From: Polaromonas sp. 39-63-25
GTDB lineage: Bacteria; Pseudomonadota; Gammaproteobacteria; Burkholderiales; Burkholderiaceae_C
NCBI RefSeq assembly: GCF_002278925.1
Contig: NZ_NCJH01000006.1
Coordinates: 372,001-436,000 of the forward strand
Direction of reading: 5' to 3'
DNA: 64,000 bases
This document shows, piece by piece, positions 1 through 64,000 of the stretch. Position 1 is the first letter of the stretch. Every line of letters starts with the position of its first letter. The notes beneath the pieces were generated by a model that had not been told where the DNA came from, did not search any database, and worked only from the letters and a program-made list of their open reading frames with translations. The translations under genes were made by a program, and so were the position numbers.

Positions 1-27
1 CGTCGCCTCTGGGCCGACCAGTTAAAT
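1..27 (-). other. attC-like recombination site, partial (attC1)
   Basis: On the minus strand the R''-type box ATTTAAC (21-27, matching RYYYAAC) is followed by TGGTCGGCC and runs off the window edge. The same box plus TGGTCGG arrangement recurs at the other two sites. It lies about 80 bp after the stop codon of the small membrane protein gene, where a cassette's own attC belongs. The other half is outside the window, so the call rests on similarity to attC2. Confidence 0.55.
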
Positions 28-106
28 TGCTTGCGCGCCAACATGACTTGGAAAGACCCGCCGCCAAAATACATACGGTCGCAAATGAGGTCAATTTGAG
101 AAACTT

Positions 107-322
107 TCATTTGGCTCTTTTCCGTCCGGCGATGACTGCTACCGAACCCACGACCACAAGCCAACCAGCTACCGAAAATACGATAAGTGAGAGTGGCGCG
201 TTGTGTCCACACCAGACGCCCAGCAACTGCCAAGGCCCAGCGCAACCCACGGCCAACACGACAAACGCAAAAATGGGACCGCTAAACAGCAACCCCAATA
301 TCCTGATGGCGCCTACAACCAT
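107..322 (-). CDS. Small two-helix membrane protein in an integron-type gene cassette
   Basis: A 71-residue protein with two hydrophobic stretches (about residues 3-30 and 44-64) and a basic C-terminal end (GRKRAK), so a two-span inner-membrane protein with its tail probably in the cytoplasm. I do not recognise a family. The start ATG lies 7 bases after the R' box (GTTAAAT on the minus strand) of attC2, the usual position for a cassette gene, and the reading frame fills the space between two attC-like sites. A rightward 102-residue frame over the same DNA is low-complexity and is treated as a shadow. Function unknown; cassette genes are often accessory or stress-related. Confidence 0.6.
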   Translation of the reverse strand: MVVGAIRILGLLFSGPIFAFVVLAVGCAGPWQLLGVWCGHNAPLSLIVFSVAGWLVVVGSVAVIAGRKRAK

Positions 323-329
323 GATTGCA

Positions 330-416
330 ATTTAACGTTGAAGGCAACCGGACCGCAACCTCTGCGGCGAAGCCGCTTCCTGCAGTTGTGGTTCCGTGTT
401 GGCCGACCAGTTAAAC
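330..416 (-). other. attC-like recombination site (attC2)
   Basis: An 87-bp imperfect palindrome. Read on the minus strand it starts with GTTTAAC (RYYYAAC) followed by TGGTCGGCC and ends with GTTAAAT (GTTRRRY). The arms pair with bulged bases: GGCCAACACGGAACC against GGTCCGGTTGCC, with an inner hairpin around GCGGCTTCGCCGC. It separates the HEAT-repeat gene from the small membrane gene, as expected of a cassette attC. Confidence 0.75.
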
Positions 417-423
417 AACATGC

Positions 424-831
424 TCATTGCTTCGCCTCCCCTTGGCAGAATTCCAGCAACCACAGCGCGTGGCCCCGAGCGGGCTCCACAGCTGTTGCGA
501 TATAACTTGCAAGCGATGCCCTCACTTGGTCGGGAAATAGAGCGGGAATTTCCAACAGCGCGGCCGTAAATCCATCGTTGTCGTGACCCTCGTCGAAGCC
601 GCGCTGATACGCTTTGAGCAGTTCAGCAAGTACAGTCGGACCGGCCAATTCGGCGAGCGGCCAAGCAGCGGCTTCGCGCGCAAAGAAATCGCCGGTCTCT
701 AACAATGCCAGCAGCTTCGGAACGTCGTCGGCGTCAGCTTCCGCATGCAGCCTTTCAGCTGCCGCTACACACGTCTCAACGCTTTGTGCGTCTAAGGCAG
801 ACATGATCTCGGTCCAAGCGGTGGCTTCCAT
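424..831 (-). CDS. HEAT-repeat protein in an integron-type gene cassette
   Basis: A 135-residue, acidic, all-helical protein. Helical pairs such as DVPKLLALLETGDFFAREAA followed by WPLAELAG look like HEAT/PBS-lyase-type repeats, usually protein-protein interaction scaffolds; no catalytic motif is visible. The frame extends upstream to 894, but that extension translates the attC3 site. I therefore choose the ATG at 831, three bases after the R' box GTTAAAC. Its stop is just before attC2. Small HEAT-repeat proteins of this size are common hypothetical cassette cargo; a specific function cannot be assigned. Confidence 0.7.
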   Translation of the reverse strand: MEATAWTEIMSALDAQSVETCVAAAERLHAEADADDVPKLLALLETGDFFAREAAAWPLAELAGPTVLAELLKAYQRGFDEGHDNDGFTAALLEIPALFPDQVRASLASYIATAVEPARGHALWLLEFCQGEAKQ

Positions 832-834
832 GCT

Positions 835-889
835 GTTTAACTTTGATATATCCCGCAAAACTGCGGAATAACATGGCGACCAGTCAGAT
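835..889 (-). other. attC-like recombination site (attC3)
   Basis: A 55-bp site. On the minus strand it begins ATCTGAC (one mismatch to RYYYAAC) then TGGTCG, has an inner hairpin ATTCCGCA / TGCGGGAT, and ends GTTAAAC (GTTRRRY). It directly precedes the HEAT gene start. It would belong to the cassette further upstream on the minus strand. Confidence 0.65.
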
Positions 890-1195
890 AACATGGCACC
901 TGCTTGTTGAAAAACACGTTTGAATTCATGAAGTTACATCAATAGCTGTATCCATGCGCAGGTATATTCAATCCGACAAAGCCGCCGACCCTGTTTGACT
1001 TGCCTCTGCTTGCCAGACCAGGTACCCGACCGAGCGCACGCCTGATTTCACTATAGCCTTCAAACCGATAAAAACCGTGTGTACCCGACGCACATCTCAT
1101 CCCCATGCATGGTCGGGGCGACACCATGCAGCCTCCACGCAACATGGGTAACTTTGGTCTTACAGTCAGGCGTGCCCTTTCATCCGGCACAGACG
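890..1195. other. Region without a confident gene at the cassette-array boundary
   Basis: About 300 bases between attC3 and the Bug-gene terminator. A leftward frame of 83 codons (939-1190) ends 50 bp before attC3, where an upstream cassette gene would end, but its product resembles nothing I know and no GTTRRRY box precedes it. An inverted repeat GCATGGT/ACCATGC lies at 1107-1129. No integrase gene or clear attI is visible. The region should also hold whatever promoter drives the leftward cassettes. Confidence 0.4.
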
Positions 1196-1227
1196 TAAAA
1201 AAAGGCCCGCAGGCCCTTTTCTTATTT
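1196..1227 (-). terminator. Rho-independent terminator after the Bug receptor gene
   Basis: On the minus strand AAAAGGGCC-TGC-GGGCCTTTTTTT forms a GC stem with a T-run. It lies 12 bp past the stop of the receptor gene and separates it from the cassette array. Confidence 0.8.
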
Positions 1228-1238
1228 GCACCAAGCCC

Positions 1239-2216
1239 TCAATCCGCCTTGATCCCGTTGTCCTTCACCACCTTGGCCCAAGTGTCGATCTGCTTGTCGA
1301 TGAAGACACGGGCTGACTCGGAAGAACCGCCGACGATCTCGATGCCCTGGGCGCTGAGCTTCTTGGCGATCTCGGGATTTTTCAGCGCCTTGTTGACTTC
1401 CTCGTTCATGCGTTTGAGGACCTCGGGCGGTGTCTTGGCCGGAGCCAGGATGGCCCACCAGGCGGGTGCGTCAAAGCCGGCAAAACCGCTTTCGGCCACT
1501 GTCGGTACGTTCGGCAGTTCAGGTGCGCGTTTGCTGGTCGTCACGGCCAGCGGACGCAGGCGGCCGCTGTCGATGTGCGGCTTGGTCACAAACACCGAAC
1601 CGATGGCCAGCGGCACATGGCCGGCCACGGCGTCGCTCATCAGCGGGCCGCCGCCTTTGTAGGGGACGTGCTGCCAGTCGATGCCGCCACTTTTGGAGAG
1701 AAGCAACATGGCCAGGTGGCCCAGGCTGCCGGAACCGATGCTGCCGTAGTTCACATTCTTTTTGGCCTTGGCCGCAGCCACCACATCGCCAAAGGTCTTG
1801 TACTCGGAGCCTGAAAAAGTCGCGAGCACCATGGCCGAGGTGCCGATCAGCGTGACCGGTGCCAGGTCCTTGCGCGTGTCGAACGGCAGGCCGGGAATCA
1901 GGCTGGGGTTGACGCCGTGGGTGTCGAACACAAAGGCAAAGGTGTAGCCGTCGGCCGGCGCGGCAGCCACGGCGGCGGTGCCGATGGAGCCCGAGGCGCC
2001 GCCCTTGTTTTCGACAATGATGTTCTGGCCGAGCTGCTGCGACAGCGGCACGGCGAGAATGCGCGCGACCTGGTCGACAGAGCCGCCGGGCGGGAATACG
2101 GCGACAAACTTGATTGGTTGTTTCGCGGGCCACGTTTGGGCCATCGCGCTCATCGAGGTGGCGCACAGCGTGGCGGCCGTCATGGCCAGGGCGGTTCTGG
2201 AAATCCACTGCTTCAT
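1239..2216 (-). CDS. Bug-family (TctC-like) periplasmic solute-binding protein
   Basis: A 325-residue tripartite tricarboxylate transporter receptor. Residues 1-26 form a signal peptide ending in SAMAQ. The mature part opens with the family pattern WPAKQPIKFVAVFPPGGSVD and contains the IVENKGGASGSIG and PYKGGGP motifs that contact the ligand carboxylate in Bug proteins. The protein captures a small organic acid or related solute in the periplasm. No tctA/tctB membrane genes are nearby, so this is one of the orphan receptors abundant in Burkholderiales and the ligand cannot be named. It is monocistronic with its own terminator. Confidence 0.85.
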   Translation of the reverse strand: MKQWISRTALAMTAATLCATSMSAMAQTWPAKQPIKFVAVFPPGGSVDQVARILAVPLSQQLGQNIIVENKGGASGSIGTAAVAAAPADGYTFAFVFDTHGVNPSLIPGLPFDTRKDLAPVTLIGTSAMVLATFSGSEYKTFGDVVAAAKAKKNVNYGSIGSGSLGHLAMLLLSKSGGIDWQHVPYKGGGPLMSDAVAGHVPLAIGSVFVTKPHIDSGRLRPLAVTTSKRAPELPNVPTVAESGFAGFDAPAWWAILAPAKTPPEVLKRMNEEVNKALKNPEIAKKLSAQGIEIVGGSSESARVFIDKQIDTWAKVVKDNGIKAD

Positions 2217-2362
2217 GATTCACATCCTGCAAATAAAGTGATGGCCAGTATCCTCACGCTGCCGCCAGAACGCCATTGCGGTTAACACTTAGCATGCTAC
2301 CAATCGTGGCCCGCCATGGGCTGCCACAGCCGCCGCCCGCCGTTTCACTGCAAAATCAGGCC

Positions 2363-4015
2363 ATGGTCCGACCCACCCAACTCCTTTACCCGCAGCGCGA
2401 ACCCGCGCCCACCCGCCCTGCCGCCACCGTGCTGCTGCTGCGCGATAGCGCCAGGGGCATCGAAATCCTGATGACACGGCGTTCGATGACGGCCAGTTTT
2501 GCGCCGGGCGCCTACGTGTTCCCCGGCGGCGGCATCGACGCGGCCGATGCGGCAGCGCACGCGCAATCCACCCGCCGCGCGACGCAGACCGACCTGCACC
2601 TGACGCAGGCGATTGCCGCCATCCGCGAAAGTTTTGAAGAACTCGGCGTGCTGCTGGCCCGCCACGCTGATGGCAGCCACGCCACCACCGCCGACATTGC
2701 AGCGCTGGACCGCAAGGCGCCGTTTGCCGCGCAGTGCCGCGAACGCGGCCTGACACTGGCCGGCGACCAGGTGTTTGTGCTGGCGCACTGGATCACCGAC
2801 CGCGACCTGCCGCGCCGTTTTGACGTGCCCTTTCTGGTGGCGCGCATGCCCGAAGGCCAGGAGCCAGTGGCCGACGAAAGCGAACAGTTCGAGCCGGTCT
2901 GGGTGCGGCCGGCCGATGCCCTGGCGCGGCATGAAGCCGGCAGCTTTTTCATCATCTTCCCGACCATACGCACGCTGCAGCGCCTGCAGCATTTCGAGAC
3001 GGTGGACGCCGTGCTGCAGGCCTGCGCCGCGTCCGAGCAGCCGCTGTGGACCTCGTGCCCGCGCGCCGGTTTTCTGGCTGGCGCCGAAGCGCGCTACATG
3101 GAGCACGAGGGGCCTTATGGCGAACTGGCCCTGACCAGCCCCGACGGGCAGATGGTGCACACGCTGGACTGGCAGACCGCGCAGCCGGTGGCCCTGCTGA
3201 AAAACCTGATGCGCCTGACCGCGCCCAACCCCGGCGTGATGACCGGGCCGGGTACCAACAGCTACCTGGTCGGCGACCCGGCCACCGGCTACATCGCCAT
3301 CGACCCGGGCCCGGCCGACACCGACCACCTGCAGCGTTTGTGGCGCGCAGCGGGCGGCAACATCCGCATGATTGTGTGTACCCACTCACACGCCGACCAT
3401 TCGCCGGGCGCCAAACCGCTGCAGGCCATGTGCAGCAACACGCCCCCCATCCTGGGCCTGCCGTCAGCGCCGACGGCGCGTGCGGCCAGCACCTTCACCC
3501 CTGACCGGGCGCTACGAAATCAGGAGCTGCTCGCGCTTGCAGGACAAGGGCCCGAAGGCGAAATGATGCATACCCTGAAGGTCATCCACACCCCCGGCCA
3601 CGCCGCCAACCACCTGTGCCTGGTGATGCTCGAAGACGGCATCCTGTTCAGCGGCGACCACATCCTCAACGGCAGCACCACGGTGGTGGACCCGCCCGAC
3701 GGCAACATGAACGCCTACCTCGATTCGCTCGATGTGCTGGCCGCAGTTTGCGACGAACACGGCATAAACTTCATCGCACCGGCGCACGGTTATGTGCTGG
3801 GAGAAGCCAGAACCGTCATCGCCCAACTGAAGGCGCACCGCCTCCGGCGCGAGGCCAAGATCATCGGCGTGATGCAGGCGCAGCCGCAAGGCAGCATGGA
3901 CGAGTGGGTGGCATCAGCCTATGACGACGTGGACCCGCGCATCTGGCCGGTGGCCAAACGTTCGCTGCTCGCGCATGTGGAGCGGATTCAGGCACAGGGC
4001 TTGTTTAATTTGTAG
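2363..4015 (+). CDS. Fused NUDIX hydrolase - metallo-beta-lactamase fold hydrolase
   Basis: A 550-residue two-domain protein. The N-terminal half is a NUDIX domain: FPGGGIDAAD and, from about residue 88, RESFEELGV fit a Nudix box with a longer-than-usual gap between its two halves. The C-terminal half, from about residue 280, is a metallo-beta-lactamase fold with the metal-binding HSHADH at residues 341-346, then TPGHAANH, FSGDH and APAHG, and a LACTB2-like tail. It probably hydrolyses a nucleoside-diphosphate or CoA-type substrate and a second phosphodiester or thioester bond; the substrate is unknown. The frame opens at 2276; I prefer the ATG at 2363 because MVRPTQLLYP is where the NUDIX domain naturally begins. 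Confidence 0.8.
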   Translation: MVRPTQLLYPQREPAPTRPAATVLLLRDSARGIEILMTRRSMTASFAPGAYVFPGGGIDAADAAAHAQSTRRATQTDLHLTQAIAAIRESFEELGVLLARHADGSHATTADIAALDRKAPFAAQCRERGLTLAGDQVFVLAHWITDRDLPRRFDVPFLVARMPEGQEPVADESEQFEPVWVRPADALARHEAGSFFIIFPTIRTLQRLQHFETVDAVLQACAASEQPLWTSCPRAGFLAGAEARYMEHEGPYGELALTSPDGQMVHTLDWQTAQPVALLKNLMRLTAPNPGVMTGPGTNSYLVGDPATGYIAIDPGPADTDHLQRLWRAAGGNIRMIVCTHSHADHSPGAKPLQAMCSNTPPILGLPSAPTARAASTFTPDRALRNQELLALAGQGPEGEMMHTLKVIHTPGHAANHLCLVMLEDGILFSGDHILNGSTTVVDPPDGNMNAYLDSLDVLAAVCDEHGINFIAPAHGYVLGEARTVIAQLKAHRLRREAKIIGVMQAQPQGSMDEWVASAYDDVDPRIWPVAKRSLLAHVERIQAQGLFNL

Positions 4016-4080
4016 GGCGTTTGCGTCACCGCGTGCAAACGCTGTTCAAGCGGTCAAAGTCAACCAACACAACACACACC

Positions 4081-4497
4081 ATGAAAGATCACGCCACATC
4101 TCCAGAGGACCGGGACTTTCGCACGGCGTTCGAGTCCTGTGCGCTCATGCCGGCCCAGTTCAACCACGAAGCCCATCTGCGCCTGGCTTATGTTTACCTC
4201 GTCGAAAACGATGTGACCTCGGCGCAGGAGAAGATGCGCGGCGCATTGCTCACCTTCCTCCAGGTGCACAACATTCCGCCAGGGAAGTTTCACGAAACGC
4301 TGACACGGGCCTGGGTGCTTGCCGTTCGGCACTTCATGGGTCGCTCGCCGAGCGCTTCCTTCCAGGAGTTCCTGGCGAAGAGCCAGGCGTTACGTGACAG
4401 CAAGGTCATGCTCACCCATTACTCGGCGGACGTCCTGTTTTCTCCAACGGCACGAGCCAGCTACGTTGAGCCGGATCTCGAAGCCATACCGCAGTAG
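4081..4497 (+). CDS. Conserved hypothetical protein, 138 aa
   Basis: A soluble, mostly helical protein with patterned histidines and aromatics (FNHEAHLRLAYVYL, then KFHETLTRAW) that look like conserved positions of a small domain I have seen in uncharacterised proteins but cannot name. There is no signal peptide or membrane span. The frame is open from 4021; I choose the ATG at 4081 because the upstream residues are basic and unlike the rest. It follows the NUDIX-MBL gene by 65 bp and may be cotranscribed with it. Function not assigned. Confidence 0.65.
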   Translation: MKDHATSPEDRDFRTAFESCALMPAQFNHEAHLRLAYVYLVENDVTSAQEKMRGALLTFLQVHNIPPGKFHETLTRAWVLAVRHFMGRSPSASFQEFLAKSQALRDSKVMLTHYSADVLFSPTARASYVEPDLEAIPQ

Positions 4498-4594
4498 ATC
4501 AATGGAGCCATGCAGGCCGCCTGACCGTTTGTTCACGCCAGGGCCGACTCGGTCGCGCGGCGCGGCCCGCATCTGCTGCCCGCCATCTGAATAA

Positions 4595-4926
4595 AGTGTG
4601 AAGCCCGCCGATAGGCCGGATTTTGTGCGGAACGGTTTCCTTGCGGTCGCCGCCCCGTGACTGCCATTAATCTGGGCCGTCTGTCGCCAGACGGCTCGGT
4701 GCTACCTACCCGCACACTCCGGGGGCCCCGTCAACGTGTGCCTACTTGGTATTGCTGCGCGTAGAGATTGCTCGTTTCACCCGGACTTAACCGGCTCGTC
4801 TCTGTAGCTCTGATCCTCACCTCACGGTGGACAGCTGTTAGCTGCTACGCTGCCCTATGCAGTCCGGACCTTCCTCCAGTGCGGTGTTTCCACCCTTGCA
4901 CCAGCGGCAGTCTGGCGTGCTTCACC
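4595..4926 (-). ncRNA. rnpB: RNase P RNA (class A)
   Basis: Read on the minus strand this ~330-nt gene has the hallmark blocks of bacterial RNase P RNA: the 5' GAAGCACGCCAGAC, GGAGGAAGGTCCGGACT, the CR-type segment GTGAGGTGAGGATCAGAG, the AGAGACGAGCCGG / GGTTAAGTCCGGGTG blocks, and a 3' part ending ATCCGGCCTATCGGC. It is the catalytic RNA that matures tRNA 5' ends with RnpA. Ends are approximate. Several frames cross it and are not genes. Confidence 0.95.
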
Positions 4927-4951
4927 CCCCTATTATCCCGGCAAATCAATT

Positions 4952-5008
4952 GCTACTGATTTGATAGCTGCTTGCGCCCGCGGTATCTACGCCGGGGGCT
5001 TAAAATGC
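4952..5008 (+). repeat. Dispersed palindromic element, copy R1
   Basis: Copy of the ten-member family: a GCTAC..GATAGC half-palindrome followed by TGCTTGCGCCCG and a degenerate GGGCT box. It lies between rnpB and the FAD oxidoreductase gene. Confidence 0.75.
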
Positions 5009-5047
5009 TTCATAGATCCGAAATACAGATCCACGAGGTAACACCCC

Positions 5048-6667
5048 ATGATCCGCCTGACCGAGCTCAAGCTGCCGCTTGACCACCCCGAAGACGCGCT
5101 GCCCGCGCTGATTGTCAAGACGCTGGGCATCCAGCCTGCCGAGCTGCTGCGCCACAGCATCTACAAACGCAGCTACGACGCACGCAAGCAGAAGCTGCTG
5201 CTGGTCTACATCGCCGACGTCGAGCTTGCCAGCCCCGAACTGGAGCAAACACTGCTCAGGCAGTTTGAAACCAACCCCCACATTCGCCCGGCGCCTGACC
5301 AGAGCTACCACCTGGTGGCACGGGTGGACAGCGCGCCGGCTGTGCGCCCCGTCGTTGTCGGCTTCGGCCCCTGCGGCATTTTTGCGGCGCTGCTGCTGGC
5401 GCAGATGGGTTTCAAACCCATCGTGCTGGAACGTGGCAAGAAAGTGCGCGAGCGCACCCAGGACACCTGGGGCCTGTGGCGCAAGGGCGTGCTGAACCCC
5501 GAATCGAATGTGCAGTTTGGCGAGGGCGGTGCCGGCACATTTTCCGACGGCAAGCTCTGGAGCCAGATCAAGGACCCGCGTTTCCTCGGCCGCAAGGTCA
5601 TGACCGAGTTCGTCAAGGCCGGCGCGCCCGAAGAGATTCTGCTGGTCAGCAAGCCACACATCGGCACCTTCAAGCTGGTCAAGGTGGTCGAACACATGCG
5701 CGAGCAGATCACGGCGCTGGGCGGCGAGATCCGCTTCCAGCAGCGCGTCAGCGATGTGCTGATCGAGGGCGGGCAGATTCGCGGCCTGACCGTGCAGAAC
5801 CTGCAGGACGGCAGCAGCTACGAGTTGCGCGCCGACCATGTGGTGCTGGCGCTGGGCCACAGCGCACGCGACACCTTTGCGATGCTGCATGAGCGCGGCG
5901 TCTACATGGAGGCCAAGCCGTTTTCAGTAGGTTTCCGCATCGAACACCCGCAGGGCCTGATCGACCGCGCGCGGCTCGGCCAGCACGCCGGCCACCCGCT
6001 GCTGGGCGCGGCCGACTACAAGCTGGTGCACCATGCGGCCAATGGGCGTTCGGTCTACAGCTTCTGCATGTGCCCGGGCGGCACCGTGGTCGCGGCCACC
6101 TCCGAGGTGGGCCGGGTCGTGACCAACGGCATGAGCCAGTACTCGCGCAACGAGCGCAACGCCAACGCCGGCATCGTGGTCGGCATCACCCCGGCCGACT
6201 ACCCGGGCGGGCCGCTGGCCGGCATAACCTTCCAGCGCCAGCTCGAGTCACACGCCTTCACGCTGGGCGGCGGCGGCTACGTGGCGCCGGGCCAGCTGGT
6301 CGGTGATTTTGTGGCCGGCAAAGCGTCCACCCAGCTCGGCAACGTGGAGCCGTCCTACAAGCCCGGCGTGTTGATGACCGACCTGGCCAGCGCCCTGCCC
6401 GGCTACGCCATCACGGCCATGCGCGAGGCGCTGCCGGCCTTCGGCAAGAAGATCAAGGGCTTCGACATGTTTGACGCCGTGCTGACCGGCGTTGAAACCC
6501 GCACCTCGTCACCGCTGCGCATCACGCGCGGCGACGATTTCCAGAGCCTGAACGTCAGGGGCCTGTATCCGGCGGGCGAAGGCGCCAGCTACGCGGGCGG
6601 CATTTTGTCGGCTGGCGTGGATGGCATCGAGGTGGCCGAGGCGGTGGCGCTGAGCATCACCGGCTAG
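5048..6667 (+). CDS. NAD(P)/FAD-dependent oxidoreductase (COG2509-like)
   Basis: A 539-residue flavoprotein. An N-terminal ~95-residue alpha/beta domain (IYKRSYDARKQ) precedes the FAD-binding Rossmann fold at about residue 100 (VVGFGPCGIFAALLLA, then VLERG), with the family signature FGEGGAGTFSDGKL around residue 160. The C-terminal part has GEGASYAGGILSAGVDG, the second FAD-contact motif. It is homologous to uncharacterised 'FAD-dependent dehydrogenases'; the substrate is unknown. A GAGGTAA sequence precedes the ATG by about 8 bases. It stands alone, followed by a composite repeat and the htpX terminator from the other strand. Confidence 0.85.
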   Translation: MIRLTELKLPLDHPEDALPALIVKTLGIQPAELLRHSIYKRSYDARKQKLLLVYIADVELASPELEQTLLRQFETNPHIRPAPDQSYHLVARVDSAPAVRPVVVGFGPCGIFAALLLAQMGFKPIVLERGKKVRERTQDTWGLWRKGVLNPESNVQFGEGGAGTFSDGKLWSQIKDPRFLGRKVMTEFVKAGAPEEILLVSKPHIGTFKLVKVVEHMREQITALGGEIRFQQRVSDVLIEGGQIRGLTVQNLQDGSSYELRADHVVLALGHSARDTFAMLHERGVYMEAKPFSVGFRIEHPQGLIDRARLGQHAGHPLLGAADYKLVHHAANGRSVYSFCMCPGGTVVAATSEVGRVVTNGMSQYSRNERNANAGIVVGITPADYPGGPLAGITFQRQLESHAFTLGGGGYVAPGQLVGDFVAGKASTQLGNVEPSYKPGVLMTDLASALPGYAITAMREALPAFGKKIKGFDMFDAVLTGVETRTSSPLRITRGDDFQSLNVRGLYPAGEGASYAGGILSAGVDGIEVAEAVALSITG

Positions 6668-6705
6668 ATCTACCTCACACGTGTCGCTCCGCATCCTGTG
6701 ACTAT

Positions 6706-6791
6706 GTCATCCCGGACTCGATCCGGGATCCAAGCACCGCGAACCACCTTCATTCATGCAGGCATGGATTGCGGGTCAAGCCCGCAATGAC
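6706..6791. repeat. Composite inverted repeat, copy C1
   Basis: Begins GTCATCCCGG and ends CCCGCAATGAC, so the outer ends are inverted repeats (GTCAT/ATGAC). Inside are two hairpins, CCCGGACTCGATCCGGG and GCGGGTCAAGCCCGC, separated by a ~30-bp spacer. It is the same element as C2 and C3. Confidence 0.8.
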
Positions 6792-6831
6792 AGGAAAAAA
6801 GAAGGCATTTCAGCGGAAAATTGGAGCGCGC

Positions 6832-6866
6832 AAAAAAGCCGCTGCAACCGCAGCGGCTTTCTTGTT
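6832..6866 (-). terminator. Rho-independent terminator of htpX
   Basis: On the minus strand AAGCCGCTGCGGTTGCAGCGGCTTTTTTG gives a strong stem with a T-run just after the htpX stop codon. Confidence 0.85.
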
Positions 6867-6878
6867 GTCCGGAGGTGC

Positions 6879-7763
6879 TTAAACCTGGCCGGGCTGGGCC
6901 GATTGCAGCGCGGCAATACGCTCTTCAATCGGCGGGTGCGTGGCAAACAGCTGGCCGATGCTGCCGGTGATGCCCATGGCTTCCACCGCCTTGGGCAACT
7001 GGCCGGGCACCATGCCGCCCAGGCGGGCCAGCGCGTTGATCATGGGCTGTTTGCGGCCCATCAGCTGCGCGGCACCGGCGTCGGCGCGGAACTCGCGGTG
7101 GCGCGAGAACCAGGCAACCACGATGGCGGCGGCAAAACCGAGCACGATGTCGAGCACGATGGTGCTGACGTAATAACCGATGCCGGGGCCGGAGTTGCTG
7201 TCGCTGCCCTTGCGCAGAAAGCTGTCCACCGCATAACCGATGACGCGGCTGAGGAACACCACGAAGGTGTTCATCACGCCCTGGATCAGCGTCATGGTGA
7301 CCATGTCGCCATTGGCCACGTGGGCGATCTCATGGCCGAGCACGGCTTCGATCTCTTCACGCGTCATGCCCTGCAGCAGGCCGGTGGAGACGGCAACCAG
7401 CGCCGAGTTCTTGAAAGCCCCCGTGGCAAAGGCGTTGGGCGCACCTTCGAAAATGCCCACCTCGGGCATGCCGATGCCGGCGGTGGTCGCCAGCTTGCGC
7501 ACGGTCTCGACGATCCAGGCTTCGTCGGCGTTCTGCGGTTCGTTGATCACGCGCACACCGGAACTCCACTTGGCCACCGGCTTGCTGATCAGCAGCGAGA
7601 TGATCGCGCCGCCAAAGCCGATGACCGCGGCAAAGCCCAGCAGCATGCCCAGGTTCAGCCCTTGCGGCGTGAGGTAGCGATTGACGCCCAGCAGGCTGGC
7701 GACAATGCCCAGCACCACCACAACGGCGAGGTTGGTCATGACAAATAGAAAAATACGCTTCAT
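6879..7763 (-). CDS. htpX: Zinc metalloprotease HtpX
   Basis: A 294-residue inner-membrane M48 protease that degrades misfolded membrane proteins together with FtsH. Two N-terminal membrane spans (about residues 5-25 and 38-58) are followed by the zinc motif HEIAH at residues 144-148 in a cytosolic loop. Two more hydrophobic segments lie near 160-210, with a downstream [13 protein letters not shown] segment supplying the third zinc ligand. Length matches the family. It is monocistronic with its own terminator; no heat-shock promoter was assigned. Confidence 0.95.
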
Positions 7764-7875
7764 GGATGCTCCGTAGAGGTCGGTAAAAACAAGTGCCGCA
7801 AAAAAAAGGGACTGTTGCGGGCAAATGGGGAGGGTTCAGCCCAAATCAAGCGCAGGATTTTTTACTTGGTGTTGT

Positions 7876-8625
7876 TTACCGGCGCGGGCGGAATACGAAA
7901 GAGTCATCATAAAAGGAAAAGTTCTCGTTTTCCGGCCACCAGAGCGGCACACCGAGCACCGGCAAGGGCACAAACGGTTTGGCAGCGAGCTTGTCCGCGC
8001 TCAGGTCGGCGGCCACCCAGGCATCCAGCTCCGCTATGGAATTCATAGCTGGTTGCGCCCGGTAGATATGGGCTGTGATCGGTTTTCGTGGGTAAACCAG
8101 CTTCTCCAGCAAGGCATGGCCAAACAGCACCAGCTGCGTCTGCTGCCAGAGCGGGCGCAAGTCGACAAACAGGCGCTGCCAGTCCCGATCCACCAGCGCA
8201 TCCCACAGCGGGGGCGGTGCCGACAGGAAGGCCGCGTTTTCGTCGAACACCGTCAGCGCGTCACGCACCGGCCCGCGCAGAGGCGCCACACCGGCCGCGG
8301 CGATTTCTGCGGCCTGCAGCAGGTTGAGCTTTTTCTTGGTCAGCGGAAAACGCATCCAGCACAGCCCGTTGAAAAAGTCGTGCAGGTTGTCGCGTGTCGG
8401 AACGGTGCCGGTCTCAAAAATGAACTGCTCGTAGGCCTGCCCGTCGGGCAAGTCGGACTGCGGCACAAAACGCCGTGGCGCCGCCGGCTCGCGGTTCAGG
8501 GCCTCATGACACAAGGCACCGGCTGCGATGGCCTGAGCCACGCGTTCACCGGGTTCGCGCCACGGCGCCAGCCAGGGGCGATTCCAGTCCACCGGCCAGG
8601 CTGCGGCTGGCGCGTCAGCGCTCAT
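7876..8625 (-). CDS. DUF3025 family protein
   Basis: A 249-residue soluble protein recognised by HDFFNGLCWMRFPLTKKKLN and a late YPRKPITAHIY segment, features of the DUF3025 family found in beta- and gamma-proteobacteria. No function is established. Its start overlaps the end of the NYN gene by 4 bp (ATGA), so they are translationally coupled behind pyrC. Codons around residue 190 (HIYRAQPAMNSIA) are made by an embedded copy (R2) of the dispersed palindromic element, read in frame. Confidence 0.8.
   Translation of the reverse strand: MSADAPAAAWPVDWNRPWLAPWREPGERVAQAIAAGALCHEALNREPAAPRRFVPQSDLPDGQAYEQFIFETGTVPTRDNLHDFFNGLCWMRFPLTKKKLNLLQAAEIAAAGVAPLRGPVRDALTVFDENAAFLSAPPPLWDALVDRDWQRLFVDLRPLWQQTQLVLFGHALLEKLVYPRKPITAHIYRAQPAMNSIAELDAWVAADLSADKLAAKPFVPLPVLGVPLWWPENENFSFYDDSFVFRPRR
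8033..8085 (+). repeat. Dispersed palindromic element, copy R2 (inside DUF3025 gene)
   Basis: GCTATGGAATTCATAGC followed by TGGTTGCGCCCG and a GGGCTG box, antisense to the host gene. The host reads it as RAQPAMNSIA. Confidence 0.75.
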
Positions 8626-9398
8626 CCGTTCCTGGCAGCCGGCCGCGACAGCCTCTTGTCGCGCACCATCACCGTGGACTTGCCTTCGTCGACGATGTCG
8701 AACAGCTGCGTGGCCACCAGCAGCTTGGTCAGCGTGGCGTAGCCGTAGTTGCGGTGGTCGAACGAAGCCTGGTTGGCGATTTGCGTGCCGACCGCACCGA
8801 CGCGCGCCCAGCCCTCGTCGTCGGCGGCGGCCTGCACGGCGTTGCGCAGCAGCATGACGAGTTTGGCGTCCTGCTTGAGCTGCGCCGGTGTGGCGCGCAG
8901 GGGCGCAGTGGCCACGGCTTCGGCGTCTTCCCGGCCGCCAGCGGGCGCATCGGCCGCGGTTATGGGGCGCAGCTTGTCGAGGTAGAGAAAACGCGAGCAG
9001 GCGTTGACAAAGGGCTCAGGCGTTTTCTGCGCGCCAAAGCCGTAGACCGCCGCCCCCTTGGCGCGCAGGTGCATGACCAGCGGGGTGAAGTCGGCGTCGG
9101 ACGAGACAATGCCGAAAGCGTCGGGCCGGTCGGTGTAGAGCAGCTCCAGTGCGTCGATCACCATGGCCATGTCGCTGGCGTTTTTGCCCTTCGTGTAATC
9201 GAACTGCTGCATGGGACGGATGGCGTGTTCGTGCAGCGCTTCTTCCCAGCCCTTGAGCTCGCTTTTTTTCCAGTTGCCGTAGGCACGGCGGATGTTGGTC
9301 TCGCCGAAGGTCGACAGTTCGTTGAGGATCAGGTCGATCTTGGAGGCCGGCGAATTGTCGGCATCAATCAGCAACGCAACGCGGGGTTTGCTTTCCAT
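8622..9398 (-). CDS. NYN domain (LabA/DUF88-like) protein with LOTUS/OST-HTH tail
   Basis: A 258-residue protein. The N-terminal domain starts VALLIDADNSPAS and continues with DMAMVIDALELLY and FGIVSSDADFTPLV. These aspartates make up the acidic PIN-like active site of NYN ribonucleases. The C-terminal ~75 residues (VGTQIANQASFDHRNYGYATLTKLLVA) fit an OST-HTH/LOTUS RNA-binding domain. The likely role is a metal-dependent RNase or RNA-binding protein. It overlaps pyrC by 1 bp (TGATG) and the DUF3025 gene by 4 bp, forming a three-gene leftward operon. Confidence 0.85.
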   Translation of the reverse strand: MESKPRVALLIDADNSPASKIDLILNELSTFGETNIRRAYGNWKKSELKGWEEALHEHAIRPMQQFDYTKGKNASDMAMVIDALELLYTDRPDAFGIVSSDADFTPLVMHLRAKGAAVYGFGAQKTPEPFVNACSRFLYLDKLRPITAADAPAGGREDAEAVATAPLRATPAQLKQDAKLVMLLRNAVQAAADDEGWARVGAVGTQIANQASFDHRNYGYATLTKLLVATQLFDIVDEGKSTVMVRDKRLSRPAARNG

Positions 9399-10441
9399 CA
9401 GGGGCTCCCATTGCCAACAAGTTTCCAGGCCAGCGCTTCGCCCGAGCGCAGCGGCTTGAGTTCAGCTTCGCCGAAGGCAAAACTCTCGGGCGGCATCCAG
9501 CTTTCCTTCTTCAGCGTGATGGTGCCGGTGTTGCGCGGCAGGCCGTAGAAGTCCGCCCCGTTGAAGCTGGCGAAGGCTTCGAGCTTGTCCATGGCGCCCA
9601 CGGCATCAAAGGCTTCGGCATACAGCTCCATCGCCGCGTGGGCGGTGTAGCAGCCGGCGCAGCCGGTGGCGTGTTCCTTCAGATGCGCCGGGTGCGGCGC
9701 GCTGTCGGTGCCAAGAAAGAAGCGGGGGTTGTCGCCGGTCGCCGCTTCGACCAGCGCCAGGCGATGGGTCTCGCGCTTGAGCACCGGCAGGCAGTAATAA
9801 TGCGGCCGGATGCCGCCGGTAAAAATCGCGTTGCGGTTGTACAGCAGGTGGTGCGCCGTGAGTGTGGCCCCCAGAAAGCGGCCGGCGTCACGCACATAAT
9901 GCGCGGCTTCCTTCGTCGTGATGTGCTCGAACACGATTTTCAGTTCCGGAAAGTCGCGGCGCAGCGGGATCAGCTGGGTATCGATGAACACCGCCTCGCG
10001 GTCGAACAGGTCGATCTCGGGCGACGTCACCTCGCCATGCACCAGCAGCAGCAGGCCTTCGCGCTGCATGGCCTCCAGCGTCCTGTAAGTCTTGCGCAGG
10101 TCGGTCACACCGGCGTCGCTGTTGGTGGTGGCACCGGCCGGGTACAGCTTGAGCGCCACAACCCCGGCATCCCTGGCGCGTTTGATTTCATCGGGCGGCA
10201 GGTTGTCGGTCAGGTACAGGGTCATCAGCGGCTCGAAGGCCACGCCTGCGGGCACGGCGGCCTGGATGCGCTCGCGGTAAGCCATGGCCTGCGCGGCCGT
10301 GGTGACCGGCGGGCGCAGGTTGGGCATGATGATGGCGCGGCCAAACTGCGCCGCGGTGTGCGGCACCACGGTGCGCAGGGCGTCACCGTCACGCACGTGC
10401 AGATGCCAGTCGTCGGGACGGGTGATGGTTATTTGAGTCAT
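9398..10441 (-). CDS. pyrC: Dihydroorotase (class II, E. coli PyrC type)
   Basis: A 347-residue cytosolic amidohydrolase that cyclises carbamoyl-aspartate to dihydroorotate in pyrimidine synthesis. The metal-binding HxH is seen in [12 protein letters not shown] (about residue 13). The lysine for carboxylation is in [17 protein letters not shown], later ligands are in LLVHGE and EHITT, and the catalytic aspartate is in FLGTDSAPH. The frame is open upstream to 10516, but the ATG at 10441 gives the standard N terminus [11 protein letters not shown]. It is first gene of the pyrC-NYN-DUF3025 operon. Confidence 0.95.
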
Positions 10442-10492
10442 GCCCCCATTGTCCCAAATCTCCGGCCCCCTGCCCCCACCGCCATCTCTGGC

Positions 10493-10610
10493 GCGTAGCG
10501 AGCGGGAGCAGGGCAAGGCGCGGGTGTCAGGCCACCGGAACGTACTTCAGGTACGTGAGGATGGCCTGATCGGGACCCGCAACGCCGCCGTGCGCCCGCG
10601 CAGTAGCGCT
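10493..10610. repeat. Structured stop-codon-abutting repeat, copy T1
   Basis: A ~118-bp element starting GCGTAGCGAGC and ending GCGCAGTAGCGCT. It contains nested stems TCAGGCCA (10527) / TGGCCTGA (10562) and ACGTAC (10540) / GTACGT (10551). Its right end touches the gltL stop codon (10610-10612). Two related copies lie at 45999 and 47896. Confidence 0.8.
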
Positions 10611-11347
10611 CAATGCTGCAGGATCTTGTTGAGGAAGTCCCGCGTCCGCTCCTGGCGGTTCTCGGGATGGCTGAAAAATTCGTCCTTCGAGCAGTCTTCG
10701 AGGATCTTGCCGCCCACGTCCATGAAAATCACGCGGCTGCCGACCTTGCGGGCAAAACCCATCTCGTGCGTGACCACCATCATGGTCATACCCTCGACGG
10801 CCAGGCCCATCATGCAGTCGAGCACCTCGCCGACCATTTCGGGGTCGAGCGCCGAGGTCGGCTCGTCGAACAGCATGGCAATCGGGTCCATGCTCAGCGC
10901 ACGGGCAATCGCCACACGCTGCTGCTGGCCGCCCGAGAGCTGACCGGGAAACTTGTCCTTGTGCGCCATCAGGCCCACGCGGTCCAGGTATTTCAGGCCG
11001 TGGGCCTTGGCTTCGTCGGGCTTGCGGCCCAGCACCTTGATCTGGGCCAGGGTCAGGTTTTCCGTCACGCTCAGGTGCGGAAACAGCTCGAAGTTCTGGA
11101 ACACCATGCCGACGCGCGAGCGCAGCTTGGGCAGGTCGGTCTTGGGGTCGTGCACGGCCTGGCCGTCAACGTAGATCTCGCCCTTCTGGAAAGGCTCGAG
11201 TGCGTTGATCGTCTTGATCAGCGTCGATTTGCCCGAGCCGGACGGGCCGCAGACCACGACCACCTCGCCCTTCTTGATGCTGGTGCTGCAGTTGTTGAGC
11301 ACCTGCACGGCGCCATACCATTTGGAAACTTCTTTGAGTTCGATCAT
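10610..11347 (-). CDS. gltL: Glutamate/aspartate ABC transporter ATP-binding protein
   Basis: A 245-residue polar amino-acid ABC ATPase. Walker [10 protein letters not shown] is at about residues 34-42, the signature [15 protein letters not shown] and Walker [15 protein letters not shown] follow, and the H-loop is in VTHEMGFA. It powers the GltJK permease at the inner membrane. It is last gene of the leftward gltI-J-K-L operon, 33 bp after gltK. The stop is abutted by repeat T1. Confidence 0.92.
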
Positions 11348-11380
11348 CTTGTTTCTCCGGGGAGCGGGTGCGATGGGTTG

Positions 11381-12067
11381 TTAGCGAATGATGGCGATCT
11401 TGTTTTGCAGCTTCTTGACGACGTACGACAAGCCAAAACAGATCACAAAATAGACAACGGCGGCCAGCAGGTAGGCCTCTTCGGGGCGACCATAGATCTT
11501 GCCGGCCGTCGTCAGGCCCTTGAGCAGGTCGTAGGCGCCAATGGCGTACACCAGCGAGGTGTCCTGGAACAGGATGATGGTCTGCGTCAGCAAAATCGGC
11601 ACCATGTTGCGGAAGGCCTGCGGCAGCACGATCAGGCGCATGTTCTGCGCATAGGTCATGCCCAGCGCGCGCCCGGCGTTGACCTGACCGCGCGAAATCG
11701 ACTGGATGCCGGCGCGCATGATCTCGCTGAAATAGGCGGCTTCAAACGCAATAAAGGTGATGATGGCCGAGATTTCGGAGCGATTGTTGGCGCCGCCGGG
11801 AATCATGTCGAAAAAAGCGGCAGGCATCAGCAGGTAAAACCACAGGATCACCATGACCAGCGGCACCGAACGCATGCCGTTGACGTAGAAGGTGGCGGGG
11901 ATCGTCAGCACCTTGGTGCCGGACAGGCGCATCAGGGCCAGCAGGGTGCCCAGCAGGATGCCACCTATGGTCGCGATCACCGTCAGCTCCACACTGAAAA
12001 TGAAACCCTTGATGACGAACTTGGAAATGATGTCCCAGTTCAGGAAGCTCATGTCAAGACCGAACAT
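11381..12067 (-). CDS. gltK: Glutamate/aspartate ABC transporter permease GltK
   Basis: A 228-residue inner-membrane permease with about five membrane spans. The EAA loop is visible as GRALGMTYAQNMRLIVLPQAFRNMVP in two readable halves, typical of the polar amino-acid family. The frame is open to 12172, but the ATG at 12067 begins one base after the gltJ stop and gives MFGLDMSFLNWD, the normal GltK N terminus. Confidence 0.9.
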   Translation of the reverse strand: MFGLDMSFLNWDIISKFVIKGFIFSVELTVIATIGGILLGTLLALMRLSGTKVLTIPATFYVNGMRSVPLVMVILWFYLLMPAAFFDMIPGGANNRSEISAIITFIAFEAAYFSEIMRAGIQSISRGQVNAGRALGMTYAQNMRLIVLPQAFRNMVPILLTQTIILFQDTSLVYAIGAYDLLKGLTTAGKIYGRPEEAYLLAAVVYFVICFGLSYVVKKLQNKIAIIR

Positions 12068-12068
12068 G

Positions 12069-12791
12069 TCAGTGCCCCCCAACGGGGCTGCCGGCCACGA
12101 TGTAGCCCGGAATCTGGACTTTTTTCTCGACAAAAGCCATGACGCGATTGACCGCGAAGGCTGAAACGGCATAAAGCAGTGTCACGGCCAGGTAGACCTC
12201 CACGCCGCGCGAGGTTTCTTCCTGGGCCTGCATGGCAAACATGGTCAGCTCGGCAATGGACACGGCAAAGGCAACAGAAGAGTTCTTGAGCAGGTTCATC
12301 GACTCGCTGGTCAGCGGCGGGATGATGATGCGAAACGCCATGGGCAGGATCACGTAACGGTAAGTCTGGGCTGTCGTGAAACCCATGGCCATGCCGGCAT
12401 AACGCTGGCCACGCGGCAGGGCCTGCACGCCGGCGCGGACCTGCTCGGCAATCCGTGCCGAGGTAAAAAAGCCCAGTGCAAACACGACCAGCAAAAAGCT
12501 CGGTACCTGCTGCATGAAAGGGAACATCTTGGGAACGACGAAATACCAGATGAAGATCTGCACCAGCAAAGGCACGTTGCGAAAGAGCTCGACCCAGACA
12601 TTGGCCAGCCGCACCAGCCACGGGCTGTTGGGCAAGGTGCGCAGCGTGCCCATCAGGCCGCCGGCCAGCATGGCCACCACCCAGGAACTGCCGGCCACCG
12701 CCAGGGTCCAGCCCCAGGCTTCGAACATCCATTCCAGATACGTCCGGCCGCTGCCGTCGTCATTCAGAAAAACCTGCCAATCCCAATTCAT
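12069..12791 (-). CDS. gltJ: Glutamate/aspartate ABC transporter permease GltJ
   Basis: A 240-residue permease with the start MNWDWQVF characteristic of GltJ, an N-terminal periplasmic/membrane segment, and the EAA-type loop QRYAGMAMGFTTAQTYRYVI. It pairs with GltK to form the translocation pore. It is separated from gltI by 135 bp containing a hairpin, and from gltK by one base. Confidence 0.9.
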   Translation of the reverse strand: MNWDWQVFLNDDGSGRTYLEWMFEAWGWTLAVAGSSWVVAMLAGGLMGTLRTLPNSPWLVRLANVWVELFRNVPLLVQIFIWYFVVPKMFPFMQQVPSFLLVVFALGFFTSARIAEQVRAGVQALPRGQRYAGMAMGFTTAQTYRYVILPMAFRIIIPPLTSESMNLLKNSSVAFAVSIAELTMFAMQAQEETSRGVEVYLAVTLLYAVSAFAVNRVMAFVEKKVQIPGYIVAGSPVGGH

Positions 12792-12871
12792 GTTCTCTCC
12801 CGCCAGGAATTTTTCAATCTATCCACCGGCAGCCGGCGCTGCATCGCGTTCGCCAAGGCTGCCACCAAACA

Positions 12872-12908
12872 ACAAACCCCGCCAGCAAGATCACAGACGG
12901 GGTTTGAG
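12872..12908 (-). terminator. Intercistronic hairpin between gltI and gltJ
   Basis: Read leftward, AAACCCCGTC and GGCGGGGTTTG pair around a ~17-base loop. Its position after the binding-protein gene suggests partial termination or mRNA-end protection that keeps gltI transcript more abundant than gltJKL. Confidence 0.55.
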
Positions 12909-12926
12909 GTTCAGCTCAAGCCAGGA

Positions 12927-13826
12927 TTACTTCTTGGCGTAGTCTTCCATCGGCTTGTCGTTGGGGGTGGCCCAGGCTGCCTTGGTGCTTTCGCTGACAG
13001 GCAGGCCGACACGGCTGTTCTTCGGGGGGATAGGCTGCATGAACCATTTGTCCCAGGCTTTGGCCATGTCGCCGGACTTGATCATGCCGGTGATGGTGTC
13101 GGTACCAATCTTCTTGAGGCCGGCGTCATCCTTGCGGATCATGATGGCAATCGGCTCCACGCTCAGCACTTCGCCGACGATCTTGAAATCGGCAGGGTTC
13201 TTGGAAGTGGCGATGTTGCCGGCCAGGATGGCGCCGTCCATCACAAAGGCGTCGGCACGGCCGGACTCGAGCAGCAGGAAGCTGTCGGAGTGGTCCTTGC
13301 CGAACACTTCCTTGAAGTCAACGCCTTTGGCGCGCTCGTTCTTGCGCAGTGTCTGAACGGACGTTGTGCCGGTGGTGGTGGCCACGTTTTTGCCATTGAG
13401 CTGGGCAATCGAGGTGATGCCGGAGTTGGCTTTCACGGCGATACGCACTTCTTCAACGAAGGTGGTGGGCAGGAAAGACACGTCTTTCAGGCGGGTAGCG
13501 TTGTTGGTGGTCGAGCCGCACTCGATGTCCACCGTGCCGTTTTGCACCAGCGGGATGCGGTTTTGCGAGGTCACGGGCAGGTACTTGATCTCGAGCTTGC
13601 GGCCCACGGCTTTTTCAACGTCGGCAATGACACGCTGACAGATTTCAACGTGAAAACCGGCGTACTTGCCGTCACCCAGGGTGTAAGACAGGGCGCCCGA
13701 GGAATCGCGAACTCCCATGGTGATCACGCCGGAAGCCTTGACTTTGGCGAGCGTGTCGGTGGCCTGGGCAAAAGCGCCGCTGCTGGCAAGCAGGGCAAGG
13801 GATAAAGCGGCCAGTTTGAGTTTCAT
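12927..13826 (-). CDS. gltI: Glutamate/aspartate periplasmic binding protein
   Basis: A 299-residue cluster-3 substrate-binding protein. The signal peptide covers about residues 1-20 (ending SSGAFAQA). The mature part has TLAKVKASGVITMGVRDSSG, the substrate-contact segment RIPLVQNGTVDIECGSTTN with its paired cysteine chemistry, and TTGTTSVQTLR. It delivers L-glutamate/L-aspartate to GltJKL. It leads the operon. The 415 bp upstream should carry the promoter; a HypT-like LysR gene sits just beyond, pointing the same way. Confidence 0.92.
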   Translation of the reverse strand: MKLKLAALSLALLASSGAFAQATDTLAKVKASGVITMGVRDSSGALSYTLGDGKYAGFHVEICQRVIADVEKAVGRKLEIKYLPVTSQNRIPLVQNGTVDIECGSTTNNATRLKDVSFLPTTFVEEVRIAVKANSGITSIAQLNGKNVATTTGTTSVQTLRKNERAKGVDFKEVFGKDHSDSFLLLESGRADAFVMDGAILAGNIATSKNPADFKIVGEVLSVEPIAIMIRKDDAGLKKIGTDTITGMIKSGDMAKAWDKWFMQPIPPKNSRVGLPVSESTKAAWATPNDKPMEDYAKK

Positions 13827-14241
13827 GGAGAGTTTCCTTCGGGTTAAATGAAAAGGTTGGTGAATACCATTCTAAGGAGGGGGTACCGGGGTGAACCCCA
13901 AGGTTTACCCCAGCCCTGGAAACGGCATCGGGTGGACTGGACAGTTCCATAAAGGGATCAACGCGCAGGAGGCTGGCAACACCGGGGAAGAATCCGAAAG
14001 GTCCGAAAGGTTGAAAGCCATCAGCGGATCAAACAAAAAGCAGTCCCCAAGATAGTGCGTGCGTTGATTCGATGGAACACGGATGTCCTGACAAGCAGTC
14101 TTTGTGCCAACCCACCGACCTTCGCAGGTCTCGCCGGGAAGCACGCCAATCGCCTTGGCAGAACGTGACGGACTGTAAATTTATGGTTCGTGAAAAGCCA
14201 ATGCTGTTTGGGTGCAGCATTATGCATATTATTTATAACCA
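13827..14241. other. 415-bp intergenic region upstream of gltI
   Basis: No supported gene. Short leftward frames of 60-92 codons cross it without recognisable content. Near gltI, GGTGAACCCC next to AAGGTTTACCCC (13889-13912) forms a small imperfect dyad that could be a regulatory site. An AT-rich stretch at 14215-14240 follows the LysR gene. Confidence 0.4.
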
Positions 14242-15195
14242 CTAAGGGTTGCTACCAAGGCGCGGTTTGCCGGACGTCTTCGGCTGGGCCTGGCTTTCGA
14301 GGTAATGCCACAGGGCCTGCGCCGGGCTTTTGGCAGCGGTCTTGCCGGCCGGCCGCTCGCGGTAGACGCGCAGGTCCATGGTCATTTCCAGTCCCTCGCC
14401 GGCACTGACCAGCTTTTTGGCCCGCAACTCCTTCTTGACGGCGCTGAAAGGCAAAAACGCAATGCCGTGGCCTTCCAGCGCCATGGCCTTGAGGCCCTCG
14501 GCCATGTCGGTCTCATACACCCGGTCCAGGTGGATGGCGGTGCTCGACTGCTTGAGGATCAGATCAACCATGCGCCCCAGGTAAGCCCCGGGGGCATAAC
14601 CCAGGTAAGGCAGGGGCTGACCGGCCCGACCCGGCAAGCGGAACAGGGGCGTGCCGTCGGCCTGGACTTTCACAAAAGGCGCCAGCACTTCCTGCCCCAG
14701 GCTGATCATCTCGTAACGGTCGGCATCGAGCTGGAAAGGCTGCGAGTCATGGTAATAGGCAATCAGCAGGTCGCAGCTGCCCTCGACCAGGCGCAGCACC
14801 GCGTCATGCACGTTGAGCGCAATCAGCCGGCTCTTGATGGGGCCGAACTTCTCGCGCAGGCTGCTGACCCAGGCCGGGAAAAAGGTGAAGGCCAGCGAAT
14901 GGGGCACGGCGAATTCAATGACGTCATGCGCGGCCGAGTTGTGGCCGCGCAGCATGGCGCGTGTGGACTGCAGGCCCTGCAGCATCTCCAGCGACTGGCT
15001 GTACAGCGTTTCGCCAGCAGGGGTCAGGCGCGTGGGGTAGGAGCTCCGGTCCACCAGATCGGTACCTGCCCAGGCCTCGAGCGCCTGGATGCGGCGTGAA
15101 AACGCCGGTTGCGTCACGTGGCGCAGCGTGGCCGAGCGGCTGAAGCTCCGGGTTTCAGCGAGACTGACGAAATCTTCCAGCCATTTGGTTTCCAT
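14242..15195 (-). CDS. LysR-family regulator, HypT/YjiE-like
   Basis: A 317-residue DNA-binding regulator. The winged helix-turn-helix is residues 1-60 (METKWLEDFVSLAETRSFSR, then TQPAFSRRIQALE). The effector domain carries GAYLGRMVDLILKQSS and GHGIAFLPFSAVKKELR, which align by eye with E. coli HypT (the hypochlorite-responsive LysR protein) better than with the nitrogen-type members. The frame continues upstream to 15282, but the ATG at 15195 gives the family's usual METKWLEDF start. It is upstream of and parallel to gltIJKL, so it may regulate glutamate/aspartate uptake. That link rests on position only. Confidence 0.85.
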   Translation of the reverse strand: METKWLEDFVSLAETRSFSRSATLRHVTQPAFSRRIQALEAWAGTDLVDRSSYPTRLTPAGETLYSQSLEMLQGLQSTRAMLRGHNSAAHDVIEFAVPHSLAFTFFPAWVSSLREKFGPIKSRLIALNVHDAVLRLVEGSCDLLIAYYHDSQPFQLDADRYEMISLGQEVLAPFVKVQADGTPLFRLPGRAGQPLPYLGYAPGAYLGRMVDLILKQSSTAIHLDRVYETDMAEGLKAMALEGHGIAFLPFSAVKKELRAKKLVSAGEGLEMTMDLRVYRERPAGKTAAKSPAQALWHYLESQAQPKTSGKPRLGSNP

Positions 15196-15322
15196 GATTT
15201 CGATTATGCGAGTTGAAAGCAGACCGAAGCCTACGGGGAATCCCACGGGAACAGCAATTCTGGAACCGGCCGGCGACGGCAAGCTGAGCGCTTTGCAATG
15301 CGTTAACGAAACCTCTGTTTTC

Positions 15323-15377
15323 GCTATCTAAACAATAGCTGCTTGCGCCCGCAGTTATTGGGCTGCAGGCCAAAAAC
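15323..15377 (+). repeat. Dispersed palindromic element, copy R3
   Basis: GCTATCTAAACAATAGC then TGCTTGCGCCCGCAG and GGGCTGCAGGCC. Intergenic, between the LysR gene and the 3' end of the ABC exporter gene (its stop is at 15387). Confidence 0.85.
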
Positions 15378-15386
15378 ATTCAAGGA

Positions 15387-17210
15387 TTACTCGGAGCTCT
15401 GCTGTAGCGCCCACATAGACGCATATCGCCCGCCCAGCGCCAGCAAGGCGGCGTGGGTGCCGCGCTCGATGATCTGGCCGGCTTCCATCACCAGGATTTC
15501 ATGGGCGTCAACCACGGTGGACAAGCGGTGTGCCACCACCAGCGTGGTCTTGTTTTCGGCGATGCTGCGCAGCTCGGCCTGGATCGCACGTTCATTGGCC
15601 GAGTCCAGCGCCGAGGTGGCTTCGTCAAAAATCATGATGGGCGGGTTCTTCAGCAGGGTGCGGGCAATCGCCACGCGCTGCTTCTCGCCGCCGGACAGTT
15701 TCAGGCCGCGCTCGCCGACCATGGTGGCGTAACCGGCGGGAGTGGAGGCAATGAAGTCATGGATGCGGGCCGCGCGCGCGGCCTCTTCCACCTGGGCGCG
15801 GCTGGCGCCGGGCTGGCCATAGGCGATGTTGTATTCGACCGTGTCGTTGAACAGCACGGTGTCCTGCGGCACGATGCCGATCGCCTGGCGCAGGCTGGCC
15901 TGCGTCACCTCGCGGATGTCCTGGCCGGCGATGGTGATGCGGCCCTGCTGGACATCGTAGAAGCGAAACAGCAGGCGTGCCAGCGTGGACTTGCCTGCGC
16001 CTGACGAACCAACCACAGCCACCGTCTTGCCCGGCGGTATCACGAAGCTGATGTGGTGCAGGATGGGCCGGGACGGCTCATAGGCAAAACTGACGTTTTC
16101 AAAACGTACTTCCGGCGAGGCCTGCAGGCTCAGCGCCGGGGCGCCGGGTTCGTCGGCGATCTCGCGCTCGCGCTCCATCAGGTTGAACATCTTGGACAGG
16201 TCGGTCAGGCTTTGCTTGATCTCGCGGTACAGCACGCCCAGAAAGCCCAGCGGAATGTAGAGCTGGATCATGAAGGCGTTGACCATGACCAGGTCGCCCA
16301 GCGTCATGCGGCCGTCCACCACGCCCTGGGTCGCGCGCCAGAGCATGGCCACCAGACCGGTGGCAATGATCAGCTGCTGGCCGGTGTTGAGCAGGCTCAG
16401 CGTGGTCTGGCTCTTGACGGCGGCGCGACGGTAACGCTTGAGGTTTTCGTCGTAGCGCAGGGCCTCGAACTCCTCGTTGTTGAAGTACTTGACGGTTTCG
16501 TAGTTCAGCAGCGAATCGATGGCGCGGCTGTGCGCCGAGGAGTCGAGTTCGTTCATTTCCTTGCGGAACTTGGTACGCCATTCGGTCACCGTCACGGTGA
16601 AGCTGATGTAGAACACCAGCGCGATGATGGTGATGCCCGCAAACCAGACGTCGAATTTGACCGCCAGCAACGTCAGCACCAGCGTGACTTCGATCAGTGT
16701 CGGGATGATGCTGTACAGCGAATAGGAAATCAGCGAATGCACACCGCGGGTGCCGCGCTCGATGTCGCGTGTCATGCCGCCGGTCTGGCGCTCCAGGTGA
16801 AAACGCAGGCTCAACGCATGCAGATGCCGGAACACCTCCAGCGAAATGCGCCGCGCCGCGCCTTCGGTGGCCTTGGCAAACACCAGCTCGCGCAGCTCGG
16901 TAAACAGCGAGGTTGACAGGCGCAGCAACCCATAACCGACCAGCAGCGCGGCCGGCACGACCAGCACGGCCTGCACATCGCCCGGCTTGAAGCTCATCGC
17001 GTCCACCAGGTTTTTCAGCAGCAGCGGCACGCCGACGTTGGCGAGTTTGGCGCCGACCATGAAGGCCAGCGCGGCCATCACGCGCCATTTGTAGTCCCAG
17101 AGGTAGGGGAACAGGCGCTGCAGGGTCGCCCAGTCGGAGCGGTTCAGCGCAGGTTGGGGAGGTGCGCCGGGGGCGGGCGGCGTTTCGGCGGCGGGGGCAT
17201 GGGAGCGCAT
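15387..17210 (-). CDS. Atm1/HMT-type ABC exporter (membrane domain fused to ATPase)
   Basis: A 607-residue half-transporter. The six-span membrane domain covers about residues 40-330, with MTRDIERGTRGV and NYETVKYFNNE, motifs conserved in the Atm1/ABCB7 mitochondrial-type and heavy-metal-tolerance exporters that move glutathione-bound cargo. The ATPase domain follows: Walker A GSSGAGKST, signature LSGGEKQRVAIART, Walker B IMIFDEATSALD and the H-loop in VAHRLSTV. It acts as a homodimer in the inner membrane. The longer frame begins with TTG at 17219; I take the ATG at 17210. It diverges from the thioesterase gene at 17259. Confidence 0.88.
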   Translation of the reverse strand: MRSHAPAAETPPAPGAPPQPALNRSDWATLQRLFPYLWDYKWRVMAALAFMVGAKLANVGVPLLLKNLVDAMSFKPGDVQAVLVVPAALLVGYGLLRLSTSLFTELRELVFAKATEGAARRISLEVFRHLHALSLRFHLERQTGGMTRDIERGTRGVHSLISYSLYSIIPTLIEVTLVLTLLAVKFDVWFAGITIIALVFYISFTVTVTEWRTKFRKEMNELDSSAHSRAIDSLLNYETVKYFNNEEFEALRYDENLKRYRRAAVKSQTTLSLLNTGQQLIIATGLVAMLWRATQGVVDGRMTLGDLVMVNAFMIQLYIPLGFLGVLYREIKQSLTDLSKMFNLMEREREIADEPGAPALSLQASPEVRFENVSFAYEPSRPILHHISFVIPPGKTVAVVGSSGAGKSTLARLLFRFYDVQQGRITIAGQDIREVTQASLRQAIGIVPQDTVLFNDTVEYNIAYGQPGASRAQVEEAARAARIHDFIASTPAGYATMVGERGLKLSGGEKQRVAIARTLLKNPPIMIFDEATSALDSANERAIQAELRSIAENKTTLVVAHRLSTVVDAHEILVMEAGQIIERGTHAALLALGGRYASMWALQQSSE

Positions 17211-17258
17211 CGGAGACAATTGTCCTGTTGTTTCAATTTTTCAATACCGATTGTGCCT

Positions 17259-17705
17259 ATGTCCAACGAAACCGGCCTTCCCCCCCAAGCCCTGAACGTC
17301 AAACTGCCTCTCGACAAGGAACTGGTGCTCAAGGTGATTCCGATGCCGGCGGACTGCAATGCCAACGGCGACATTTTCGGCGGCTGGGTCATGGCCCAGG
17401 TCGACCTGGCCGGCTCGGTGATCCCGGCGCGTTATGCCGGCGGCCGCATGGCCACCGTCGCGGTCAACGAATTCATCTTCAAGCAGCCGGTTCGCGTCGG
17501 CGACATCCTGTCCTTCTACTCCGAACTCACGCGCATAGGCCGTACCTCGATGACGGTCAAGGTCGAGGTGTATGCCGAACGGTTTGGCTCGCAGGGGAGC
17601 TACATCAAGGTGACCGAGGCCAGCGTGACCTATGTGGCGATCGACGACGCCGGCCAGCCGCGCCCCGTGCCGCCGTCGTCGTTGCCGCGGCCGCTATCGT
17701 TGTGA
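17259..17705 (+). CDS. Acyl-CoA thioesterase, YciA/BACH hotdog family
   Basis: A 148-residue single hotdog domain. NANGDIFGGWVMAQVDLAG holds the catalytic aspartate region of YciA-type thioesterases, followed by AVNEFIFKQPVRVGD. It hydrolyses acyl-CoA to free acid and CoA in the cytoplasm, probably with broad specificity. The longer frame overlaps the divergent ABC gene; ATG 17259 (MSNETG) is preferred. Its last four codons and stop (RPLSL) lie inside repeat R4, so the element supplies the C-terminal end. Confidence 0.88.
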   Translation: MSNETGLPPQALNVKLPLDKELVLKVIPMPADCNANGDIFGGWVMAQVDLAGSVIPARYAGGRMATVAVNEFIFKQPVRVGDILSFYSELTRIGRTSMTVKVEVYAERFGSQGSYIKVTEASVTYVAIDDAGQPRPVPPSSLPRPLSL

Positions 17706-17752
17706 TAGCTGCCTCCGCCCGTCAGACAAGGGCTGGAGGCCAATTTCATCAT
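17693..17752 (+). repeat. Dispersed palindromic element, copy R4 (forms the 3' end of the thioesterase gene)
   Basis: A perfect hairpin arm pair GCTATC-GTTGT-GATAGC, then TGCCTCCGCCCG and GGGCTGGAGGCC. The TGA stop of the thioesterase falls in its loop. Confidence 0.85.
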
Positions 17753-18552
17753 TAAAACTTGCCGTGCCGCCCCTGGCCGCCGGCAAAACGGGCCGCGCCC
17801 TGCAGGCCCTCGCCGATGCAGTCCCGGCCGCGGTCCCATTCCTGCTTGAGCGCCTGCGGCATGGGCAGGTCCCACTGGGTATAAGCACTCTGGCGATCGG
17901 CCAGCATGGTCTTCTGGGGGAACGCCGCCAGCTGCCGCGCCAGCAACAGCGCCGCCTCACGTGCCGTGCCTTTGGACACGACCCGGTTGCACAAGCCCAT
18001 CTGCAGCGCCTCCTTCGCCTCCACCTTGCGCCCGGTCAGAATCAGGTCCATGGCATGGCCCATGCCGACCAAGCGCGGCAGGCGCACCGTGCCGCCGTCA
18101 ATCAGCGGCACGCCGAAACGGCGGCAATAAACGCCGAAGTAGGCGTCTTCCTCCATCACCCGCATGTCGCACCACAGCGCCAGCTCCATGCCGCCGGCGA
18201 CGGCTGCGCCGCTGACCGCGGCAATCACCGGTTTGGACAGCAGCAGGCGGGACGGACCCATCGGGCCCAATGGCTGGCTGTCTTCGGCCTGAAAATCCAG
18301 CGCGGCAAACATATCCGGCCCGGCGTCCTGTGGTTCGTTCAGCATCTTCGCGCCGGACTGTAAATCCCAGCCGGCGCAGTAATGTCCGTGCGCACCGTGG
18401 AACACCGCGACTTTCGCGCTGTTGTCGGCATCGAAGGCCAGGAAGGCCTCATACAAGGCACGCGCATGTTCAGCGTCCACCGCGTTGCGCACCTCGGGGC
18501 GCTCCAGGGTGACGAGGGTCACCTCGCCATCCTTCTCTATATGGACTGTCAT
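17752..18552 (-). CDS. Enoyl-CoA hydratase/isomerase (crotonase) family protein
   Basis: A 266-residue crotonase. Oxyanion-hole segments are HGAHGHYCAGWDL (about residue 60) and SGAAVAGGMELALWCDMRVM (about residue 110). The acidic position that is Glu in classic hydratases is read as ...YFGVYCRRFGVPLIDGGTVRL, so hydratase versus another crotonase activity is open. It ends the leftward AtuA-like operon, overlapping the previous gene by 4 bp. Confidence 0.88.
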   Translation of the reverse strand: MTVHIEKDGEVTLVTLERPEVRNAVDAEHARALYEAFLAFDADNSAKVAVFHGAHGHYCAGWDLQSGAKMLNEPQDAGPDMFAALDFQAEDSQPLGPMGPSRLLLSKPVIAAVSGAAVAGGMELALWCDMRVMEEDAYFGVYCRRFGVPLIDGGTVRLPRLVGMGHAMDLILTGRKVEAKEALQMGLCNRVVSKGTAREAALLLARQLAAFPQKTMLADRQSAYTQWDLPMPQALKQEWDRGRDCIGEGLQGAARFAGGQGRHGKF

Positions 18553-18935
18553 GTGTCTCCCCACCAGCCGACGCGCGGCGCGGCGAGACACGCCGCCAGC
18601 TCGTCGGCGTTGACATCAATCTCCATGCGCAACAAGGCAGCCGCCATGGACTTGCCCAGGTTGTCCAGCCGCAGATTGCGCGCACCGCCGCCCTGCAGCG
18701 CGTCGTGCAGCACCAGCTTGATCGCCAGGATGTTGGGCAGGGTCCAGCATTCGACTTCACCCGGCAGCCAGGGTGCGAAGTGTTCTGCCACACGCTGCGC
18801 GGTGACCTCGCGCGCCAGCACGGCGTAACCTGCCGCGTTCCAGGCAAACAGGCCGAAGTCCACCCAGTCGGCCTTGTCGCCGCTGCGTGCGTGGGCCAGC
18901 CTGACAAGCTGGATTTTTTGAGTGGGGGTTGTCAT
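18549..18935 (-). CDS. AtuA C-terminal-domain protein
   Basis: A 128-residue protein (LVRLAHARSGDKADWVDFG at the start, LPNILAIKLVLHDALQGGG in the middle) that matches the C-terminal domain of acyclic terpene utilisation protein AtuA. In Pseudomonas this part is fused to the larger N-terminal domain. Here it is a separate gene starting at ATG 18935 and overlapping the N-terminal-domain gene by 4 bp. The two products probably form one complex. The biochemical role of AtuA is not established. Confidence 0.85.
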   Translation of the reverse strand: MTTPTQKIQLVRLAHARSGDKADWVDFGLFAWNAAGYAVLAREVTAQRVAEHFAPWLPGEVECWTLPNILAIKLVLHDALQGGGARNLRLDNLGKSMAAALLRMEIDVNADELAACLAAPRVGWWGDT

Positions 18936-20326
18936 GTCTGCAGCAGCTCCACGCGGGTGTTGGGCTCGACCAGGCTGCGATCGATCAGGGCCGGCCAGAT
19001 GCCCAGCAGCTCGCTGGTGTTGTGCAGGCCGTGGAAACCGCAGGTGTAAGCCGGCCCGCTGAGTCCCATCCACGGGAACAGCCGCCCGAAACCGTCGGCG
19101 GCTTTTTTGTCGCGCGTGCGCAGCACCATGCGCACCCAGACTTCGTTGAGCCCGGCCAGCGCCTGTGCATCGGGCAGGGGCGCCAGCGCACCGTGCGCTG
19201 AATTCAAGCCCGGGAACTCGACAAACAAAGCCTCGTACGGCACGCCCTTGTCGGCCAGTTGCGCCTTCACCATCTCGACGGCCGCCAGCGCCTTGTCATA
19301 CGCATCGGGCCAGCTGAAGCCCCAGGTCACCTCGGCCTTGAAACCGTCGCGGTAACCGCCGACGACTTTCAACTGGTCCGTGCGCGGGTGGCCGGTCGCG
19401 CCGGTCAGACGCACCCGGTCCTGGCCCAGGTCCTCAAGCCGGACCGTGGACAGGTCCAGCACCACATCCGGCGAAAAATACTGGTGCGGGTCGTGCACTT
19501 CATACAGCAGTTGCTGACGCACCGTGTCGAAGTTGATGCGCCCGCCCGTGCCCGGCGCCTTCATGATCACCGCATCGCCGTCTTCGCTGACCTCGGCGAT
19601 CGGGTAGCCGATGTGGGCCAGGTCGGGAATGGCTTTCCAGGCTTCGGCGCTGCCGAAGTTGCCGCCGCTGCCCTGGCCCGAACATTCGAGCAGGTGCCCG
19701 ACCGCCAGGCCTTGCGCCAGCCGGTTCAGGTCGGCCGGTGTCGCCGTGTCTCCTGCGTCGCCGAGATTCCAGTTGAACTCGTGCACCAGCGGTCCCAGGA
19801 ACAGGGCGGCATCGGCGACACGGCCGGTGATCACGATGTCGGCACCCTGCTGCAATGCGGAGACGATGGGACGCGCGCCGAGATAGGCATTGGCAAACAC
19901 CATGCGCTCACGCACCGAATCGAAAGGCGCGCCATTAAACATGTGTGCCGGTGCCAGGCCGGACAGCTGCCCCATGACCTCATCACCTGTCACAACGGCG
20001 ACGCGCGCGGTCCATCCTTTTGCTGCAAAAGCGTCGCGAACAGCGGCTGCCGCGCCGGCCGGATTGAGCCCGCCGGCGTTGCAGATGAAGCGCACTTTTC
20101 GCTGCACCATCGCGGGCCACAAATGCATGAGCATGGGCACCACGTCCCTAGCGTAGCCGAGGGAAGCGTCGCGCTGCAGATCCTTTTGAAGGATGGCCAA
20201 AGTGAGCTCCGCAAGATGGTCGCTGGCGATGTACTGGACCCCGCCGCGTTCGATGCTTGCGAGCACCGGTTCCCATGCGTCTCCGTAGAAACCCAACCCG
20301 GCACCAATCCGGATTGATTTTTTCAT
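18932..20326 (-). CDS. Acyclic terpene utilisation AtuA N-terminal family protein (DUF1446)
   Basis: A 464-residue cytosolic protein. It begins IRIGAGLGFYGDAWEPVLA and contains YIASDHLAELTLAIL, CNAGGLNPAGAAAAV and VITGRVADAALFLGPLVHE, the conserved pattern of the AtuA/DUF1446 family. It is needed for growth on citronellol/geraniol in Pseudomonas, with unknown chemistry. It heads a three-gene leftward operon (AtuA-N, AtuA-C, hydratase) divergent from livH. The TetR-type palindrome lies in the shared 124-bp promoter region. Confidence 0.85.
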   Translation of the reverse strand: MKKSIRIGAGLGFYGDAWEPVLASIERGGVQYIASDHLAELTLAILQKDLQRDASLGYARDVVPMLMHLWPAMVQRKVRFICNAGGLNPAGAAAAVRDAFAAKGWTARVAVVTGDEVMGQLSGLAPAHMFNGAPFDSVRERMVFANAYLGARPIVSALQQGADIVITGRVADAALFLGPLVHEFNWNLGDAGDTATPADLNRLAQGLAVGHLLECSGQGSGGNFGSAEAWKAIPDLAHIGYPIAEVSEDGDAVIMKAPGTGGRINFDTVRQQLLYEVHDPHQYFSPDVVLDLSTVRLEDLGQDRVRLTGATGHPRTDQLKVVGGYRDGFKAEVTWGFSWPDAYDKALAAVEMVKAQLADKGVPYEALFVEFPGLNSAHGALAPLPDAQALAGLNEVWVRMVLRTRDKKAADGFGRLFPWMGLSGPAYTCGFHGLHNTSELLGIWPALIDRSLVEPNTRVELLQT

Positions 20327-20402
20327 TGAATGCAGCTCATGATCAGTCCCGTCAGATTCGAGTCAGAAAAAAAAGCGGCCTGTCCCGCCTTCCGGCTATG
20401 GC

Positions 20403-20434
20403 TTATTTTTACCAAGCGCCTGCTTTGTAAAAAT
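20403..20434. promoter_or_regulatory. Palindromic operator shared with the TetR gene (operator copy 2)
   Basis: The core CAAGCGCCTGC is flanked by ATTTTTA on the left and TAAAAAT on the right. It matches the site at 38002-38033 at all but two of about 32 positions. It lies 17 bp before the livH start and in the promoter region of the divergent AtuA operon. It is the likely binding site of the TetR protein encoded at 37252-37977. Confidence 0.75.
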
Positions 20435-20450
20435 TTATTGTGGAGTAAAA

Positions 20451-21347
20451 GTGCAGTTATTGCAATTGATCATCAGCGGCATCGCGCAAGGCTGCATTTA
20501 CGGGCTGATCGCCCTGGGTTTCGTCCTGATTTACAAGGCCACCGAAACGGTGAGCTTCGCCCAGGGCGAACTCATGATGCTGGGCGCCTTTGGCGGCCTG
20601 GCCTGCATGACCATGCTGGGCTTCCCCTTCTGGCTGGCCATCCTCAGCGCCATCGCCGGCATGGCCCTCTTCGGTGTGCTGCTCGAGCGGCTGGTGATAC
20701 GGCCCATCCTGGGCCAGCCGGCTTTTTCCATTGTGATGCTGACCATCGGTGTCGGCTACGTGGCGCGCGGGCTGATCACCATGATTCCCGGCATAGGCAC
20801 TGAAACCCACACACTGCCCGTGCCCTACAAGGACATGATCTGGCAGATCGGCGGCGATGCCAATGCACAGGGCGCCCTGATCCTCAATGTCGAACAGATG
20901 GCCGTCATCGGCAGCACCGCCGTGTTGTGCCTGCTGCTGTTTGCATTGTTCAAATACAGCAAGCTGGGCATTGCCATGCAGGCGTCGTCACAGAACCAGC
21001 TGGCTGCCTACTACATGGGCATTCCGGTCAAGCGGCTCAACGGCCTGGTCTGGGGCCTGGCGGCTGCTGTGGCCGCCATCGCCGGCCTGCTGCTCGCGCC
21101 CATCACCTTTGTGCACGCCAACATGGGCTTCATCGGCCTGAAGGCTTTTCCGGCGGCGGTGGTCGGCGGCTTCGGCAGCCTGCCCGGTGCGATCGTCGGT
21201 GGCCTGATCATCGGCATCGTCGAATCGCTGGCCGGTTTCTATGCGCCGGATGGCATCAAGGACATCGCTGCCTACGTGGTGGTGCTGATCATGCTGATGG
21301 TCAAACCCAATGGGCTGTTCGGCGAAAAACTGCGGAAGAAGGTATGA
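20451..21347 (+). CDS. livH: Branched-chain amino-acid-type ABC permease LivH
   Basis: A 298-residue inner-membrane permease with about eight spans. It has the LivH start ISGIAQGCIYGLIALGFVLIYKATE and the late YYMGIPVKRLNGLVWGLAAA and GLKAFPAAVVGGFGSLPGAI loops. It starts with GTG (20451) five bases after GGAG. It heads the livHMGF - ligase - livK - livK series. In this context the cargo may be a terpenoid or branched acid rather than leucine. Repeat G1 begins directly after the stop. Confidence 0.9.
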   Translation: MQLLQLIISGIAQGCIYGLIALGFVLIYKATETVSFAQGELMMLGAFGGLACMTMLGFPFWLAILSAIAGMALFGVLLERLVIRPILGQPAFSIVMLTIGVGYVARGLITMIPGIGTETHTLPVPYKDMIWQIGGDANAQGALILNVEQMAVIGSTAVLCLLLFALFKYSKLGIAMQASSQNQLAAYYMGIPVKRLNGLVWGLAAAVAAIAGLLLAPITFVHANMGFIGLKAFPAAVVGGFGSLPGAIVGGLIIGIVESLAGFYAPDGIKDIAAYVVVLIMLMVKPNGLFGEKLRKKV

Positions 21348-21440
21348 CCCCCACGCTTTTCACTTCGTGTAATACGCTGCCCCCCGGGGGGGCCGCTGCG
21401 CCTGCGGCCCGGCAAAGCCGGTTCCGCGGCCCCTGCTTGA
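21348..21440. repeat. Stop-codon-abutting GC-rich repeat, copy G1
   Basis: Starts immediately after the livH TGA with CCCCCACG, then CTGCCCCCCGGGGGGGCCGC, TGCGCCTGCGG, CCGGCAAAGCCGG and GCGGCCCCTGCTTGA. It matches G2 (40503-40600, opposite strand) nearly base for base over ~90 bp. Confidence 0.85.
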
Positions 21441-21487
21441 AGTTGGGGATCTCACGCCCGTTGTCATTGCAATCAGAAAAATAACTC

Positions 21488-22564
21488 ATGCGCTTTATCT
21501 TCAAGACCGATTACGGGCAGGACATCAATCTTGCCAAGCACGGCGGCCACATCTTCTGGTACAGCGCGCTGGTGTTGCTGCTGGTCGCCGCGCCCTGGCT
21601 CTTCGCCGAGTACTGGCTGGCACAGCTGACCTTCATCCTGATCTACGCCATCGCCGGCCTGGGCCTGATGCTGCTGGCCGGATTCACCGGCCTGTTTTCA
21701 CTGGGCCACGCGGCCTTTCTCGGGGTGGGTGCCTACACCCAGGCGGTCATGACCAATGCCGGCGTGCCCTTCCCGATTGCACTGGCCTGTGCGGCGGGCC
21801 TGTCGGCCACGGTGGGCCTGGTGGTCGGGCTGCCGGCGCTGCGCGTCAAGGGCATCTACCTTGGCATTGCCACACTGTCCTTCGGTTTCATCGTCGAAGA
21901 AGTGTTTGCGCGGTGGGAGTCTGTCACCGGCGGCAACTCGGGCATCCATATCAAGGCACCCGACCTGTTCGGCTGGAAGCTGGGCAGCGGCGAAGAGTTC
22001 TATTTTCTTTGCCTGGTGATTACCATCGGCGCCACGTTGGCCATTCTGAACCTGCTGCGGTCGCCCACCGGGCGCGCCTTCGTGGCGATTCGCGACTCGG
22101 AAATTTCGGCACAAAGCATGGGCATCCATCTGGCCCGCTACAAAACCCTGTCGTTCGCGCTGTCAGCCGCGCTGGCCGGCATTGCCGGGGCGCTCTACGC
22201 CCACAAGCTGCAGTTCATCTCACCTGAGCAGTTCAACATCCTGCAGTCCATCGACCTGCTGCTCATGATTGTGGTCGGCGGCCTGGGGTCGGTGCACGGC
22301 GCTTTCCTTGGCGCCATCTTCCTGATCTCGATGCCGCAGGCCATTGCGCTGGTCAAGGACTACCTGCCGGACTTCATCGGGCAGGCGCCCGGCCTGCAGG
22401 GCCTGGTCTACGGCCTGGTGCTGATTGGTTTTGTCCTGTTTGAACCCCTGGGCCTGTATGGGCGTTGGCTCAAGATACGCACCTACCTGCAGACCTTTCC
22501 CTTCTACCGCAAGGGCATGTTCAAGCGCCAGAAATCTTTTCAAAAGTCGGATCGCCTGAAATGA
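21488..22564 (+). CDS. livM: Branched-chain amino-acid-type ABC permease LivM
   Basis: A 358-residue permease with ~10 membrane spans. Diagnostic segments are YAIAGLGLMLLAGFTGLFSLGHAAF in two halves, PALRVKGIYLGIATLSFG and the cytoplasmic GRAFVAIRDSEISAQSMGI loop. It forms the pore with LivH. Its stop overlaps the livG start (ATGA). The 140-bp gap before it is filled mainly by repeat G1. Confidence 0.9.
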   Translation: MRFIFKTDYGQDINLAKHGGHIFWYSALVLLLVAAPWLFAEYWLAQLTFILIYAIAGLGLMLLAGFTGLFSLGHAAFLGVGAYTQAVMTNAGVPFPIALACAAGLSATVGLVVGLPALRVKGIYLGIATLSFGFIVEEVFARWESVTGGNSGIHIKAPDLFGWKLGSGEEFYFLCLVITIGATLAILNLLRSPTGRAFVAIRDSEISAQSMGIHLARYKTLSFALSAALAGIAGALYAHKLQFISPEQFNILQSIDLLLMIVVGGLGSVHGAFLGAIFLISMPQAIALVKDYLPDFIGQAPGLQGLVYGLVLIGFVLFEPLGLYGRWLKIRTYLQTFPFYRKGMFKRQKSFQKSDRLK

Positions 22565-23412
22565 GCGCCATACAACCATCCGCCATGCAGCCCCTGCTGT
22601 CCGCAAAAAATCTCAGTGTTCGCTTTGGAGGCGTCCTGGCTGTGAACAATGTCAGCTTCGATGTCAAACAAGGTGAGGTGTTCACCCTGATCGGCCCCAA
22701 TGGCGCCGGCAAGACGACCGTCTTCAACCTGATCAGCCGCATCTACACACCGACATCTGGCGACATCGACTACATGGGCACCAAACTGACCGACCAGCCA
22801 CCGCACAAGATCGCCGCACTCGGTATCGCACGCACCTTCCAGAACATCGAGCTGTTTGAGCATGCCACCGTGCTGCACAACCTGCTGATCGGCCGGCACA
22901 CGCACAGGCAGACCGGTTTGTGGAGCGAAATTTTCTTCACGAAGAAAACGCGCGAAGCCGAAATTCAGGCGCGTGAAAAGGCCGAGCAGATCATCGACCT
23001 GCTGGACCTGCAACACCACCGTGACTCCTATGTGGCCGGCCTGCCCTACGGCGTGCGCAAGGTGGTGGAGCTGGCCCGGGCCCTGTGCACCGAACCCAAA
23101 CTGCTGCTGCTTGACGAGCCTTCCTCGGGGCTCAATGTGGAGGAAACCGACGACATGGCCTTCTGGATCCAGGACATCAAGAACGAACTGGGCATCACGG
23201 TGCTGATGGTCGAGCACGACATGACGCTGGTCTCCAAGGTCTCCGACCGCGTGCTCGCGATGAACCAGGGCGAGGTGCTGGCCATGGGCACACCACGCGA
23301 GGTGCAGAACGACCCCGGCGTGATCGAGGCCTATCTCGGCTCCATCGATGATGTGTCCTCGCTGCGGCGCGAACACAAGTCCCCCATCCTGCGAAGCGAG
23401 GTGGACGCATGA
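22561..23412 (+). CDS. livG: Branched-chain amino-acid-type ABC ATPase LivG
   Basis: A 283-residue ATPase: Walker A GPNGAGKTT, the LivG-specific RTFQNIELFEHATVLHN, a signature region LPYGVRKVVELARAL and Walker B LLLLDEPSSGLN. The frame opens at 22465, but the ATG at 22561 overlaps the livM stop by 4 bp and gives the correct N terminus. It overlaps livF in the same way. Confidence 0.9.
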   Translation: MSAIQPSAMQPLLSAKNLSVRFGGVLAVNNVSFDVKQGEVFTLIGPNGAGKTTVFNLISRIYTPTSGDIDYMGTKLTDQPPHKIAALGIARTFQNIELFEHATVLHNLLIGRHTHRQTGLWSEIFFTKKTREAEIQAREKAEQIIDLLDLQHHRDSYVAGLPYGVRKVVELARALCTEPKLLLLDEPSSGLNVEETDDMAFWIQDIKNELGITVLMVEHDMTLVSKVSDRVLAMNQGEVLAMGTPREVQNDPGVIEAYLGSIDDVSSLRREHKSPILRSEVDA

Positions 23413-24206
23413 GCGCCGTACCACCCCCTGTGAGCGACCAGCCCGTGCTCAAGCTGCTCAACGTCGAAAGCTCCTACGGCCCCATCAAGGCCATACGCGG
23501 CGTCAGTCTGCAGGTGCGCCGCGGCGAAATTGCGACCGTGCTGGGCTCCAATGGTGCGGGCAAAACCACCATCCTGAAAACCATTTCCGGCATCATCGAC
23601 CCGCGCAAGGGTTCGATCGAATTCAAGGGCGGCAACATCACGGCGCAGGACCCGGCCTACATCGTCCAGCAGGGCCTGAGCCATGTGCCCGAAGGCCGCG
23701 AAGTCTTCCCGCTGCTCAGCGTGCGCGACAACCTGCTCATGGGCGCCTATACCCGCAAGGACCGCGATGGCGTGGCGCGGGACATCGAGGTGGTCTTCGG
23801 CTACTTTCCCATCCTGCGCGAGCGTGCGCTGCAGGACGCCGGCCTGCTTTCGGGAGGCCAGCAGCAGATGCTCTCGATCTCGCGCGCGCTGATGGCCTCG
23901 CCCGACCTGATCCTGCTGGACGAACCCAGTCTGGGCCTCAGCCCCAAGCTGACCAAGGAGATCTTCGAGATCGTGGTGCGTATCAACCGCGAACGCGGCA
24001 CCACCATTTTGCTGGTCGAGCAGAACGCCAACATGGCCCTGAATGCCTCCGACTACGGCTATGTGCTGGAAAACGGCCGCATCGTGATGGAAGACACCTG
24101 TGCCCGCCTGCGGGAAAAGGAAGACATCAAGGAGTTCTACCTGGGCATGAAGGAAGACGGTGTGCGCAGCGAGCGGCGCTGGAAGAAAAAGAAAACGTGG
24201 CGTTGA
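23409..24206 (+). CDS. livF: Branched-chain amino-acid-type ABC ATPase LivF
   Basis: A 265-residue ATPase: Walker A GSNGAGKTT, QGLSHVPEGREVFPLLSVRDN typical of LivF, signature LSGGQQQMLSISRAL and Walker B LILLDEPSLGLSP. The C terminus is lengthened by a basic tail (RRWKKKKTWR). It is followed by composite repeat C2 and then the ligase gene. Confidence 0.9.
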   Translation: MSAVPPPVSDQPVLKLLNVESSYGPIKAIRGVSLQVRRGEIATVLGSNGAGKTTILKTISGIIDPRKGSIEFKGGNITAQDPAYIVQQGLSHVPEGREVFPLLSVRDNLLMGAYTRKDRDGVARDIEVVFGYFPILRERALQDAGLLSGGQQQMLSISRALMASPDLILLDEPSLGLSPKLTKEIFEIVVRINRERGTTILLVEQNANMALNASDYGYVLENGRIVMEDTCARLREKEDIKEFYLGMKEDGVRSERRWKKKKTWR

Positions 24207-24242
24207 ACAATATGTACTTCCGAGTTGCATCCTCCTGCTTGT

Positions 24243-24327
24243 GTCATTGCGGACTTGATCCGCAATCCATCTCCCCCGAACTGCATTTGCGCGCGAGGCA
24301 TGGATCCCGGATCAGATCCGGGATGAC
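24243..24327. repeat. Composite inverted repeat, copy C2
   Basis: The same element as C1 in the opposite order: GTCATTGCGG...GATCCGCAAT, spacer, GGATCCCGGATC...GGGATGAC. It occupies most of the livF-ligase gap. Confidence 0.8.
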
Positions 24328-24345
24328 AGCCCTGTGGAGAAACGT

Positions 24346-26202
24346 ATGAGCAACCTATGGGATCTTTCCCACATCCAGCCTGAAACCCGCGTGGTGCTCG
24401 AAGGCGAAACCATTCCGGAACTGTTCTGGAACGGTGTGGCGCAGCGCCAGGACAAGGTCTGGATGCGCCAGAAAAAGCTCGGTATCTGGCGCAGTTGGTC
24501 CTGGAACCAGACCGGCGAAGCCGTGCGCGAGATCGCCGGTGGCCTGATCAGCCTTGGTTTTGCGCCCGGTGAATGCGCCTCCATCCTCTCGAACACGGTG
24601 ATCGAATGGGTACTGGCCGACCTCGCCGTGCTCAGTTGCGGCGGTGTGGCCAATGGCATCTACCCGACCGATGCGGCTTCACAGGTGCACTATCTGTGCG
24701 AAGACTCGCGCACGACCATTCTGTTTGTCGAGGATGACGAGCAGCTCGACAAGGCCCTGGAAGTGCGGGCACAGCTTCCCGGGCTGCGCAAGATTGTGGT
24801 GTTTGACATGGAAGGCCTGCGCGACCTCGACGAGGCGGATGTCATCAGTCTCGCCGGCCTGCGCGAACTGGGCCGCAGCTACCTTGCTGCGCACCCCGGT
24901 GCGGTCGAGGAGCGCGTCAAGGCCTGCAAGCCCGAAGACCTCGCCATCCTGGTCTACACATCCGGCACCACCGGAAAACCGAAGGGGGCCATGCACAGCC
25001 ACCGGGGCCTGGTGTTCACCGCGCGCGGCTACAACACCCTGGTGGCACAGGACGAAAATGACGAACGCATGTGTTTCCTGCCGCTGTGCCATATTGCCGA
25101 GCGCATGGGCGGCGAGTACTTCGCCATGTACACGGGGGCCAAACTCAACTTTGTCGAGAATCCCGAGACCATTCCCGAGAATGTGCGCGAAATCGCGCCC
25201 ACGGTGTTTACTGCCGTGCCGCGCGTCTGGGAAAAGTTCTACTCGGGCGTGATGATCGCGCTCAAGGAAGCCAGCCGCCTGCAGCAGGCCGCTTACGCCT
25301 GGGGCATTGGCGTGGGCAGCGACATCGCGGAGCGGGTCATGGCCGGCCAGCCGGTCAGCAGCTGGCTCAAGCTGAAGTTCACCATCGCCCGGTGGATCGC
25401 ACTGGACAACGCGCGCAAGCTCATAGGCATCCACCGCGCCCGCTTCTGCGTGACCGGCGCCGCGCCGATCTCACCGGAACTGGTCAAGTGGTATATGGCG
25501 CTCGGTGTGCCCATGCTGGAGGTCTGGGGCATGACAGAGACCTGCGGTGCCTCGACCGGTGTGCCGGCCAGCCGCATCAAGCCCGGCTCCATCGGCCCGG
25601 CGGCCGGTTACAACGAGGTCAGGCTGGACCCGGCGACCGGTGAAATCCTGGTGCGCGGCACCAATGTCTTCATGGGTTACCTGAACCTGCCGGAGAAGAC
25701 CGCAGAAACCATCGATGCCGACGGCTGGCTGCACACAGGTGACGTCGGTCTCGTGGACGAGGAAGGTTTTTACCGCATCACTGACCGCATGAAAGACATC
25801 ATCATCACGGCCGGCGGCAAAAACGTGACCCCCAGCGAACTGGAGAACGAACTGAAGTTCTCGCCCTACATCACCGATGCCGTGGTGATCGGCGACAAAC
25901 GTCCCTACCTGACCGCCATCATCATGATCGACCAGGAGAACGTCGAAAAATATGCGCAGGACCACGACGTTCCCTTCAGCAACTACCAGAGCCTGACGCG
26001 TTCGGCGGAAGTCCAGGAGCTGATCCAGGCCGAGCTGGACCGGGTCAACAAGAAATTCGCACGTGTCGAGCAGATCAAGAAGTTCTTCCTGCTTGAAACA
26101 CAGCTGAGTGCGGAAGACGAAGAACTGACACCGACCATGAAGCTCAAACGCAAGCTGGTCGAGAAAAAGTACGCCGACACCATCGAAGCGATGTACCGCT
26201 AG
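24346..26202 (+). CDS. AMP-dependent long-chain-type acyl-CoA ligase
   Basis: A 618-residue adenylate-forming enzyme. The P-loop is YTSGTTGKPKGAM (about residue 208), followed by the VWGMTETCGAST adenylate motif, the GWLHTGDVG and YRITDRMKDII hinge region, and the catalytic lysine region MKLKRKLVEKKY near the end. It activates a carboxylic acid with ATP and CoA in the cytoplasm. Its place between the liv genes and next to Atu-like enzymes suggests it primes the imported acid, the AtuH role. ATG 24346 is preferred over an in-frame ATG four codons upstream because GTGGAGA fits it. Confidence 0.88.
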   Translation: MSNLWDLSHIQPETRVVLEGETIPELFWNGVAQRQDKVWMRQKKLGIWRSWSWNQTGEAVREIAGGLISLGFAPGECASILSNTVIEWVLADLAVLSCGGVANGIYPTDAASQVHYLCEDSRTTILFVEDDEQLDKALEVRAQLPGLRKIVVFDMEGLRDLDEADVISLAGLRELGRSYLAAHPGAVEERVKACKPEDLAILVYTSGTTGKPKGAMHSHRGLVFTARGYNTLVAQDENDERMCFLPLCHIAERMGGEYFAMYTGAKLNFVENPETIPENVREIAPTVFTAVPRVWEKFYSGVMIALKEASRLQQAAYAWGIGVGSDIAERVMAGQPVSSWLKLKFTIARWIALDNARKLIGIHRARFCVTGAAPISPELVKWYMALGVPMLEVWGMTETCGASTGVPASRIKPGSIGPAAGYNEVRLDPATGEILVRGTNVFMGYLNLPEKTAETIDADGWLHTGDVGLVDEEGFYRITDRMKDIIITAGGKNVTPSELENELKFSPYITDAVVIGDKRPYLTAIIMIDQENVEKYAQDHDVPFSNYQSLTRSAEVQELIQAELDRVNKKFARVEQIKKFFLLETQLSAEDEELTPTMKLKRKLVEKKYADTIEAMYR

Positions 26203-26323
26203 ACCGAAAACACCGCCTCGCAGAGGCTCCCCCCGTCCTTTTAACCGTCGCCAGCAAGACAAACCTGGCGGTGATGGCCTGCTCATGCCCATTTTTTCCG
26301 AAAACAGTCCCACCCCCATCCAC

Positions 26324-26357
26324 GGCATCCTGATTTGACTGCTGGCGTCAGGATGCC
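26324..26357. promoter_or_regulatory. Perfect 10-bp inverted repeat upstream of the first livK
   Basis: GGCATCCTGA and TCAGGATGCC are separated by 14 bases, about 60 bp before the livK start, in a 214-bp intergenic region. It has no T-run, so it is more likely a protein-binding or mRNA-structure element than a terminator. Confidence 0.4.
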
Positions 26358-26416
26358 AGGCGTGCCCGCGCCTGACACGTGCCAGCGATAGACCCACCTA
26401 TAAACCGGAGACTTCA

Positions 26417-27643
26417 ATGAATTTCAGAACCACAGCAGCACTCGCCCTACTGGCGCTCAGTGCCGGCCACGCCGCAGCCCAGCAGGGCGTCACCAAAACC
26501 GAGATCACCCTCGGCTCCATCCAGGACCTGTCCGGCCCGCTGGCCGGCTTCGGCAAGCAGATCCGCATGGGAATGACGCTACGCGTGGAAGAACTCAACG
26601 AGCAGGGCGGCGTCAATGGACGCAAGATCAAGCTGCTGGTCGAAGACTCCGGGTACGACCCCAAGAAGGCCATCCTGGCCGCGCAGAAACTGGTCAACCA
26701 GGACAAGATTTTCATGATGGTCGGTCACATCGGCACAGCGCAGAATCTGGCCGCCATGCCCGTCCAGTTCGAGAAGAACGTCATCAACTTCTTCCCGATC
26801 ACCGCGGCGCGCGAGATGTACGAGCCTTTCAACCGCCTCAAGTACGCGTTTGCCGCCACCTACTATGACCAGATCCGCATTGCCACGCCCAAACTGGTGA
26901 AGGACCGCAACATCAAGAGTGTCTGCATCATTTACCAGGACGACGATTTCGGCCAGGAAGTGCTGCGCGGCGCCGAAACCGGACTCAAAACCATAGGCAT
27001 GGCGTTCGCCGAAAAAACCTCCTACAAACGCGGCGCGACCGATTTCTCTTCGCAGGTTGCGAAGATGAAGGCCTCTGGCTGTCAGATGGTGGTGCTCGGC
27101 ACCATCATTCGCGAAACCATAGGCACGATTGGCGAGTCGCGAAAGACCGGCTTCAATCCCCTCTTTCTCGGCTCCAGCGCCGCCTACACCGACCTGATCC
27201 ACAAGCTGGGCGGCAAGGCCATGGACGGGCTGTTCACGACCATGACCTCGCAACACCCCTACCTGGACGCGGCTGAACAGCCCGTCCGCTTCTGGGCCAA
27301 CAAGTACAAGACCAAGTTCAACGATGATCCGACGGTGTTCTCGGTTTATGGTTACGCCGCCGTCGATGCCTTCATTCGTGGCGCCCAGAAAGCCGGCACC
27401 GACCTCAGCACTGACAGCTTCATCAAGGCGATGGACACCATGGTGATCCCGCGCGACATGTTCGGCACCGCGGAGGCCAGCTTCAGCCCGACCAAGCGCC
27501 TGGGCAACAACTTCTCGCGGCTTTCCCAGTTGCAGGAGGGCCGCTGGAAAGTGGTGTCCGAATACGTGGCATTCAATGGCCTGCGCCCCGTGCTGCAGAA
27601 GAACGGAACCTGGAAGATTGGTTCGGATCAGTTCAAGGACTAA
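26417..27643 (+). CDS. Branched-chain amino-acid-type ABC substrate-binding protein (first copy)
   Basis: A 408-residue periplasmic LivK/AmiC-type receptor. A signal peptide covers residues 1-21 (ending GHAAAQ), followed by the type I fold with SIQDLSGPLAGFGKQIRMG and FFPITAAREMYEPF. A 20-residue C-terminal extension is absent from its neighbour. It is a tandem paralogue of the next gene with roughly four of five residues identical by eye. It delivers ligand to LivHMGF; the ligand is unproven and, by context, may be a branched or terpenoid acid. Confidence 0.88.
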   Translation: MNFRTTAALALLALSAGHAAAQQGVTKTEITLGSIQDLSGPLAGFGKQIRMGMTLRVEELNEQGGVNGRKIKLLVEDSGYDPKKAILAAQKLVNQDKIFMMVGHIGTAQNLAAMPVQFEKNVINFFPITAAREMYEPFNRLKYAFAATYYDQIRIATPKLVKDRNIKSVCIIYQDDDFGQEVLRGAETGLKTIGMAFAEKTSYKRGATDFSSQVAKMKASGCQMVVLGTIIRETIGTIGESRKTGFNPLFLGSSAAYTDLIHKLGGKAMDGLFTTMTSQHPYLDAAEQPVRFWANKYKTKFNDDPTVFSVYGYAAVDAFIRGAQKAGTDLSTDSFIKAMDTMVIPRDMFGTAEASFSPTKRLGNNFSRLSQLQEGRWKVVSEYVAFNGLRPVLQKNGTWKIGSDQFKD

Positions 27644-27693
27644 ACCTGCACCGGCGCCCGGATCAGGAACAACCCTGACAGGGTCGCGCATGT

Positions 27694-27731
27694 GACAAGG
27701 CCGCCTTCGGGCGGCCTTTTTTCTTTTTTGA
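27694..27731 (+). terminator. Rho-independent terminator between the two livK copies
   Basis: AAGGCCGCCTTCGGGCGGCCTT followed by TTTTCTTTTTT, about 50 bp after the first livK stop. Confidence 0.85.
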
Positions 27732-27844
27732 GGCACGAACCGCAATGGCAGGGGTGCCCCCTAAGTGAATACGCCAGCTTGACAGGCGCGGGCGAAGGTT
27801 AAGAATGCCAAGCTGCAAGCACCCTCGTTTTACAGGAGACATCC

Positions 27845-29002
27845 ATGAAATTCAAACCCACCCTGGCACTGGCCGTTCTGGCGCTCAGTACCGGCTACGC
27901 CGCAGCCCAGCAGGGCGTGAGCAAGACCGAGATCACCCTGGGTTCGATCCAGGACCTGTCCGGCCCCATCGCGGGGTTTGGCAAGCAGGCGCGCCTGGGC
28001 ATGCTGCTGCGGGTCGACGAGATCAACGAGCAGGGAGGCATCAACGGCCGCAAGCTCAAGATCATTGTTGAAGACGATGCCTACGACCCCAAAAAATCCG
28101 TTCTGGCCGCGCAGAAACTGGTCAACCAGGACAAGATTTTCATGATGGTCGGCCACATCGGCACGGCGCAGAATCTGGCCGCCATGCCGGTCCAGTTCGA
28201 AAAGAACGTGATCAATTTTTTCCCGATCACCGCGGCGCGCGAAATGTACGAGCCCTTCCACAAGCTCAAGTATTCCTTTGCGGCTACCTACTATGACCAG
28301 GTCCGCAACGCCACGCCCAAGCTGGCCAAGGAAAAAGGCGTCAAGAAGGTCTGCACCATGTACCAGGACGACGAGTTCGGCCTGGAGGTGGTGCGGGGCG
28401 CGGAAGCCGGCCTGAAAACCATCGGGATGGAGTTTGCGGAAAAAACCTCGTACAAGCGCGGTGCGACTGATTTCTCGTCACAGGTCGCCAAGATGAAAGC
28501 GGCCGGCTGCGAGATGGTGGTGCTGGGCACCATCATCCGTGAAACCATAGGCGCCATTGGTACCTCCCGCAAAACCGGCTTCAACCCGATCTTCCTGGGC
28601 TCCAGCGCGTCTTACACCGACCTGATCCACAAGCTGGGCGGCCCGGCCATGAATGGCCTCTATGCCACCATGACGGTCCAGAACCCCTACCTCGATGAAG
28701 CTTCGCAGCCCATCCGTTTCTGGGCCAACAAGTACAAGACCAAGTTCAATGAGGACCCCACCGTTTTCTCGGTCTACGGTTACAACATCATCGACACCTT
28801 TGCCAAAGCCGCACAGAAAGCCGGAACCAACCTGACGACGGAAAGCTTCATCAAGGTCATGGACACCATGAGCATTCCGCCCGACATGTTCGGCAGCGCA
28901 CCCGCCAGCTTCTCGCCCACCAAGCGCCTGGGCAGCGATGCTTCGCGCCTGTCGCAAATCACCGACGGAAAATGGAAAGTGGTGTCCGACTACATCAGGT
29001 AA
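27845..29002 (+). CDS. Branched-chain amino-acid-type ABC substrate-binding protein (second copy)
   Basis: A 385-residue paralogue of the preceding receptor, with signal peptide MKFKPTLALAVLALSTGYAA and the same fold and motifs. It lacks the C-terminal extension. A 50-bp stretch (28103-28152) is identical to 26675-26724, within a longer near-identical segment. It has its own ribosome site (ACAGGAGACATCC) and terminators on both sides, so it may be expressed separately. The two copies may bind different ligands for one permease. Confidence 0.88.
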   Translation: MKFKPTLALAVLALSTGYAAAQQGVSKTEITLGSIQDLSGPIAGFGKQARLGMLLRVDEINEQGGINGRKLKIIVEDDAYDPKKSVLAAQKLVNQDKIFMMVGHIGTAQNLAAMPVQFEKNVINFFPITAAREMYEPFHKLKYSFAATYYDQVRNATPKLAKEKGVKKVCTMYQDDEFGLEVVRGAEAGLKTIGMEFAEKTSYKRGATDFSSQVAKMKAAGCEMVVLGTIIRETIGAIGTSRKTGFNPIFLGSSASYTDLIHKLGGPAMNGLYATMTVQNPYLDEASQPIRFWANKYKTKFNEDPTVFSVYGYNIIDTFAKAAQKAGTNLTTESFIKVMDTMSIPPDMFGSAPASFSPTKRLGSDASRLSQITDGKWKVVSDYIR

Positions 29003-29017
29003 GCGGACAGCCTTTCG

Positions 29018-29046
29018 TCAAAAGCCGCCTTCGGGCGGCTTTTTTC
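29018..29046. terminator. Terminator shared by livK and the facing thioesterase gene
   Basis: AAAAGCCGCCTTCGGGCGGCTTTTTT forms a symmetric stem with A- and T-runs on either side, placed between converging genes and able to stop transcription both ways. Confidence 0.85.
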
Positions 29047-29536
29047 ATGACACGATGTAAGCGCCAGCGCCGGTGGACAGCAGCTTGCCGTCCGCGCCGA
29101 GAAACTCCATGCGGGTGGACGCGACGCGTGAACCCAGGCGCATGACCTCGGCGCGCAGTTCAAAAAACTCGCCGATGGCCGGACGCAGGTAGTCCACGCG
29201 CAGGTCAATGGTGCCCAGCTTCGAGAAGCGGTGCATGCGCTGGGCCGGGGTTTCATCCATGTGGCGTGCACCGATCGCAGCCATGATGGCCAGCCCCGCC
29301 ATCGCATCGAGCCCCGCGCTCACGACCCCGCCATGGATGCGGTTGTAGGCATAGTGGCCCACCAGCGAAGGCTGCATGTCGATGCGGCCAACAACGCCTT
29401 CGGGACGAACCGACACCACCTTCAGGCCCAGGGCCTGGTTGAATACAATTTTTTCTTCAAAAAGTGTTTTCAGGGCAGCGATGAACTCGGGCTCGAATTC
29501 GACGGTGCCGGCGGGCGGTGTGGTGTTTCTGGTCAT
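29045..29536 (-). CDS. PaaI-type hotdog thioesterase
   Basis: A 163-residue hotdog protein. YNRIHGGVVSAGLDAMAGLAI carries the His-Gly-Gly loop of the PaaI family, followed by DLRVDYLRPA. It would release acyl groups from CoA. It is the last gene of the leftward Atu-like operon and overlaps the acyl-CoA dehydrogenase by 4 bp. Confidence 0.85.
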   Translation of the reverse strand: MTRNTTPPAGTVEFEPEFIAALKTLFEEKIVFNQALGLKVVSVRPEGVVGRIDMQPSLVGHYAYNRIHGGVVSAGLDAMAGLAIMAAIGARHMDETPAQRMHRFSKLGTIDLRVDYLRPAIGEFFELRAEVMRLGSRVASTRMEFLGADGKLLSTGAGAYIVS

Positions 29537-30693
29537 AGGCCCAATTGTCGTGCAGCGAGGTCCTTCATGATCTCCTCGGCGCCGCCGCCAATCATCATGA
29601 CCTTGACCTCACGGTAGATGCGTTCGCTTTTGGTGCCGCGCATGAAGCCCATGCCGCCCAGGATCTGCACCGCCTGGTCGGCGCAGAACTGCATGGTCTG
29701 CGTCGCGTGGTTCTTCAGCATGCAGACATGGGCGACCCAGTCGGGGCCCTGGTCGCCGGCATCGGCACGGTCGGCCACCGCATCGACCCAGGCCTGGGTG
29801 GAGGCGATGCGCATCTGCATGTCCACCAGCTTGTGGCGAATGACCTGCTTGTCGACCAGCGTGCTGCCGAAAGTCTTGCGCTGGCGCGCCCAGTCCAGGG
29901 CCTCGTCGTAACAGGCCTGGGCAAAACCCAGGGCCGCGGCCGACATGGCCAAACGCTCGCCGTTGAAGTTGCCCATGATGATCCTGAACCCGCCCCCTTC
30001 TTCGCCCAGCAAATGGCTGGCCGGCACCCGCACGCCGTCAAAACGCAGCTGCGCGGTGTCCGAGCACCACCAGCCCATTTTTTCCAGCCGGGTGCGCGAC
30101 AGGCCTGGGCTGTCGCCGGGCACGAGGATCATCGAGATGCCTCCTGCCCCTTTGCTGCCGGGCTCACCGGTGCGCACCGCTACCGTGATGAAGTCCGCGC
30201 GCATGCCGGAGGTGATGAATACTTTCTCGCCGTCGATCACATAGTCGGCGCCGTCACGGCGCGCCGTCGTGCGCAAGGCCGCCACATCCGAGCCGCCGCC
30301 CGGTTCGGTAATCGCCAGTGCTGCAATTTTTTCGCCGCGCAGCACCGGCGGAATCACCGCCTGCTGCAAGGCCGCCGAGCCATGGGCCAAGACCGGTGGC
30401 AAACCGATGTTGTGCGAAAACAGGCTGGCCAGCACACCGCCGCTGCCGCCATGACGGCACAGCGCCAGCGTCATCGCGTTGCGCAGCCGCCAGGACGCCG
30501 GGCTGCCGCCCAGGGCCTCGGGGTACCCCAGCGCCAGCAGGCCCAGCCCGGCCGCCTGGTGGTAAAGGGCACGCGGAAACTCGCCGGCGTCATCCCACTG
30601 GCTGACATGCGGCGCGATGTCGTTCTGCGCGAAACGCCGGACCGACGCGGTGATGTCGGCCAGCATGTCGAGATCGGTGGAGTCAGGGTTCAT
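29533..30693 (-). CDS. Acyl-CoA dehydrogenase (second of the Atu-like operon)
   Basis: A 386-residue flavoprotein. The FAD-contact motif ALAITEPGGGSDVAAL and the VITSG/FITSGMRAD region are present, then the C-terminal QILGGMGFMRGTKSERIYREVKVMMIGGGAEEIMKD, read here in pieces, with Glu at the catalytic-base position (GGGAEEI). It introduces an alpha,beta double bond into an acyl-CoA. It overlaps the biotin carboxylase gene by 4 bp. Confidence 0.88.
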   Translation of the reverse strand: MNPDSTDLDMLADITASVRRFAQNDIAPHVSQWDDAGEFPRALYHQAAGLGLLALGYPEALGGSPASWRLRNAMTLALCRHGGSGGVLASLFSHNIGLPPVLAHGSAALQQAVIPPVLRGEKIAALAITEPGGGSDVAALRTTARRDGADYVIDGEKVFITSGMRADFITVAVRTGEPGSKGAGGISMILVPGDSPGLSRTRLEKMGWWCSDTAQLRFDGVRVPASHLLGEEGGGFRIIMGNFNGERLAMSAAALGFAQACYDEALDWARQRKTFGSTLVDKQVIRHKLVDMQMRIASTQAWVDAVADRADAGDQGPDWVAHVCMLKNHATQTMQFCADQAVQILGGMGFMRGTKSERIYREVKVMMIGGGAEEIMKDLAARQLGL

Positions 30694-32648
30694 GCTTCAA
30701 ACCTCAACAAGACCTGGCCGGGCGCCGTCTGCTGGCCGGGCTCCACGGCCATGGCCGCCACCACCGCATCGCGCGTCGCACACACCGCATGTTCGAGTTT
30801 CATCGACTCGATCACCAGCAAGGTGTCGCCGCGTTTCACCGATTCGCCAGCGCTCACCTTGACCGCGATCACCTTGCCATTGAAGGGCGCCCGGAGTTCC
30901 ATGGCCTGGCTGCTGGAGGCGACTCCGGCCGCAGGCTCAAAACTCGCGTCCTTGAGCCAGACATCGACCGCACCGACCTGCACATGCCAGCGCCCGCCGG
31001 CCACCCGACAGGCCTGCACCGTGCGGCTCAGGCCGTCCACCGTGACCCGCATCCGGCCGTCGCTGCCACGCACACAGGCGGCCGTGTGCCGGTGCGCGCC
31101 TGACGAAACTTCCAGCCAGCCCGCGCCGGTTTCCGTCACGGTGATGGCCAGCACCTGTTCGCCGTGCAGCACGCGCAGGGCTTGGCCGAACGGACAGGGC
31201 AAGGACTGCGCAGCGCCGGCGCCGCCCTGGAAGTGCAGCCCCAGGACGGCGGGCAACAACACCTGCGTTTGCTGGTCCTGCAAGGTCTGGCGGATGCCGT
31301 CACCATGTTCGGCCAGAAAGGGAATCAGCGCCTGGCCGGCGCGGAACACCGGGTGCGCCAGGCACGCCGCCAGAAAAGCGCGGTTGGTCGGCAGCCCCAG
31401 CACCTGCGTGCCGGCCAGCGCGGCCACCTGGCCGTCCATGGCCTGCGCCCGCGTGGCTCCATGCACGATCAGCTTGCCGAGCATGGAGTCGTAAAACGGC
31501 GTGACCTCGCCGCCAGCCTGCAGCGCATGGTCAAACCGCGCGTGCGCCGGCTCACTGAAGTGTTGCACCCGCCCGGCATGCGGCGAAAAATCATCGTCCT
31601 CGGCACACAGGCGCACCTCGATGGCGTGACCGCGGAAAACCACGTCGTCCTGGCACAGCGGCAAAACCTCGCCCTGCGCGATGCGCAACTGCCACTCGAC
31701 CAGATCCAGGCCGGTGACCGCCTCGGTGACCGGGTGCTCCACCTGCAGCCGGGTGTTCATCTCCATGAGGAAAAAATCACCGTTCTCGTCGAGCAGAAAC
31801 TCCACCGTGCCGGCGCCCACGTAGCCGGCCGCCTGCGCCAGCGCCACCGCACACGCACCCATGCGCTCACGCAGCTCAGCGTTCACTGCCGGGCTCGGCG
31901 ACTCCTCAATCAGTTTCTGGTGACGCCGCTGCACCGAACAGTCACGCTCGCCCAGGTGAATGCAGTGGCCATGTGCATCGGCAAACACCTGCACCTCGAC
32001 ATGGCGCGGGCGCAGGAGCGCGCGTTCGAGCAGCAACTCGTCGCTGCCAAAAGATGACAGGGCTTCGGAGCGCGCGCTGTGCAGGGCCGCCTGCAGCAGG
32101 GACGGCTCCAGCACCAGGCGCATGCCGCGGCCGCCGCCTCCTGCTGCGGCCTTCACCATCAGCGGGTAACCCAGTTTGTCCGCCTCGGCCGTCAAGCAGG
32201 TGTCGGACTGGTCCGGGCCCTGGTAACCGCTCAGGCAGGGCACGTTTTGCTGCAGCGCCAGATTCTTGGCACTGCTCTTGTTGCCCAGCGCGCGAATCGC
32301 CGCCGGTGGTGGCCCGACCCAGGTCAGGCCGGCGTCGAGCACAGCTTGGGCAAACTCCGCGTTTTCGCTCAGGAAACCATAGCCGGGATGCACCGCATCC
32401 GCGCCGGCCGCCTTGGCGGCAGCCAACAACTTGTCGATGCGCAAATAGGAATCGGCTGAGAGCGTGCCGCCCAGCGCCACCGCACTGCCCGCTTCCTGCA
32501 CGTGCAGGGCCTGCGCGTCGACATCGGAATACACGGCCACGGTGGCCATGCCCATGCGGTGCGCGGTGCGCATGATGCGGCGGGCGATCTCGCCGCGGTT
32601 GGCGATCAGCAGGCGGCTGATGTTGATGGTCGGGGTTGTGGTGCTCAT
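30690..32648 (-). CDS. Biotin-dependent acyl-CoA carboxylase alpha subunit (AtuF/LiuD-like)
   Basis: A 652-residue fusion of biotin carboxylase and biotin carrier. The N-terminal domain starts LLIANRGEIARRI. The ATP-grasp region has KAAAGGGGRGMRLV and FLLDENGDFFLMEMNTRLQVEHPVTE in successive segments. The C-terminal lipoyl-type domain has ESMKLEH, whose lysine is the predicted biotin site (SMKL rather than AMKM). It works with the carboxyltransferase at 34731. GTG 32657 is possible, but ATG 32648 overlaps the upstream stop by 4 bp. Geranyl- versus methylcrotonyl-CoA specificity cannot be fixed from this subunit. Confidence 0.88.
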   Translation of the reverse strand: MSTTTPTINISRLLIANRGEIARRIMRTAHRMGMATVAVYSDVDAQALHVQEAGSAVALGGTLSADSYLRIDKLLAAAKAAGADAVHPGYGFLSENAEFAQAVLDAGLTWVGPPPAAIRALGNKSSAKNLALQQNVPCLSGYQGPDQSDTCLTAEADKLGYPLMVKAAAGGGGRGMRLVLEPSLLQAALHSARSEALSSFGSDELLLERALLRPRHVEVQVFADAHGHCIHLGERDCSVQRRHQKLIEESPSPAVNAELRERMGACAVALAQAAGYVGAGTVEFLLDENGDFFLMEMNTRLQVEHPVTEAVTGLDLVEWQLRIAQGEVLPLCQDDVVFRGHAIEVRLCAEDDDFSPHAGRVQHFSEPAHARFDHALQAGGEVTPFYDSMLGKLIVHGATRAQAMDGQVAALAGTQVLGLPTNRAFLAACLAHPVFRAGQALIPFLAEHGDGIRQTLQDQQTQVLLPAVLGLHFQGGAGAAQSLPCPFGQALRVLHGEQVLAITVTETGAGWLEVSSGAHRHTAACVRGSDGRMRVTVDGLSRTVQACRVAGGRWHVQVGAVDVWLKDASFEPAAGVASSSQAMELRAPFNGKVIAVKVSAGESVKRGDTLLVIESMKLEHAVCATRDAVVAAMAVEPGQQTAPGQVLLRFEA

Positions 32649-33445
32649 GCCGCCCACCCGGGCTTGCGTTTTTCGGCAAAGGCCGCGAGGCCTTCGGCGG
32701 CCTCGGGACTGCGCAGGTTTGCTGCAAATTTGATAGCAGCTTGCGCAGACAGGTCATGGGCTGGAGCCTGATTCAGCATGTAAAGCAAAGCCTTGGTGTG
32801 GGCCACGGCGCCCGGGGCCGCCCGGCGCAGCGCGCTGATGCGCCGCGCCACGGCGGCCGGCAGATCGTCGGCAACCTCGTCCACAAGACCTTGTGCCAGG
32901 GCTTGCTGAGCGACCAGTTTTTCTCCGGACAGCATCAGCTGCCGTGCCAGCCTGTCACCCAGACGCCTGTGTACAAAAGGCGCAATCTGCGCAGGCACCA
33001 CACCCAGCGTGACCTCGGGCGTGGCAAACACGGCGCTCGGACTGGCCAGCGCGAAGTCGCCGCAACACAGCAGCCCCAGCCCGCCACCCATGGCCGGCCC
33101 GTCTGCGGCCACAAGGAGGATCTGCGGCAGGGCGCACAGCTTGCCAAGCAGGTGGCCAAAACCTGCGTTCATGGCAATCAGCGGATCGGTTTGGCCGAGC
33201 GGTAAGGCCTGCCCTATCGACTTTGCAAAGCCACCCAGACTGCCGCCTGCACAAAATGCACCGCCGCTCCCCTGCAACACGACAAAACGCAAGGCCCTGT
33301 CCTGCGCGGCGCGTGCGCAGGCTTGTGCCAGCGCCGCCACCACCTCGTCGGTCAGTGCGTTGCGCGTGGCCGGATCGTGCAGGGTCCAGTGTTCGACCTC
33401 ACCGGAGCGGGTGATCTGCAGCTTGTCGCTCATGGCCGTGCTCAT
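32645..33445 (-). CDS. Enoyl-CoA hydratase (AtuE/LiuC-like crotonase)
   Basis: A 266-residue crotonase: VLQGSGGAFCAGGSLGGF and DGPAMGGGLGLLCCGDFALA form the oxyanion hole. In an Atu-type pathway it would hydrate the carboxylated enoyl-CoA (isohexenyl-glutaconyl-CoA). The frame is open to 33826 across the upstream gene. ATG 33445 follows the dehydrogenase stop by two bases; ATG 33433 is also possible. About 20 residues near the C terminus (MLNQAPAHDLSAQAAIKFAA) come from repeat R5, read in frame. Confidence 0.87.
   Translation of the reverse strand: MSTAMSDKLQITRSGEVEHWTLHDPATRNALTDEVVAALAQACARAAQDRALRFVVLQGSGGAFCAGGSLGGFAKSIGQALPLGQTDPLIAMNAGFGHLLGKLCALPQILLVAADGPAMGGGLGLLCCGDFALASPSAVFATPEVTLGVVPAQIAPFVHRRLGDRLARQLMLSGEKLVAQQALAQGLVDEVADDLPAAVARRISALRRAAPGAVAHTKALLYMLNQAPAHDLSAQAAIKFAANLRSPEAAEGLAAFAEKRKPGWAA
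32721..32776 (+). repeat. Dispersed palindromic element, copy R5 (inside enoyl-CoA hydratase gene)
   Basis: GCTGCAAATTTGATAGC, AGCTTGCGCAGAC and GGGCTGGAGCC, antisense to the gene, read by it as SAQAAIKFAA. Confidence 0.8.
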
Positions 33446-33447
33446 CC

Positions 33448-34629
33448 TCAGGCAGCGGGTTTCTTGCTGCTTTTGGACAGGCCCATGTACTTGGCGATGA
33501 TGCCCATCATGACTTCGTCGGCACCGCCGCCTATCGAGGCCAGCCGGCCATCGCGGAACATGCGGGCCACCTTGTTTTCCCAGGTGAAACCCATGCCGCC
33601 CCAGAACTGCAGACAGGTGTCGGGCACCAGGCGGTTCAGCCGCCCGGCCTTGAGCTTGGCCATGGAGGCCAGCTCGGTCACGTCCTGGCCCTGCACATAG
33701 AGTTCGCAGGCGCGGTAGGTCATGGCGCGCAGGCTCTCGACCTCGGTTTTCATCTCGGCCAGCTTGAACTGCACCCATTGCTGGTCGGCCAGCGTGGCGC
33801 CGAACAGCTTGCGTTCGTGGGCCCACTCCACCGTCCAGTCAATGCAATTGGTGAGCGACTGGATGCAGCTGGCCGCGCACCAGAGCCGCTCTTCCTGGAA
33901 CTGCATCATCTGGTACATGAAGCCCGAGCCTTCCGCGCCTATCAGGTAGCGCTGCGGCACACGCACCTCGTCGAAATAAATCAGGCCGGTGTCGCTGGCA
34001 TTCATGCCGATTTTCTTGATCTTCTTGCCGACCTCAATGCCCTTGCGCAACTTGCCCTTCTCGCGCATGGGCACCATGACCAGGCTTTTGTTCTTGTGCT
34101 GCGGTCCGTCGCCGGTGTTGACCAGCATGCACATCCAGTCGGCCTGCAGGCTGTTGGTGATCCACATCTTCTGGCCGCTGATCACATAGTCGCCACCGTC
34201 CTTGCGCGCATGGCTTTTGATGGACGCCACGTCACTGCCGGCGCCCGGCTCGCTCACGCCTATACAACCAACCGCTTCGCCCGCAATCGCCGGGGCGAGG
34301 AATTCGCGCTTGAGCTCGTCGCTGCCGAAACGCGCCAGCGCCGGCGTGCACATGTCGGTCTGCACGCCGATGGCCATGGGGATGCCGCCGCAATCGATGT
34401 GGCCCAGCGCCTCGGCCATGGCGACGCCGTAGGAGTAGTCGAGTCCTGCGCCGCCGTATTCCTCGGGCTTGGTCAGACCGAGCAGGCCCAGCTTGCCGAG
34501 TTTCCTGAACACCTCATGGGCCGGGAAAATTTCGGCAGCCTCCCATTCGTCCACATGCGGGTTGATCTCGGCGTCGATAAAACGTTTGAGGGTTTTCTGG
34601 ATTTCGAGGTGCTCGTGGGTGTATTGCAT
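33448..34629 (-). CDS. Acyl-CoA dehydrogenase, AtuD/citronellyl-CoA dehydrogenase-like
   Basis: A 393-residue flavoprotein: GCIGVSEPGAGSDVASIKS (FAD and substrate contact), KMWITNSLQADW, and ASIGGGADEVMMGIIAKYMGL in which the Glu of GADEV occupies the catalytic-base position. The first ~110 residues include KPEEYGGAGLDYSYG. In an Atu-type route it would oxidise the imported acyl-CoA before carboxylation. It lies between the carboxyltransferase (101 bp away, with repeat C3) and the hydratase (2 bp). Confidence 0.88.
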   Translation of the reverse strand: MQYTHEHLEIQKTLKRFIDAEINPHVDEWEAAEIFPAHEVFRKLGKLGLLGLTKPEEYGGAGLDYSYGVAMAEALGHIDCGGIPMAIGVQTDMCTPALARFGSDELKREFLAPAIAGEAVGCIGVSEPGAGSDVASIKSHARKDGGDYVISGQKMWITNSLQADWMCMLVNTGDGPQHKNKSLVMVPMREKGKLRKGIEVGKKIKKIGMNASDTGLIYFDEVRVPQRYLIGAEGSGFMYQMMQFQEERLWCAASCIQSLTNCIDWTVEWAHERKLFGATLADQQWVQFKLAEMKTEVESLRAMTYRACELYVQGQDVTELASMAKLKAGRLNRLVPDTCLQFWGGMGFTWENKVARMFRDGRLASIGGGADEVMMGIIAKYMGLSKSSKKPAA

Positions 34630-34650
34630 TTTTGTCTCCTTTTATGGGTC

Positions 34651-34720
34651 GTCATCCCGGACCTGATCCGGGATCCATGACGGTGCGCCCGCATGGATTG
34701 CGGGTCGAGCCCGCAATGAC
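34651..34720. repeat. Composite inverted repeat, copy C3
   Basis: GTCATCCCGG-ACCTGATCCGGGATCC, a shorter spacer, then GGATTGCGGGTCGAGCCCGCAATGAC in two arms. It lies inside the operon, between the carboxyltransferase and dehydrogenase genes. Confidence 0.8.
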
Positions 34721-34730
34721 AAGCGGGGTT

Positions 34731-36374
34731 TTACATTCGCGCGACTCCAAACTGCATGGGCTGCAGTTGCCGGGTGTCGGCCTCGGCACACATCGCCAGG
34801 CACTGCGCCAGCACCGCCCGGGTATCGCGCGGGTCAATCACACCGTCGTCGAGCAGCAGGCCCGAGGTGTAGAAGGCATCGGCCTGCGCCTCGAACACGG
34901 CGACGATCTTGTCGAACTGGGCCTGCGACTGCGCCGCATCGACTGGGATGCCTTTACGCACCATCGCGGCCTCCGTCACGATCTGCATGGTGCGCGCTGC
35001 CTGCTCGCCGCCCATGACCGCGGTTTTGGCACTCGGCCAGCTGAACAGGAAGCGCGGCGCATAACCGCGACCGCACATGCCGTAGTTGCCGGCACCAAAC
35101 GAGGCGCCGCACTGGATGGTGATCTGCGGCACCGTGGCGTTGGTGACCGCCTGGATCATCTTGGAGCCGTGTTTGATCATGCCGCCCTGCTCGGCGTCCT
35201 TGCCGACCATGTAGCCGGTGGTGTTCTGCAGGTAGACGATGGGATGGCCGAGCTGGCACATCAGCTGGATGAAATGGGTGGCCTTGTTGGCGCCTGCCAC
35301 ATCGATGGGGCCGTTGTTGCTGATGATGCCCACCGCGTGGCCGCCGATCGCCGCCTGCACACACACCGTGGCGGCGCCGTACAAGGCCTTGAAGGGCAGA
35401 AAGTCCGAGCCATCGACCAGCCGGGCCATCACTTCATGCATGTCCACCGGCTGGCGCAGATCGCCGGCCATCAGCCCGAGCAGCTCATCGGCCGGGAACA
35501 AAGGCTCTCTTGCTACTGAATCCATAGCTGCTTGCGCACGTCCTGCCTGGGCTGGAGGTCGATTTGACCATGCAGTCCGGGCCACGACCTGGCGCGCCAG
35601 GCCCAGCGCCTGGCGGTCATCCTCGGCCAGCTGTTCACCGAGGCCCGACACGCCGGTGTGCATCTCGGCGCCGCCCAGTTCCTCTTCGGTGGCGACCTCG
35701 CCGGTGGCGGCCATCAGCAGGGGCGGTCCGGCCAGAAAGGCGCGCGAGCGGTTGCGCACCATGATCACCACATCACTGAGCCCCGGCATGTAGGCCCCGC
35801 CCGCCGTGCCGGAGCCGTGCTGCACGGTGACGACCGGAATACCCGCCGCCGACAGGCGCGCGAGGTTGCGGAACAGGGAGCCGCCGTGGACAAACCCCTC
35901 GACGCGGTAACGCATCAGGTTGGCGCCGGCGCTCTCCACCAGGTGAATGAAGGGCAGCTTGTTCTGCAGCGCGATCTCCTGCACGCGCAGGATTTTCTCC
36001 AGCCCCATGGCCTGGATCGCGCCGGCCTCGATGCCCGAGTCGCTGGCCACCACCATGCAGCGCGCGCCCTCGATGAACCCGATGCCCGCCACGATGCCGC
36101 CTCCGGGCACGGACAGCACCGGGTCCTTGTGGTCCTGCATGAACCCCGCCAGCGAACACAACGGCAAGTACGGCGCGCCCGGGTCCAGCAGCAGCGCCAC
36201 CCGTTCACGCGGCAACAGCTGGCCGCGCTTGTCGAACACCGGTTTCGATTTGGCCGAAGCCTGTGCGGCACGGGCTTCCAGCGCACGCAGCGCCGCGATG
36301 CGTGCGAGCATGGCGTCGCGCCGCCGCAAGGCCACGCTGCCCTGCGCGTTCCAGGCCGACTGGAAAACAGTCAT
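34731..36374 (-). CDS. Acyl-CoA carboxylase carboxyltransferase beta subunit (AtuC/LiuB-like)
   Basis: A 547-residue carboxyltransferase of two crotonase-like halves: IVAGIGFIEGARCMVVASD and HGSGTAGGAYMPGLSDV in the first, ATVCVQAAIGGHAVGIISNNG and ASFGAGNYGMCGRGYAPRF in the second. The segment NTTGYMVGKDAEQGGMIKHG looks more like geranyl-CoA carboxylase than the NITGFMVG form I recall for methylcrotonyl-CoA carboxylase. That is a memory-based judgement. About 20 residues between the halves (WSNRPPAQAGRAQAAMDSV) are encoded by repeat R6. It overlaps the SDR gene by 4 bp. Confidence 0.88.
   Translation of the reverse strand: MTVFQSAWNAQGSVALRRRDAMLARIAALRALEARAAQASAKSKPVFDKRGQLLPRERVALLLDPGAPYLPLCSLAGFMQDHKDPVLSVPGGGIVAGIGFIEGARCMVVASDSGIEAGAIQAMGLEKILRVQEIALQNKLPFIHLVESAGANLMRYRVEGFVHGGSLFRNLARLSAAGIPVVTVQHGSGTAGGAYMPGLSDVVIMVRNRSRAFLAGPPLLMAATGEVATEEELGGAEMHTGVSGLGEQLAEDDRQALGLARQVVARTAWSNRPPAQAGRAQAAMDSVAREPLFPADELLGLMAGDLRQPVDMHEVMARLVDGSDFLPFKALYGAATVCVQAAIGGHAVGIISNNGPIDVAGANKATHFIQLMCQLGHPIVYLQNTTGYMVGKDAEQGGMIKHGSKMIQAVTNATVPQITIQCGASFGAGNYGMCGRGYAPRFLFSWPSAKTAVMGGEQAARTMQIVTEAAMVRKGIPVDAAQSQAQFDKIVAVFEAQADAFYTSGLLLDDGVIDPRDTRAVLAQCLAMCAEADTRQLQPMQFGVARM
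35512..35572 (+). repeat. Dispersed palindromic element, copy R6 (inside carboxyltransferase gene)
   Basis: GCTACTGAATCCATAGC, TGCTTGCGCACG, GGGCTGGAGGTC. It is antisense to the gene and read in frame as RAQAAMDSVA in the linker between the two catalytic halves. Confidence 0.85.
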
Positions 36375-37255
36375 GACTGGAACACCTTCGGGGTGGTGGC
36401 CAGATGAAAACCGTCAAAAGGTTTCACGGCATCGCGCTGCTGCGCCTGGTCATCTGGCAGGCGCATGGGCCAGCCCATGCGCACCTGTGGCCGCGCGCCA
36501 TCCACCCGCAACACGGTGCCGCTGATGAAACTGGCCGCCGGGCTCAGCAAAAACACAATGGCGGCCGAGGTTTCCGCCTCGGTGCCGAAGCGGCCCAGCG
36601 GCACGGTGGTGCGCATCTCGCGCAGCATCTCCCCGGCCTCAGGCGGATAGTGGTCCATGCCGCTCGATGCGATGTAACCCGGCGCCACCGCATTGACCCG
36701 CACGCCGCTGTGCGCCCATTCGGCCGCAGCGGTTTCGGTGAAGCTGACCATGCCGGCCCGCGCCGCACCGCTGTGGCCCATGGACGGCATGGAGCCCCAG
36801 ATGTCGGCCACGATGTTGACGATGCTGCCGCCGTGCTCCGCCATGGACTGCAGATAACACTCGCGCGCCATCAGAAAGCCGCCCGTCAGGTTGGTGTTGA
36901 TGACCGCTTCCCAGCCCTTGGCGCTGATGCTCTCCAGCGGCGCGATGTACTGCCCGCCCGCGTTGTTGACCAGCGCGTCGATGCGGCCCTGCGCGATCAC
37001 AATCGCCGCGACCGTCGTCTGCACGGCGGCTTCCTGGCGGATGTCGCAGGGGTGAAAGCTGGCGCGGCCGCCGGCGGCCACAATCTCGCCGGCCACCTCG
37101 TACAGCTTCTCGAGCTTGCGGCCGATCAGCACGACATGCGCGCCCAGGGCCGCCAGCTCATGCGCCGTGCAGCGGCCTATGCCGGAGCCGCCACCGGTGA
37201 CCACCACCACCTTGCCGGCAAACAGGCCGGCGCTGAAGACGGAACGGTAAGTCAT
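36371..37255 (-). CDS. Short-chain dehydrogenase/reductase-fold protein, AtuG/PECR-like, without the usual Tyr-Lys pair
   Basis: A 294-residue SDR with NAD(P)-binding VVVTGGGSGIGR and NNAGG. Where classical SDRs have YxxxK, this reads HSGAARAGM; aligned from the conserved downstream residues, Tyr becomes Ser and Lys becomes Arg. The same HxGAARA pattern occurs in the trans-2-enoyl-CoA reductase/citronellol-dehydrogenase-like branch, so it may reduce an enoyl-CoA or act on a terpenoid. It overlaps both neighbours by 4 bp (carboxyltransferase and TetR). Confidence 0.85.
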   Translation of the reverse strand: MTYRSVFSAGLFAGKVVVVTGGGSGIGRCTAHELAALGAHVVLIGRKLEKLYEVAGEIVAAGGRASFHPCDIRQEAAVQTTVAAIVIAQGRIDALVNNAGGQYIAPLESISAKGWEAVINTNLTGGFLMARECYLQSMAEHGGSIVNIVADIWGSMPSMGHSGAARAGMVSFTETAAAEWAHSGVRVNAVAPGYIASSGMDHYPPEAGEMLREMRTTVPLGRFGTEAETSAAIVFLLSPAASFISGTVLRVDGARPQVRMGWPMRLPDDQAQQRDAVKPFDGFHLATTPKVFQS

Positions 37256-37977
37256 GCTCGGGCTTTCCTTGTAGCGGGCGTCCGGTTGTCGCCGATGAAC
37301 AGTGCCATGGCCGCGTCGGCCAGTTCATCGAGCGACGCCCCTTTTTTTGCGTCAAACCACTGCGCCGACCAGTTCAGCGCACCAAAAATCAGCAGCCGCG
37401 CCAGCTTCACCGGGGCCTGCAGCCGGCCCTGGTCGCTCAGGGCCTGCAGCACCGGCGCCCAGACCGACTCGTAGTCGCCCTGCAGCCTGGCCAGCGAGGC
37501 ACGTTGCCTGGCCGTGATCGAACGCGACTCGTACAGCATCACGGGAATGAAATCGCTGCCGGGGCCCAGCAGCACGTCGAAATGATTGCGGATCAACACG
37601 TGCAGCAAAGCCGCCGCGTCGGGTGCAGACGGCGCCGCCGCCTCCAGCGCCGCTGCCTGCCGGGCCATGGCCGAACGCATGCCCTCCTCCATCACCGCAT
37701 AAAGCAGCGCGCCCTTGCTTTTGAAATGGTAGAAAGGCGAGCCGCTGTGCATGCCAACGGCTGCCGCGATATCACGCGTGCTGGTGCCGTCAAAGCCCTT
37801 GCGGCGAAACAGCCGCGCGGCGGTGTTGACCAGTTCCACCCGCCGGTTGCCGTCGTCGCGTTCGCCGGGCGTCTTGCGCGGCCGGCCACGCGGCCGCTTT
37901 TCAGCGGCGGCTACAACCGCTGCTGGCAGGGCCAAGACCCGGCCGGCAGGGCGGGTGCGCACAGGTGTTTTGTCCAT
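37252..37977 (-). CDS. TetR-family regulator of the Atu-like locus
   Basis: A 241-residue regulator. After a basic ~40-residue tail (EKRPRGRPRKTPG) the helix-turn-helix reads GFDGTSTRDIAAAVGMHSGSPFYHF, and the C-terminal ligand-binding domain is helical. The frame opens with TTG at 37995; ATG 37977 (MDKTPV) is preferred. It is first gene of the leftward catabolic operon. A palindrome just upstream (38002-38033) is repeated before livH, which implies autoregulation and control of the transport/AtuA promoters. The ligand is presumably a pathway acyl-CoA, by analogy with AtuR/LiuQ-type proteins. Confidence 0.88.
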   Translation of the reverse strand: MDKTPVRTRPAGRVLALPAAVVAAAEKRPRGRPRKTPGERDDGNRRVELVNTAARLFRRKGFDGTSTRDIAAAVGMHSGSPFYHFKSKGALLYAVMEEGMRSAMARQAAALEAAAPSAPDAAALLHVLIRNHFDVLLGPGSDFIPVMLYESRSITARQRASLARLQGDYESVWAPVLQALSDQGRLQAPVKLARLLIFGALNWSAQWFDAKKGASLDELADAAMALFIGDNRTPATRKARA

Positions 37978-38001
37978 GGAAACAGACCATAACAAAAGCC
38001 G

Positions 38002-38033
38002 TTATTTTTAGCAAGCGCTTGCTTTGTAAAAAT
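38002..38033. promoter_or_regulatory. Palindromic TetR-type operator (copy 1)
   Basis: GCAAGCGCTTGC is a perfect 12-bp palindrome, itself flanked by ATTTTTA and TAAAAAT. It is 25 bp before the TetR start codon and nearly identical to 20403-20434. Confidence 0.78.
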
Positions 38034-38110
38034 AGACACTGGCTGCGGTCCGACCCCGCAACCCCAGCTGACTACACTGGGGACCTCCCCAAAACAAAAC
38101 TGAAGCATTG

Positions 38111-38716
38111 ATGGACATTTTCTTTCTGGCGCTGATCGTCGCCGCCGGCGCTTATGCGCTCAAATCGGGCTACGAACGCAAGCGCATCGCCTTGCTGGGC
38201 AGCCATCTCGGCCAGTACCAGATCGAAAAACTCATGGAAAGCCTGACCGAAGGCTACATGCGTGCACTTCGCGAGGACGATCCGGAGCGCCGCGCAAGCA
38301 TCTGGAACCTGTTGACGAGCACCGAAACCAGGCTGTGCGAGCAGTTCAACAACTTCGTGGCCGGGTTCTCCCGGGTGGAAGGCGCCGCGACACGCGTGAG
38401 CAAGCTCTCCCTGGCCTTCCCTTACGCCGACAAGCTCTTTCCGGCTGCGACCTTCGACTTGCGCCAGGTCCTGCTGGTGCATGCCGAGGGCATCACGCGC
38501 GCCGCGAAAAACACGTCCGGACAATCGCCCAAAAACAAGGCCTTCACCCTGTCCGCCGAGGTTTTCCTGATGCAGCACAGCTGCCACTGGTTCTGCAAGT
38601 CCAAGGCCGTCGCCTCTGCCCGGCTGCTGGTCCGACACAAGACGTCTTATGAGCAGGTGCTGGCGTCCGTCGCACCAGAAACGCGCCGGGCCTACCTCGC
38701 GCTGCTCGACGCCTGA
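38111..38716 (+). CDS. Hypothetical protein with N-terminal membrane anchor, 201 aa
   Basis: Residues 1-18 (MDIFFLALIVAAGAYALK) form one hydrophobic segment; the rest is a soluble helical domain with no motif I recognise. ATG 38111 is used; the frame also allows an upstream TTG. It diverges from the TetR gene, and its promoter must overlap the operator region. Function unknown. Confidence 0.7.
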   Translation: MDIFFLALIVAAGAYALKSGYERKRIALLGSHLGQYQIEKLMESLTEGYMRALREDDPERRASIWNLLTSTETRLCEQFNNFVAGFSRVEGAATRVSKLSLAFPYADKLFPAATFDLRQVLLVHAEGITRAAKNTSGQSPKNKAFTLSAEVFLMQHSCHWFCKSKAVASARLLVRHKTSYEQVLASVAPETRRAYLALLDA

Positions 38717-38728
38717 GTCATGCCGCGC

Positions 38729-38923
38729 TCAGAGCAAACCCCGTTGTTCGGCCACCCGGATGTGCGCCATCAGCGCCTCTACATCGTCCGCGTTGTTGAG
38801 CGGCCGGGCCAGATGTTCCAGCAGGTGCCTGGGCAGGCGCAGTGGGGGCGCAGGGATGCGCAGCGTCTGTGGTTTGCGCCCTTCAGGCATGGCATTGAAA
38901 CCCGCGATCGATAACTTGGTCAT
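38729..38923 (-). CDS. Possible small protein, 64 aa
   Basis: Starts MTKLSIAGFNAMPEGRKP with GGAAGG nine bases upstream, and continues with a proline/leucine-rich then helical part (NNADDVEALMAHIRVAE). It faces the 201-residue gene with a 12-bp gap. It resembles no family I know, and a rightward frame over the same DNA is equally open, so this is tentative. Confidence 0.35.
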   Translation of the reverse strand: MTKLSIAGFNAMPEGRKPQTLRIPAPPLRLPRHLLEHLARPLNNADDVEALMAHIRVAEQRGLL

Positions 38924-39136
38924 GGCGGCCACCCTTCCGTGGTGATGCAATGACTCGATACTGCGTGCGCAGGCAGCCGCCGCAAGTAGCTTGCGGCGCT
39001 GTTGTCCGGTAGGCGGGTGGGCCGGGGCCTGTCAGCCCGCCCGATCAGCTTGTAGGCTGGCGCCTACCCCTGGCGGAGGTGTCGACGGAACCCGCTGGCC
39101 GGCAGGACTTTCCAAGCACACAACCGTGTCCGAGGT

Positions 39137-40444
39137 CTATCCGGCAGCACCAGGCGAACAGCTGCCGTCCAGTTGATGCGCACGCTCGAGCAGCAATTCG
39201 CGCTCACGCAGATTGCCCGCCAGCGCCGCGGCGCGTTCAAACTCATGGCGCGCCTCGTCGTTGCGCCCCAGCCTGGCGAGCAGGTCGCCGCGCACGCTGG
39301 GCAGCCACTGGTAGTTCTGCAGGGCCTTGTCGCCGCGCAGCACATCGATGATGGCCAGCCCGGCTGCCGGTCCGAAGGCCATGCTCACCGCAACGGCGCG
39401 GTTCAGTTCCACCACCGGCGATGGTGCGGTTTGGGCCAGCGCGTCGTACAGGGCGGCAATACGCACCCAGTCGGTCTCTGCTGAAGTCGGCGCGCGCGCA
39501 TGACAGGCGGCGATGGCCGCCTGCAGCGCATAGGGTCCCAGGGCGCGGGCCGACGACTCGGCCAGCGCCAGCGCCATGTCGAGAGCGGCCAGCCCCCTGC
39601 GGATCAGGAGATGGTCCCAGCGCGCCCGGTTCTGGTCGGCCAGCAGTATCGGCCGGCCGGCGGCATCCACCCGGGCGGCCATGCGCGAGGCCTGCAACTC
39701 CATCAGGGCCAGCAAACCCTGCACCTCGGACTCGTCCGTTGCCAGGCCGGCCAGCATGCGGCCCAGGCGCAGCGCCTCGTCGGTCAGCGCAGGCCGCATC
39801 CAGTGATCACCGGCGGTGGCGGTGTAACCCTCGTTGAACAGCAGGTAGACCACCTCCAGCACCGAGGCCAGGCGTGCGCCCAGTTCATCGCCGCGCGGAA
39901 CTTCGAAAGGCACGCGCGCCTCGGCCAGGGTGCGCTTGGCACGCACGATGCGCTGGGCCATCGTAGGCTCGGGTACCAGGAAAGCGCGGGCGATTTCATG
40001 GGTGGTCAGGCCGCCCAGCAGCTTGAGCGTCAGCGCCAGCCGTGCCTCGGTGGAAAGCACCGGGTGGCAGGCGGTGAACATCAAACGCAGCAGGTCGTCG
40101 CCGATCTCGTCCTGCCGGGCCTCGTCGAGCGCGTCCACGAAATCCGGCACGACCAGCGCTTCCTGCGCCTCCAGCTCATGGCCGATCTGCGCCAACTTTT
40201 CGCCCTGCATCTTCCGGTGCCGCAGGTGGTCCAGCGCACGGTTTTTGGCCACCCGCATCAGCCAGGCGCCGGGATTGTCCGGCACACCCTTGCCGGGCCA
40301 GCTTTCCAGCGCGGCAACCAGCGCGTCCTGCGCCAGTTCCTCGGCCAGCCCGATCTCGCGCACCAAACGCGCCACCGAGGCCACGATTTTCGCGGACTCG
40401 ATGCGCCAGACGGCAGAAATCGCCTCATGGGTGGAGGAATGCAT
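39137..40444 (-). CDS. ECF42-type RNA polymerase sigma factor with C-terminal TPR-like extension
   Basis: A 435-residue sigma factor. Region 2 is within residues 8-80 (ELAQDALVAALESWP, then AWLMRVAKNRALDHLR) and region 4 near 130-175 (LTLKLLGGLTTHEIARAFLVPEPTMAQRIVRAKR in parts). A ~250-residue helical extension includes VYLLFNEGYTATAGDHW and VELNRAVAVSMAFGP. The extension is the hallmark of group ECF42, which is genomically linked to DGPF/YCII proteins; two such genes are just upstream. It directs RNA polymerase to a small regulon, with the extension needed for activity in studied members. Confidence 0.9.
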   Translation of the reverse strand: MHSSTHEAISAVWRIESAKIVASVARLVREIGLAEELAQDALVAALESWPGKGVPDNPGAWLMRVAKNRALDHLRHRKMQGEKLAQIGHELEAQEALVVPDFVDALDEARQDEIGDDLLRLMFTACHPVLSTEARLALTLKLLGGLTTHEIARAFLVPEPTMAQRIVRAKRTLAEARVPFEVPRGDELGARLASVLEVVYLLFNEGYTATAGDHWMRPALTDEALRLGRMLAGLATDESEVQGLLALMELQASRMAARVDAAGRPILLADQNRARWDHLLIRRGLAALDMALALAESSARALGPYALQAAIAACHARAPTSAETDWVRIAALYDALAQTAPSPVVELNRAVAVSMAFGPAAGLAIIDVLRGDKALQNYQWLPSVRGDLLARLGRNDEARHEFERAAALAGNLRERELLLERAHQLDGSCSPGAAG

Positions 40445-40502
40445 GTATCAATGGTAGTAGCGGCAGAGCAGATGCTCAGGTGGAGCGCAAGCCTGGTATT
40501 CA

Positions 40503-40600
40503 ATCAAGCAGGGGGCCGCGGGTCCGGCTTTGCCGGCCCGCAGGCGCAGCGGCCCCCTCGGGGGGGCAGGGAGCTACACGCAGTGAGCGACCGTGGGGGC
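40503..40600. repeat. Stop-codon-abutting GC-rich repeat, copy G2
   Basis: On the minus strand it starts GCCCCCACGG right after the VOC gene's TGA and continues with CTGCCCCCCGAGGGGGCCGC, CCGGCAAAGCCGG and GGCCCCCTGCTTGA. It is the partner of G1. Confidence 0.85.
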
Positions 40601-40993
40601 TCAATTAGACATCCAGAACACCTCCCAGACGTGGCCGTCCAGGTCGGTGAAACCATGGCTGTACATGAAGCCATGGTCCTGCGACGGATTGGGCGCGGTG
40701 CCGCCGGCGGCCAGCGCCTTGCTCACCATCTCGTCCACCTCGGCGCGGCTCCCGCACGACAGCGCGACCAGCACCTCGGTGGTCTTCGTGGCATCGGCGA
40801 CCGGCTTCTTGGTGAAGCCCTGAAAGAAGGGCTCGACCAGCAACATCACGTAGTTGTGGTCCTCGCTGATCACCATGCAGGCGCCCTGCTCGTTGGTGAA
40901 CTGCGGGTTGAAGGAAAAGCCCAGGCTTTTGAAGAAGGCCTGGCTCCTTTCCATGTTCTTGATGGGCAAGTTGACGAAAATCTGGCGTGACAT
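40601..40993 (-). CDS. VOC-family (glyoxalase/bleomycin-resistance fold) protein
   Basis: A 130-residue protein with the VOC start IFVNLPIKNMERSQAFFKSLGF and end DLDGHVWEVFWM, supplying the paired metal-ligand strands. It resembles the PhnB/'extradiol dioxygenase-like' proteins often encoded with ECF sigma factors. The upstream extension to 41089 is rejected because ATG 40993 follows a GGAGC site. Substrate unknown. Confidence 0.85.
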   Translation of the reverse strand: MSRQIFVNLPIKNMERSQAFFKSLGFSFNPQFTNEQGACMVISEDHNYVMLLVEPFFQGFTKKPVADATKTTEVLVALSCGSRAEVDEMVSKALAAGGTAPNPSQDHGFMYSHGFTDLDGHVWEVFWMSN

Positions 40994-41033
40994 GGTTGCT
41001 CCTTTGAAGATGGTTTCAATAAGGCGGCGGCTC

Positions 41034-41573
41034 TCAGGCTTTTTCTGCTTTGGCCTTGAGGTTGGCAAGGCCGGCTTCGAAGTCGGCACCGATCATCTTG
41101 TCCATGTTGAAAATCACACCCATGAATCTGGAGACAAAAGGTGCGGGGCCTTCCATGGCCCAGGTGACCTGTGTGGTCTGACCTCCGGGTGTCAGCGAAA
41201 AGGTGATCAGGTTGTTGGTCTTGAAGGGTGCGGTCATGTCGAGCCGCATCTGTACCTGCGAAGGCGCCATGGCCCGCACGATTTCAAAGCTGCCGCTGCC
41301 TGACTTTTTGCTTTCGAAGTCGTAGTGGGCGCCGGGCCCGATGAACGGGCCGCTGTAGCTGCCTTTCATCTCCGGGGCTTTCAGCGCATACGGGTTCCAG
41401 GTATTGAAGGCCCGGACGTCGTTGACCAGCGGGAAGATTTTTTCTGCCGGCGCAGCGATGCTGGTGCTGCGAGACACACGGAAAGTGTCGGGTCGTTGCA
41501 AAGCTATGACCGCGACGACAGCGATGGCCAGCACGACCAGCCCCAGCAGGATGAGCAAGGTGGTTTTGATCAT
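41034..41573 (-). CDS. SRPBCC-fold protein with N-terminal membrane anchor
   Basis: A 179-residue protein. Residues 4-25 form a hydrophobic anchor; the rest is a START/polyketide-cyclase-like fold (SRSTSIAAPAEKIFPLVND, FNTWNPYALK, late FNMDKMIGADFEAGLANLK). It may bind a hydrophobic ligand at the membrane. It is part of the ECF42-linked gene row, 10 bp after the YCII gene. Confidence 0.85.
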   Translation of the reverse strand: MIKTTLLILLGLVVLAIAVVAVIALQRPDTFRVSRSTSIAAPAEKIFPLVNDVRAFNTWNPYALKAPEMKGSYSGPFIGPGAHYDFESKKSGSGSFEIVRAMAPSQVQMRLDMTAPFKTNNLITFSLTPGGQTTQVTWAMEGPAPFVSRFMGVIFNMDKMIGADFEAGLANLKAKAEKA

Positions 41574-41583
41574 GGCGCGCTCC

Positions 41584-42009
41584 TTACTTCTGGCTGGGCG
41601 TGTTCATCTCGCGGAAACGCTCGACCTGCTCGCTGGGCTCGAAGTCGTCCAGTTCATACAGCTGGCGAACCTCGATCACGGCCGGCGCGTTTTCGCCGGC
41701 AGGATTGGGAAAACGGCGCGACCACTCCAGCGCCTCCTCGCGGCTGCGCACCTGGATGGTGGTGAAGCCGGCGATCAGTTCCTTGGCTTCCGCGAAAGGA
41801 CCGTCAATCACGGTGCGCTTCTGGCCGTCGTAATGGATGCGCCAGCCCTTGCGGCTGGGCTGCAGCCCACTGGCATCGAGCAGCACGCCGGCTTGGGCCA
41901 ACTCCTCGTGGAAGTCGGCCATGGCAGCCATCAGTTTTTCGTCGGGGGTCTGCGGGGTGGTCTCGGCCTCGAACTCGGGCGTCGACTTCACAATGATCAT
42001 GAATCGCAT
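41584..42009 (-). CDS. YCII-related DGPF protein (first copy)
   Basis: A 141-residue protein starting MRFMIIVKSTPEFE, with the diagnostic DGPFAEAKELIAGF and the YCII-like ferredoxin fold. DGPF proteins are the standard partners of ECF42 sigma factors, with unknown activity. The frame extends to 42060, but ATG 42009 is preceded by AAGGAG. An ECF42-like promoter lies 50-80 bp upstream. Confidence 0.88.
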   Translation of the reverse strand: MRFMIIVKSTPEFEAETTPQTPDEKLMAAMADFHEELAQAGVLLDASGLQPSRKGWRIHYDGQKRTVIDGPFAEAKELIAGFTTIQVRSREEALEWSRRFPNPAGENAPAVIEVRQLYELDDFEPSEQVERFREMNTPSQK

Positions 42010-42060
42010 GGGGGTACTCCTTGTGGACGGCAGCCAGAATCCCTGGCCTCCTGTTGACAC

Positions 42061-42087
42061 GACGAAGCAGCCGATGCGAAATCGACA
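42061..42087 (-). promoter_or_regulatory. Candidate ECF42-dependent promoter
   Basis: On the minus strand TGTCGA (42087-42082) and CGTC (42064-42061) are 17 bases apart. They match the -35 TGTCGA and -10 CG(A/T)C pattern reported for ECF42. The expected transcript start is about 45 bases before the DGPF start codon. The intergenic position between the two YCII genes fits. Confidence 0.6.
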
Positions 42088-42129
42088 AGCCAGAACCAGG
42101 TAAAAACCCTTACCTGCTGCTGCCGGGGC

Positions 42130-42483
42130 TCAGAGGAAGCAAGGGCCGGTGGCGCGAACCTCCAGCGTGGCCCATTCAGCGGCGGGGCAGCGGGCGGCAA
42201 TCGCCAGGGCTTGCTCCCGGGTTGCGCAGTTCACCAGAAAGAAGCCGCCCACCATTTCCTTGGCTTCGGCAAACGGTCCATCCAGCACCTGCGGCTTGCC
42301 GGCACTCACACGCACGCGGGCGGCGTTGTCCTGCGAGCCCAGCGACTCCACGCCCAGCAACACACCTTCTGATTTCAGCTCGTCGGCAAACTTGAGCATG
42401 CGCCCGTACACCGCCTCGCCTTCCGCCTGGCTGCGGGTCAGGCGCTGGCCGACGGGTTCGTGGATGAGAAGCATGTAGGGCAT
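42130..42483 (-). CDS. YCII-related DGPF protein (second copy)
   Basis: A 117-residue paralogue, MPYMLLIHEPVGQ at the start and DGPFAEAKEMVGGFFLV in the middle. It starts 3 bp after the SDR stop, so it may be transcribed with the upstream genes, unlike the first copy, which has its own ECF42-like promoter. Confidence 0.85.
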   Translation of the reverse strand: MPYMLLIHEPVGQRLTRSQAEGEAVYGRMLKFADELKSEGVLLGVESLGSQDNAARVRVSAGKPQVLDGPFAEAKEMVGGFFLVNCATREQALAIAARCPAAEWATLEVRATGPCFL

Positions 42484-42486
42484 GGT

Positions 42487-43326
42487 TCAGTCCACGAAAA
42501 AATCAGGGATGAAATTCTTTGTGCCCGGCGTTACCGAATACTTCTCAAGGTCCGTCACGCCATGCGCGGCCAGCAATTCGTCGTCAATATAAAAGTTGCC
42601 GGTTTGCATGCCCGTGCTGGTGAGGATCAGATGGGCCGCATCGGAAAGGATCTCCGGCTTGCGGCACAGCTTCAGGTCCACACCGGGAATCATCTGAAGG
42701 GCGGCCGTGGCAATCGCGGTGCGCGGCCACAGGCTGTTGACGGCAATGCCGTATTTCCTGAATTCCCCGGAATGTCCCAGGGTGCACATGCTCATGCCGT
42801 ACTTGGCCATGGTGTAGGCCGTGTGGTTCTCGAACCAGTGTTGCTTCATGCTCAGCGGCGGCGACATGGTGAGTACCTGCGGCTTGCGCCCGGCCAGCGC
42901 GGATTTCTTCAACTCCGCCAGACAAGCCTGGGTGCACAGGTAGGTGCCGCGCGCATTGATGCCGTTCATCAGGTCATAACGCTTCATCGGCGTGTGTTCG
43001 GTGCCGGTCAGGCTGATGGCGCTGGCGTTGTTGACCAGGATGTCGATGCCGCCGAAAGCCTCGACCGCCTTGGCCACTGCGGCCGCCACGGCCTCTTCGT
43101 CACGGATATCCACCGCCAGCGGCAGCGCCTGCCCGCCCGCAGCTTTCACCGCTTCGGCCGCGCTGTAAATCGTGCCCGGCAGCTTGGGGTTGGGGTCGGT
43201 GGTTTTGGCCAGGATCACGATGTTGGCGCCGTCGGCCGCGGCACGGGTGGCGATCGCCAGGCCGATGCCACGCGAGGCGCCGGTGATGAACAGGGTTTTG
43301 CCTTTGAGACCGGGAACTGAACTCAT
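42487..43326 (-). CDS. HSDL2-like short-chain dehydrogenase
   Basis: A 279-residue SDR: LFITGASRGIGLAIA cofactor loop, NNASAIS, ISPP-like LTMSPPLSMKQHWFENH and the catalytic AYTMAKYGMSMCTLG (YxxxK). The motifs match the hydroxysteroid-dehydrogenase-like 2 group, a fatty-acid-linked dehydrogenase of unknown substrate. It follows the enoyl-CoA hydratase gene in the same direction, with repeat R7 between them. Confidence 0.87.
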   Translation of the reverse strand: MSSVPGLKGKTLFITGASRGIGLAIATRAAADGANIVILAKTTDPNPKLPGTIYSAAEAVKAAGGQALPLAVDIRDEEAVAAAVAKAVEAFGGIDILVNNASAISLTGTEHTPMKRYDLMNGINARGTYLCTQACLAELKKSALAGRKPQVLTMSPPLSMKQHWFENHTAYTMAKYGMSMCTLGHSGEFRKYGIAVNSLWPRTAIATAALQMIPGVDLKLCRKPEILSDAAHLILTSTGMQTGNFYIDDELLAAHGVTDLEKYSVTPGTKNFIPDFFVD

Positions 43327-43340
43327 GATGCCTCCTGAGT

Positions 43341-43396
43341 GCTACACAATTTATAGCTGCCTGCGCTTGCTGGATAAGGGATCAAGCCCAGTTTTG
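43341..43396 (+). repeat. Dispersed palindromic element, copy R7
   Basis: GCTACACAATTTATAGC, TGCCTGCGCTTGC and a degenerate CAAGCCCAG end. Intergenic, between the SDR and hydratase genes; it touches the hydratase stop. Confidence 0.8.
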
Positions 43397-43398
43397 CC

Positions 43399-44175
43399 TC
43401 AAACCCCGGAGAAATCCGGCTTGCGCTTTTGCATGAAGGCGCCGAAAGCTTCGCGGGCGGCCGGCTCCTTGAGCATGCGGCCAAAACTCACCCCTTCTTC
43501 GGCCATGCGCTCGGCCACCATTCCGGCCTGGCCTTTTTTCATCAGTCGCTTGGTTTCCACCAGCGAGCTCAGCGGTTTGGCCGCGAGTTTTTGCGCCTGG
43601 CGCTGCGCCAGCGCGTTGGCTTCGGCGGGTGGCACGATGCGGTTGATCAGGCCCATCTCGAGCGCCGACTCGGCCATGAAGGGTTCACCCAGCAGCAGCG
43701 CCTCGGCCGCGCGTGCGTAACCCATCAGCTGCGGTGCCAGAAAGCTCGACGCCGCTTCCGGGCACAGGCCCAGGTTCACAAAAGGCATGGAAAACGCAGC
43801 GTTATCGCCGGCATAAACCAGATCGCAGTGCAGCAGCAGCGTGGTGCCTATGCCCACCGCGGGCCCACACACGGCAGCCACCAGCGGCTTGGGGAAGGTG
43901 CTGATGCCGCGCAGGAAGCGGAACACCGGCGACTCGTGGGTGGCGGGCGGGCCATTGAGGAAATCACCGATGTCGTTGCCGGCCGAAAAAATGCTTTCGT
44001 GGCCCTGGATCACCACCACGCGCACGGCCGCATCGGCATGGGCAGCGTCCAGCGCGTCGGCCATGGCAGCGTACATGGCCGAGGTGATGGAGTTTTTCTT
44101 CTCGACCCGGTTCAGTGTGATGGTCATCACCGCGTTGTCGGTATGGACCAGGATGTCTTGGGAGGATGCGCTCAT
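43399..44175 (-). CDS. Enoyl-CoA hydratase/isomerase
   Basis: A 258-residue crotonase with oxyanion-hole segments QGHESIFSAGNDIGDFL and CGPAVGIGTTLLLHCDLVYAG, then FSMPFVNLGLCPEAASS and KPLSSLVETKRLMKK. The FVNLGLCPE segment resembles delta3,delta2-enoyl-CoA isomerase-type (PECI-like) members, so it may help degrade unsaturated acids. It is part of the beta-oxidation series. Confidence 0.86.
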   Translation of the reverse strand: MSASSQDILVHTDNAVMTITLNRVEKKNSITSAMYAAMADALDAAHADAAVRVVVIQGHESIFSAGNDIGDFLNGPPATHESPVFRFLRGISTFPKPLVAAVCGPAVGIGTTLLLHCDLVYAGDNAAFSMPFVNLGLCPEAASSFLAPQLMGYARAAEALLLGEPFMAESALEMGLINRIVPPAEANALAQRQAQKLAAKPLSSLVETKRLMKKGQAGMVAERMAEEGVSFGRMLKEPAAREAFGAFMQKRKPDFSGV

Positions 44176-44230
44176 TGGAATTCCTGAAGTGTTGTTGCTG
44201 AGGTTGTGGGGATGATGGCGGGCGCCACCC

Positions 44231-45040
44231 TCATTCCTTGTAGTAGACGACCTGGTGTGTGGTCACCAGCAATTGACCGGCCTCGTTCCACAACTGCGCC
44301 GTCTGGTCGAAATAGCCGCTGCGAAAGGCCTGGGCCTGCGTCTGCCCCAGCAGGTAGCCGCTACCGGTGGCCTGCAGCAGGGCTGTATCGGCATGGTAAT
44401 ACACCGTCATCGACACCGTGCCTACCGGCACCAGCAGCGGTCGGCGGCGCCAGACGCGCGGATAAAACACATCCGACAGCGCCGTGAGCGAGGCGAAATC
44501 CAGCGGCCGGGGCGGGTCGTCGCGCAGCCACAGCAGGGTGCGGCTGGCGCCCTGGTCGGCCCCGTGCCATTCGGTGGGAATCGCGCCCTCGGCAAAACGC
44601 ATCTCATAACGTTGGACCCACTCAACCCGGGTCGGGCCATCGGCCCGGGCGACATCGGCGGGGGCCGCGACGGCCGGCATGGCGTGTTCGTCGGTGCCCC
44701 AGGTGTCGCGTCGCAGGCCGAAAAAGGCGGTGCCGGTCAGCACCGTCTCGCCGTCCTGTTGCATCTCGATCACCCAGTGCTGGGTCGAGCGGTTGGTGCG
44801 CGCGGGTCGAGCGCTCACGGTAAACGGCCCGTCCGCCAGCGCGGCGGCGAAGTTGACAGTCAGCGAAATCGGATCCCCCAGGCGCTGCGGATGCTGCAGC
44901 ACGGCATTCAAGGCCTGCGCCGCCGTGACGCCGCCGAAGGGCCCGACCATGTTGGCATAGGCGGCGCTGGTGTGACCGAGAAATGTCCCGTCGGCCTGCG
45001 CCTGCAGGGCCACCGCGGTATCAAAAGGATGAAAACTCAT
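44231..45040 (-). CDS. TesB-like double-hotdog acyl-CoA thioesterase
   Basis: A 269-residue protein. The first hotdog (AYANMVGPFGGVTAAQALNA) and the second (LTALSDVFYPRVW, MTVYYHADTALLQATGSGYLL) match the TesB-like thioesterase family. It releases free acids from CoA and may relieve CoA trapping during beta-oxidation. It lies 55 bp upstream of the hydratase and 27 bp downstream of the hydrolase. Confidence 0.83.
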   Translation of the reverse strand: MSFHPFDTAVALQAQADGTFLGHTSAAYANMVGPFGGVTAAQALNAVLQHPQRLGDPISLTVNFAAALADGPFTVSARPARTNRSTQHWVIEMQQDGETVLTGTAFFGLRRDTWGTDEHAMPAVAAPADVARADGPTRVEWVQRYEMRFAEGAIPTEWHGADQGASRTLLWLRDDPPRPLDFASLTALSDVFYPRVWRRRPLLVPVGTVSMTVYYHADTALLQATGSGYLLGQTQAQAFRSGYFDQTAQLWNEAGQLLVTTHQVVYYKE

Positions 45041-45067
45041 GGTCGGAGTATGCCGCCGCCGTCGGTC

Positions 45068-45964
45068 TCAGGCAGTCGTGCCGGGGACGCCAGCCACCGG
45101 ACGGGCCTGGCGCATGTGCTCCAGAATCTGCACCGTGTGCGGCCACAGGTTCTGACGGAACTGTTGCCTGAAAAAACCGAAATGGCCGATGCGCTTGACG
45201 CCCAGCTCGCCCGGCGTGATGCGCTCAAAACTGCGCGAGGCGCCGCTGTACAGGTTGATCAGGTTCTGCGTGCCGCGCCAGGTCATCAGTTCATCGTCGG
45301 TGATGGACAGCGCCTGCACCGGAAACCTGGCCTGCGCATAGGCCAGACGCGCGCCTTCGCCTTCGGCGCCCACGCTGTAAAGCGGGTTCAGGCACCATTT
45401 TCGCCACTGCAGCATCACGCCGGCCGGCAGGTCGCCGACTTTCTTCAGTTTGCGTCCCGGGAAATAGCCGCACAGGCGTGTGGCCAGCGGCACCAGCACG
45501 TACCAGAAGTACAGCACCATGCGCTTGAGTTGCGGTGCGTTGTCGCGCCAGTAACCGCTGCCGGCGGCAATGCTGACCAGGCCGTCGACCTGGTGCTGGT
45601 TTTTCAGAAAACCCGGCAGTTGCGCGCCCAGGCTGTGGCCCAGCAGGTAAAGCGGCGCATCCGGCAAGGCGGCCTTGGCCGAGGCCACCACCGCGTCGTA
45701 GTCGCTGGCCCAGTCGAACAAATCGGCCTGGAACCCGCGCAGCGAGCCATCCGGCGTACCCGGCAGCGACTCCCCGGAACCGCGGTAGTCAAAGGTCGTG
45801 ACCCGGAAGCCCTGGCCCGACAACCACTCGGCAAACGGCGCGTAATAGTCCTGCCGCACGCCCATCGCGCCGCCAATGACGACGCTGGCCCGCGCAAGCG
45901 TGCCGGCCTCGTAAACCCGCAGGGCGAGTTGGGAAGTGCCCGATTCCAGAACCTGCTGTTGCAT
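45068..45964 (-). CDS. Alpha/beta-hydrolase (COG4757-like)
   Basis: A 298-residue hydrolase. The nucleophile elbow GHSLGA is near residue 115, GAMGVRQDYYAPFA carries the oxyanion region, and the late RIGHFGFFR supplies the catalytic His. FPGRKLKKVGDLPAGVMLQW is typical of the COG4757 'predicted hydrolase' group. ATG 45964 is used; eight extra upstream codons are possible. The role in lipid breakdown is inferred from neighbours. Confidence 0.83.
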   Translation of the reverse strand: MQQQVLESGTSQLALRVYEAGTLARASVVIGGAMGVRQDYYAPFAEWLSGQGFRVTTFDYRGSGESLPGTPDGSLRGFQADLFDWASDYDAVVASAKAALPDAPLYLLGHSLGAQLPGFLKNQHQVDGLVSIAAGSGYWRDNAPQLKRMVLYFWYVLVPLATRLCGYFPGRKLKKVGDLPAGVMLQWRKWCLNPLYSVGAEGEGARLAYAQARFPVQALSITDDELMTWRGTQNLINLYSGASRSFERITPGELGVKRIGHFGFFRQQFRQNLWPHTVQILEHMRQARPVAGVPGTTA

Positions 45965-45998
45965 GATTTTTCCTCCAACAAACCACAATGCCTTTACG

Positions 45999-46118
45999 GC
46001 GTAGCGAGCGGGATGCAGTGCGAGGCGCGGGTGCCCGAAGAAAACCGGAGCGACCTAAAGGGTCGTGAGGATTTTCTTGGGGCTGCAACGACGCAATGCG
46101 CCCGCGCAGTAGCCGCTA
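45999..46118. repeat. Structured stop-codon-abutting repeat, copy T2
   Basis: The same frame as T1 (GCGTAGCGAGCGGG...GCGCAGTAGC) but with different stem sequences that still pair: GCGACC/GGTCGT and AGAAAA/TTTTCT. It ends at the base before the thiolase stop codon (46119-46121). Confidence 0.8.
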
Positions 46119-47318
46119 CTACACCCGTTCGAAGATGCCGGCGGCGCCTTGCCCCATCCCCACACACATGGTCACCATCCCGTACTTCAGCTGGTGCCGG
46201 TGCAGCGCATGGATCACCGTGGCGGCACGAATCGCGCCGGTGGCGCCCAGCGGATGGCCCAGCGCAATCGCGCCGCCCATCGGGTTGACTTTGGCGGCGT
46301 TCAGGCCCAGCGTGTTGATGACCGCCAGCGACTGCGCGGCAAAAGCCTCGTTCAGTTCAAACCAGTCGATGTCGTCCTGCTGCAGGCCGGCATAACGCAA
46401 GGCCGCGGGAATCGCCTCGATCGGGCCTATGCCCATGATGTGCGGCGGCACACCCTTGGCGGCGTAGCTGACAAAACGCGCGAGCGGCTTGAGGCCGTGT
46501 TCCTTGACCGCTTTTTCACTGGCCAGGATCAGCGCACCGGCACCGTCCGAAGTTTGCGAGCTGTTGCCCGCCGTGACTGAGCCGCGCGCGGCGAACACTG
46601 TCTTGAGTTTGGCCAGGCCTTCGAGCGAGGTGTCGGGGCGCGGGCCTTCGTCCAGGCTGACGGTGCGGGTTTTGCTGATGACTTCGCCGCTCTCCAGATC
46701 CGGCGAACGGTCGGTGACCTCGACCGGCGTGATCTCGGCGGTGAACTCGCCGGCCTGCTGCGCCTTGATCGCCTTCTGGTGCGACTCGACCGCAAACTGG
46801 TCCTGCGCCTCGCGCGAGACCTTCCATTGCTGCGCGACCTTTTCCGCCGTCAGACCCATGCCGTAGGCAATACCGATGTTCTCGTCGTTGGCAAACATGG
46901 CTGGCGACAGTGAGGGCGAGTTGCCCGACATCGGCACCATGCTCATGCTTTCGGTGCCTGCGGCAATCATCACATCGGCCTCGCCGACACGGATGCGGTC
47001 GGCCGCCATCTGGATGGCGGAAAGACCCGACGCGCAAAAGCGGTTGACGGTGATGCCGCCGACGCTGGTCGGCAGGCCGGCCAGCACCGCGCCAATACGC
47101 GCGATGTTCAGGCCCTGCGGGCCTTCAGGAATCGCACAGCCGCAAATGAGGTCTTCGATCGCTTTGGGATCCAGCGTGGGCACCTGCGCGAGCGCAGCGT
47201 GCAGCGCACGCACCAGCAGCTCATCGGGGCGGGTGTTGCGGAAAAACCCCCGGTGCGAGCGCCCGATGGGCGTGCGCGTGGCGGCGACGATGTAGGCTTC
47301 CTGGACTTGTTTGGCCAT
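46119..47318 (-). CDS. Acetyl-CoA C-acyltransferase (3-ketoacyl-CoA thiolase)
   Basis: A 399-residue thiolase. The active-site Cys is in NRFCASGLSAIQMAAD (about residue 90), the His in GGAIALGHPLGATGA and the second Cys in TMCVGMGQGAAG. It performs the last step of beta-oxidation. It pairs functionally with the FadN-type protein two genes upstream. Repeat T2 follows the stop codon. Confidence 0.92.
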   Translation of the reverse strand: MAKQVQEAYIVAATRTPIGRSHRGFFRNTRPDELLVRALHAALAQVPTLDPKAIEDLICGCAIPEGPQGLNIARIGAVLAGLPTSVGGITVNRFCASGLSAIQMAADRIRVGEADVMIAAGTESMSMVPMSGNSPSLSPAMFANDENIGIAYGMGLTAEKVAQQWKVSREAQDQFAVESHQKAIKAQQAGEFTAEITPVEVTDRSPDLESGEVISKTRTVSLDEGPRPDTSLEGLAKLKTVFAARGSVTAGNSSQTSDGAGALILASEKAVKEHGLKPLARFVSYAAKGVPPHIMGIGPIEAIPAALRYAGLQQDDIDWFELNEAFAAQSLAVINTLGLNAAKVNPMGGAIALGHPLGATGAIRAATVIHALHRHQLKYGMVTMCVGMGQGAAGIFERV

Positions 47319-47360
47319 GATGTTTTCCTTTTTTGATTCTTCAGCGATTGATTGCGCTGT

Positions 47361-47870
47361 TTAACTTTTACGCGGGCCGGAGGGAATCCAGGCCCAGACA
47401 AATTCGCATTCGACCGGGTTCACCCCGGCCTCGTCGGTCACAGTGACGGACACCGTCACTTCGCCCTTGTCGCTGGCCTGCATGGCGGCGCGCTGCTCGT
47501 CGCTCAAGGTGGCCACGGCGCGCAGTGCGCCGGTGGCGCGCTTTTTGAACGCCATCTTCAGTTCCTTGGCCAGCGGCGTGCAGTCATCACGCACATTCAT
47601 GCCGACCACCATGCCGGTGGCGGTTTCCGCCAGCAGATTCATCGCCGAAGCATGGATGCCACCAATGTGGTTCTGCACCTTCTTCTCGTTCTTGACGCCG
47701 ATCTCGACCCTGCTGACTGTCATCTCCAGAAAGTCCAACCCCGCCGTGCCGGTGAAAGGTACGGCGCGGTGCATCACCAGGCCACGGCACCAGGTGCGCG
47801 CAAAAGCCGGCACGTCGGACAGCCGGTTCAATTGGCGTTCGAGGCGATTGGGGTTGTTGTGTGTGGTCAT
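47361..47870 (-). CDS. DUF4442-type hotdog protein
   Basis: A 169-residue hotdog-fold protein (NHIGGIHASAMNLLAETATGM is the core helix region, LAKELKMAFKKRATG follows). It is homologous to DUF4442/thioesterase-like proteins often placed between fadB- and fadA-type genes. It probably acts on acyl-CoA, but the activity is unproven. ATG 47870 gives MTTHNNPNRL; the frame extends a further 14 codons upstream. Confidence 0.78.
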   Translation of the reverse strand: MTTHNNPNRLERQLNRLSDVPAFARTWCRGLVMHRAVPFTGTAGLDFLEMTVSRVEIGVKNEKKVQNHIGGIHASAMNLLAETATGMVVGMNVRDDCTPLAKELKMAFKKRATGALRAVATLSDEQRAAMQASDKGEVTVSVTVTDEAGVNPVECEFVWAWIPSGPRKS

Positions 47871-47895
47871 AAAGTTGCGGTTCGTGATTGAAAAA

Positions 47896-48010
47896 GCGTA
47901 GCGAGGAGGCATCAGGCTAGGCGCGGGCGCCCGGAAGCAACCGGAACGTACTTCTGTACGTGAGGATTGATTCTGGGCTGCAACGACGCATGATGCCTTC
48001 GCAGTAGCTT
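47896..48010. repeat. Structured stop-codon-abutting repeat, copy T3
   Basis: The third copy, with apical stem ACGTAC/GTACGT, middle stem GAAGCAA/TTGATTC (one mismatch) and basal stem GGCATC/GATGCC. It lies two bases from the HADH/ECH gene stop (48013). Confidence 0.8.
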
Positions 48011-48012
48011 TA

Positions 48013-50421
48013 TCAATTACGAAGAGGTTTGCCTGTGCTCATCATTCCCATGATCCTCTCCTGGGTCTTGGGGTGCTCGAGCAACGAACAGAAGGCCTTG
48101 CGCTCCAGCGTCATCACGTATTCCTCGGTCACCAGCGAACCGGCATCGACATCACCGCCGCAGACCACGTTGGCGATCAGGCTGGCAATGTGGAAGTCGT
48201 GCGCGCTGATGAAGCCGCCGTCGCGCATGTTGACCAGCTGGCCCTTGATGGTGGCCAGGCCGCTGCGGCCGACCACCGGGAAAGGCCGCTTGTGCGGTGC
48301 GCGGTAGCCGGAGGTGAACAGCGCGCGCGCTTCGTTGAGCGCCACAAACAACAGCTCGTCCTTGTGGGGCACGATCACATCGCTGTCGAGCAGGTAGCCG
48401 ATCTTGCGGCTCTCGATGGCGCTGGTGCCGACCTTGGCCATGGCCGCAGCGGTGAAGCCTTCGGTCAGGAAAGGCAAGATGTCCTTGCCGGTGGACGTTG
48501 CCGCATTCTCCGCAGCGCGGCGCGCAATATAGGTCAGGCCGCCGGCACCGGGCACCAGGCCCACACCGACTTCGACCAGACCGATGTAGCTTTCCATCGC
48601 GGCCACGCGTTTGGCCGAGTACACCGCCATCTCGCAGCCGCCGCCCAGCGCCAGGCCGCGCACGGCCGACACCACGGGAACCGCCGCATAACGCAGCTTG
48701 AGCATCACGTTCTGCATCTCGGCCTCGGCGCCTTCCACGGCCGAGACACCGGCCATCATGAAGGCCGGCAGCATGGCCTGCAGGTCGGCACCGGCCGAGA
48801 ACATCTCGTCGTTCGACCAGATCACCAGGCCCTTGTAACTTTTCTCGGCGAGGTCCACGCCCATCGCCAGGCCTTCGACCACATCGGGGCTGATGGCGTG
48901 CATCTTGGTCTTGATGCTGGCGATCAGCACATCGCCCTGTTCGCCGGCCAGCGTCCACAGACGGATCGCATCGTCTTCGTGCAGCGTCGTGCCGGCGGTC
49001 ATGAAGTCGGGCAGTGCCTCGCCCAGCAGTTTTTCAGGGAAGTGCTGGCGCTCGTAGACGGGAAGCGCGCGGCGCGCCACAAACTTTCCGGCCGAAGCGC
49101 TCCAGGAGCCCTGCGCCGTGTGCACGCCGCCGGCCTCGGCGACCGGGCCCTTGAACACCCACTCGGGCAGCGGCGCCTTGCACAGCGCCTTGCCCGCGGC
49201 TATGTCTTCCTGGATCATCGTCGCGACGGCCAGCCAGCCGGCTTCCTGCCACAACTCGAACGGGCCTTGCTTCATGCCGAAGCCCCAGCGCATGGCCTGG
49301 TCGACATCGCGCGCGTTGTCGGCAATGGTAGCCAGATGCACGGCGGCATAGTGAAAGCTGTTGCGCAGGATGGCCCAGAGGAACTGGCCCTGCGGTCCTT
49401 CGGCGTTGCGCAGCAGGCGCAGGCGCTCGGCTGCCGGCCGCTTGAGCATGCGGGTGTACACCTCGTCGGCCTTCTGGCCGCCGGGCACGTACTCCTCGCT
49501 GTCCAGCTCGAAGCGCAACACGTCGCGCCCCACCTTCTTGTAGAAACCGGCCCTGGACTTCTGGCCCAGGTTGCCCAGTTCCAGCAGTTTTTTCAGCACC
49601 TCGGGCGTGCCGAAGCTGGGGTAGAACGGATCGCTCTTTTCGTCCAGGTTGTCCTGCAGGGTCTTGATGACATGGGCCATGGTGTCCAGGCCCACCACGT
49701 CGGCGGTGCGGAAGGTACCGCTGCTGGCGCGGCCCAGTTTCTTGCCGGTCAGGTCATCGACCACGTCGTAGGTCAGGCCGAAGTTCTCGACCTCTTTCAT
49801 CGTCGCCAGCATGCCGGCGATGCCGACGCGGTTGGCCACGAAGTTGGGCGTGTCGTGGGCGCGGATCACGCCCTTGCCCAGGCCGCTGGTCACAAAGGCT
49901 TCGAGGTCGTCGAGCACCCGGGGATCGGTGGTCGGGGTGTTGATCAGCTCGACCAGCGTCATGTAACGCGGCGGGTTGAAGAAGTGGATGCCGCAAAAAC
50001 GCGGCTTGATCGATTCCGGCAATGCCTCGCTGAGTTTGGTGATCGACAGGCCCGAGGTGTTGCTCGCAACGATGGCGCCTTCACCGATGAAGGGCGCGAT
50101 CTTGTGGTACAGGTCCGTCTTCCAGTCCATGCGTTCGGCAATCGCCTCGATGATCAGGTCGCACTCCTTCAGAACATCCATGTGCTCCTCGTAGTTGGCC
50201 TGCTGGATCAGGGCCGCGTCTTCGGGCACGCCCAGCGGTGCGGGCTTGAGCTTTTTCAGGCCTTCGATCGCGCGGCTGACGATGCCGTTTTTCGGCCCTT
50301 CTTTGGCGGGCAGGTCAAACAGCACCACCGGCACCTTGAGGTTGACCAGATGGGCAGCGATCTGCGCACCCATCACGCCGGCACCGAGCACGGCGACTTT
50401 TTTGACTTGGAAGCGGGACAT
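48013..50421 (-). CDS. Bifunctional 3-hydroxyacyl-CoA dehydrogenase / enoyl-CoA hydratase, FadN type
   Basis: An 802-residue enzyme with the dehydrogenase domain first: NAD-binding VAVLGAGVMGAQIAAHL, SNTSGLSI, GIHFFNPPRYM (catalytic His region) and two 3HCDH C-terminal domains to about residue 430. The crotonase domain follows at about residue 510-700 (EMFSAGADLQAML, GLALGGGCEMAVYS). This order is opposite to E. coli FadB and matches Bacillus FadN-type proteins. It hydrates and oxidises enoyl-CoA in beta-oxidation. It is separated from the DUF2147 gene by an inverted repeat. Confidence 0.9.
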   Translation of the reverse strand: MSRFQVKKVAVLGAGVMGAQIAAHLVNLKVPVVLFDLPAKEGPKNGIVSRAIEGLKKLKPAPLGVPEDAALIQQANYEEHMDVLKECDLIIEAIAERMDWKTDLYHKIAPFIGEGAIVASNTSGLSITKLSEALPESIKPRFCGIHFFNPPRYMTLVELINTPTTDPRVLDDLEAFVTSGLGKGVIRAHDTPNFVANRVGIAGMLATMKEVENFGLTYDVVDDLTGKKLGRASSGTFRTADVVGLDTMAHVIKTLQDNLDEKSDPFYPSFGTPEVLKKLLELGNLGQKSRAGFYKKVGRDVLRFELDSEEYVPGGQKADEVYTRMLKRPAAERLRLLRNAEGPQGQFLWAILRNSFHYAAVHLATIADNARDVDQAMRWGFGMKQGPFELWQEAGWLAVATMIQEDIAAGKALCKAPLPEWVFKGPVAEAGGVHTAQGSWSASAGKFVARRALPVYERQHFPEKLLGEALPDFMTAGTTLHEDDAIRLWTLAGEQGDVLIASIKTKMHAISPDVVEGLAMGVDLAEKSYKGLVIWSNDEMFSAGADLQAMLPAFMMAGVSAVEGAEAEMQNVMLKLRYAAVPVVSAVRGLALGGGCEMAVYSAKRVAAMESYIGLVEVGVGLVPGAGGLTYIARRAAENAATSTGKDILPFLTEGFTAAAMAKVGTSAIESRKIGYLLDSDVIVPHKDELLFVALNEARALFTSGYRAPHKRPFPVVGRSGLATIKGQLVNMRDGGFISAHDFHIASLIANVVCGGDVDAGSLVTEEYVMTLERKAFCSLLEHPKTQERIMGMMSTGKPLRN

Positions 50422-50443
50422 GGTTTCTCTTTCTTTTCTATTC

Positions 50444-50515
50444 CGTTCGGGCTGAGCTGGTCGAAACCATGGGCGATTTCGTGAAGCCCCTTCGACAGGC
50501 TCAGGGAGAACGGAT
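50444..50515. repeat. Inverted-repeat element of the TTCGACAGGCTCAG type
   Basis: CCGTTCGGGCTGAGC-TGGTCGAA on the left and TTCGACAGGCTCAGGGAGAACGG on the right are near-perfect inverted arms. A single arm-like copy (TTTCGACAAGCTCAGGACGATCGG) lies at 59203-59226 between dctP and dctQ. It is a widely scattered proteobacterial intergenic repeat, as far as I recall. Confidence 0.7.
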
Positions 50516-50523
50516 GTTGATGG

Positions 50524-50958
50524 TTACGGAATACGGACCCAGGTCTGGGTGCGGCCGAAGGGACCGAACGAGCCCCGAACTTCAAGCTTTTTGCCGCCTT
50601 CGGCAGGCGTCAGACGCAGCGTGTAGTTGCGGCCGTTTTCGGGGTCCAGGATCTTGCCGCCCTCCCACACCTCTTTGCCTTCGGCCTTTTGGGCGCCGCG
50701 GATGATCTCCAGGCCAAGAATCGGCTTGTCCTTGCGGTCATCGCTGCACTTGTCGCAGACGTCGTCAGGCTTGACGTCCTTGCCCAGGCGCGTGGCGATC
50801 CTGCCGCTGAGCACACCGGCGCTCTCGACAATCCGGATCTCGGCCCTGGCCTCGCCGGTCTTGTCGTCCACGTTGCGCCACAGGCCGACCGGTGTCATCT
50901 GGGCCAGGGCCGGGACGGCCATCGCTCCCAAAAATATAGCTGTCAGCGCACGGTACAT
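50524..50958 (-). CDS. DUF2147 periplasmic protein
   Basis: A 144-residue secreted protein: signal peptide MYRALTAIFLGAMAVPALA, then a beta-rich DUF2147 domain (GLWRNVDDKTGEARAEIRI, GGKILDPENGRNYTLRL) with a CDKC pair. Function unknown; the fold resembles small lipocalin-like domains. The start codon and first ~10 codons lie in repeat R8, so the element supplies much of the signal peptide. An upstream start at 51000 would remove the signal-peptide character. Confidence 0.83.
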   Translation of the reverse strand: MYRALTAIFLGAMAVPALAQMTPVGLWRNVDDKTGEARAEIRIVESAGVLSGRIATRLGKDVKPDDVCDKCSDDRKDKPILGLEIIRGAQKAEGKEVWEGGKILDPENGRNYTLRLTPAEGGKKLEVRGSFGPFGRTQTWVRIP

Positions 50959-50980
50959 ATGGGCTCCAGGGCTAAAAGGC
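50924..50980 (+). repeat. Dispersed palindromic element, copy R8 (forms the DUF2147 signal peptide)
   Basis: GCTCCCAAAAATATAGC, TGTCAGCGCACG and GGGCTCCAGGGC, antisense to the gene and read as MYRALTAIFLGA. Confidence 0.65.
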
Positions 50981-51004
50981 ATACAAAAAAAAGACGTCAA
51001 CCGG

Positions 51005-52801
51005 TCAGGCCAGCGCGGCGTCCGTATCCATCAGCGCCTTGCTGCCGCTGCGTGCGGTGCGCATCAGCGTTGCGGTCTCGGGGAACAGCTTCGCGAAGTA
51101 AAAGCGCGCCGTCTGCACCTTGGCCAGATAGAAGGGGTCGGCATTGCCGGCGGCGATTTCGCGCAGCGCGGTTTGCGCCATGCGCGCCCAGAAGTAGCCA
51201 AACACCAGGTGGCCGGCCACGCGCAGGTAGTCCACGGCCGCTGCGCCCACTTCGTCAGGGTTCTGGAAGCCCTTGAAACCCAGTTCGGTCGTGAACTTGG
51301 TCATCTGGTCGGCCAGGTAGGCCAGCGGGTTGATGAACTCGGCCATCTTCTCGTTGACGCCTTCCTCGGCAATCAGGGCGCCAATGATCTTGCCGAATTT
51401 CTTCAGCGTGGCGCCGTTGTTGCCCAGCACCTTGCGGCCCAGCAGATCCAGCGACTGGATGGTGTTGGTGCCTTCGTAAATCATGTTGATGCGGTTGTCG
51501 CGCACAAACTGCTCCATGCCCCATTCCTTGATGAAACCGTGGCCACCGAAAACCTGCATACAGGCGTTGGTGGCGATGTGGCCGTTGTCGGTCAGGAAGG
51601 CCTTCACGATGGGCGTGAGCAACGCGACGATTTCGCCGGAATCCTTGCGGACCTTCTCGTCGGGGTGGTGCAGTTCCTTGTCGAGCAGCATGGTGCAGTA
51701 GATCGCCAGCGCACGGCCGCCCTCGGCATAGGCCTTGGCGGTCAGCAGCATCTTGCGTACATCGGGGTGCACGATGATGGGGTCGGCCGGCTTGTCCTTG
51801 GCTTTCACGCCCGACAGGCTGCGCATCTGGATGCGGTCCTTGGCGTAGGCCAGCGCGTTCTGGTAGGCCACTTCGGTCAGGCCCAGCGACTGGTTGCCGA
51901 CGCCCAGGCGGGCGGCGTTCATCATCACGAACATGGCGGCCAGGCCCTTGTTGGGCGCGCCCACCATGGTGCCGACGGCGCCCTCGAGCACGATTTGCGC
52001 GGTGGCGTTGCCGTGGATGCCCATCTTGTGCTCCAGGCTGCCGCAGTAAATGCCGTTGCGCGAGCCGATGGCGCCGTCTTCCCCGACATTGAATTTCGGC
52101 ACCAGGAACAGGCTGATGCCTTTGCTGCCCTGCGGTGCATCGGGCAGGCGGGCCAGCACCAGGTGCAGGATGTTTTCGGTCATGTCATGCTCGCCAGCGC
52201 TGATGAAAATCTTGTTGCCGGTGAGTTTGTAGGTACCGTCTGCCTGTGGCTCGGCTTTCGTGCGCAGCAGGCCCAGGTCGGTGCCGCAATGCGGCTCGGT
52301 CAGGCACATGGTGCCTGTCCACTCACCGCTGACCAATTTTGGCAGGTAGAGCTTTTTCTGCGCGTCCGTGCCGTGGGCATGCAGCGCCTCGTAGGCGCCG
52401 TGCGACAGGCCGGGGTACATGGTCCAGGCCTGGTTGGCGGAGTTCAGCATTTCGTAGACGCACTGGTTCACGACAAAGGGCAGGCCCTGGCCGCCGTATT
52501 CGGGGTCGCAGGACAACGCCGCCCAGCCGCCTTCGACGTACTTGGCATAGGCTTCCTTGAAGCCCCTGGGCGGGGTCACCTCGTGCGTGGCCTGGTCCAG
52601 CTTGCAGCCTTCCGTGTCGCCGCTGATGTTCAGCGGAAAGGTCACTTCGGCGGCAAACTTGCCGGCTTCCTCAAGCACGGCGTTGATGGTGTCCGCGTCC
52701 ACATCGGCGTGTTTCGGCAGGGCCTTGAACTCGTCGGTGACCTTGAGCACTTCGTGCATGACGAACTGCATGTCGCGCAGTGGCGGGTTGTATTGAGGCA
52801 T
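51005..52801 (-). CDS. Acyl-CoA dehydrogenase with C-terminal domain (FadE/DmdC-like)
   Basis: A 598-residue flavoprotein that starts MPQYNPPLRDMQFVMHEVL, the mark of the large acyl-CoA dehydrogenases in Burkholderiales. TMCLTEPHCGTDLGLLRT and GNKIFISAGEHDMTENILH make the FAD site, MIYEGTNTIQSLDLLGRKV contains the C-terminal FAD-contact/catalytic region, and an extra ~130-residue helical domain follows. It performs the first step of beta-oxidation. It lies 25 bp downstream of the TetR gene and so is under its control. Confidence 0.9.
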   Translation of the reverse strand: MPQYNPPLRDMQFVMHEVLKVTDEFKALPKHADVDADTINAVLEEAGKFAAEVTFPLNISGDTEGCKLDQATHEVTPPRGFKEAYAKYVEGGWAALSCDPEYGGQGLPFVVNQCVYEMLNSANQAWTMYPGLSHGAYEALHAHGTDAQKKLYLPKLVSGEWTGTMCLTEPHCGTDLGLLRTKAEPQADGTYKLTGNKIFISAGEHDMTENILHLVLARLPDAPQGSKGISLFLVPKFNVGEDGAIGSRNGIYCGSLEHKMGIHGNATAQIVLEGAVGTMVGAPNKGLAAMFVMMNAARLGVGNQSLGLTEVAYQNALAYAKDRIQMRSLSGVKAKDKPADPIIVHPDVRKMLLTAKAYAEGGRALAIYCTMLLDKELHHPDEKVRKDSGEIVALLTPIVKAFLTDNGHIATNACMQVFGGHGFIKEWGMEQFVRDNRINMIYEGTNTIQSLDLLGRKVLGNNGATLKKFGKIIGALIAEEGVNEKMAEFINPLAYLADQMTKFTTELGFKGFQNPDEVGAAAVDYLRVAGHLVFGYFWARMAQTALREIAAGNADPFYLAKVQTARFYFAKLFPETATLMRTARSGSKALMDTDAALA

Positions 52802-52826
52802 GGAAAGGTCCTTAGATGGGAAGGGA

Positions 52827-53591
52827 TTAAACGGAAGAAGCGGAGGAAGCGGAAGAATCAGGCACCGGCCGGGCGCTGCCGCCCGTCAGTGATGCAGAGG
52901 TGATGGGTGGCGCCAGCGCGCCGGCGGCGTCGCTGCCGTAACGCGCCAGGATGCTCTGGAAGGCGCGCAATGTCCGGTCGATGGAACCGGGCGTCTTGAG
53001 GAAGCGGGCTTCGTAATGCAGGGCCAGGATCAGGCCGTGGATCTCGAAGGCGATCTGGCGCTCGTCGGCGTCCGCGCGCAGGTGGCCGGCCTCCTTGGCC
53101 AACACCACCGCACGGTACATGGCCGCCAGCCAGGTCTGCACCGAGGTGGCGAGCGCGTCGCGCACCGGGCCGGGCCGGTCGTCAAATTCGACAGCACCGC
53201 TGATGAAGATGCAGCCCGACTGCAGCTCGACCGCGACGCGTTTCATCCAGTTGCCGAACAGGGCCTGCACACGCGGCAGGCCTTTGGGCTCTTTCAGCGC
53301 GGGGTAAAAAACCTCTTCTTCAAAACGCGCGAAATACTCGCGGATGACCGAGATCTGCAATTCTTCCCGCGAGCCAAAGTGGGCAAACACGCCCGACTTG
53401 CTCATGCGCATGACTTCGGCCAGAGCGCCAATGCTCAGGCCCTCCAGCCCGATCTGCGTGGCCAGTCCGAGGGCGGCATCCACGATGGCCGCCTTGGTCT
53501 GCTGGCCTTTTTGCATGCCGGCATGCGCTGCACGACCACTTTCCCGGGGACCCGGGCGGGCTGTCTTGACAGGAAGTTCGGTAACGGACAT
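52827..53591 (-). CDS. TetR-family regulator of the beta-oxidation series
   Basis: A 254-residue regulator: helix-turn-helix in GLSIGALAEVMRMSKSGVFAHFGSREEL, a helical C-terminal effector domain, and a flexible Ser/Ala-rich tail. It begins MSVTELPVK. It is immediately upstream of the acyl-CoA dehydrogenase gene, with a palindromic operator 18 bp before its own start, so autorepression plus control of the operon is likely. The ligand is probably an acyl-CoA or fatty acid. Confidence 0.88.
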   Translation of the reverse strand: MSVTELPVKTARPGPRESGRAAHAGMQKGQQTKAAIVDAALGLATQIGLEGLSIGALAEVMRMSKSGVFAHFGSREELQISVIREYFARFEEEVFYPALKEPKGLPRVQALFGNWMKRVAVELQSGCIFISGAVEFDDRPGPVRDALATSVQTWLAAMYRAVVLAKEAGHLRADADERQIAFEIHGLILALHYEARFLKTPGSIDRTLRAFQSILARYGSDAAGALAPPITSASLTGGSARPVPDSSASSASSV

Positions 53592-53608
53592 GGAAAGCCA
53601 GACAAAAA

Positions 53609-53622
53609 AGAACGACCGTTCT
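53609..53622. promoter_or_regulatory. Palindromic operator upstream of the TetR gene
   Basis: AGAACGACCGTTCT is a 14-bp dyad (AGAACG / CGTTCT) 18 bp before the start codon, in an A/T-rich context typical of an autoregulated TetR promoter. Confidence 0.65.
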
Positions 53623-53738
53623 ATTTTGCAGCATTTCCATGCCCCCGTGCCAGAGACCGGGATATCTAGAGAAGTTTTTCTAGGTCACCCAAGGGTAAAC
53701 CCTTGTTTTTACCCTGTTACAGCAGCGTCTCGGCTGGT

Positions 53739-54587
53739 TCAAAGCTTGAAGGGAACCACCATCTGGCGCTGCTCGCCCAGGCCTTCAATGCCCAGGGTCA
53801 TGACGTCGCCCTTTTTCAGGAACAGGGGCGGCTTCATGCCCATGCCCACGCCGGGCGGTGTGCCGGTGGTGATCACGTCGCCCGGCATCAGCGTCATGAA
53901 CTGGCTGACATAACTGATGATTTTGGCCACGCCGAAAATCATGGTTTTCGTGCTGCCGGTCTGCGCCCGCTGGCCATTGAGGTCCAGCCACATCGCCAGC
54001 TTTTGCGGGTTCGGCACATCGTCGCGCGTGACCAGCCAGGGGCCGATCGGACCGAAGGTGTCGCAGCCCTTGCCCTTGTCCCAGGTGCCGCCGCGCTCGA
54101 TCTGGTACTCGCGCTCGCTGACGTCGTTGATGGTGCAGTAGCCGGCCACAAAATTGAGCGCATCCTTCTGCGAGACATAACGCGCGCGGGTGCCGATGAC
54201 CACGCCGAGTTCGACCTCCCAGTCGGACTTGACCGAACCCTTGGGCAGCATGACCGGGTCGTTGGCCCCCTGGATGCAGGTGGTGGCCTTCATGAACACG
54301 ATGGGCTCTTTCGGAATCGGCAGGCCCGACTCGGCCGCGTGGTCGGCATAGTTCAGGCCGATGGCGATGAACTTGCCGACACCGGCGACCGGGCTGCCCA
54401 GACGCGGCTTACCCTTGACGAGCGGCAGGTTCGCCGTCTTGAGCTTGCGCAGTTTGGCCAGCGCGGCATCACCGAGCTGGTCCGGGCCGATGTCGGTGAT
54501 CACGCCGCTCAGGTCGCGCAGTTTGCCCTCGGCATCAATGAGACCTGGTTTTTCCTTGCCAGGGTTGCCGTAACGAACGAGTTTCAT
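53739..54587 (-). CDS. Fumarylacetoacetate-hydrolase family enzyme (diketo-acid-sugar hydrolase-like)
   Basis: A 282-residue FAH-fold enzyme. The metal-binding acidic residues are in GSVKSDWEVELGVVIG, with IAIGLNYADHAAESG and DVITTGTPPGVGMGMKP as further markers. With the neighbouring SDR and acid-sugar dehydratase it fits a non-phosphorylative route such as L-fuconate degradation, where a 2,4-diketo-3-deoxy acid is cleaved to pyruvate and a hydroxy acid. The substrate is inferred from context. It is last gene of the leftward half of the locus. Confidence 0.87.
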   Translation of the reverse strand: MKLVRYGNPGKEKPGLIDAEGKLRDLSGVITDIGPDQLGDAALAKLRKLKTANLPLVKGKPRLGSPVAGVGKFIAIGLNYADHAAESGLPIPKEPIVFMKATTCIQGANDPVMLPKGSVKSDWEVELGVVIGTRARYVSQKDALNFVAGYCTINDVSEREYQIERGGTWDKGKGCDTFGPIGPWLVTRDDVPNPQKLAMWLDLNGQRAQTGSTKTMIFGVAKIISYVSQFMTLMPGDVITTGTPPGVGMGMKPPLFLKKGDVMTLGIEGLGEQRQMVVPFKL

Positions 54588-54624
54588 GGTTTTTCCTTTT
54601 TAAAAAGAGAGGGAAATGGGGCGC

Positions 54625-55371
54625 TCAATAACTGGAGCGGCCGCCCGAAAGATCGAACACCGCGCCGGTCGAAAACGAACACTCTTCGGTGCACAGCCAG
54701 ACCACCATGGCCGCCACCTCGTCGGGCGTGCCGAAGCGGCCCATCGGTATTTTCGACAGCATGAAGGCAATGTGCTCCGGCGTCATCTGGTCAAAAATGG
54801 CGGTCTTCACGGCAGCCGGCGTGACGCAATTGACGCGCACGCCGGTATCGGCGAGTTCCTTGCCCAGCGACTTGGTCAGCGCAATCACCCCCGCCTTGCT
54901 GGCACTGTAGGCGCTGGCATTCGGGTTGCCGTCCTTGCCGGCTACCGAGGCGATGTTGACGATGCGGCCGTAGTTGTTGGCGCGCAGGTGCGGTGCCCAT
55001 TCACGGCAGCACAGGAACAGGCCGTTGAGGTTGACGGCCATCACCTGCTCCCACGCGTCGACCGGGTAGTCCCAGAGCTTGACGTTGGGGCCGGTCACGC
55101 CGGCGCTGTTGACCAGCGCATCGACCTTGGTAGCCAACAACAACGTCGCCTGGACCGCGGCGCGCACCGAGGCATGCTGCGACACGTCCACCGCCACCGC
55201 CGAGGCCCGCGGACCCAGCGCGGCGGCCGCCTGCCTTGCCGCCGCTTCGTCGCGGTCCCACAGCGTGACGTTGCCGCCGGACTCGATCAGCCGCTGCGCA
55301 ATGGCGTAGCCCAGGCCGGTGGCGCCACCGGTGACCACCGCGTGCCGGCCCTGGAAGTCGAGCTCATTCAT
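54625..55371 (-). CDS. Short-chain dehydrogenase/reductase (sugar-type)
   Basis: A 248-residue classical SDR: HAVVTGGATGLGYAIA, NSAGVTG, catalytic IASVAGKDGNPNASAYSASKAG (Ser, then YSASK) and a Gly-rich C terminus. It probably oxidises a sugar or sugar acid early in the pathway. It overlaps the next SDR gene by 4 bp. Confidence 0.87.
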   Translation of the reverse strand: MNELDFQGRHAVVTGGATGLGYAIAQRLIESGGNVTLWDRDEAAARQAAAALGPRASAVAVDVSQHASVRAAVQATLLLATKVDALVNSAGVTGPNVKLWDYPVDAWEQVMAVNLNGLFLCCREWAPHLRANNYGRIVNIASVAGKDGNPNASAYSASKAGVIALTKSLGKELADTGVRVNCVTPAAVKTAIFDQMTPEHIAFMLSKIPMGRFGTPDEVAAMVVWLCTEECSFSTGAVFDLSGGRSSY

Positions 55372-56111
55372 ATGGTCATGCCGCCATCGATGTTGTAGTG
55401 CTGGCCGGTGACAAACGCCGCTTCGTCGCTGGCCAGGAAGGTCACGACCGGTGCAATCTCGTGGGCTTGCGCGAGCCGGCCCATGGGCTGGCGGGCAATG
55501 AAATTCCTGCGTGCTTCCGCCGGGTCCTCAAACACATTGATGCGGTCCTGCAGCGAAGGCGTATCGACGGTACCGGGGCAGATGCAGTTGCAGCGTATGC
55601 CCTGCATCACATAGTCGGCCGCCACGCTTTTGGTCAGGCCGATCACCGCCGCCTTGGATGCGCCATACACAAAGCGGTTGGGCAGCCCCTTGATGCTGAC
55701 GACGCTGGCCATGTTGATGATGCTGCCGCTGCCCTTGCCGCCGTTGTTCGCGAGCATGCGCGGCAACGCCGCCTGGATGGTCCAGAACTGCGAACGCACA
55801 TTGAGGTTGAAGGCGAACTCCCACTCTTCGTCGGTGGCCTGCAGGGCCGTGCCGGCGTGCACAAAACCCGCGCAGTTGAACAGCACATCGAGCGCGGGCA
55901 TGTCAGCGATGACTTTGCGGATCGCCGCCTTGTCGAGCACGTCGAGCGCCACGGTGTGGATATTGGGCATGCCCGCATAACTGTCCAGCAGCTTCGCATT
56001 GACGTCGGTCGCCCAGACCTGCGCGCCTTCTGCCGCCATGGCCAGCGCGCTGGCCTTGCCTATGCCCTGGCCGGCGGCGGTGATCAGTGCGGTTTTCCCT
56101 TGAAGTCTCAT
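55368..56111 (-). CDS. Short-chain dehydrogenase, 2-keto-3-deoxy-L-fuconate dehydrogenase-like
   Basis: A 247-residue SDR starting MRLQGKTALITAAGQGIGKA, with NCAGFVHAG, catalytic FVYGASKAAVIGLTKS and the NCICPGTVDTPSLQDRI segment. This layout is shared with 2-keto-3-deoxy-L-fuconate (4-)dehydrogenases and human BDH2. It would make the diketo acid cleaved by the FAH enzyme. Function is inferred from similarity and neighbours. Confidence 0.86.
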   Translation of the reverse strand: MRLQGKTALITAAGQGIGKASALAMAAEGAQVWATDVNAKLLDSYAGMPNIHTVALDVLDKAAIRKVIADMPALDVLFNCAGFVHAGTALQATDEEWEFAFNLNVRSQFWTIQAALPRMLANNGGKGSGSIINMASVVSIKGLPNRFVYGASKAAVIGLTKSVAADYVMQGIRCNCICPGTVDTPSLQDRINVFEDPAEARRNFIARQPMGRLAQAHEIAPVVTFLASDEAAFVTGQHYNIDGGMTI

Positions 56112-56129
56112 GTGTTTTCCTTGGTTGGT

Positions 56130-57245
56130 TTATTGATTCAGGGTGGTATCGGCAAGCTGCCGTTTTTCGATGACAGGCCAGTCCCACGCGATGCCCAGGC
56201 CCGGCGTGTCGGGCGGCCAGGCATAACCGCCCTCGACCCGGATGCGGCTGGTCGTGATGTCGTCCAGCTGCGGAATGTATTCAACCCAGGCCGCATTGGG
56301 CACCGCAGCGCACAGGCTCACATGCAGTTCCATCAGGAAATGCGGACACACGGGCACGCCAAAACCTTCGGCCAGATGCGCCACCTTGATCCACGGCGTG
56401 ATGCCGCCAATCCGCGCCACGTCGGGCTGGACAATGCTGCAGGCGCCCTGCTCCAGGTATTCGCGGAACTGGCTCAGGTGGTACATCGACTCACCCACGG
56501 CCACCGGGATGGCCGTCTGGGCGCGCAGCTGACGGTGCCCCGACACGTCTTCGGCCGCCATGGGCTCCTCCAGCCAGGCCAGGTCCAGCCCCGCAAAGGC
56601 AGCCGCCCGGCGCACCGCTTCCGGGCGGTTGAAGCCCTGGTTCGCGTCGACCATGATGTCGAAGCCCGGCCCTACCGCATCCCGCACGGCGGACAGCCGC
56701 GCCACGTCCTCGCTGACATGCGGCCGTCCCACCTTGATCTTCGCACCCCGGAAACCCTGGGCCTGGGCCGCCAGCGTCTGCGTCACCAGTTCGTCGGCAC
56801 CCAGGTGCAGCCAGCCGCCCTCGGTGGTGTACACCGGGACACGTGATTGCGCGCCACCGAGCAGTTGCCACAGGGGCAAGTCCTGGCGGCGTGCGCGCCA
56901 GTCCCACAAGGCGGTGTCCACGCAGGCCAGCGCCAGGCTGGTGATGGCCCCCACGGCCGTGGCGTGGGTGTGAAAAAACAGGTCTTTCCAGATCGCCTCC
57001 ACATGCAGCGGGTTGCGGCCCAGCAGACGCGGCGCCAGGTGGTCGTGCAGCAAGGCCATGACCGATGATCCGCCGGTACCAATGGTGTAGGCATACCCGG
57101 TGCCTTCCACGCCGTCGCTGCAGCGCAGGGTGAGCAGCAGGGTCTCCTGCGTCACAAAGGACTGGATGGCGTCGGTGCGCACGACCTTGGGCGGCAGGTT
57201 GACCTGCCGCAGGCGGACGGACTCAATCGTGACGGGCGCGGTCAT
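56130..57245 (-). CDS. Acid-sugar dehydratase of the enolase superfamily (mandelate racemase group)
   Basis: A 371-residue enzyme. The N-terminal capping domain is followed by the barrel with AKIKVG (the KxK base), IMVDANQGF, WLEEPM and VAVGESMY (Asp-Glu-Glu metal ligands), then QPDVARIGG and CPHF (the Asp-His dyad). These define the mandelate-racemase subgroup, which dehydrates aldonic or aldaric acids; the exact sugar is unknown. It is first gene of the leftward operon and divergent from the GntR gene. Confidence 0.88.
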   Translation of the reverse strand: MTAPVTIESVRLRQVNLPPKVVRTDAIQSFVTQETLLLTLRCSDGVEGTGYAYTIGTGGSSVMALLHDHLAPRLLGRNPLHVEAIWKDLFFHTHATAVGAITSLALACVDTALWDWRARRQDLPLWQLLGGAQSRVPVYTTEGGWLHLGADELVTQTLAAQAQGFRGAKIKVGRPHVSEDVARLSAVRDAVGPGFDIMVDANQGFNRPEAVRRAAAFAGLDLAWLEEPMAAEDVSGHRQLRAQTAIPVAVGESMYHLSQFREYLEQGACSIVQPDVARIGGITPWIKVAHLAEGFGVPVCPHFLMELHVSLCAAVPNAAWVEYIPQLDDITTSRIRVEGGYAWPPDTPGLGIAWDWPVIEKRQLADTTLNQ

Positions 57246-57331
57246 GGACGGACGCGGACGAAAAACATGACAGGAAACATTACAGGGTTTAGCCGGATGG
57301 CCGGAAGGACTGGAATCATGGGATTATCAAT

Positions 57332-57342
57332 TGGTCTGACCA
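57332..57342. promoter_or_regulatory. Candidate GntR/FadR-type operator
   Basis: TGGTCTGACCA is a perfect 11-bp palindrome of the TGGTNNNACCA kind, placed between the divergent dehydratase and GntR genes, 46 bp before the GntR start. It could control both promoters. Confidence 0.6.
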
Positions 57343-57387
57343 CTTGTCCACTTCTGGCTAACCCTTAATCCCTCCCAGTACCGAAAA

Positions 57388-58107
57388 ATGCCGCTGCAAA
57401 CCGTCGAACCGCAACGCCTTTACCGCCAGATCGCCGAGCAGTTGCGCTCGCTGATCAGCAAGGGAGAGTTTGCGGCCGGCACACGCCTGCCGGCAGAACG
57501 CGACCTGGCCAAACAGCTCGGTGTGAGCCGGCCGTCGGTGCGGGAAGCACTGATTGCCATGGAAGTCGAAGGCTGGGTCGAGGTGCGCACCGGCTCCGGC
57601 GTGTATGTGCTGGACCGGTCGGTGCGGGCCAGCCGTTCCAAGGGGCCGCAGGTCACCCTGACCGAATGGGGGCCCCTGGAACTGATACGCGCGCGCCGCG
57701 TGGTGGAGGGCGAGATCGCCTCAATGGCCGCTCTCCAGGCCAGGCGCAAGGACATCGACGCGATGCGCGCGGCCATTGACACGATGGTCACCGACGCCAA
57801 CCGCGGCGTGTTGCCGCTGGACGGCGACCGGGCCTTCCACAGCGCGATTGTCGAGGCTTGCGGCAACGTGGTGCTGATCGAAACCGTGCAGAGTTTCTGG
57901 GACTCCCGCCGCGGCCCGCTGTTCACGCGCCTGACCGGCTACTTCGAGACGATGAAATCATGGCAATCGGCGATTGCCGAACACGAAGCGATCCTGGCCG
58001 CCATCTGCGCACACGACGGCCCCGCCGCCCGCACGGCCATGCACGCCCACATGGACAAGTCCCATTCCCGATTCAGCGCGAGCTGGCGCCGCGCGAAGAC
58101 AAGCTGA
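57388..58107 (+). CDS. GntR-family (FadR subfamily) regulator
   Basis: A 239-residue regulator. The winged helix is residues 8-75 (LPAERDLAKQLGVSRPSVRE, VRTGSGVYV) and the C-terminal FCD domain has FHSAIVEACGN with metal-binding histidines. Members of this group sense sugar acids such as glucuronate or galactonate. It is adjacent to the TRAP transporter and divergent from the dehydratase, so it is the local regulator. Confidence 0.9.
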   Translation: MPLQTVEPQRLYRQIAEQLRSLISKGEFAAGTRLPAERDLAKQLGVSRPSVREALIAMEVEGWVEVRTGSGVYVLDRSVRASRSKGPQVTLTEWGPLELIRARRVVEGEIASMAALQARRKDIDAMRAAIDTMVTDANRGVLPLDGDRAFHSAIVEACGNVVLIETVQSFWDSRRGPLFTRLTGYFETMKSWQSAIAEHEAILAAICAHDGPAARTAMHAHMDKSHSRFSASWRRAKTS

Positions 58108-58162
58108 AGGAAGCGCCCGGCAACTGACCTTTTCGACCCTTTCTTTTAACCGAGGAGACAAC

Positions 58163-59149
58163 ATGACAAAACGATTCACTCTAAAAACAATAGCATGCTG
58201 CGCAATCATGGCGGGCACCCTGGGCACATTTGGCATGGCCCATGCGCAGACCAAACTGAAATGGGCGCACGTCTATGAAACGTCCGAGCCCTACCACAAG
58301 TGGTCGGTCTGGGCGGCCGACGAGTTCAAGAAACGCACCAACGGCAAGTACGAGATCCAGGTCTTCCCGGCTTCCAGCCTGGGCAAGGAAAGCGACATCA
58401 ACCAGGGCCTGCAACTGGGCACGGTGGACATCATCCTGACCGGCGCCTCCTTTGCTTCCAACTCCTATCCGCGCCTGGCTGTCAGCTACTACCCCTTCAC
58501 CTTCCGCGACGCGGACCATGTGGTCAAGTACGGCAAGAGCGATGTTTTCAGGGAACTGGCCGAGGGCTACAAGAAGGCCACCGGCAACACGGTGACCGCG
58601 CTGACCTACTATGGCGCCCGCCACGCCACCAGCAACAAGCTGTTCACCAACTGCGACCAGATGAAGGGCCTGAAGATGCGGGTGCCCGATTCTCCGGCCT
58701 ACACCGCGCTGCCGCGCGCCTGCGGCGCGAACCCGACACCCATCGCGTTTGCCGAGGTCTACCTGGCGCTGCAGAACGGCACCGTGGATGCGCAGGAAAA
58801 TCCGCTGCCCACCATCGAAGCCAAGAAGTTCTATGAAGTGCAGAAGAACATCATCCTGACCGGCCACATCTCCGACGCGCTGCTCACGGTGATTTCACCC
58901 AGCACCATGGCCAGGCTGTCGCCGGCCGAGCAGAAGCTGCTCGCCGAGATCACGCAGGAAGCCGCCGAAAAGGCCACCAACGACATCCGCAAGCGTGAAG
59001 GCGAGCTGGTGGAAGAGTTCAAGAAAAAGGGCAACAACGTGGTGACGGTTGACCGCGCCGACTTCCAGCAGCGCGTACTCAAGGCCATCACCTTCGAATC
59101 CATGAAGCTCGACAAGAAAGACTGGGACCGCATCATCGCCATCAAGTAA
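58163..59149 (+). CDS. dctP: TRAP transporter solute-binding protein DctP
   Basis: A 328-residue periplasmic receptor. Signal peptide residues 1-27 (ending GMAHAQT) precede LKWAHVYETSEPYHKW, MKGLKMRVPDSPAY (carboxylate-binding arginine) and NGTVDAQENPLPTIEAKKFYE. It captures a carboxylic acid, here probably a sugar acid, for DctQM. The ATG at 58163 follows GAGGAG; the frame upstream is a shadow over the GntR gene. Confidence 0.9.
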   Translation: MTKRFTLKTIACCAIMAGTLGTFGMAHAQTKLKWAHVYETSEPYHKWSVWAADEFKKRTNGKYEIQVFPASSLGKESDINQGLQLGTVDIILTGASFASNSYPRLAVSYYPFTFRDADHVVKYGKSDVFRELAEGYKKATGNTVTALTYYGARHATSNKLFTNCDQMKGLKMRVPDSPAYTALPRACGANPTPIAFAEVYLALQNGTVDAQENPLPTIEAKKFYEVQKNIILTGHISDALLTVISPSTMARLSPAEQKLLAEITQEAAEKATNDIRKREGELVEEFKKKGNNVVTVDRADFQQRVLKAITFESMKLDKKDWDRIIAIK

Positions 59150-59169
59150 GTCACCGAAGTCACCCCCCG

Positions 59170-59202
59170 GGCCGGGCTTGCCGCCACATCGGCAGCCCGG
59201 CC
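59170..59202 (+). terminator. Intercistronic hairpin between dctP and dctQ
   Basis: GGCCGGGCTTGCCG pairs with CGGCAGCCCGGCC around a six-base loop 20 bp after the dctP stop. A short T-run follows. It probably keeps receptor mRNA more abundant than the membrane-subunit mRNA. Confidence 0.6.
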
Positions 59203-59236
59203 TTTCGACAAGCTCAGGACGATCGGAACCCGCAAG

Positions 59237-59806
59237 ATGGAAACCATTGACGACATGGCCCCCGTGATGGGGGCGGACGGACAGTTTCACGCGCAGGACG
59301 AAGCCGTGGACCTTTCCGACACCAAACTGGAAGCCTGGGTGGCACTGGGCTTCTTCTGGATCCTGGGCGCCACGGTGTTCTACCAGTTCTTCACCCGCTA
59401 TGTACTCAACGACTCGGCCGCCTGGACAGAGGAGATCGCACGCTACCTGCTGATCGCGGTGGTCTTCACAGGCGCGACCATAGGGGTGGTCAAGAACAAC
59501 CACATCCAGGTGGATTTTTTCTACAAATTCATGCCCACGCCCATGGCACGCGTCATGGCCACCGCCGTCGATGTGCTGCGCGCGGGCTTCTTCGCCGCAG
59601 CCGCCGTGCTGACGGTGATGATGATGCTCAAGCTGGGCAGCAATTCGCGCATGACCATGGTCGACCTGCCCATGAACTGGGTCTACGGCATTTGCCTGCT
59701 GGGCTTCGCCGCCATGGCCTTCCGCTCCGTCCAGATTGCGCTGTTCCACCACCGGCGCGGCTACTCCGTCCTGGAACGTCCCGAGTCCTCGATGGACGAC
59801 AAATAA
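59237..59806 (+). CDS. dctQ: TRAP transporter small membrane subunit DctQ
   Basis: A 189-residue protein with four membrane spans after a ~35-residue acidic N-terminal tail. WTEEIARYLLIAVVFTGATIGVVKNNHIQV, read in two parts, is the DctQ core. It forms the transporter with DctM and is driven by ion gradients. It is 12 bp upstream of dctM. Confidence 0.88.
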   Translation: METIDDMAPVMGADGQFHAQDEAVDLSDTKLEAWVALGFFWILGATVFYQFFTRYVLNDSAAWTEEIARYLLIAVVFTGATIGVVKNNHIQVDFFYKFMPTPMARVMATAVDVLRAGFFAAAAVLTVMMMLKLGSNSRMTMVDLPMNWVYGICLLGFAAMAFRSVQIALFHHRRGYSVLERPESSMDDK

Positions 59807-59818
59807 CACCCACACACC

Positions 59819-61213
59819 ATGCTCAAAATCATTTTCCTGCTGCTCATGAGTGGCGGCATTCCGGTGGCCATCGCCATGGCGGGTTCAGCCCTGGTTTACA
59901 TCTGGTGGACGGGCACCCTGCCGGCTTTCGTGGTGATCCACCGCATGGTCAGCGGCATCGACAGCTTTCCGTTGCTGGCGGTTCCGTTTTTCATCCTGGC
60001 CGGCAACCTCATGAACAACGCCGGCATCACCAACCGCATCTACAACTACGCGCTGGCGCTGGTCGGCTGGCTCAAGGGCGGCCTGGGCCATGTGAATGTG
60101 GTGGGTTCGGTGGTGTTCGCCGGCATGAGCGGCACCGCGATTGCCGACGCCGCCGGCCTGGGCACCATCGAGATCAAGGCCATGACCGACCACGGCTACA
60201 GCAAAGAGTTTGCCGTCGGCGTCACCGCAGCATCGGCCACGCTCGGGCCCATCATTCCGCCCAGCCTGCCCTTCGTGATTTACGGGATGATGGCCAACGT
60301 CAGCGTCGGGGCGCTGTTTCTGGCCGGCATCCTGCCGGGCATCCTGATGGGCGTGCTGATGATGCTGACCGTGGCTTACTTCGCCCACAAGAACGGCTGG
60401 GGCGCCGACATCAAGTTCGAGTGGCCCCGCGTGATCAAGGCGCTGGTCGAAACCCTGGTGGTGGCCGGCTGGCCGCTGGCGCTCTGGCTGCTGATCACCA
60501 AGGCGGGCTTTCCGCCGCAGATCACCGTGTTTGCCGGCCTGATCGTGCTGTTTGCCGCCGACAAATTCTTCAACTTCCAGGCCGTGCTGCCCATCATGAC
60601 GCCGGTGCTGCTGATAGGCGGCATGACGACCGGCATCTTCACGCCCACCGAAGGCGCCATTGCCGCCTGCCTCTGGGCCATGGTGCTGGGCCTGGCCTGG
60701 TACCGCACGCTGAACTGGAAAATGTTCGTCAAGGTCTGCCTGGACACGGTGGAAACCACCGCCACCGTGCTGTTCATCGTGGCGGCGGCCAGCATCTTCG
60801 GCTGGATGCTCACCGCCACCGGCGTCACCGCGGCGATTTCCGAGTGGGTGCTTGGTTTCACCAAGGAGCCCTGGGTGTTCCTGCTGCTGGCCAACCTGCT
60901 GATGCTGTTTGTCGGCTGCTTTCTCGAACCCACCGCCGCCATCACCATCCTGGTGCCGATTCTTGTGCCGATCTGCCAGCAGCTGGGCATCGACCTGGTT
61001 CACTTCGGTCTGGTGATGGTGCTCAACCTGATGATAGGCCTGCTGCATCCACCCATGGGCATGGTGCTGTTTGTGCTGGCACGGGTGGCCAAACTCTCGG
61101 TCGAGCGCACCACCATCGCCATCCTGCCCTGGCTGGTACCCCTGCTTGGCTCACTGGCCGTCATCACCTATTTTCCGAAGCTGGTGCTCTGGCTGCCAAA
61201 AATGGTTTACTGA
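59819..61213 (+). CDS. dctM: TRAP transporter large membrane subunit DctM
   Basis: A 464-residue permease with about 12 hydrophobic segments. SFPLLAVPFFILAGNLMNNAGIT, FAGMSGTAIADAAGLGTIEIKAM and GPIIPPSLPFVIYGMM are DctM signatures. It translocates the acid delivered by DctP. It is followed by the UxaA-like gene after 38 bp. Confidence 0.92.
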   Translation: MLKIIFLLLMSGGIPVAIAMAGSALVYIWWTGTLPAFVVIHRMVSGIDSFPLLAVPFFILAGNLMNNAGITNRIYNYALALVGWLKGGLGHVNVVGSVVFAGMSGTAIADAAGLGTIEIKAMTDHGYSKEFAVGVTAASATLGPIIPPSLPFVIYGMMANVSVGALFLAGILPGILMGVLMMLTVAYFAHKNGWGADIKFEWPRVIKALVETLVVAGWPLALWLLITKAGFPPQITVFAGLIVLFAADKFFNFQAVLPIMTPVLLIGGMTTGIFTPTEGAIAACLWAMVLGLAWYRTLNWKMFVKVCLDTVETTATVLFIVAAASIFGWMLTATGVTAAISEWVLGFTKEPWVFLLLANLLMLFVGCFLEPTAAITILVPILVPICQQLGIDLVHFGLVMVLNLMIGLLHPPMGMVLFVLARVAKLSVERTTIAILPWLVPLLGSLAVITYFPKLVLWLPKMVY

Positions 61214-61251
61214 AATTTTTCACCGAGACGGCCCATCGCCCCGAACCCACC

Positions 61252-62790
61252 ATGACCCCATTTATCCGCCTTCATCCCGCCGACGACGTCCTGATTGCCC
61301 GCGCCCAGCTGGTGGGCGGCACCCAGGTCGAAAACATCACCGTCAAGGGCCTGATCCCGCCCGGCCACAAGGTCGCCACACGCACACTGGCGGCCGGCGA
61401 GCCTGTGCGGCGCTACAACCAGATCATCGGTTTTGCCAGCAAGGCGATTGCCCCCGGTGAGCATGTGCACACGCACAACCTCGACATGGGTCCCGACAAA
61501 GGCGACTTTGCGCGCGACTATGCCTTTGGCGCCGACGTGAAACCCGCCGCCCCTCGGCGCGAAGCGACCTTCATGGGCATCAAGCGCGCCGACGGCCGGG
61601 TGGCCACGCGCAACTACATCGGCATCCTGTCCAGCGTCAACTGCTCGGCCACTGCCGCGCGTGCCATCGCCGACCATTTTTCGCGGCAAACCAACCCGGC
61701 CGCGCTGAAGGACTTTCCCAACGTGGACGGTGTGGTGGCGCTGACGCACGGCACCGGCTGCGGCATGGCCACCGAGGGCATGGGTATGCAGATCCTGGAG
61801 CGCACGTTGGCCGGCTACGCCACCCATGCCAACTTTGCCGGCGTGCTGGTGGTGGGCCTGGGCTGCGAGGCCAACCAGATCAACGCCTGGCTGGCGCACA
61901 GCGCGCTGCGCGAAGGCGACAACTTCCGCGTCTTCAACATCCAGGACACCGGCGGCACGCGCAAGACGGTGGACAAGGGGATTGCCCTGATCCAGGAGAT
62001 GCTGCCGCGCGCCAATGCGGTGAAACGCGAACCCTGCAGCGCGGCCCACATCACCATCGGCCTGCAATGCGGCGGCTCCGACGGTTATTCGGGCATCAGC
62101 GCGAATCCGGCGCTGGGCGCGGCGGTGGACCTGCTGGTGGCGCATGGCGGCACCGCCATCCTCAGCGAAACCCCTGAAATTTACGGCGCCGAGCACCTGC
62201 TGACACGCCGCGCCGTGCGCCCCGACATCGCCGAAAAACTGATCGCCCGCATCAAGTGGTGGGAGCACTACACCGCCATCAACGAAGGCGAGATGAACAA
62301 CAACCCCTCGCCCGGCAACAAGGCCGGTGGTCTGACGACCATTCTCGAAAAGTCGCTGGGCGCCGTAGCCAAGGGCGGTACCAGCAACCTCGAGGCGGTG
62401 TACGAATACGCCGAACCCGTGGGCGCACACGGCTTTGTCTACATGGACACGCCGGGTTACGACCCGGTCAGCGCCACCGGCCAGGTGGCCGGCGGCGCCA
62501 ACCTGATCTGCTTCACCACCGGACGCGGCTCGGCCTATGGCTGCGCGCCCTCGCCTTCGCTCAAGCTCGCCACCAACTCGGCGCTGTGGCAGCGCCAGGA
62601 GGAGGACATGGACATCAACTGCGGCGAGATCATCGACGGCGGTGTGTCTGTGCAGGAAATGGGCCAAAAGCGAGCAACACGGCTATGGGCAAAACGAATT
62701 TGTGCCCTGGCAAGTCGGCGCCGTGATGTGATCCAGCTACTTTTTATATGCAAAAAACACTCCCAGCCCAATCACTGCAAGCGCAAGTAG
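61252..62790 (+). CDS. UxaA-family (altronate/galactarate) dehydratase with a 3' frameshift
   Basis: An N-terminal SAF domain (FIRLHPADDVLIARAQLVGG) and the large dehydratase domain (GCGMATEGMGMQILER, QCGGSDGYSGISANPALG, CGEIIDGGVSVQEMG). It would remove water from an altronate-type sugar acid. The normal family ending is not in frame: after EMGQ the frame continues as unrelated RATRLWAKRI to 62790. The expected end, EQHGYGQNEFVPWQVGAVM, is in the next frame and stops at 62731. About 15 residues that usually precede it are missing, so a small out-of-phase deletion near 62662-62671 is likely. The gene may be inactive, altered, or mis-assembled here. Confidence 0.8.
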   Translation: MTPFIRLHPADDVLIARAQLVGGTQVENITVKGLIPPGHKVATRTLAAGEPVRRYNQIIGFASKAIAPGEHVHTHNLDMGPDKGDFARDYAFGADVKPAAPRREATFMGIKRADGRVATRNYIGILSSVNCSATAARAIADHFSRQTNPAALKDFPNVDGVVALTHGTGCGMATEGMGMQILERTLAGYATHANFAGVLVVGLGCEANQINAWLAHSALREGDNFRVFNIQDTGGTRKTVDKGIALIQEMLPRANAVKREPCSAAHITIGLQCGGSDGYSGISANPALGAAVDLLVAHGGTAILSETPEIYGAEHLLTRRAVRPDIAEKLIARIKWWEHYTAINEGEMNNNPSPGNKAGGLTTILEKSLGAVAKGGTSNLEAVYEYAEPVGAHGFVYMDTPGYDPVSATGQVAGGANLICFTTGRGSAYGCAPSPSLKLATNSALWQRQEEDMDINCGEIIDGGVSVQEMGQKRATRLWAKRICALASRRRDVIQLLFICKKHSQPNHCKRK

Positions 62791-62805
62791 CTACCGTTTT
62801 AATAG
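62748..62805 (-). repeat. Dispersed palindromic element, copy R9 (forms the Ldh2 N terminus)
   Basis: On the minus strand GCTATTAAAACGGTAGC, TACTTGCGCTTGC and GGGCTGGGAG. The rightward gene reads the other strand as QAQVATVLIAA, the same relation as the other coding copies. Confidence 0.75.
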
Positions 62806-63812
62806 CAGCCGGCAGCACTGCCGATGAAGCCGCTGCCGTGGCGGCCAACCTGGTACTGGCCAACCTGAGCGGCCACGACTCCCACGGCGTGGGCATGCTG
62901 CCGCGTTATGTGGACGCGGTGCTCGAGGGCGGCCTGCATCCCAACACCGGCGTGAAGGTGGTGCTCGACACCGGTTCGCTGCTCACGCTGGACGGCCAGC
63001 GCGGCTACGGCCAGATCGTCGGCCAGCAGGCCATGGCGCTGGGCATGGAACGCGCCAAAACCCATGGCAGCTGCATCATGACATTGGCCAACGCGCACCA
63101 CCTGGGGCGCATCGGGCACTTCGCCGAAATGGCCGTGGCCCAGGGGCTGGTGTCGCTGCATTTTGTCAACGTGCTGTCGCGCCCGGTGGTCGCACCTTTC
63201 GGCGGTGCCGATGGCCGCTACGGCACCAACCCCTGCTGCATCGGCATTCCGTTGGCGGGACGTGCACCTTTCGTCCTGGACTTCGCCACCAGCCGCGTGG
63301 CGCAAGGAAAAATGCGCGTCGCCCACAACGAAGGCCGGCGCGTGGAGCCCGGCACGCTGATCGACGAACACGGCCAGCCCACCACCGACCCCGGCGTGGT
63401 CGTGGTGCCGCAGAGCAATGGCCTGTTCGGCGCGCTGCTGGCCTTTGGCGAACACAAGGGTTACGGCATGGCCGTGGCCTGTGAACTGCTGGGCGGCGCG
63501 CTGACCGGCAGCGGCACCTGGCACAAGCCGACCGACCCGGCCGTGCGCGCGGTGATCAACGGCATGTTGACCATCCTGATCGACCCGGCCAGGCTAGCGA
63601 TCCAGGCCACGTTTGAGCAGGAAGCGCTGGCTTTTGTCGACTGGCTCCAGGCCGGGCCAGTGGCGCCGGGATTTGACGCGGTGCAGATCGCCGGTGACCC
63701 GGAGCGGGCCTATCGCGCGCAGCGGCAGGACCGTGGCATCGCGGTCGATGCCCAGACCTGGCAGGAGATCGTGGCCGCGGGCCGCAAGGTCGGGGTGTCG
63801 CTGCCCGACTGA
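62748..63812 (+). CDS. Ldh2-family (malate/L-lactate-type) dehydrogenase
   Basis: A 354-residue NAD(P)H-dependent oxidoreductase: LANLSGHDSHGVGMLPRYV contains the catalytic His region, and CCIGIPLAGRAPFVLDFATS and GEHKGYGMAVACELLGGALTG are family landmarks. Relatives reduce 2-keto acids or 2,3-diketo-gulonate. Here it probably handles a keto-sugar acid. The start ATG overlaps the out-of-frame tail of the UxaA gene, and the first ~20 codons derive from repeat R9. Confidence 0.87.
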   Translation: MQKTLPAQSLQAQVATVLIAAGSTADEAAAVAANLVLANLSGHDSHGVGMLPRYVDAVLEGGLHPNTGVKVVLDTGSLLTLDGQRGYGQIVGQQAMALGMERAKTHGSCIMTLANAHHLGRIGHFAEMAVAQGLVSLHFVNVLSRPVVAPFGGADGRYGTNPCCIGIPLAGRAPFVLDFATSRVAQGKMRVAHNEGRRVEPGTLIDEHGQPTTDPGVVVVPQSNGLFGALLAFGEHKGYGMAVACELLGGALTGSGTWHKPTDPAVRAVINGMLTILIDPARLAIQATFEQEALAFVDWLQAGPVAPGFDAVQIAGDPERAYRAQRQDRGIAVDAQTWQEIVAAGRKVGVSLPD

Positions 63813-63837
63813 CGCCTTCCGACCGCCGCCCACCTGA

Positions 63838-63900
63838 AACTATGAAATTGATAGCTGCCTGCGCTTATCTGGTTTGGGCTGAAGGCCAAAATGACCATGA
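63838..63900 (+). repeat. Dispersed palindromic element, copy R10
   Basis: ACTATGAAATTGATAGC, TGCCTGCGCTTATC, GGGCTGAAGGCC, ending AAATGACCATG. The ATGs at its right end are the possible starts of the next gene. Confidence 0.85.
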
Positions 63901-64000
63901 AGTCCGCTGAAGCGGCGCCCCGGTTGGGCAGCGCCTGCCTGCCCGTCCTCGCTACGCGCGGCATCCCGGTCCCGACCTACCCGCGCCAGGGCACGCCCGG
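63891..64000 (+). CDS. Start of a probable mannitol dehydrogenase/fructuronate reductase-type gene (partial)
   Basis: An open frame from ATG 63891 or 63897 to the window edge, reading ...LPVLATRGIPVPTYPRQGTP. The VPTYPRQ..P pattern is like the N-terminal lead of UxuB/mannitol-dehydrogenase proteins (VPxYDR..xPGIVH). Such an enzyme would suit an altronate/mannonate pathway beside UxaA. Only ~36 codons are visible, so this is an educated guess. Confidence 0.45.
   Translation, partial: MTMKSAEAAPRLGSACLPVLATRGIPVPTYPRQGTP

What the first reader, a model, noticed from the sequence alone, without database searches (positions are those of the whole stretch)
4952..63900. A ~57-bp palindromic element occurs ten times, and all five copies inside gene starts or bodies are read in the same frame
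Copies at 4952, 8033, 15323, 17693, 32721, 35512, 43341, 50924, 62748 (minus) and 63838 share GCTAT..ATAGC, TGCTTGCGC and GGGCTGGAGGCC. Five overlap coding sequence in antisense, and each host gene reads the element in one identical phase. The peptides are RAQPAMNSIA (DUF3025), SAQAAIKFAA (hydratase), RAQAAMDSVA (carboxyltransferase), RALTAIFLGA (DUF2147 signal peptide) and QAQVATVLIA (Ldh2 N terminus). This resembles the Rickettsia palindromic elements that insert in frame into proteins; I know of no such description for this family. A fixed frame implies selection against the stops present in other phases, or insertion that creates protein sequence.
Basis: partly seen in the sequence, partly recalled or inferred. 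Interest (0 to 1): 0.82.

Follow-up and report, generated by a model that had tools for sequence, protein, structure and literature searches.

The report
Genome-wide DNA signature, possibly uptake signal
A roughly 70-letter DNA signature recurs at least 170 times in the quarter of this bacterium's genome that was examined, and it seems to be spelled out in place, even inside ordinary genes, rather than pasted in; it may be the tag by which these bacteria recognise and take up DNA of their own kind.

Summary
The ten copies are real, and the window holds an eleventh. The five genic copies listed share one reading phase, but the eleventh (3507-3576) is genic in another phase and orientation. In 1.198 Mb of this 4.83-Mb genome a ~70-bp, ~60-bit motif occurs 172 times, reversed control 0.

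In-frame insertion is not supported: 10 of 12 host proteins align without gap to a motif-free congener; MurG, hydratase and Ldh2 align gap-free to unrelated proteins. No near-identical pair of copies was found (best 79%). The palindrome arms do not covary. The motif appears to be kept in place as a DNA sequence read by a protein (inference).

Best reading: a family-wide DNA-uptake signal with dialects, like DUS/USS but much longer; species-specific transformation reported in Acidovorax lacks a known signal. Competence genes do not track the motif. A chromosomal binding site remains a serious rival.

The parts
   Evidence: one-residue gap against the motif-free congener
4948..5017 (+). motif copy, 57.3 bits, intergenic, 25 bases from RNase P RNA
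   Evidence: no gap against G180
7876..8625 (-). DUF3025 protein hosting a copy
   Evidence: PF11227 E 1.3e-73
15319..15388 (+). motif copy, 69.6 bits, intergenic
17689..17758 (+). motif copy, 68.0 bits, touching the 3' end of ORF 17752-18591(-); classed 'partial' because of a short plus-strand gene call 17259-17705 that may be spurious
   Evidence: no gap against 4k3w or G180
32645..33433 (-). enoyl-CoA hydratase/isomerase hosting a copy
   Evidence: PF00378
34731..36374 (-). acyl-CoA carboxyltransferase hosting a copy
   Evidence: PF01039
43337..43406 (+). motif copy, 57.1 bits, between two minus-strand genes, its last bases over the 3' end of ORF 43399-44175(-)
58174..58243 (+). weak candidate copy, 17.4 bits; orthologous G181 site scores 20.3
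   Evidence: no gap against 2g8y from residue 6
62748..63812 (+). malate/L-lactate dehydrogenase hosting a copy
   Evidence: PF02615
63835..63904 (+). motif copy, 64.4 bits, intergenic after the Ldh_2 gene

Best explanation
It is a long, degenerate, genome-wide DNA recognition motif of the Comamonadaceae, gained and lost in place by base substitution and kept by selection or drive on the DNA itself, not a mobile insert. Consensus: TTGCTAY N AAAWT N RTAGCTGCTTGCGCCCG (about 7 free bases) AAGGGCTGGAGGCC N ATTT (about 7 free) AA, about 70 bp. Most likely job: a DNA uptake signal. A surface protein of the type IV pilus/competence machinery would bind it, DNA carrying it would be taken up preferentially, and alleles that come closer to the motif would spread by biased transformation, also inside genes wherever a reading phase gives tolerable amino acids. 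Shown here: collinearity of most tested hosts, no near-identical copies in the sample, conservation of informative against free positions in intergenic copies, near-restriction to the family, differences between genera, patchy presence within a genus. Inferred: that a protein reads it, that uptake is the process, and the driving step.
For: Count and control: 172 copies in 1.198 Mb, reversed control 0. Collinearity: 10 of 12 host proteins without gap against motif-free G180; MurG 30 of 30 loci without gap; no gap against unrelated proteins in MurG (1f0k), hydratase and Ldh2. No near-identical copies: best pair among 172 is 0.786 identical, column-shuffled control 0.700-0.786. DNA-level pressure: between G000 and G181 7 intergenic sites differ at 22/252 informative and 45/111 free positions, p 6.5e-12; 21 of 21 alignable sites keep the motif in G181; codons rarer inside than outside the motif in 65 of 65 genic copies, p 2.4e-12 (any A+T-rich sequence in this genome would show this); MurG site score follows genome-wide core count, Spearman 0.57, p 0.001, 30 genomes. 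Distribution: exact core in 41 of 150 family genomes and 38 of 61 genus genomes, single hits counted and own included; in the order 2 of 5 family members, and 5 of 195 others with one hit each. Genus differences outside the core. The two longest motif-free stretches, one of low G+C with surface-sugar genes, one opening with a Tn3 transposase gene. Convergent intergenic regions rich, divergent poor. ComEC and ComP_DUS genes present. Literature: species-specific transformation in Acidovorax, pilus-dependent transformation in Verminephrobacter, signal not named (PMC4212676, passages); an A. temperans stretch carries three sites.
Against: ComEC and ComP_DUS do not follow the motif: motif-free G180, G162 and G206 have both; motif-rich G199 shows no ComEC hit; G151 (14 cores, 83% complete) shows neither. 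The motif is far longer than known uptake sequences (9-11 bp in the passages). Scores are bimodal, 20 sites between -5 and 18 bits against 172 above, not the obvious result of stepwise gain. Against G180 informative and free positions of 12 genic sites differ alike (175/430, 69/190, p 0.33), and in G181 genic copies the contrast is weak (26/360 against 20/160, p 0.065); informative positions there change as fast as flanks (p 0.76-0.92). Free positions in intergenic or gene-edge copies change faster than neighbouring non-coding DNA, which uptake alone does not predict. Intergenic copies on C31 lean to one strand, 38 to 13. The carboxyltransferase copy goes with extra length. No binding or uptake was measured.
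Confidence: 0.52

Rival explanations
1. A binding site for a chromosomal protein (nucleoid organiser, SMC/partition or repair factor) kept by selection in place, unrelated to DNA uptake.
For: In-place maintenance, neighbouring positions that switch together (mutual information), the motif-free acquired-looking stretches and the strand lean of intergenic copies on C31 fit this as well; competence genes do not follow the motif.
Against: Patchy within one genus, 0 to 156 exact cores; no strand preference on C52 (39 to 41 copies) nor relative to tandem genes (24 to 22); far longer than recalled sites such as parS, matS or KOPS.
Confidence: 0.27
2. A mobile palindromic element that inserts in frame into genes, like Rickettsia palindromic elements.
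For: High copy number, inverted-repeat look, one host (carboxyltransferase) 7-10 residues longer than relatives; a favoured phase.
Against: No gap in 10 of 12 hosts against G180, in 30 of 30 MurG loci, or against unrelated proteins in three hosts; no near-identical pair among 172 copies, though only a quarter of the genome was compared; shared positions in the 21 alignable G181 sites; the length change in the exception is about half of the motif's 18 or so codons or less.
Confidence: 0.06
3. An RNA structure or transcription terminator whose hairpins are what matters.
For: Inverted repeats; 30 of 87 assigned intergenic copies lie between convergent genes, which hold 16.1 of 103.9 kb of intergenic DNA; covariation score reached by 6 of 500 and percentage paired by 12 of 500 shuffles.
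Against: The excess is small, 78.1% paired against 77.2%; arms do not covary; copies lie inside genes in both orientations; no Rfam match at the copies.
Confidence: 0.06
4. An active rewriting process (site-specific break and repair, or conversion of short patches between copies) keeps stamping the motif and scrambles its free positions.
For: Free non-coding positions in intergenic or gene-edge copies differ at 21/59 against G199 while non-coding flanks differ at 19/525 and third codon positions at 100/791; G181 49/112 against 96/776 and 325/1930; G204 16/58 against 13/374; G197 16/33 against 8/40. The carboxyltransferase copy differs by 0.23 in G181 with flanks 0.03.
Against: G153 0/8 with one site; no whole-copy similarity between copies; the DUF3025 copy evolves like its flanks; 1 to 11 sites per comparison; part of the non-coding flank lies beside or in constrained DNA such as RNase P.
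Confidence: 0.08

Closest known systems
Neisseria DNA uptake sequence (DUS) and Pasteurellaceae uptake signal sequence (USS)
   Same: Many degenerate copies, both strands, also in genes; one orientation favoured in genes (PMC2346458, abstract and passages); core rather than foreign genes associated with DUS (stated in PMC4212676 passages); dialects (PMC3630211, search listing only); ComP_DUS and ComEC genes present here.
   Different: About 70 bp and 60 bits instead of 9-11 bp (PMC4212676 passages); no sequence likeness to the cores as recalled or quoted; no uptake shown.
Spaced motif pairs ATAGCT(N)22CAAAAG (P. naphthalenivorans) and GCTTAT(N)5AAGCG (A. ebreus), PMC5217627 (passages and section 13 read)
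   Same: The first fits positions 0-5 and 28-33 of this motif in spacing (28 C and 33 G agree, the AAAA between differs from this genome's TGGA); the second fits the Acidovorax form. 125 and 114 copies, 34 and 44 between convergent genes. Very probably fragments of the same motif (inference).
   Different: Reported as potential novel, mainly intergenic motifs; the full motif, coding copies written in place, the family-wide spread and a link to uptake are not in the parts read.
Rickettsia palindromic elements (recalled)
   Same: Repeat sequences inside genes in a favoured phase.
   Different: Those are inserts that lengthen proteins; here most hosts tested are not lengthened.
Beta-proteobacterial repeat element BRE (PMC3110155; abstract, passages and section 14 read)
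   Same: Repeat of Betaproteobacteria incl. Polaromonas and Acidovorax, usually intergenic, some inside genes.
   Different: ~90 bp, average 69% G+C in Bordetella, sometimes tandem; the 184 matches here have 25-62% G+C and no two neighbouring copies of the 172 lie within 200 bp. BRE sequence itself not seen.

Membership tests
DNA uptake sequence (DUS/USS kind) | strongly over-represented motif, chromosome-wide, both strands | tested here: met
   172 in 1.198 Mb, control 0; 99 plus, 73 minus
DNA uptake sequence (DUS/USS kind) | copies arise and decay in place, also inside conserved genes | tested here: met
   exception carboxyltransferase
DNA uptake sequence (DUS/USS kind) | preferred reading phases set by tolerable peptides | tested here: met
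DNA uptake sequence (DUS/USS kind) | scarce in foreign DNA | tested here: inconclusive
   two long motif-free stretches; 2 of 72,556 plasmid and 0 of 50,697 phage records, but BLAST with a consensus is insensitive to such degenerate copies and had no positive control
DNA uptake sequence (DUS/USS kind) | competence machinery present | tested here: met
   one ComEC PF03772 and two ComP_DUS PF16732 matches in G000; but these do not discriminate motif-free genomes
DNA uptake sequence (DUS/USS kind) | raises uptake of DNA carrying it | not testable with these tools
   needs a bench assay
DNA uptake sequence (DUS/USS kind) | short core of about 9-12 bp | tested here: not met
   36 positions above 0.8 bit over 70 bp; so not filed as a known DUS or USS
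Rickettsia palindromic element kind | insertion that lengthens the host protein | tested here: not met
   10 of 12 without gap, one with 1 residue, one with 10 residues
REP/MITE-like mobile repeat | near-identical recent copies | tested here: not met
   172 copies from a quarter of the genome
BRE | ~90 bp, about 69% G+C | tested here: not met

The most novel reading that the evidence does not exclude
The Comamonadaceae carry a third family of DNA-uptake signals, and by far the longest: a ~70-bp, ~60-bit, genus-dialected tag that biased transformation has written base by base into hundreds of sites, including codons of conserved genes such as murG, and that decays in lineages that stop reading it.
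Probability: 0.47. Interest if true: 0.87.

Novelty: new variant of a known kind. Interest (0 to 1): 0.74.

Why it matters
[quoted passage not shown] I know of no other proven family. A long candidate tag in Polaromonas, Acidovorax, Rhodoferax, Ottowia and others would give a concrete sequence to test for the species-specific transformation reported in Acidovorax, would show that drive can write a motif of this size into coding DNA, and would offer motif-rich and motif-free congeners for finding the receptor. Even if the reader of the motif is a chromosomal protein, so many in-place copies of a ~60-bit site without known function is unusual.

Tried and rejected
In-frame insertion: rejected for most hosts tested. 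A first reading of G180 as proof of writing was softened: collinearity with a congener alone could also mean an old insert that decayed, so unrelated proteins were compared. The MurG site shared across the genus, and four G180 sites between -5 and 11 bits with none in the reversed control, one of them orthologous to a G000 copy, suggest that the motif is old there and G180 lost it. RNA hairpin: rejected as the main feature. Rfam: no match at the copies. Co-distribution of ComP_DUS or ComEC with the motif: no discrimination. A search for over-represented 11-mers in motif-free G180 gave weaker words than the motif word in G000. Isoelectric points of ComP-like pilins: only 7 of 31 loci parsed, no conclusion. 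Dicodon coding score per phase did not explain phase use; amino-acid commonness did. AroE as an outgroup test is not clean: a 9-residue gap to the solved homologues abuts the motif.

Failed or weak steps: one search used a pattern with one N too many and found 0 even in the own genome, so it says nothing; one search replaced it. The orthologue step returned nothing because of BLAST settings and was redone. The gene caller is home-made. The PWM and all counts come from copies found with a model built on the window's ten copies. One search scored only 150 of 5679 candidates, so it gives no genome total. In one search hosts below 50% identity to G180 were dropped without a count, and 2 of 14 did not cover the motif. 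The genus groups were selected by a fixed core, so dialects inside the core could hardly show.
Full report
Observation. A covariance model built from them finds 184 matches at E up to 1 in 60 stretches, 1.198 Mb of the 4.83-Mb genome; the best 150 were aligned. A 70-bp position weight matrix made from the best 120 finds 172 sites above 18 bits, none in the same sequence read backwards, i.e. 139 and 149 per Mb on the two contigs; extrapolated to the genome, roughly 690 (my arithmetic, not counted). The motif spans about 16 bases before to 53 after the A of ATAGC and fades to background outside; it holds about 60 bits with 36 positions above 0.8 bit. In the window there are eleven copies above 18 bits and one of 17.4.

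Phase. Of the 172 copies 88 are intergenic, 65 fully genic and 19 partial, although about 91% of the sample is called coding. Open-frame expectation from intergenic copies: 16.5, 18.6, 1.5, 13.9, 2.3, 12.2 (chi-square p 1.5e-11). On the 150 model matches the order is much the same: 25, 13, 6, 5, 2, 0 of 51 fully genic. Observed over expected ranks with the mean frequency, in this proteome, of the amino acids that each phase encodes (Spearman 0.986, six points). So the bias is real but graded: stops and unusual residues are avoided. The window's copy at 3507-3576 is a sense-2 case. PMC2346458 (abstract and passages) reports that one orientation of uptake sequences is commoner in genes; a fuller treatment by Findlay and Redfield is recalled, not seen.

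Insert or in place? G180, a congener, has no site above 18 bits in 570 kb (best 10.8). Of 14 host proteins with a match at 50% identity or more there, 12 cover the motif: 10 have no gap, one a one-residue gap, one (carboxyltransferase) ten residues. At 12 genic sites the motif region differs from G180 at 175/430 informative and 69/190 free positions against 697/3523 in flanks (one gapped site dropped); informative and free positions do not differ from each other (p 0.33). Because an old insert decayed in G180 would also look collinear, I compared unrelated solved proteins: MurG against 1f0k has no gap across the motif (against 3s2u two one-residue gaps), the hydratase against 4k3w none, Ldh2 against 2g8y none from residue 6. 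AroE is not clean. The carboxyltransferase is about 7-8 residues longer than 5ikl and 3u9r there, less than the 18 or so residues of the motif core. MurG was found in 58 of 61 genus genomes; the 30 loci fetched, own included, are all collinear and 24 of 30 score above 18 bits, the other six being G183, G191, G177, G152, G174 and G180. The site score follows the genome-wide core count (Spearman 0.57, p 0.001). The first leucine there is CTA in 25 of 30 by my reading, a codon that makes up 1% of leucine codons in the sample of this genome. Across 65 genic copies codon adaptiveness is lower inside the motif than elsewhere in the gene in 65 of 65; this shows that the DNA letters, not codon habit, rule there, but any A+T-rich sequence would show it.

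No sign of copying. Among 172 copies the most similar pair is 78.6% identical; shuffling each column gives best pairs of 70.0-78.6% over 50 runs, mean 73.1%; the 99th percentile of pairs is 0.671 against 0.643, so the real set is slightly more alike than shuffles, as correlated neighbouring positions would make it. A spreading element should show recent twins; three quarters of the genome were not compared. Against G181 the 21 alignable sites of C31 keep the motif, and of 25 G181 copies 22 align to C31, 21 of them above 18 bits there. Informative against free positions: 22/252 and 45/111 in 7 intergenic sites (p 6.5e-12), 14/144 and 15/63 in 4 partial sites (p 0.015), 26/360 and 20/160 in 10 genic sites (p 0.065); informative positions change about as fast as flanks.

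Sequence or structure? The arms do not covary: position -8 T or C goes with position 0 A or G alike (72/22 and 50/14); pairing is 78.1% against 77.2% in shuffles (12 of 500 reach it), and the covariation score is reached by 6 of 500. Mutual information is strongest between neighbouring positions that switch together, 0.77 bits at +23/+24 and 0.65 at +39/+40 against a null maximum of 0.13, which suggests protein contacts or A-tract shape (inference).

Distribution. Exact core, own genome and single hits included: 41 of 150 family genomes, 38 of 61 genus genomes with 0 to 156 copies, and of 200 order genomes 2 of 5 family members with many copies plus 5 of 195 others with one each; 15 genomes of that call have a reversed-control hit by my count. 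The closest of these stretches to the sampled part of this genome is a Polaromonas MAG, 92.8% over 2.4 kb, so the window is probably Polaromonas. Genera differ outside the fixed core: Acidovorax tends to GCGCTT...AAGCGCT, Comamonas (12 sites, 75% above 18 bits) lacks much of both flanks.

Location. Of 87 assigned intergenic copies 30 are convergent, 46 tandem, 11 divergent, where those regions hold 16.1, 60.4 and 27.4 kb. The longest motif-free stretches are 63 kb with 56.8% G+C (contig 63.5%), with mainly surface-sugar genes among ten proteins scanned, and 90 kb of ordinary G+C whose first scanned protein is a Tn3 transposase and the other nine metabolic; both exceed the 99th percentile of random maximum gaps.

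How it most likely works. Shown: a DNA motif kept in place, in most hosts tested not inserted, not mainly an RNA hairpin. Inferred: a protein reads it and biased acquisition spreads it. DNA uptake fits best: PMC4212676 (passages) reports natural transformation in Acidovorax temperans, A. facilis and Verminephrobacter eiseniae, pilus-mediated in the last, no detectable transformation of the tested Acidovorax with DNA of another Acidovorax species, and suggests sequence specificity without naming a signal in the passages seen; an 8-kb stretch of A. temperans here holds three sites of 26, 49 and 29 bits. One ComEC and two ComP_DUS matches are in this genome. Against: these genes are also in motif-free congeners, motif-rich G199 shows no ComEC hit and G151 neither; intermediates are few. 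I put uptake at about one half, a chromosomal binding site at about one quarter.

Novelty. PMC5217627 (passages and section 13) had found two word pairs that fit fragments of this motif in P. naphthalenivorans and A. ebreus, of unknown role. Four 13-letter core words occur in no paper of the library; 'uptake sequence' with Comamonadaceae or with Polaromonas in none; 'DNA uptake sequence' with Burkholderiales in one Neisseria paper and with Acidovorax in three, PMC4212676 among them. Most subscription journals are not held, so this is limited.

Unexplained. Free non-coding positions inside intergenic or gene-edge copies change faster than neighbouring DNA: against G199 21/59 versus 19/525 non-coding flank and 100/791 third positions (5 sites); G181 49/112 versus 96/776 and 325/1930 (11 sites); G204 16/58 versus 13/374 and 118/767 (5 sites); G197 16/33 versus 8/40 and 133/570 (3 sites); G153 0/8 with one site.

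Noticed in passing
window 21380-21433 and 40512-40565: 54-nt G+C-rich inverted pair, 93% complementary, a different repeat; its composition recalls the ~69% G+C BRE of PMC3110155, whose sequence was not seen.
   Followed up: no
window 6705-6792, 24242-24328, 34646-34721: Other palindromic repeat families with closely similar copies, 84-97% in most pairs listed (TGTCATTGCGG..CCGCAATCCAT and TCCCGGA..TCCGGGA types); in contrast to the motif they may be ordinary mobile palindromes.
   Followed up: no
window 35508-35577 and other copies; L093, L291-L303: Free positions inside intergenic or gene-edge motif copies diverge faster than flanks between close relatives.
   Followed up: partly
G000:C31:437400-500360 (just beyond the window end; L052-L055): 63 kb motif-free, low-G+C stretch with NeuB, glycosyltransferase and sugar-epimerase genes.
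   Followed up: partly
G000:C52:1-90057 (L064-L068): 90 kb motif-free stretch opening with a Tn3-type transposase gene.
   Followed up: partly
G000:C31:10001-670000: Intergenic copies lean to the plus strand, 38 to 13; not seen on C52, 16 to 21.
   Followed up: no
window 4596-4923 (-): Bacterial class A RNase P RNA, with a motif copy 25 bases beyond its 5' end.
   Followed up: no
G000:C54:55935-56225 and G000:C18:316492-316752 (L122, L123): Two ComP_DUS pilin-like genes, candidates for a motif receptor.
   Followed up: partly
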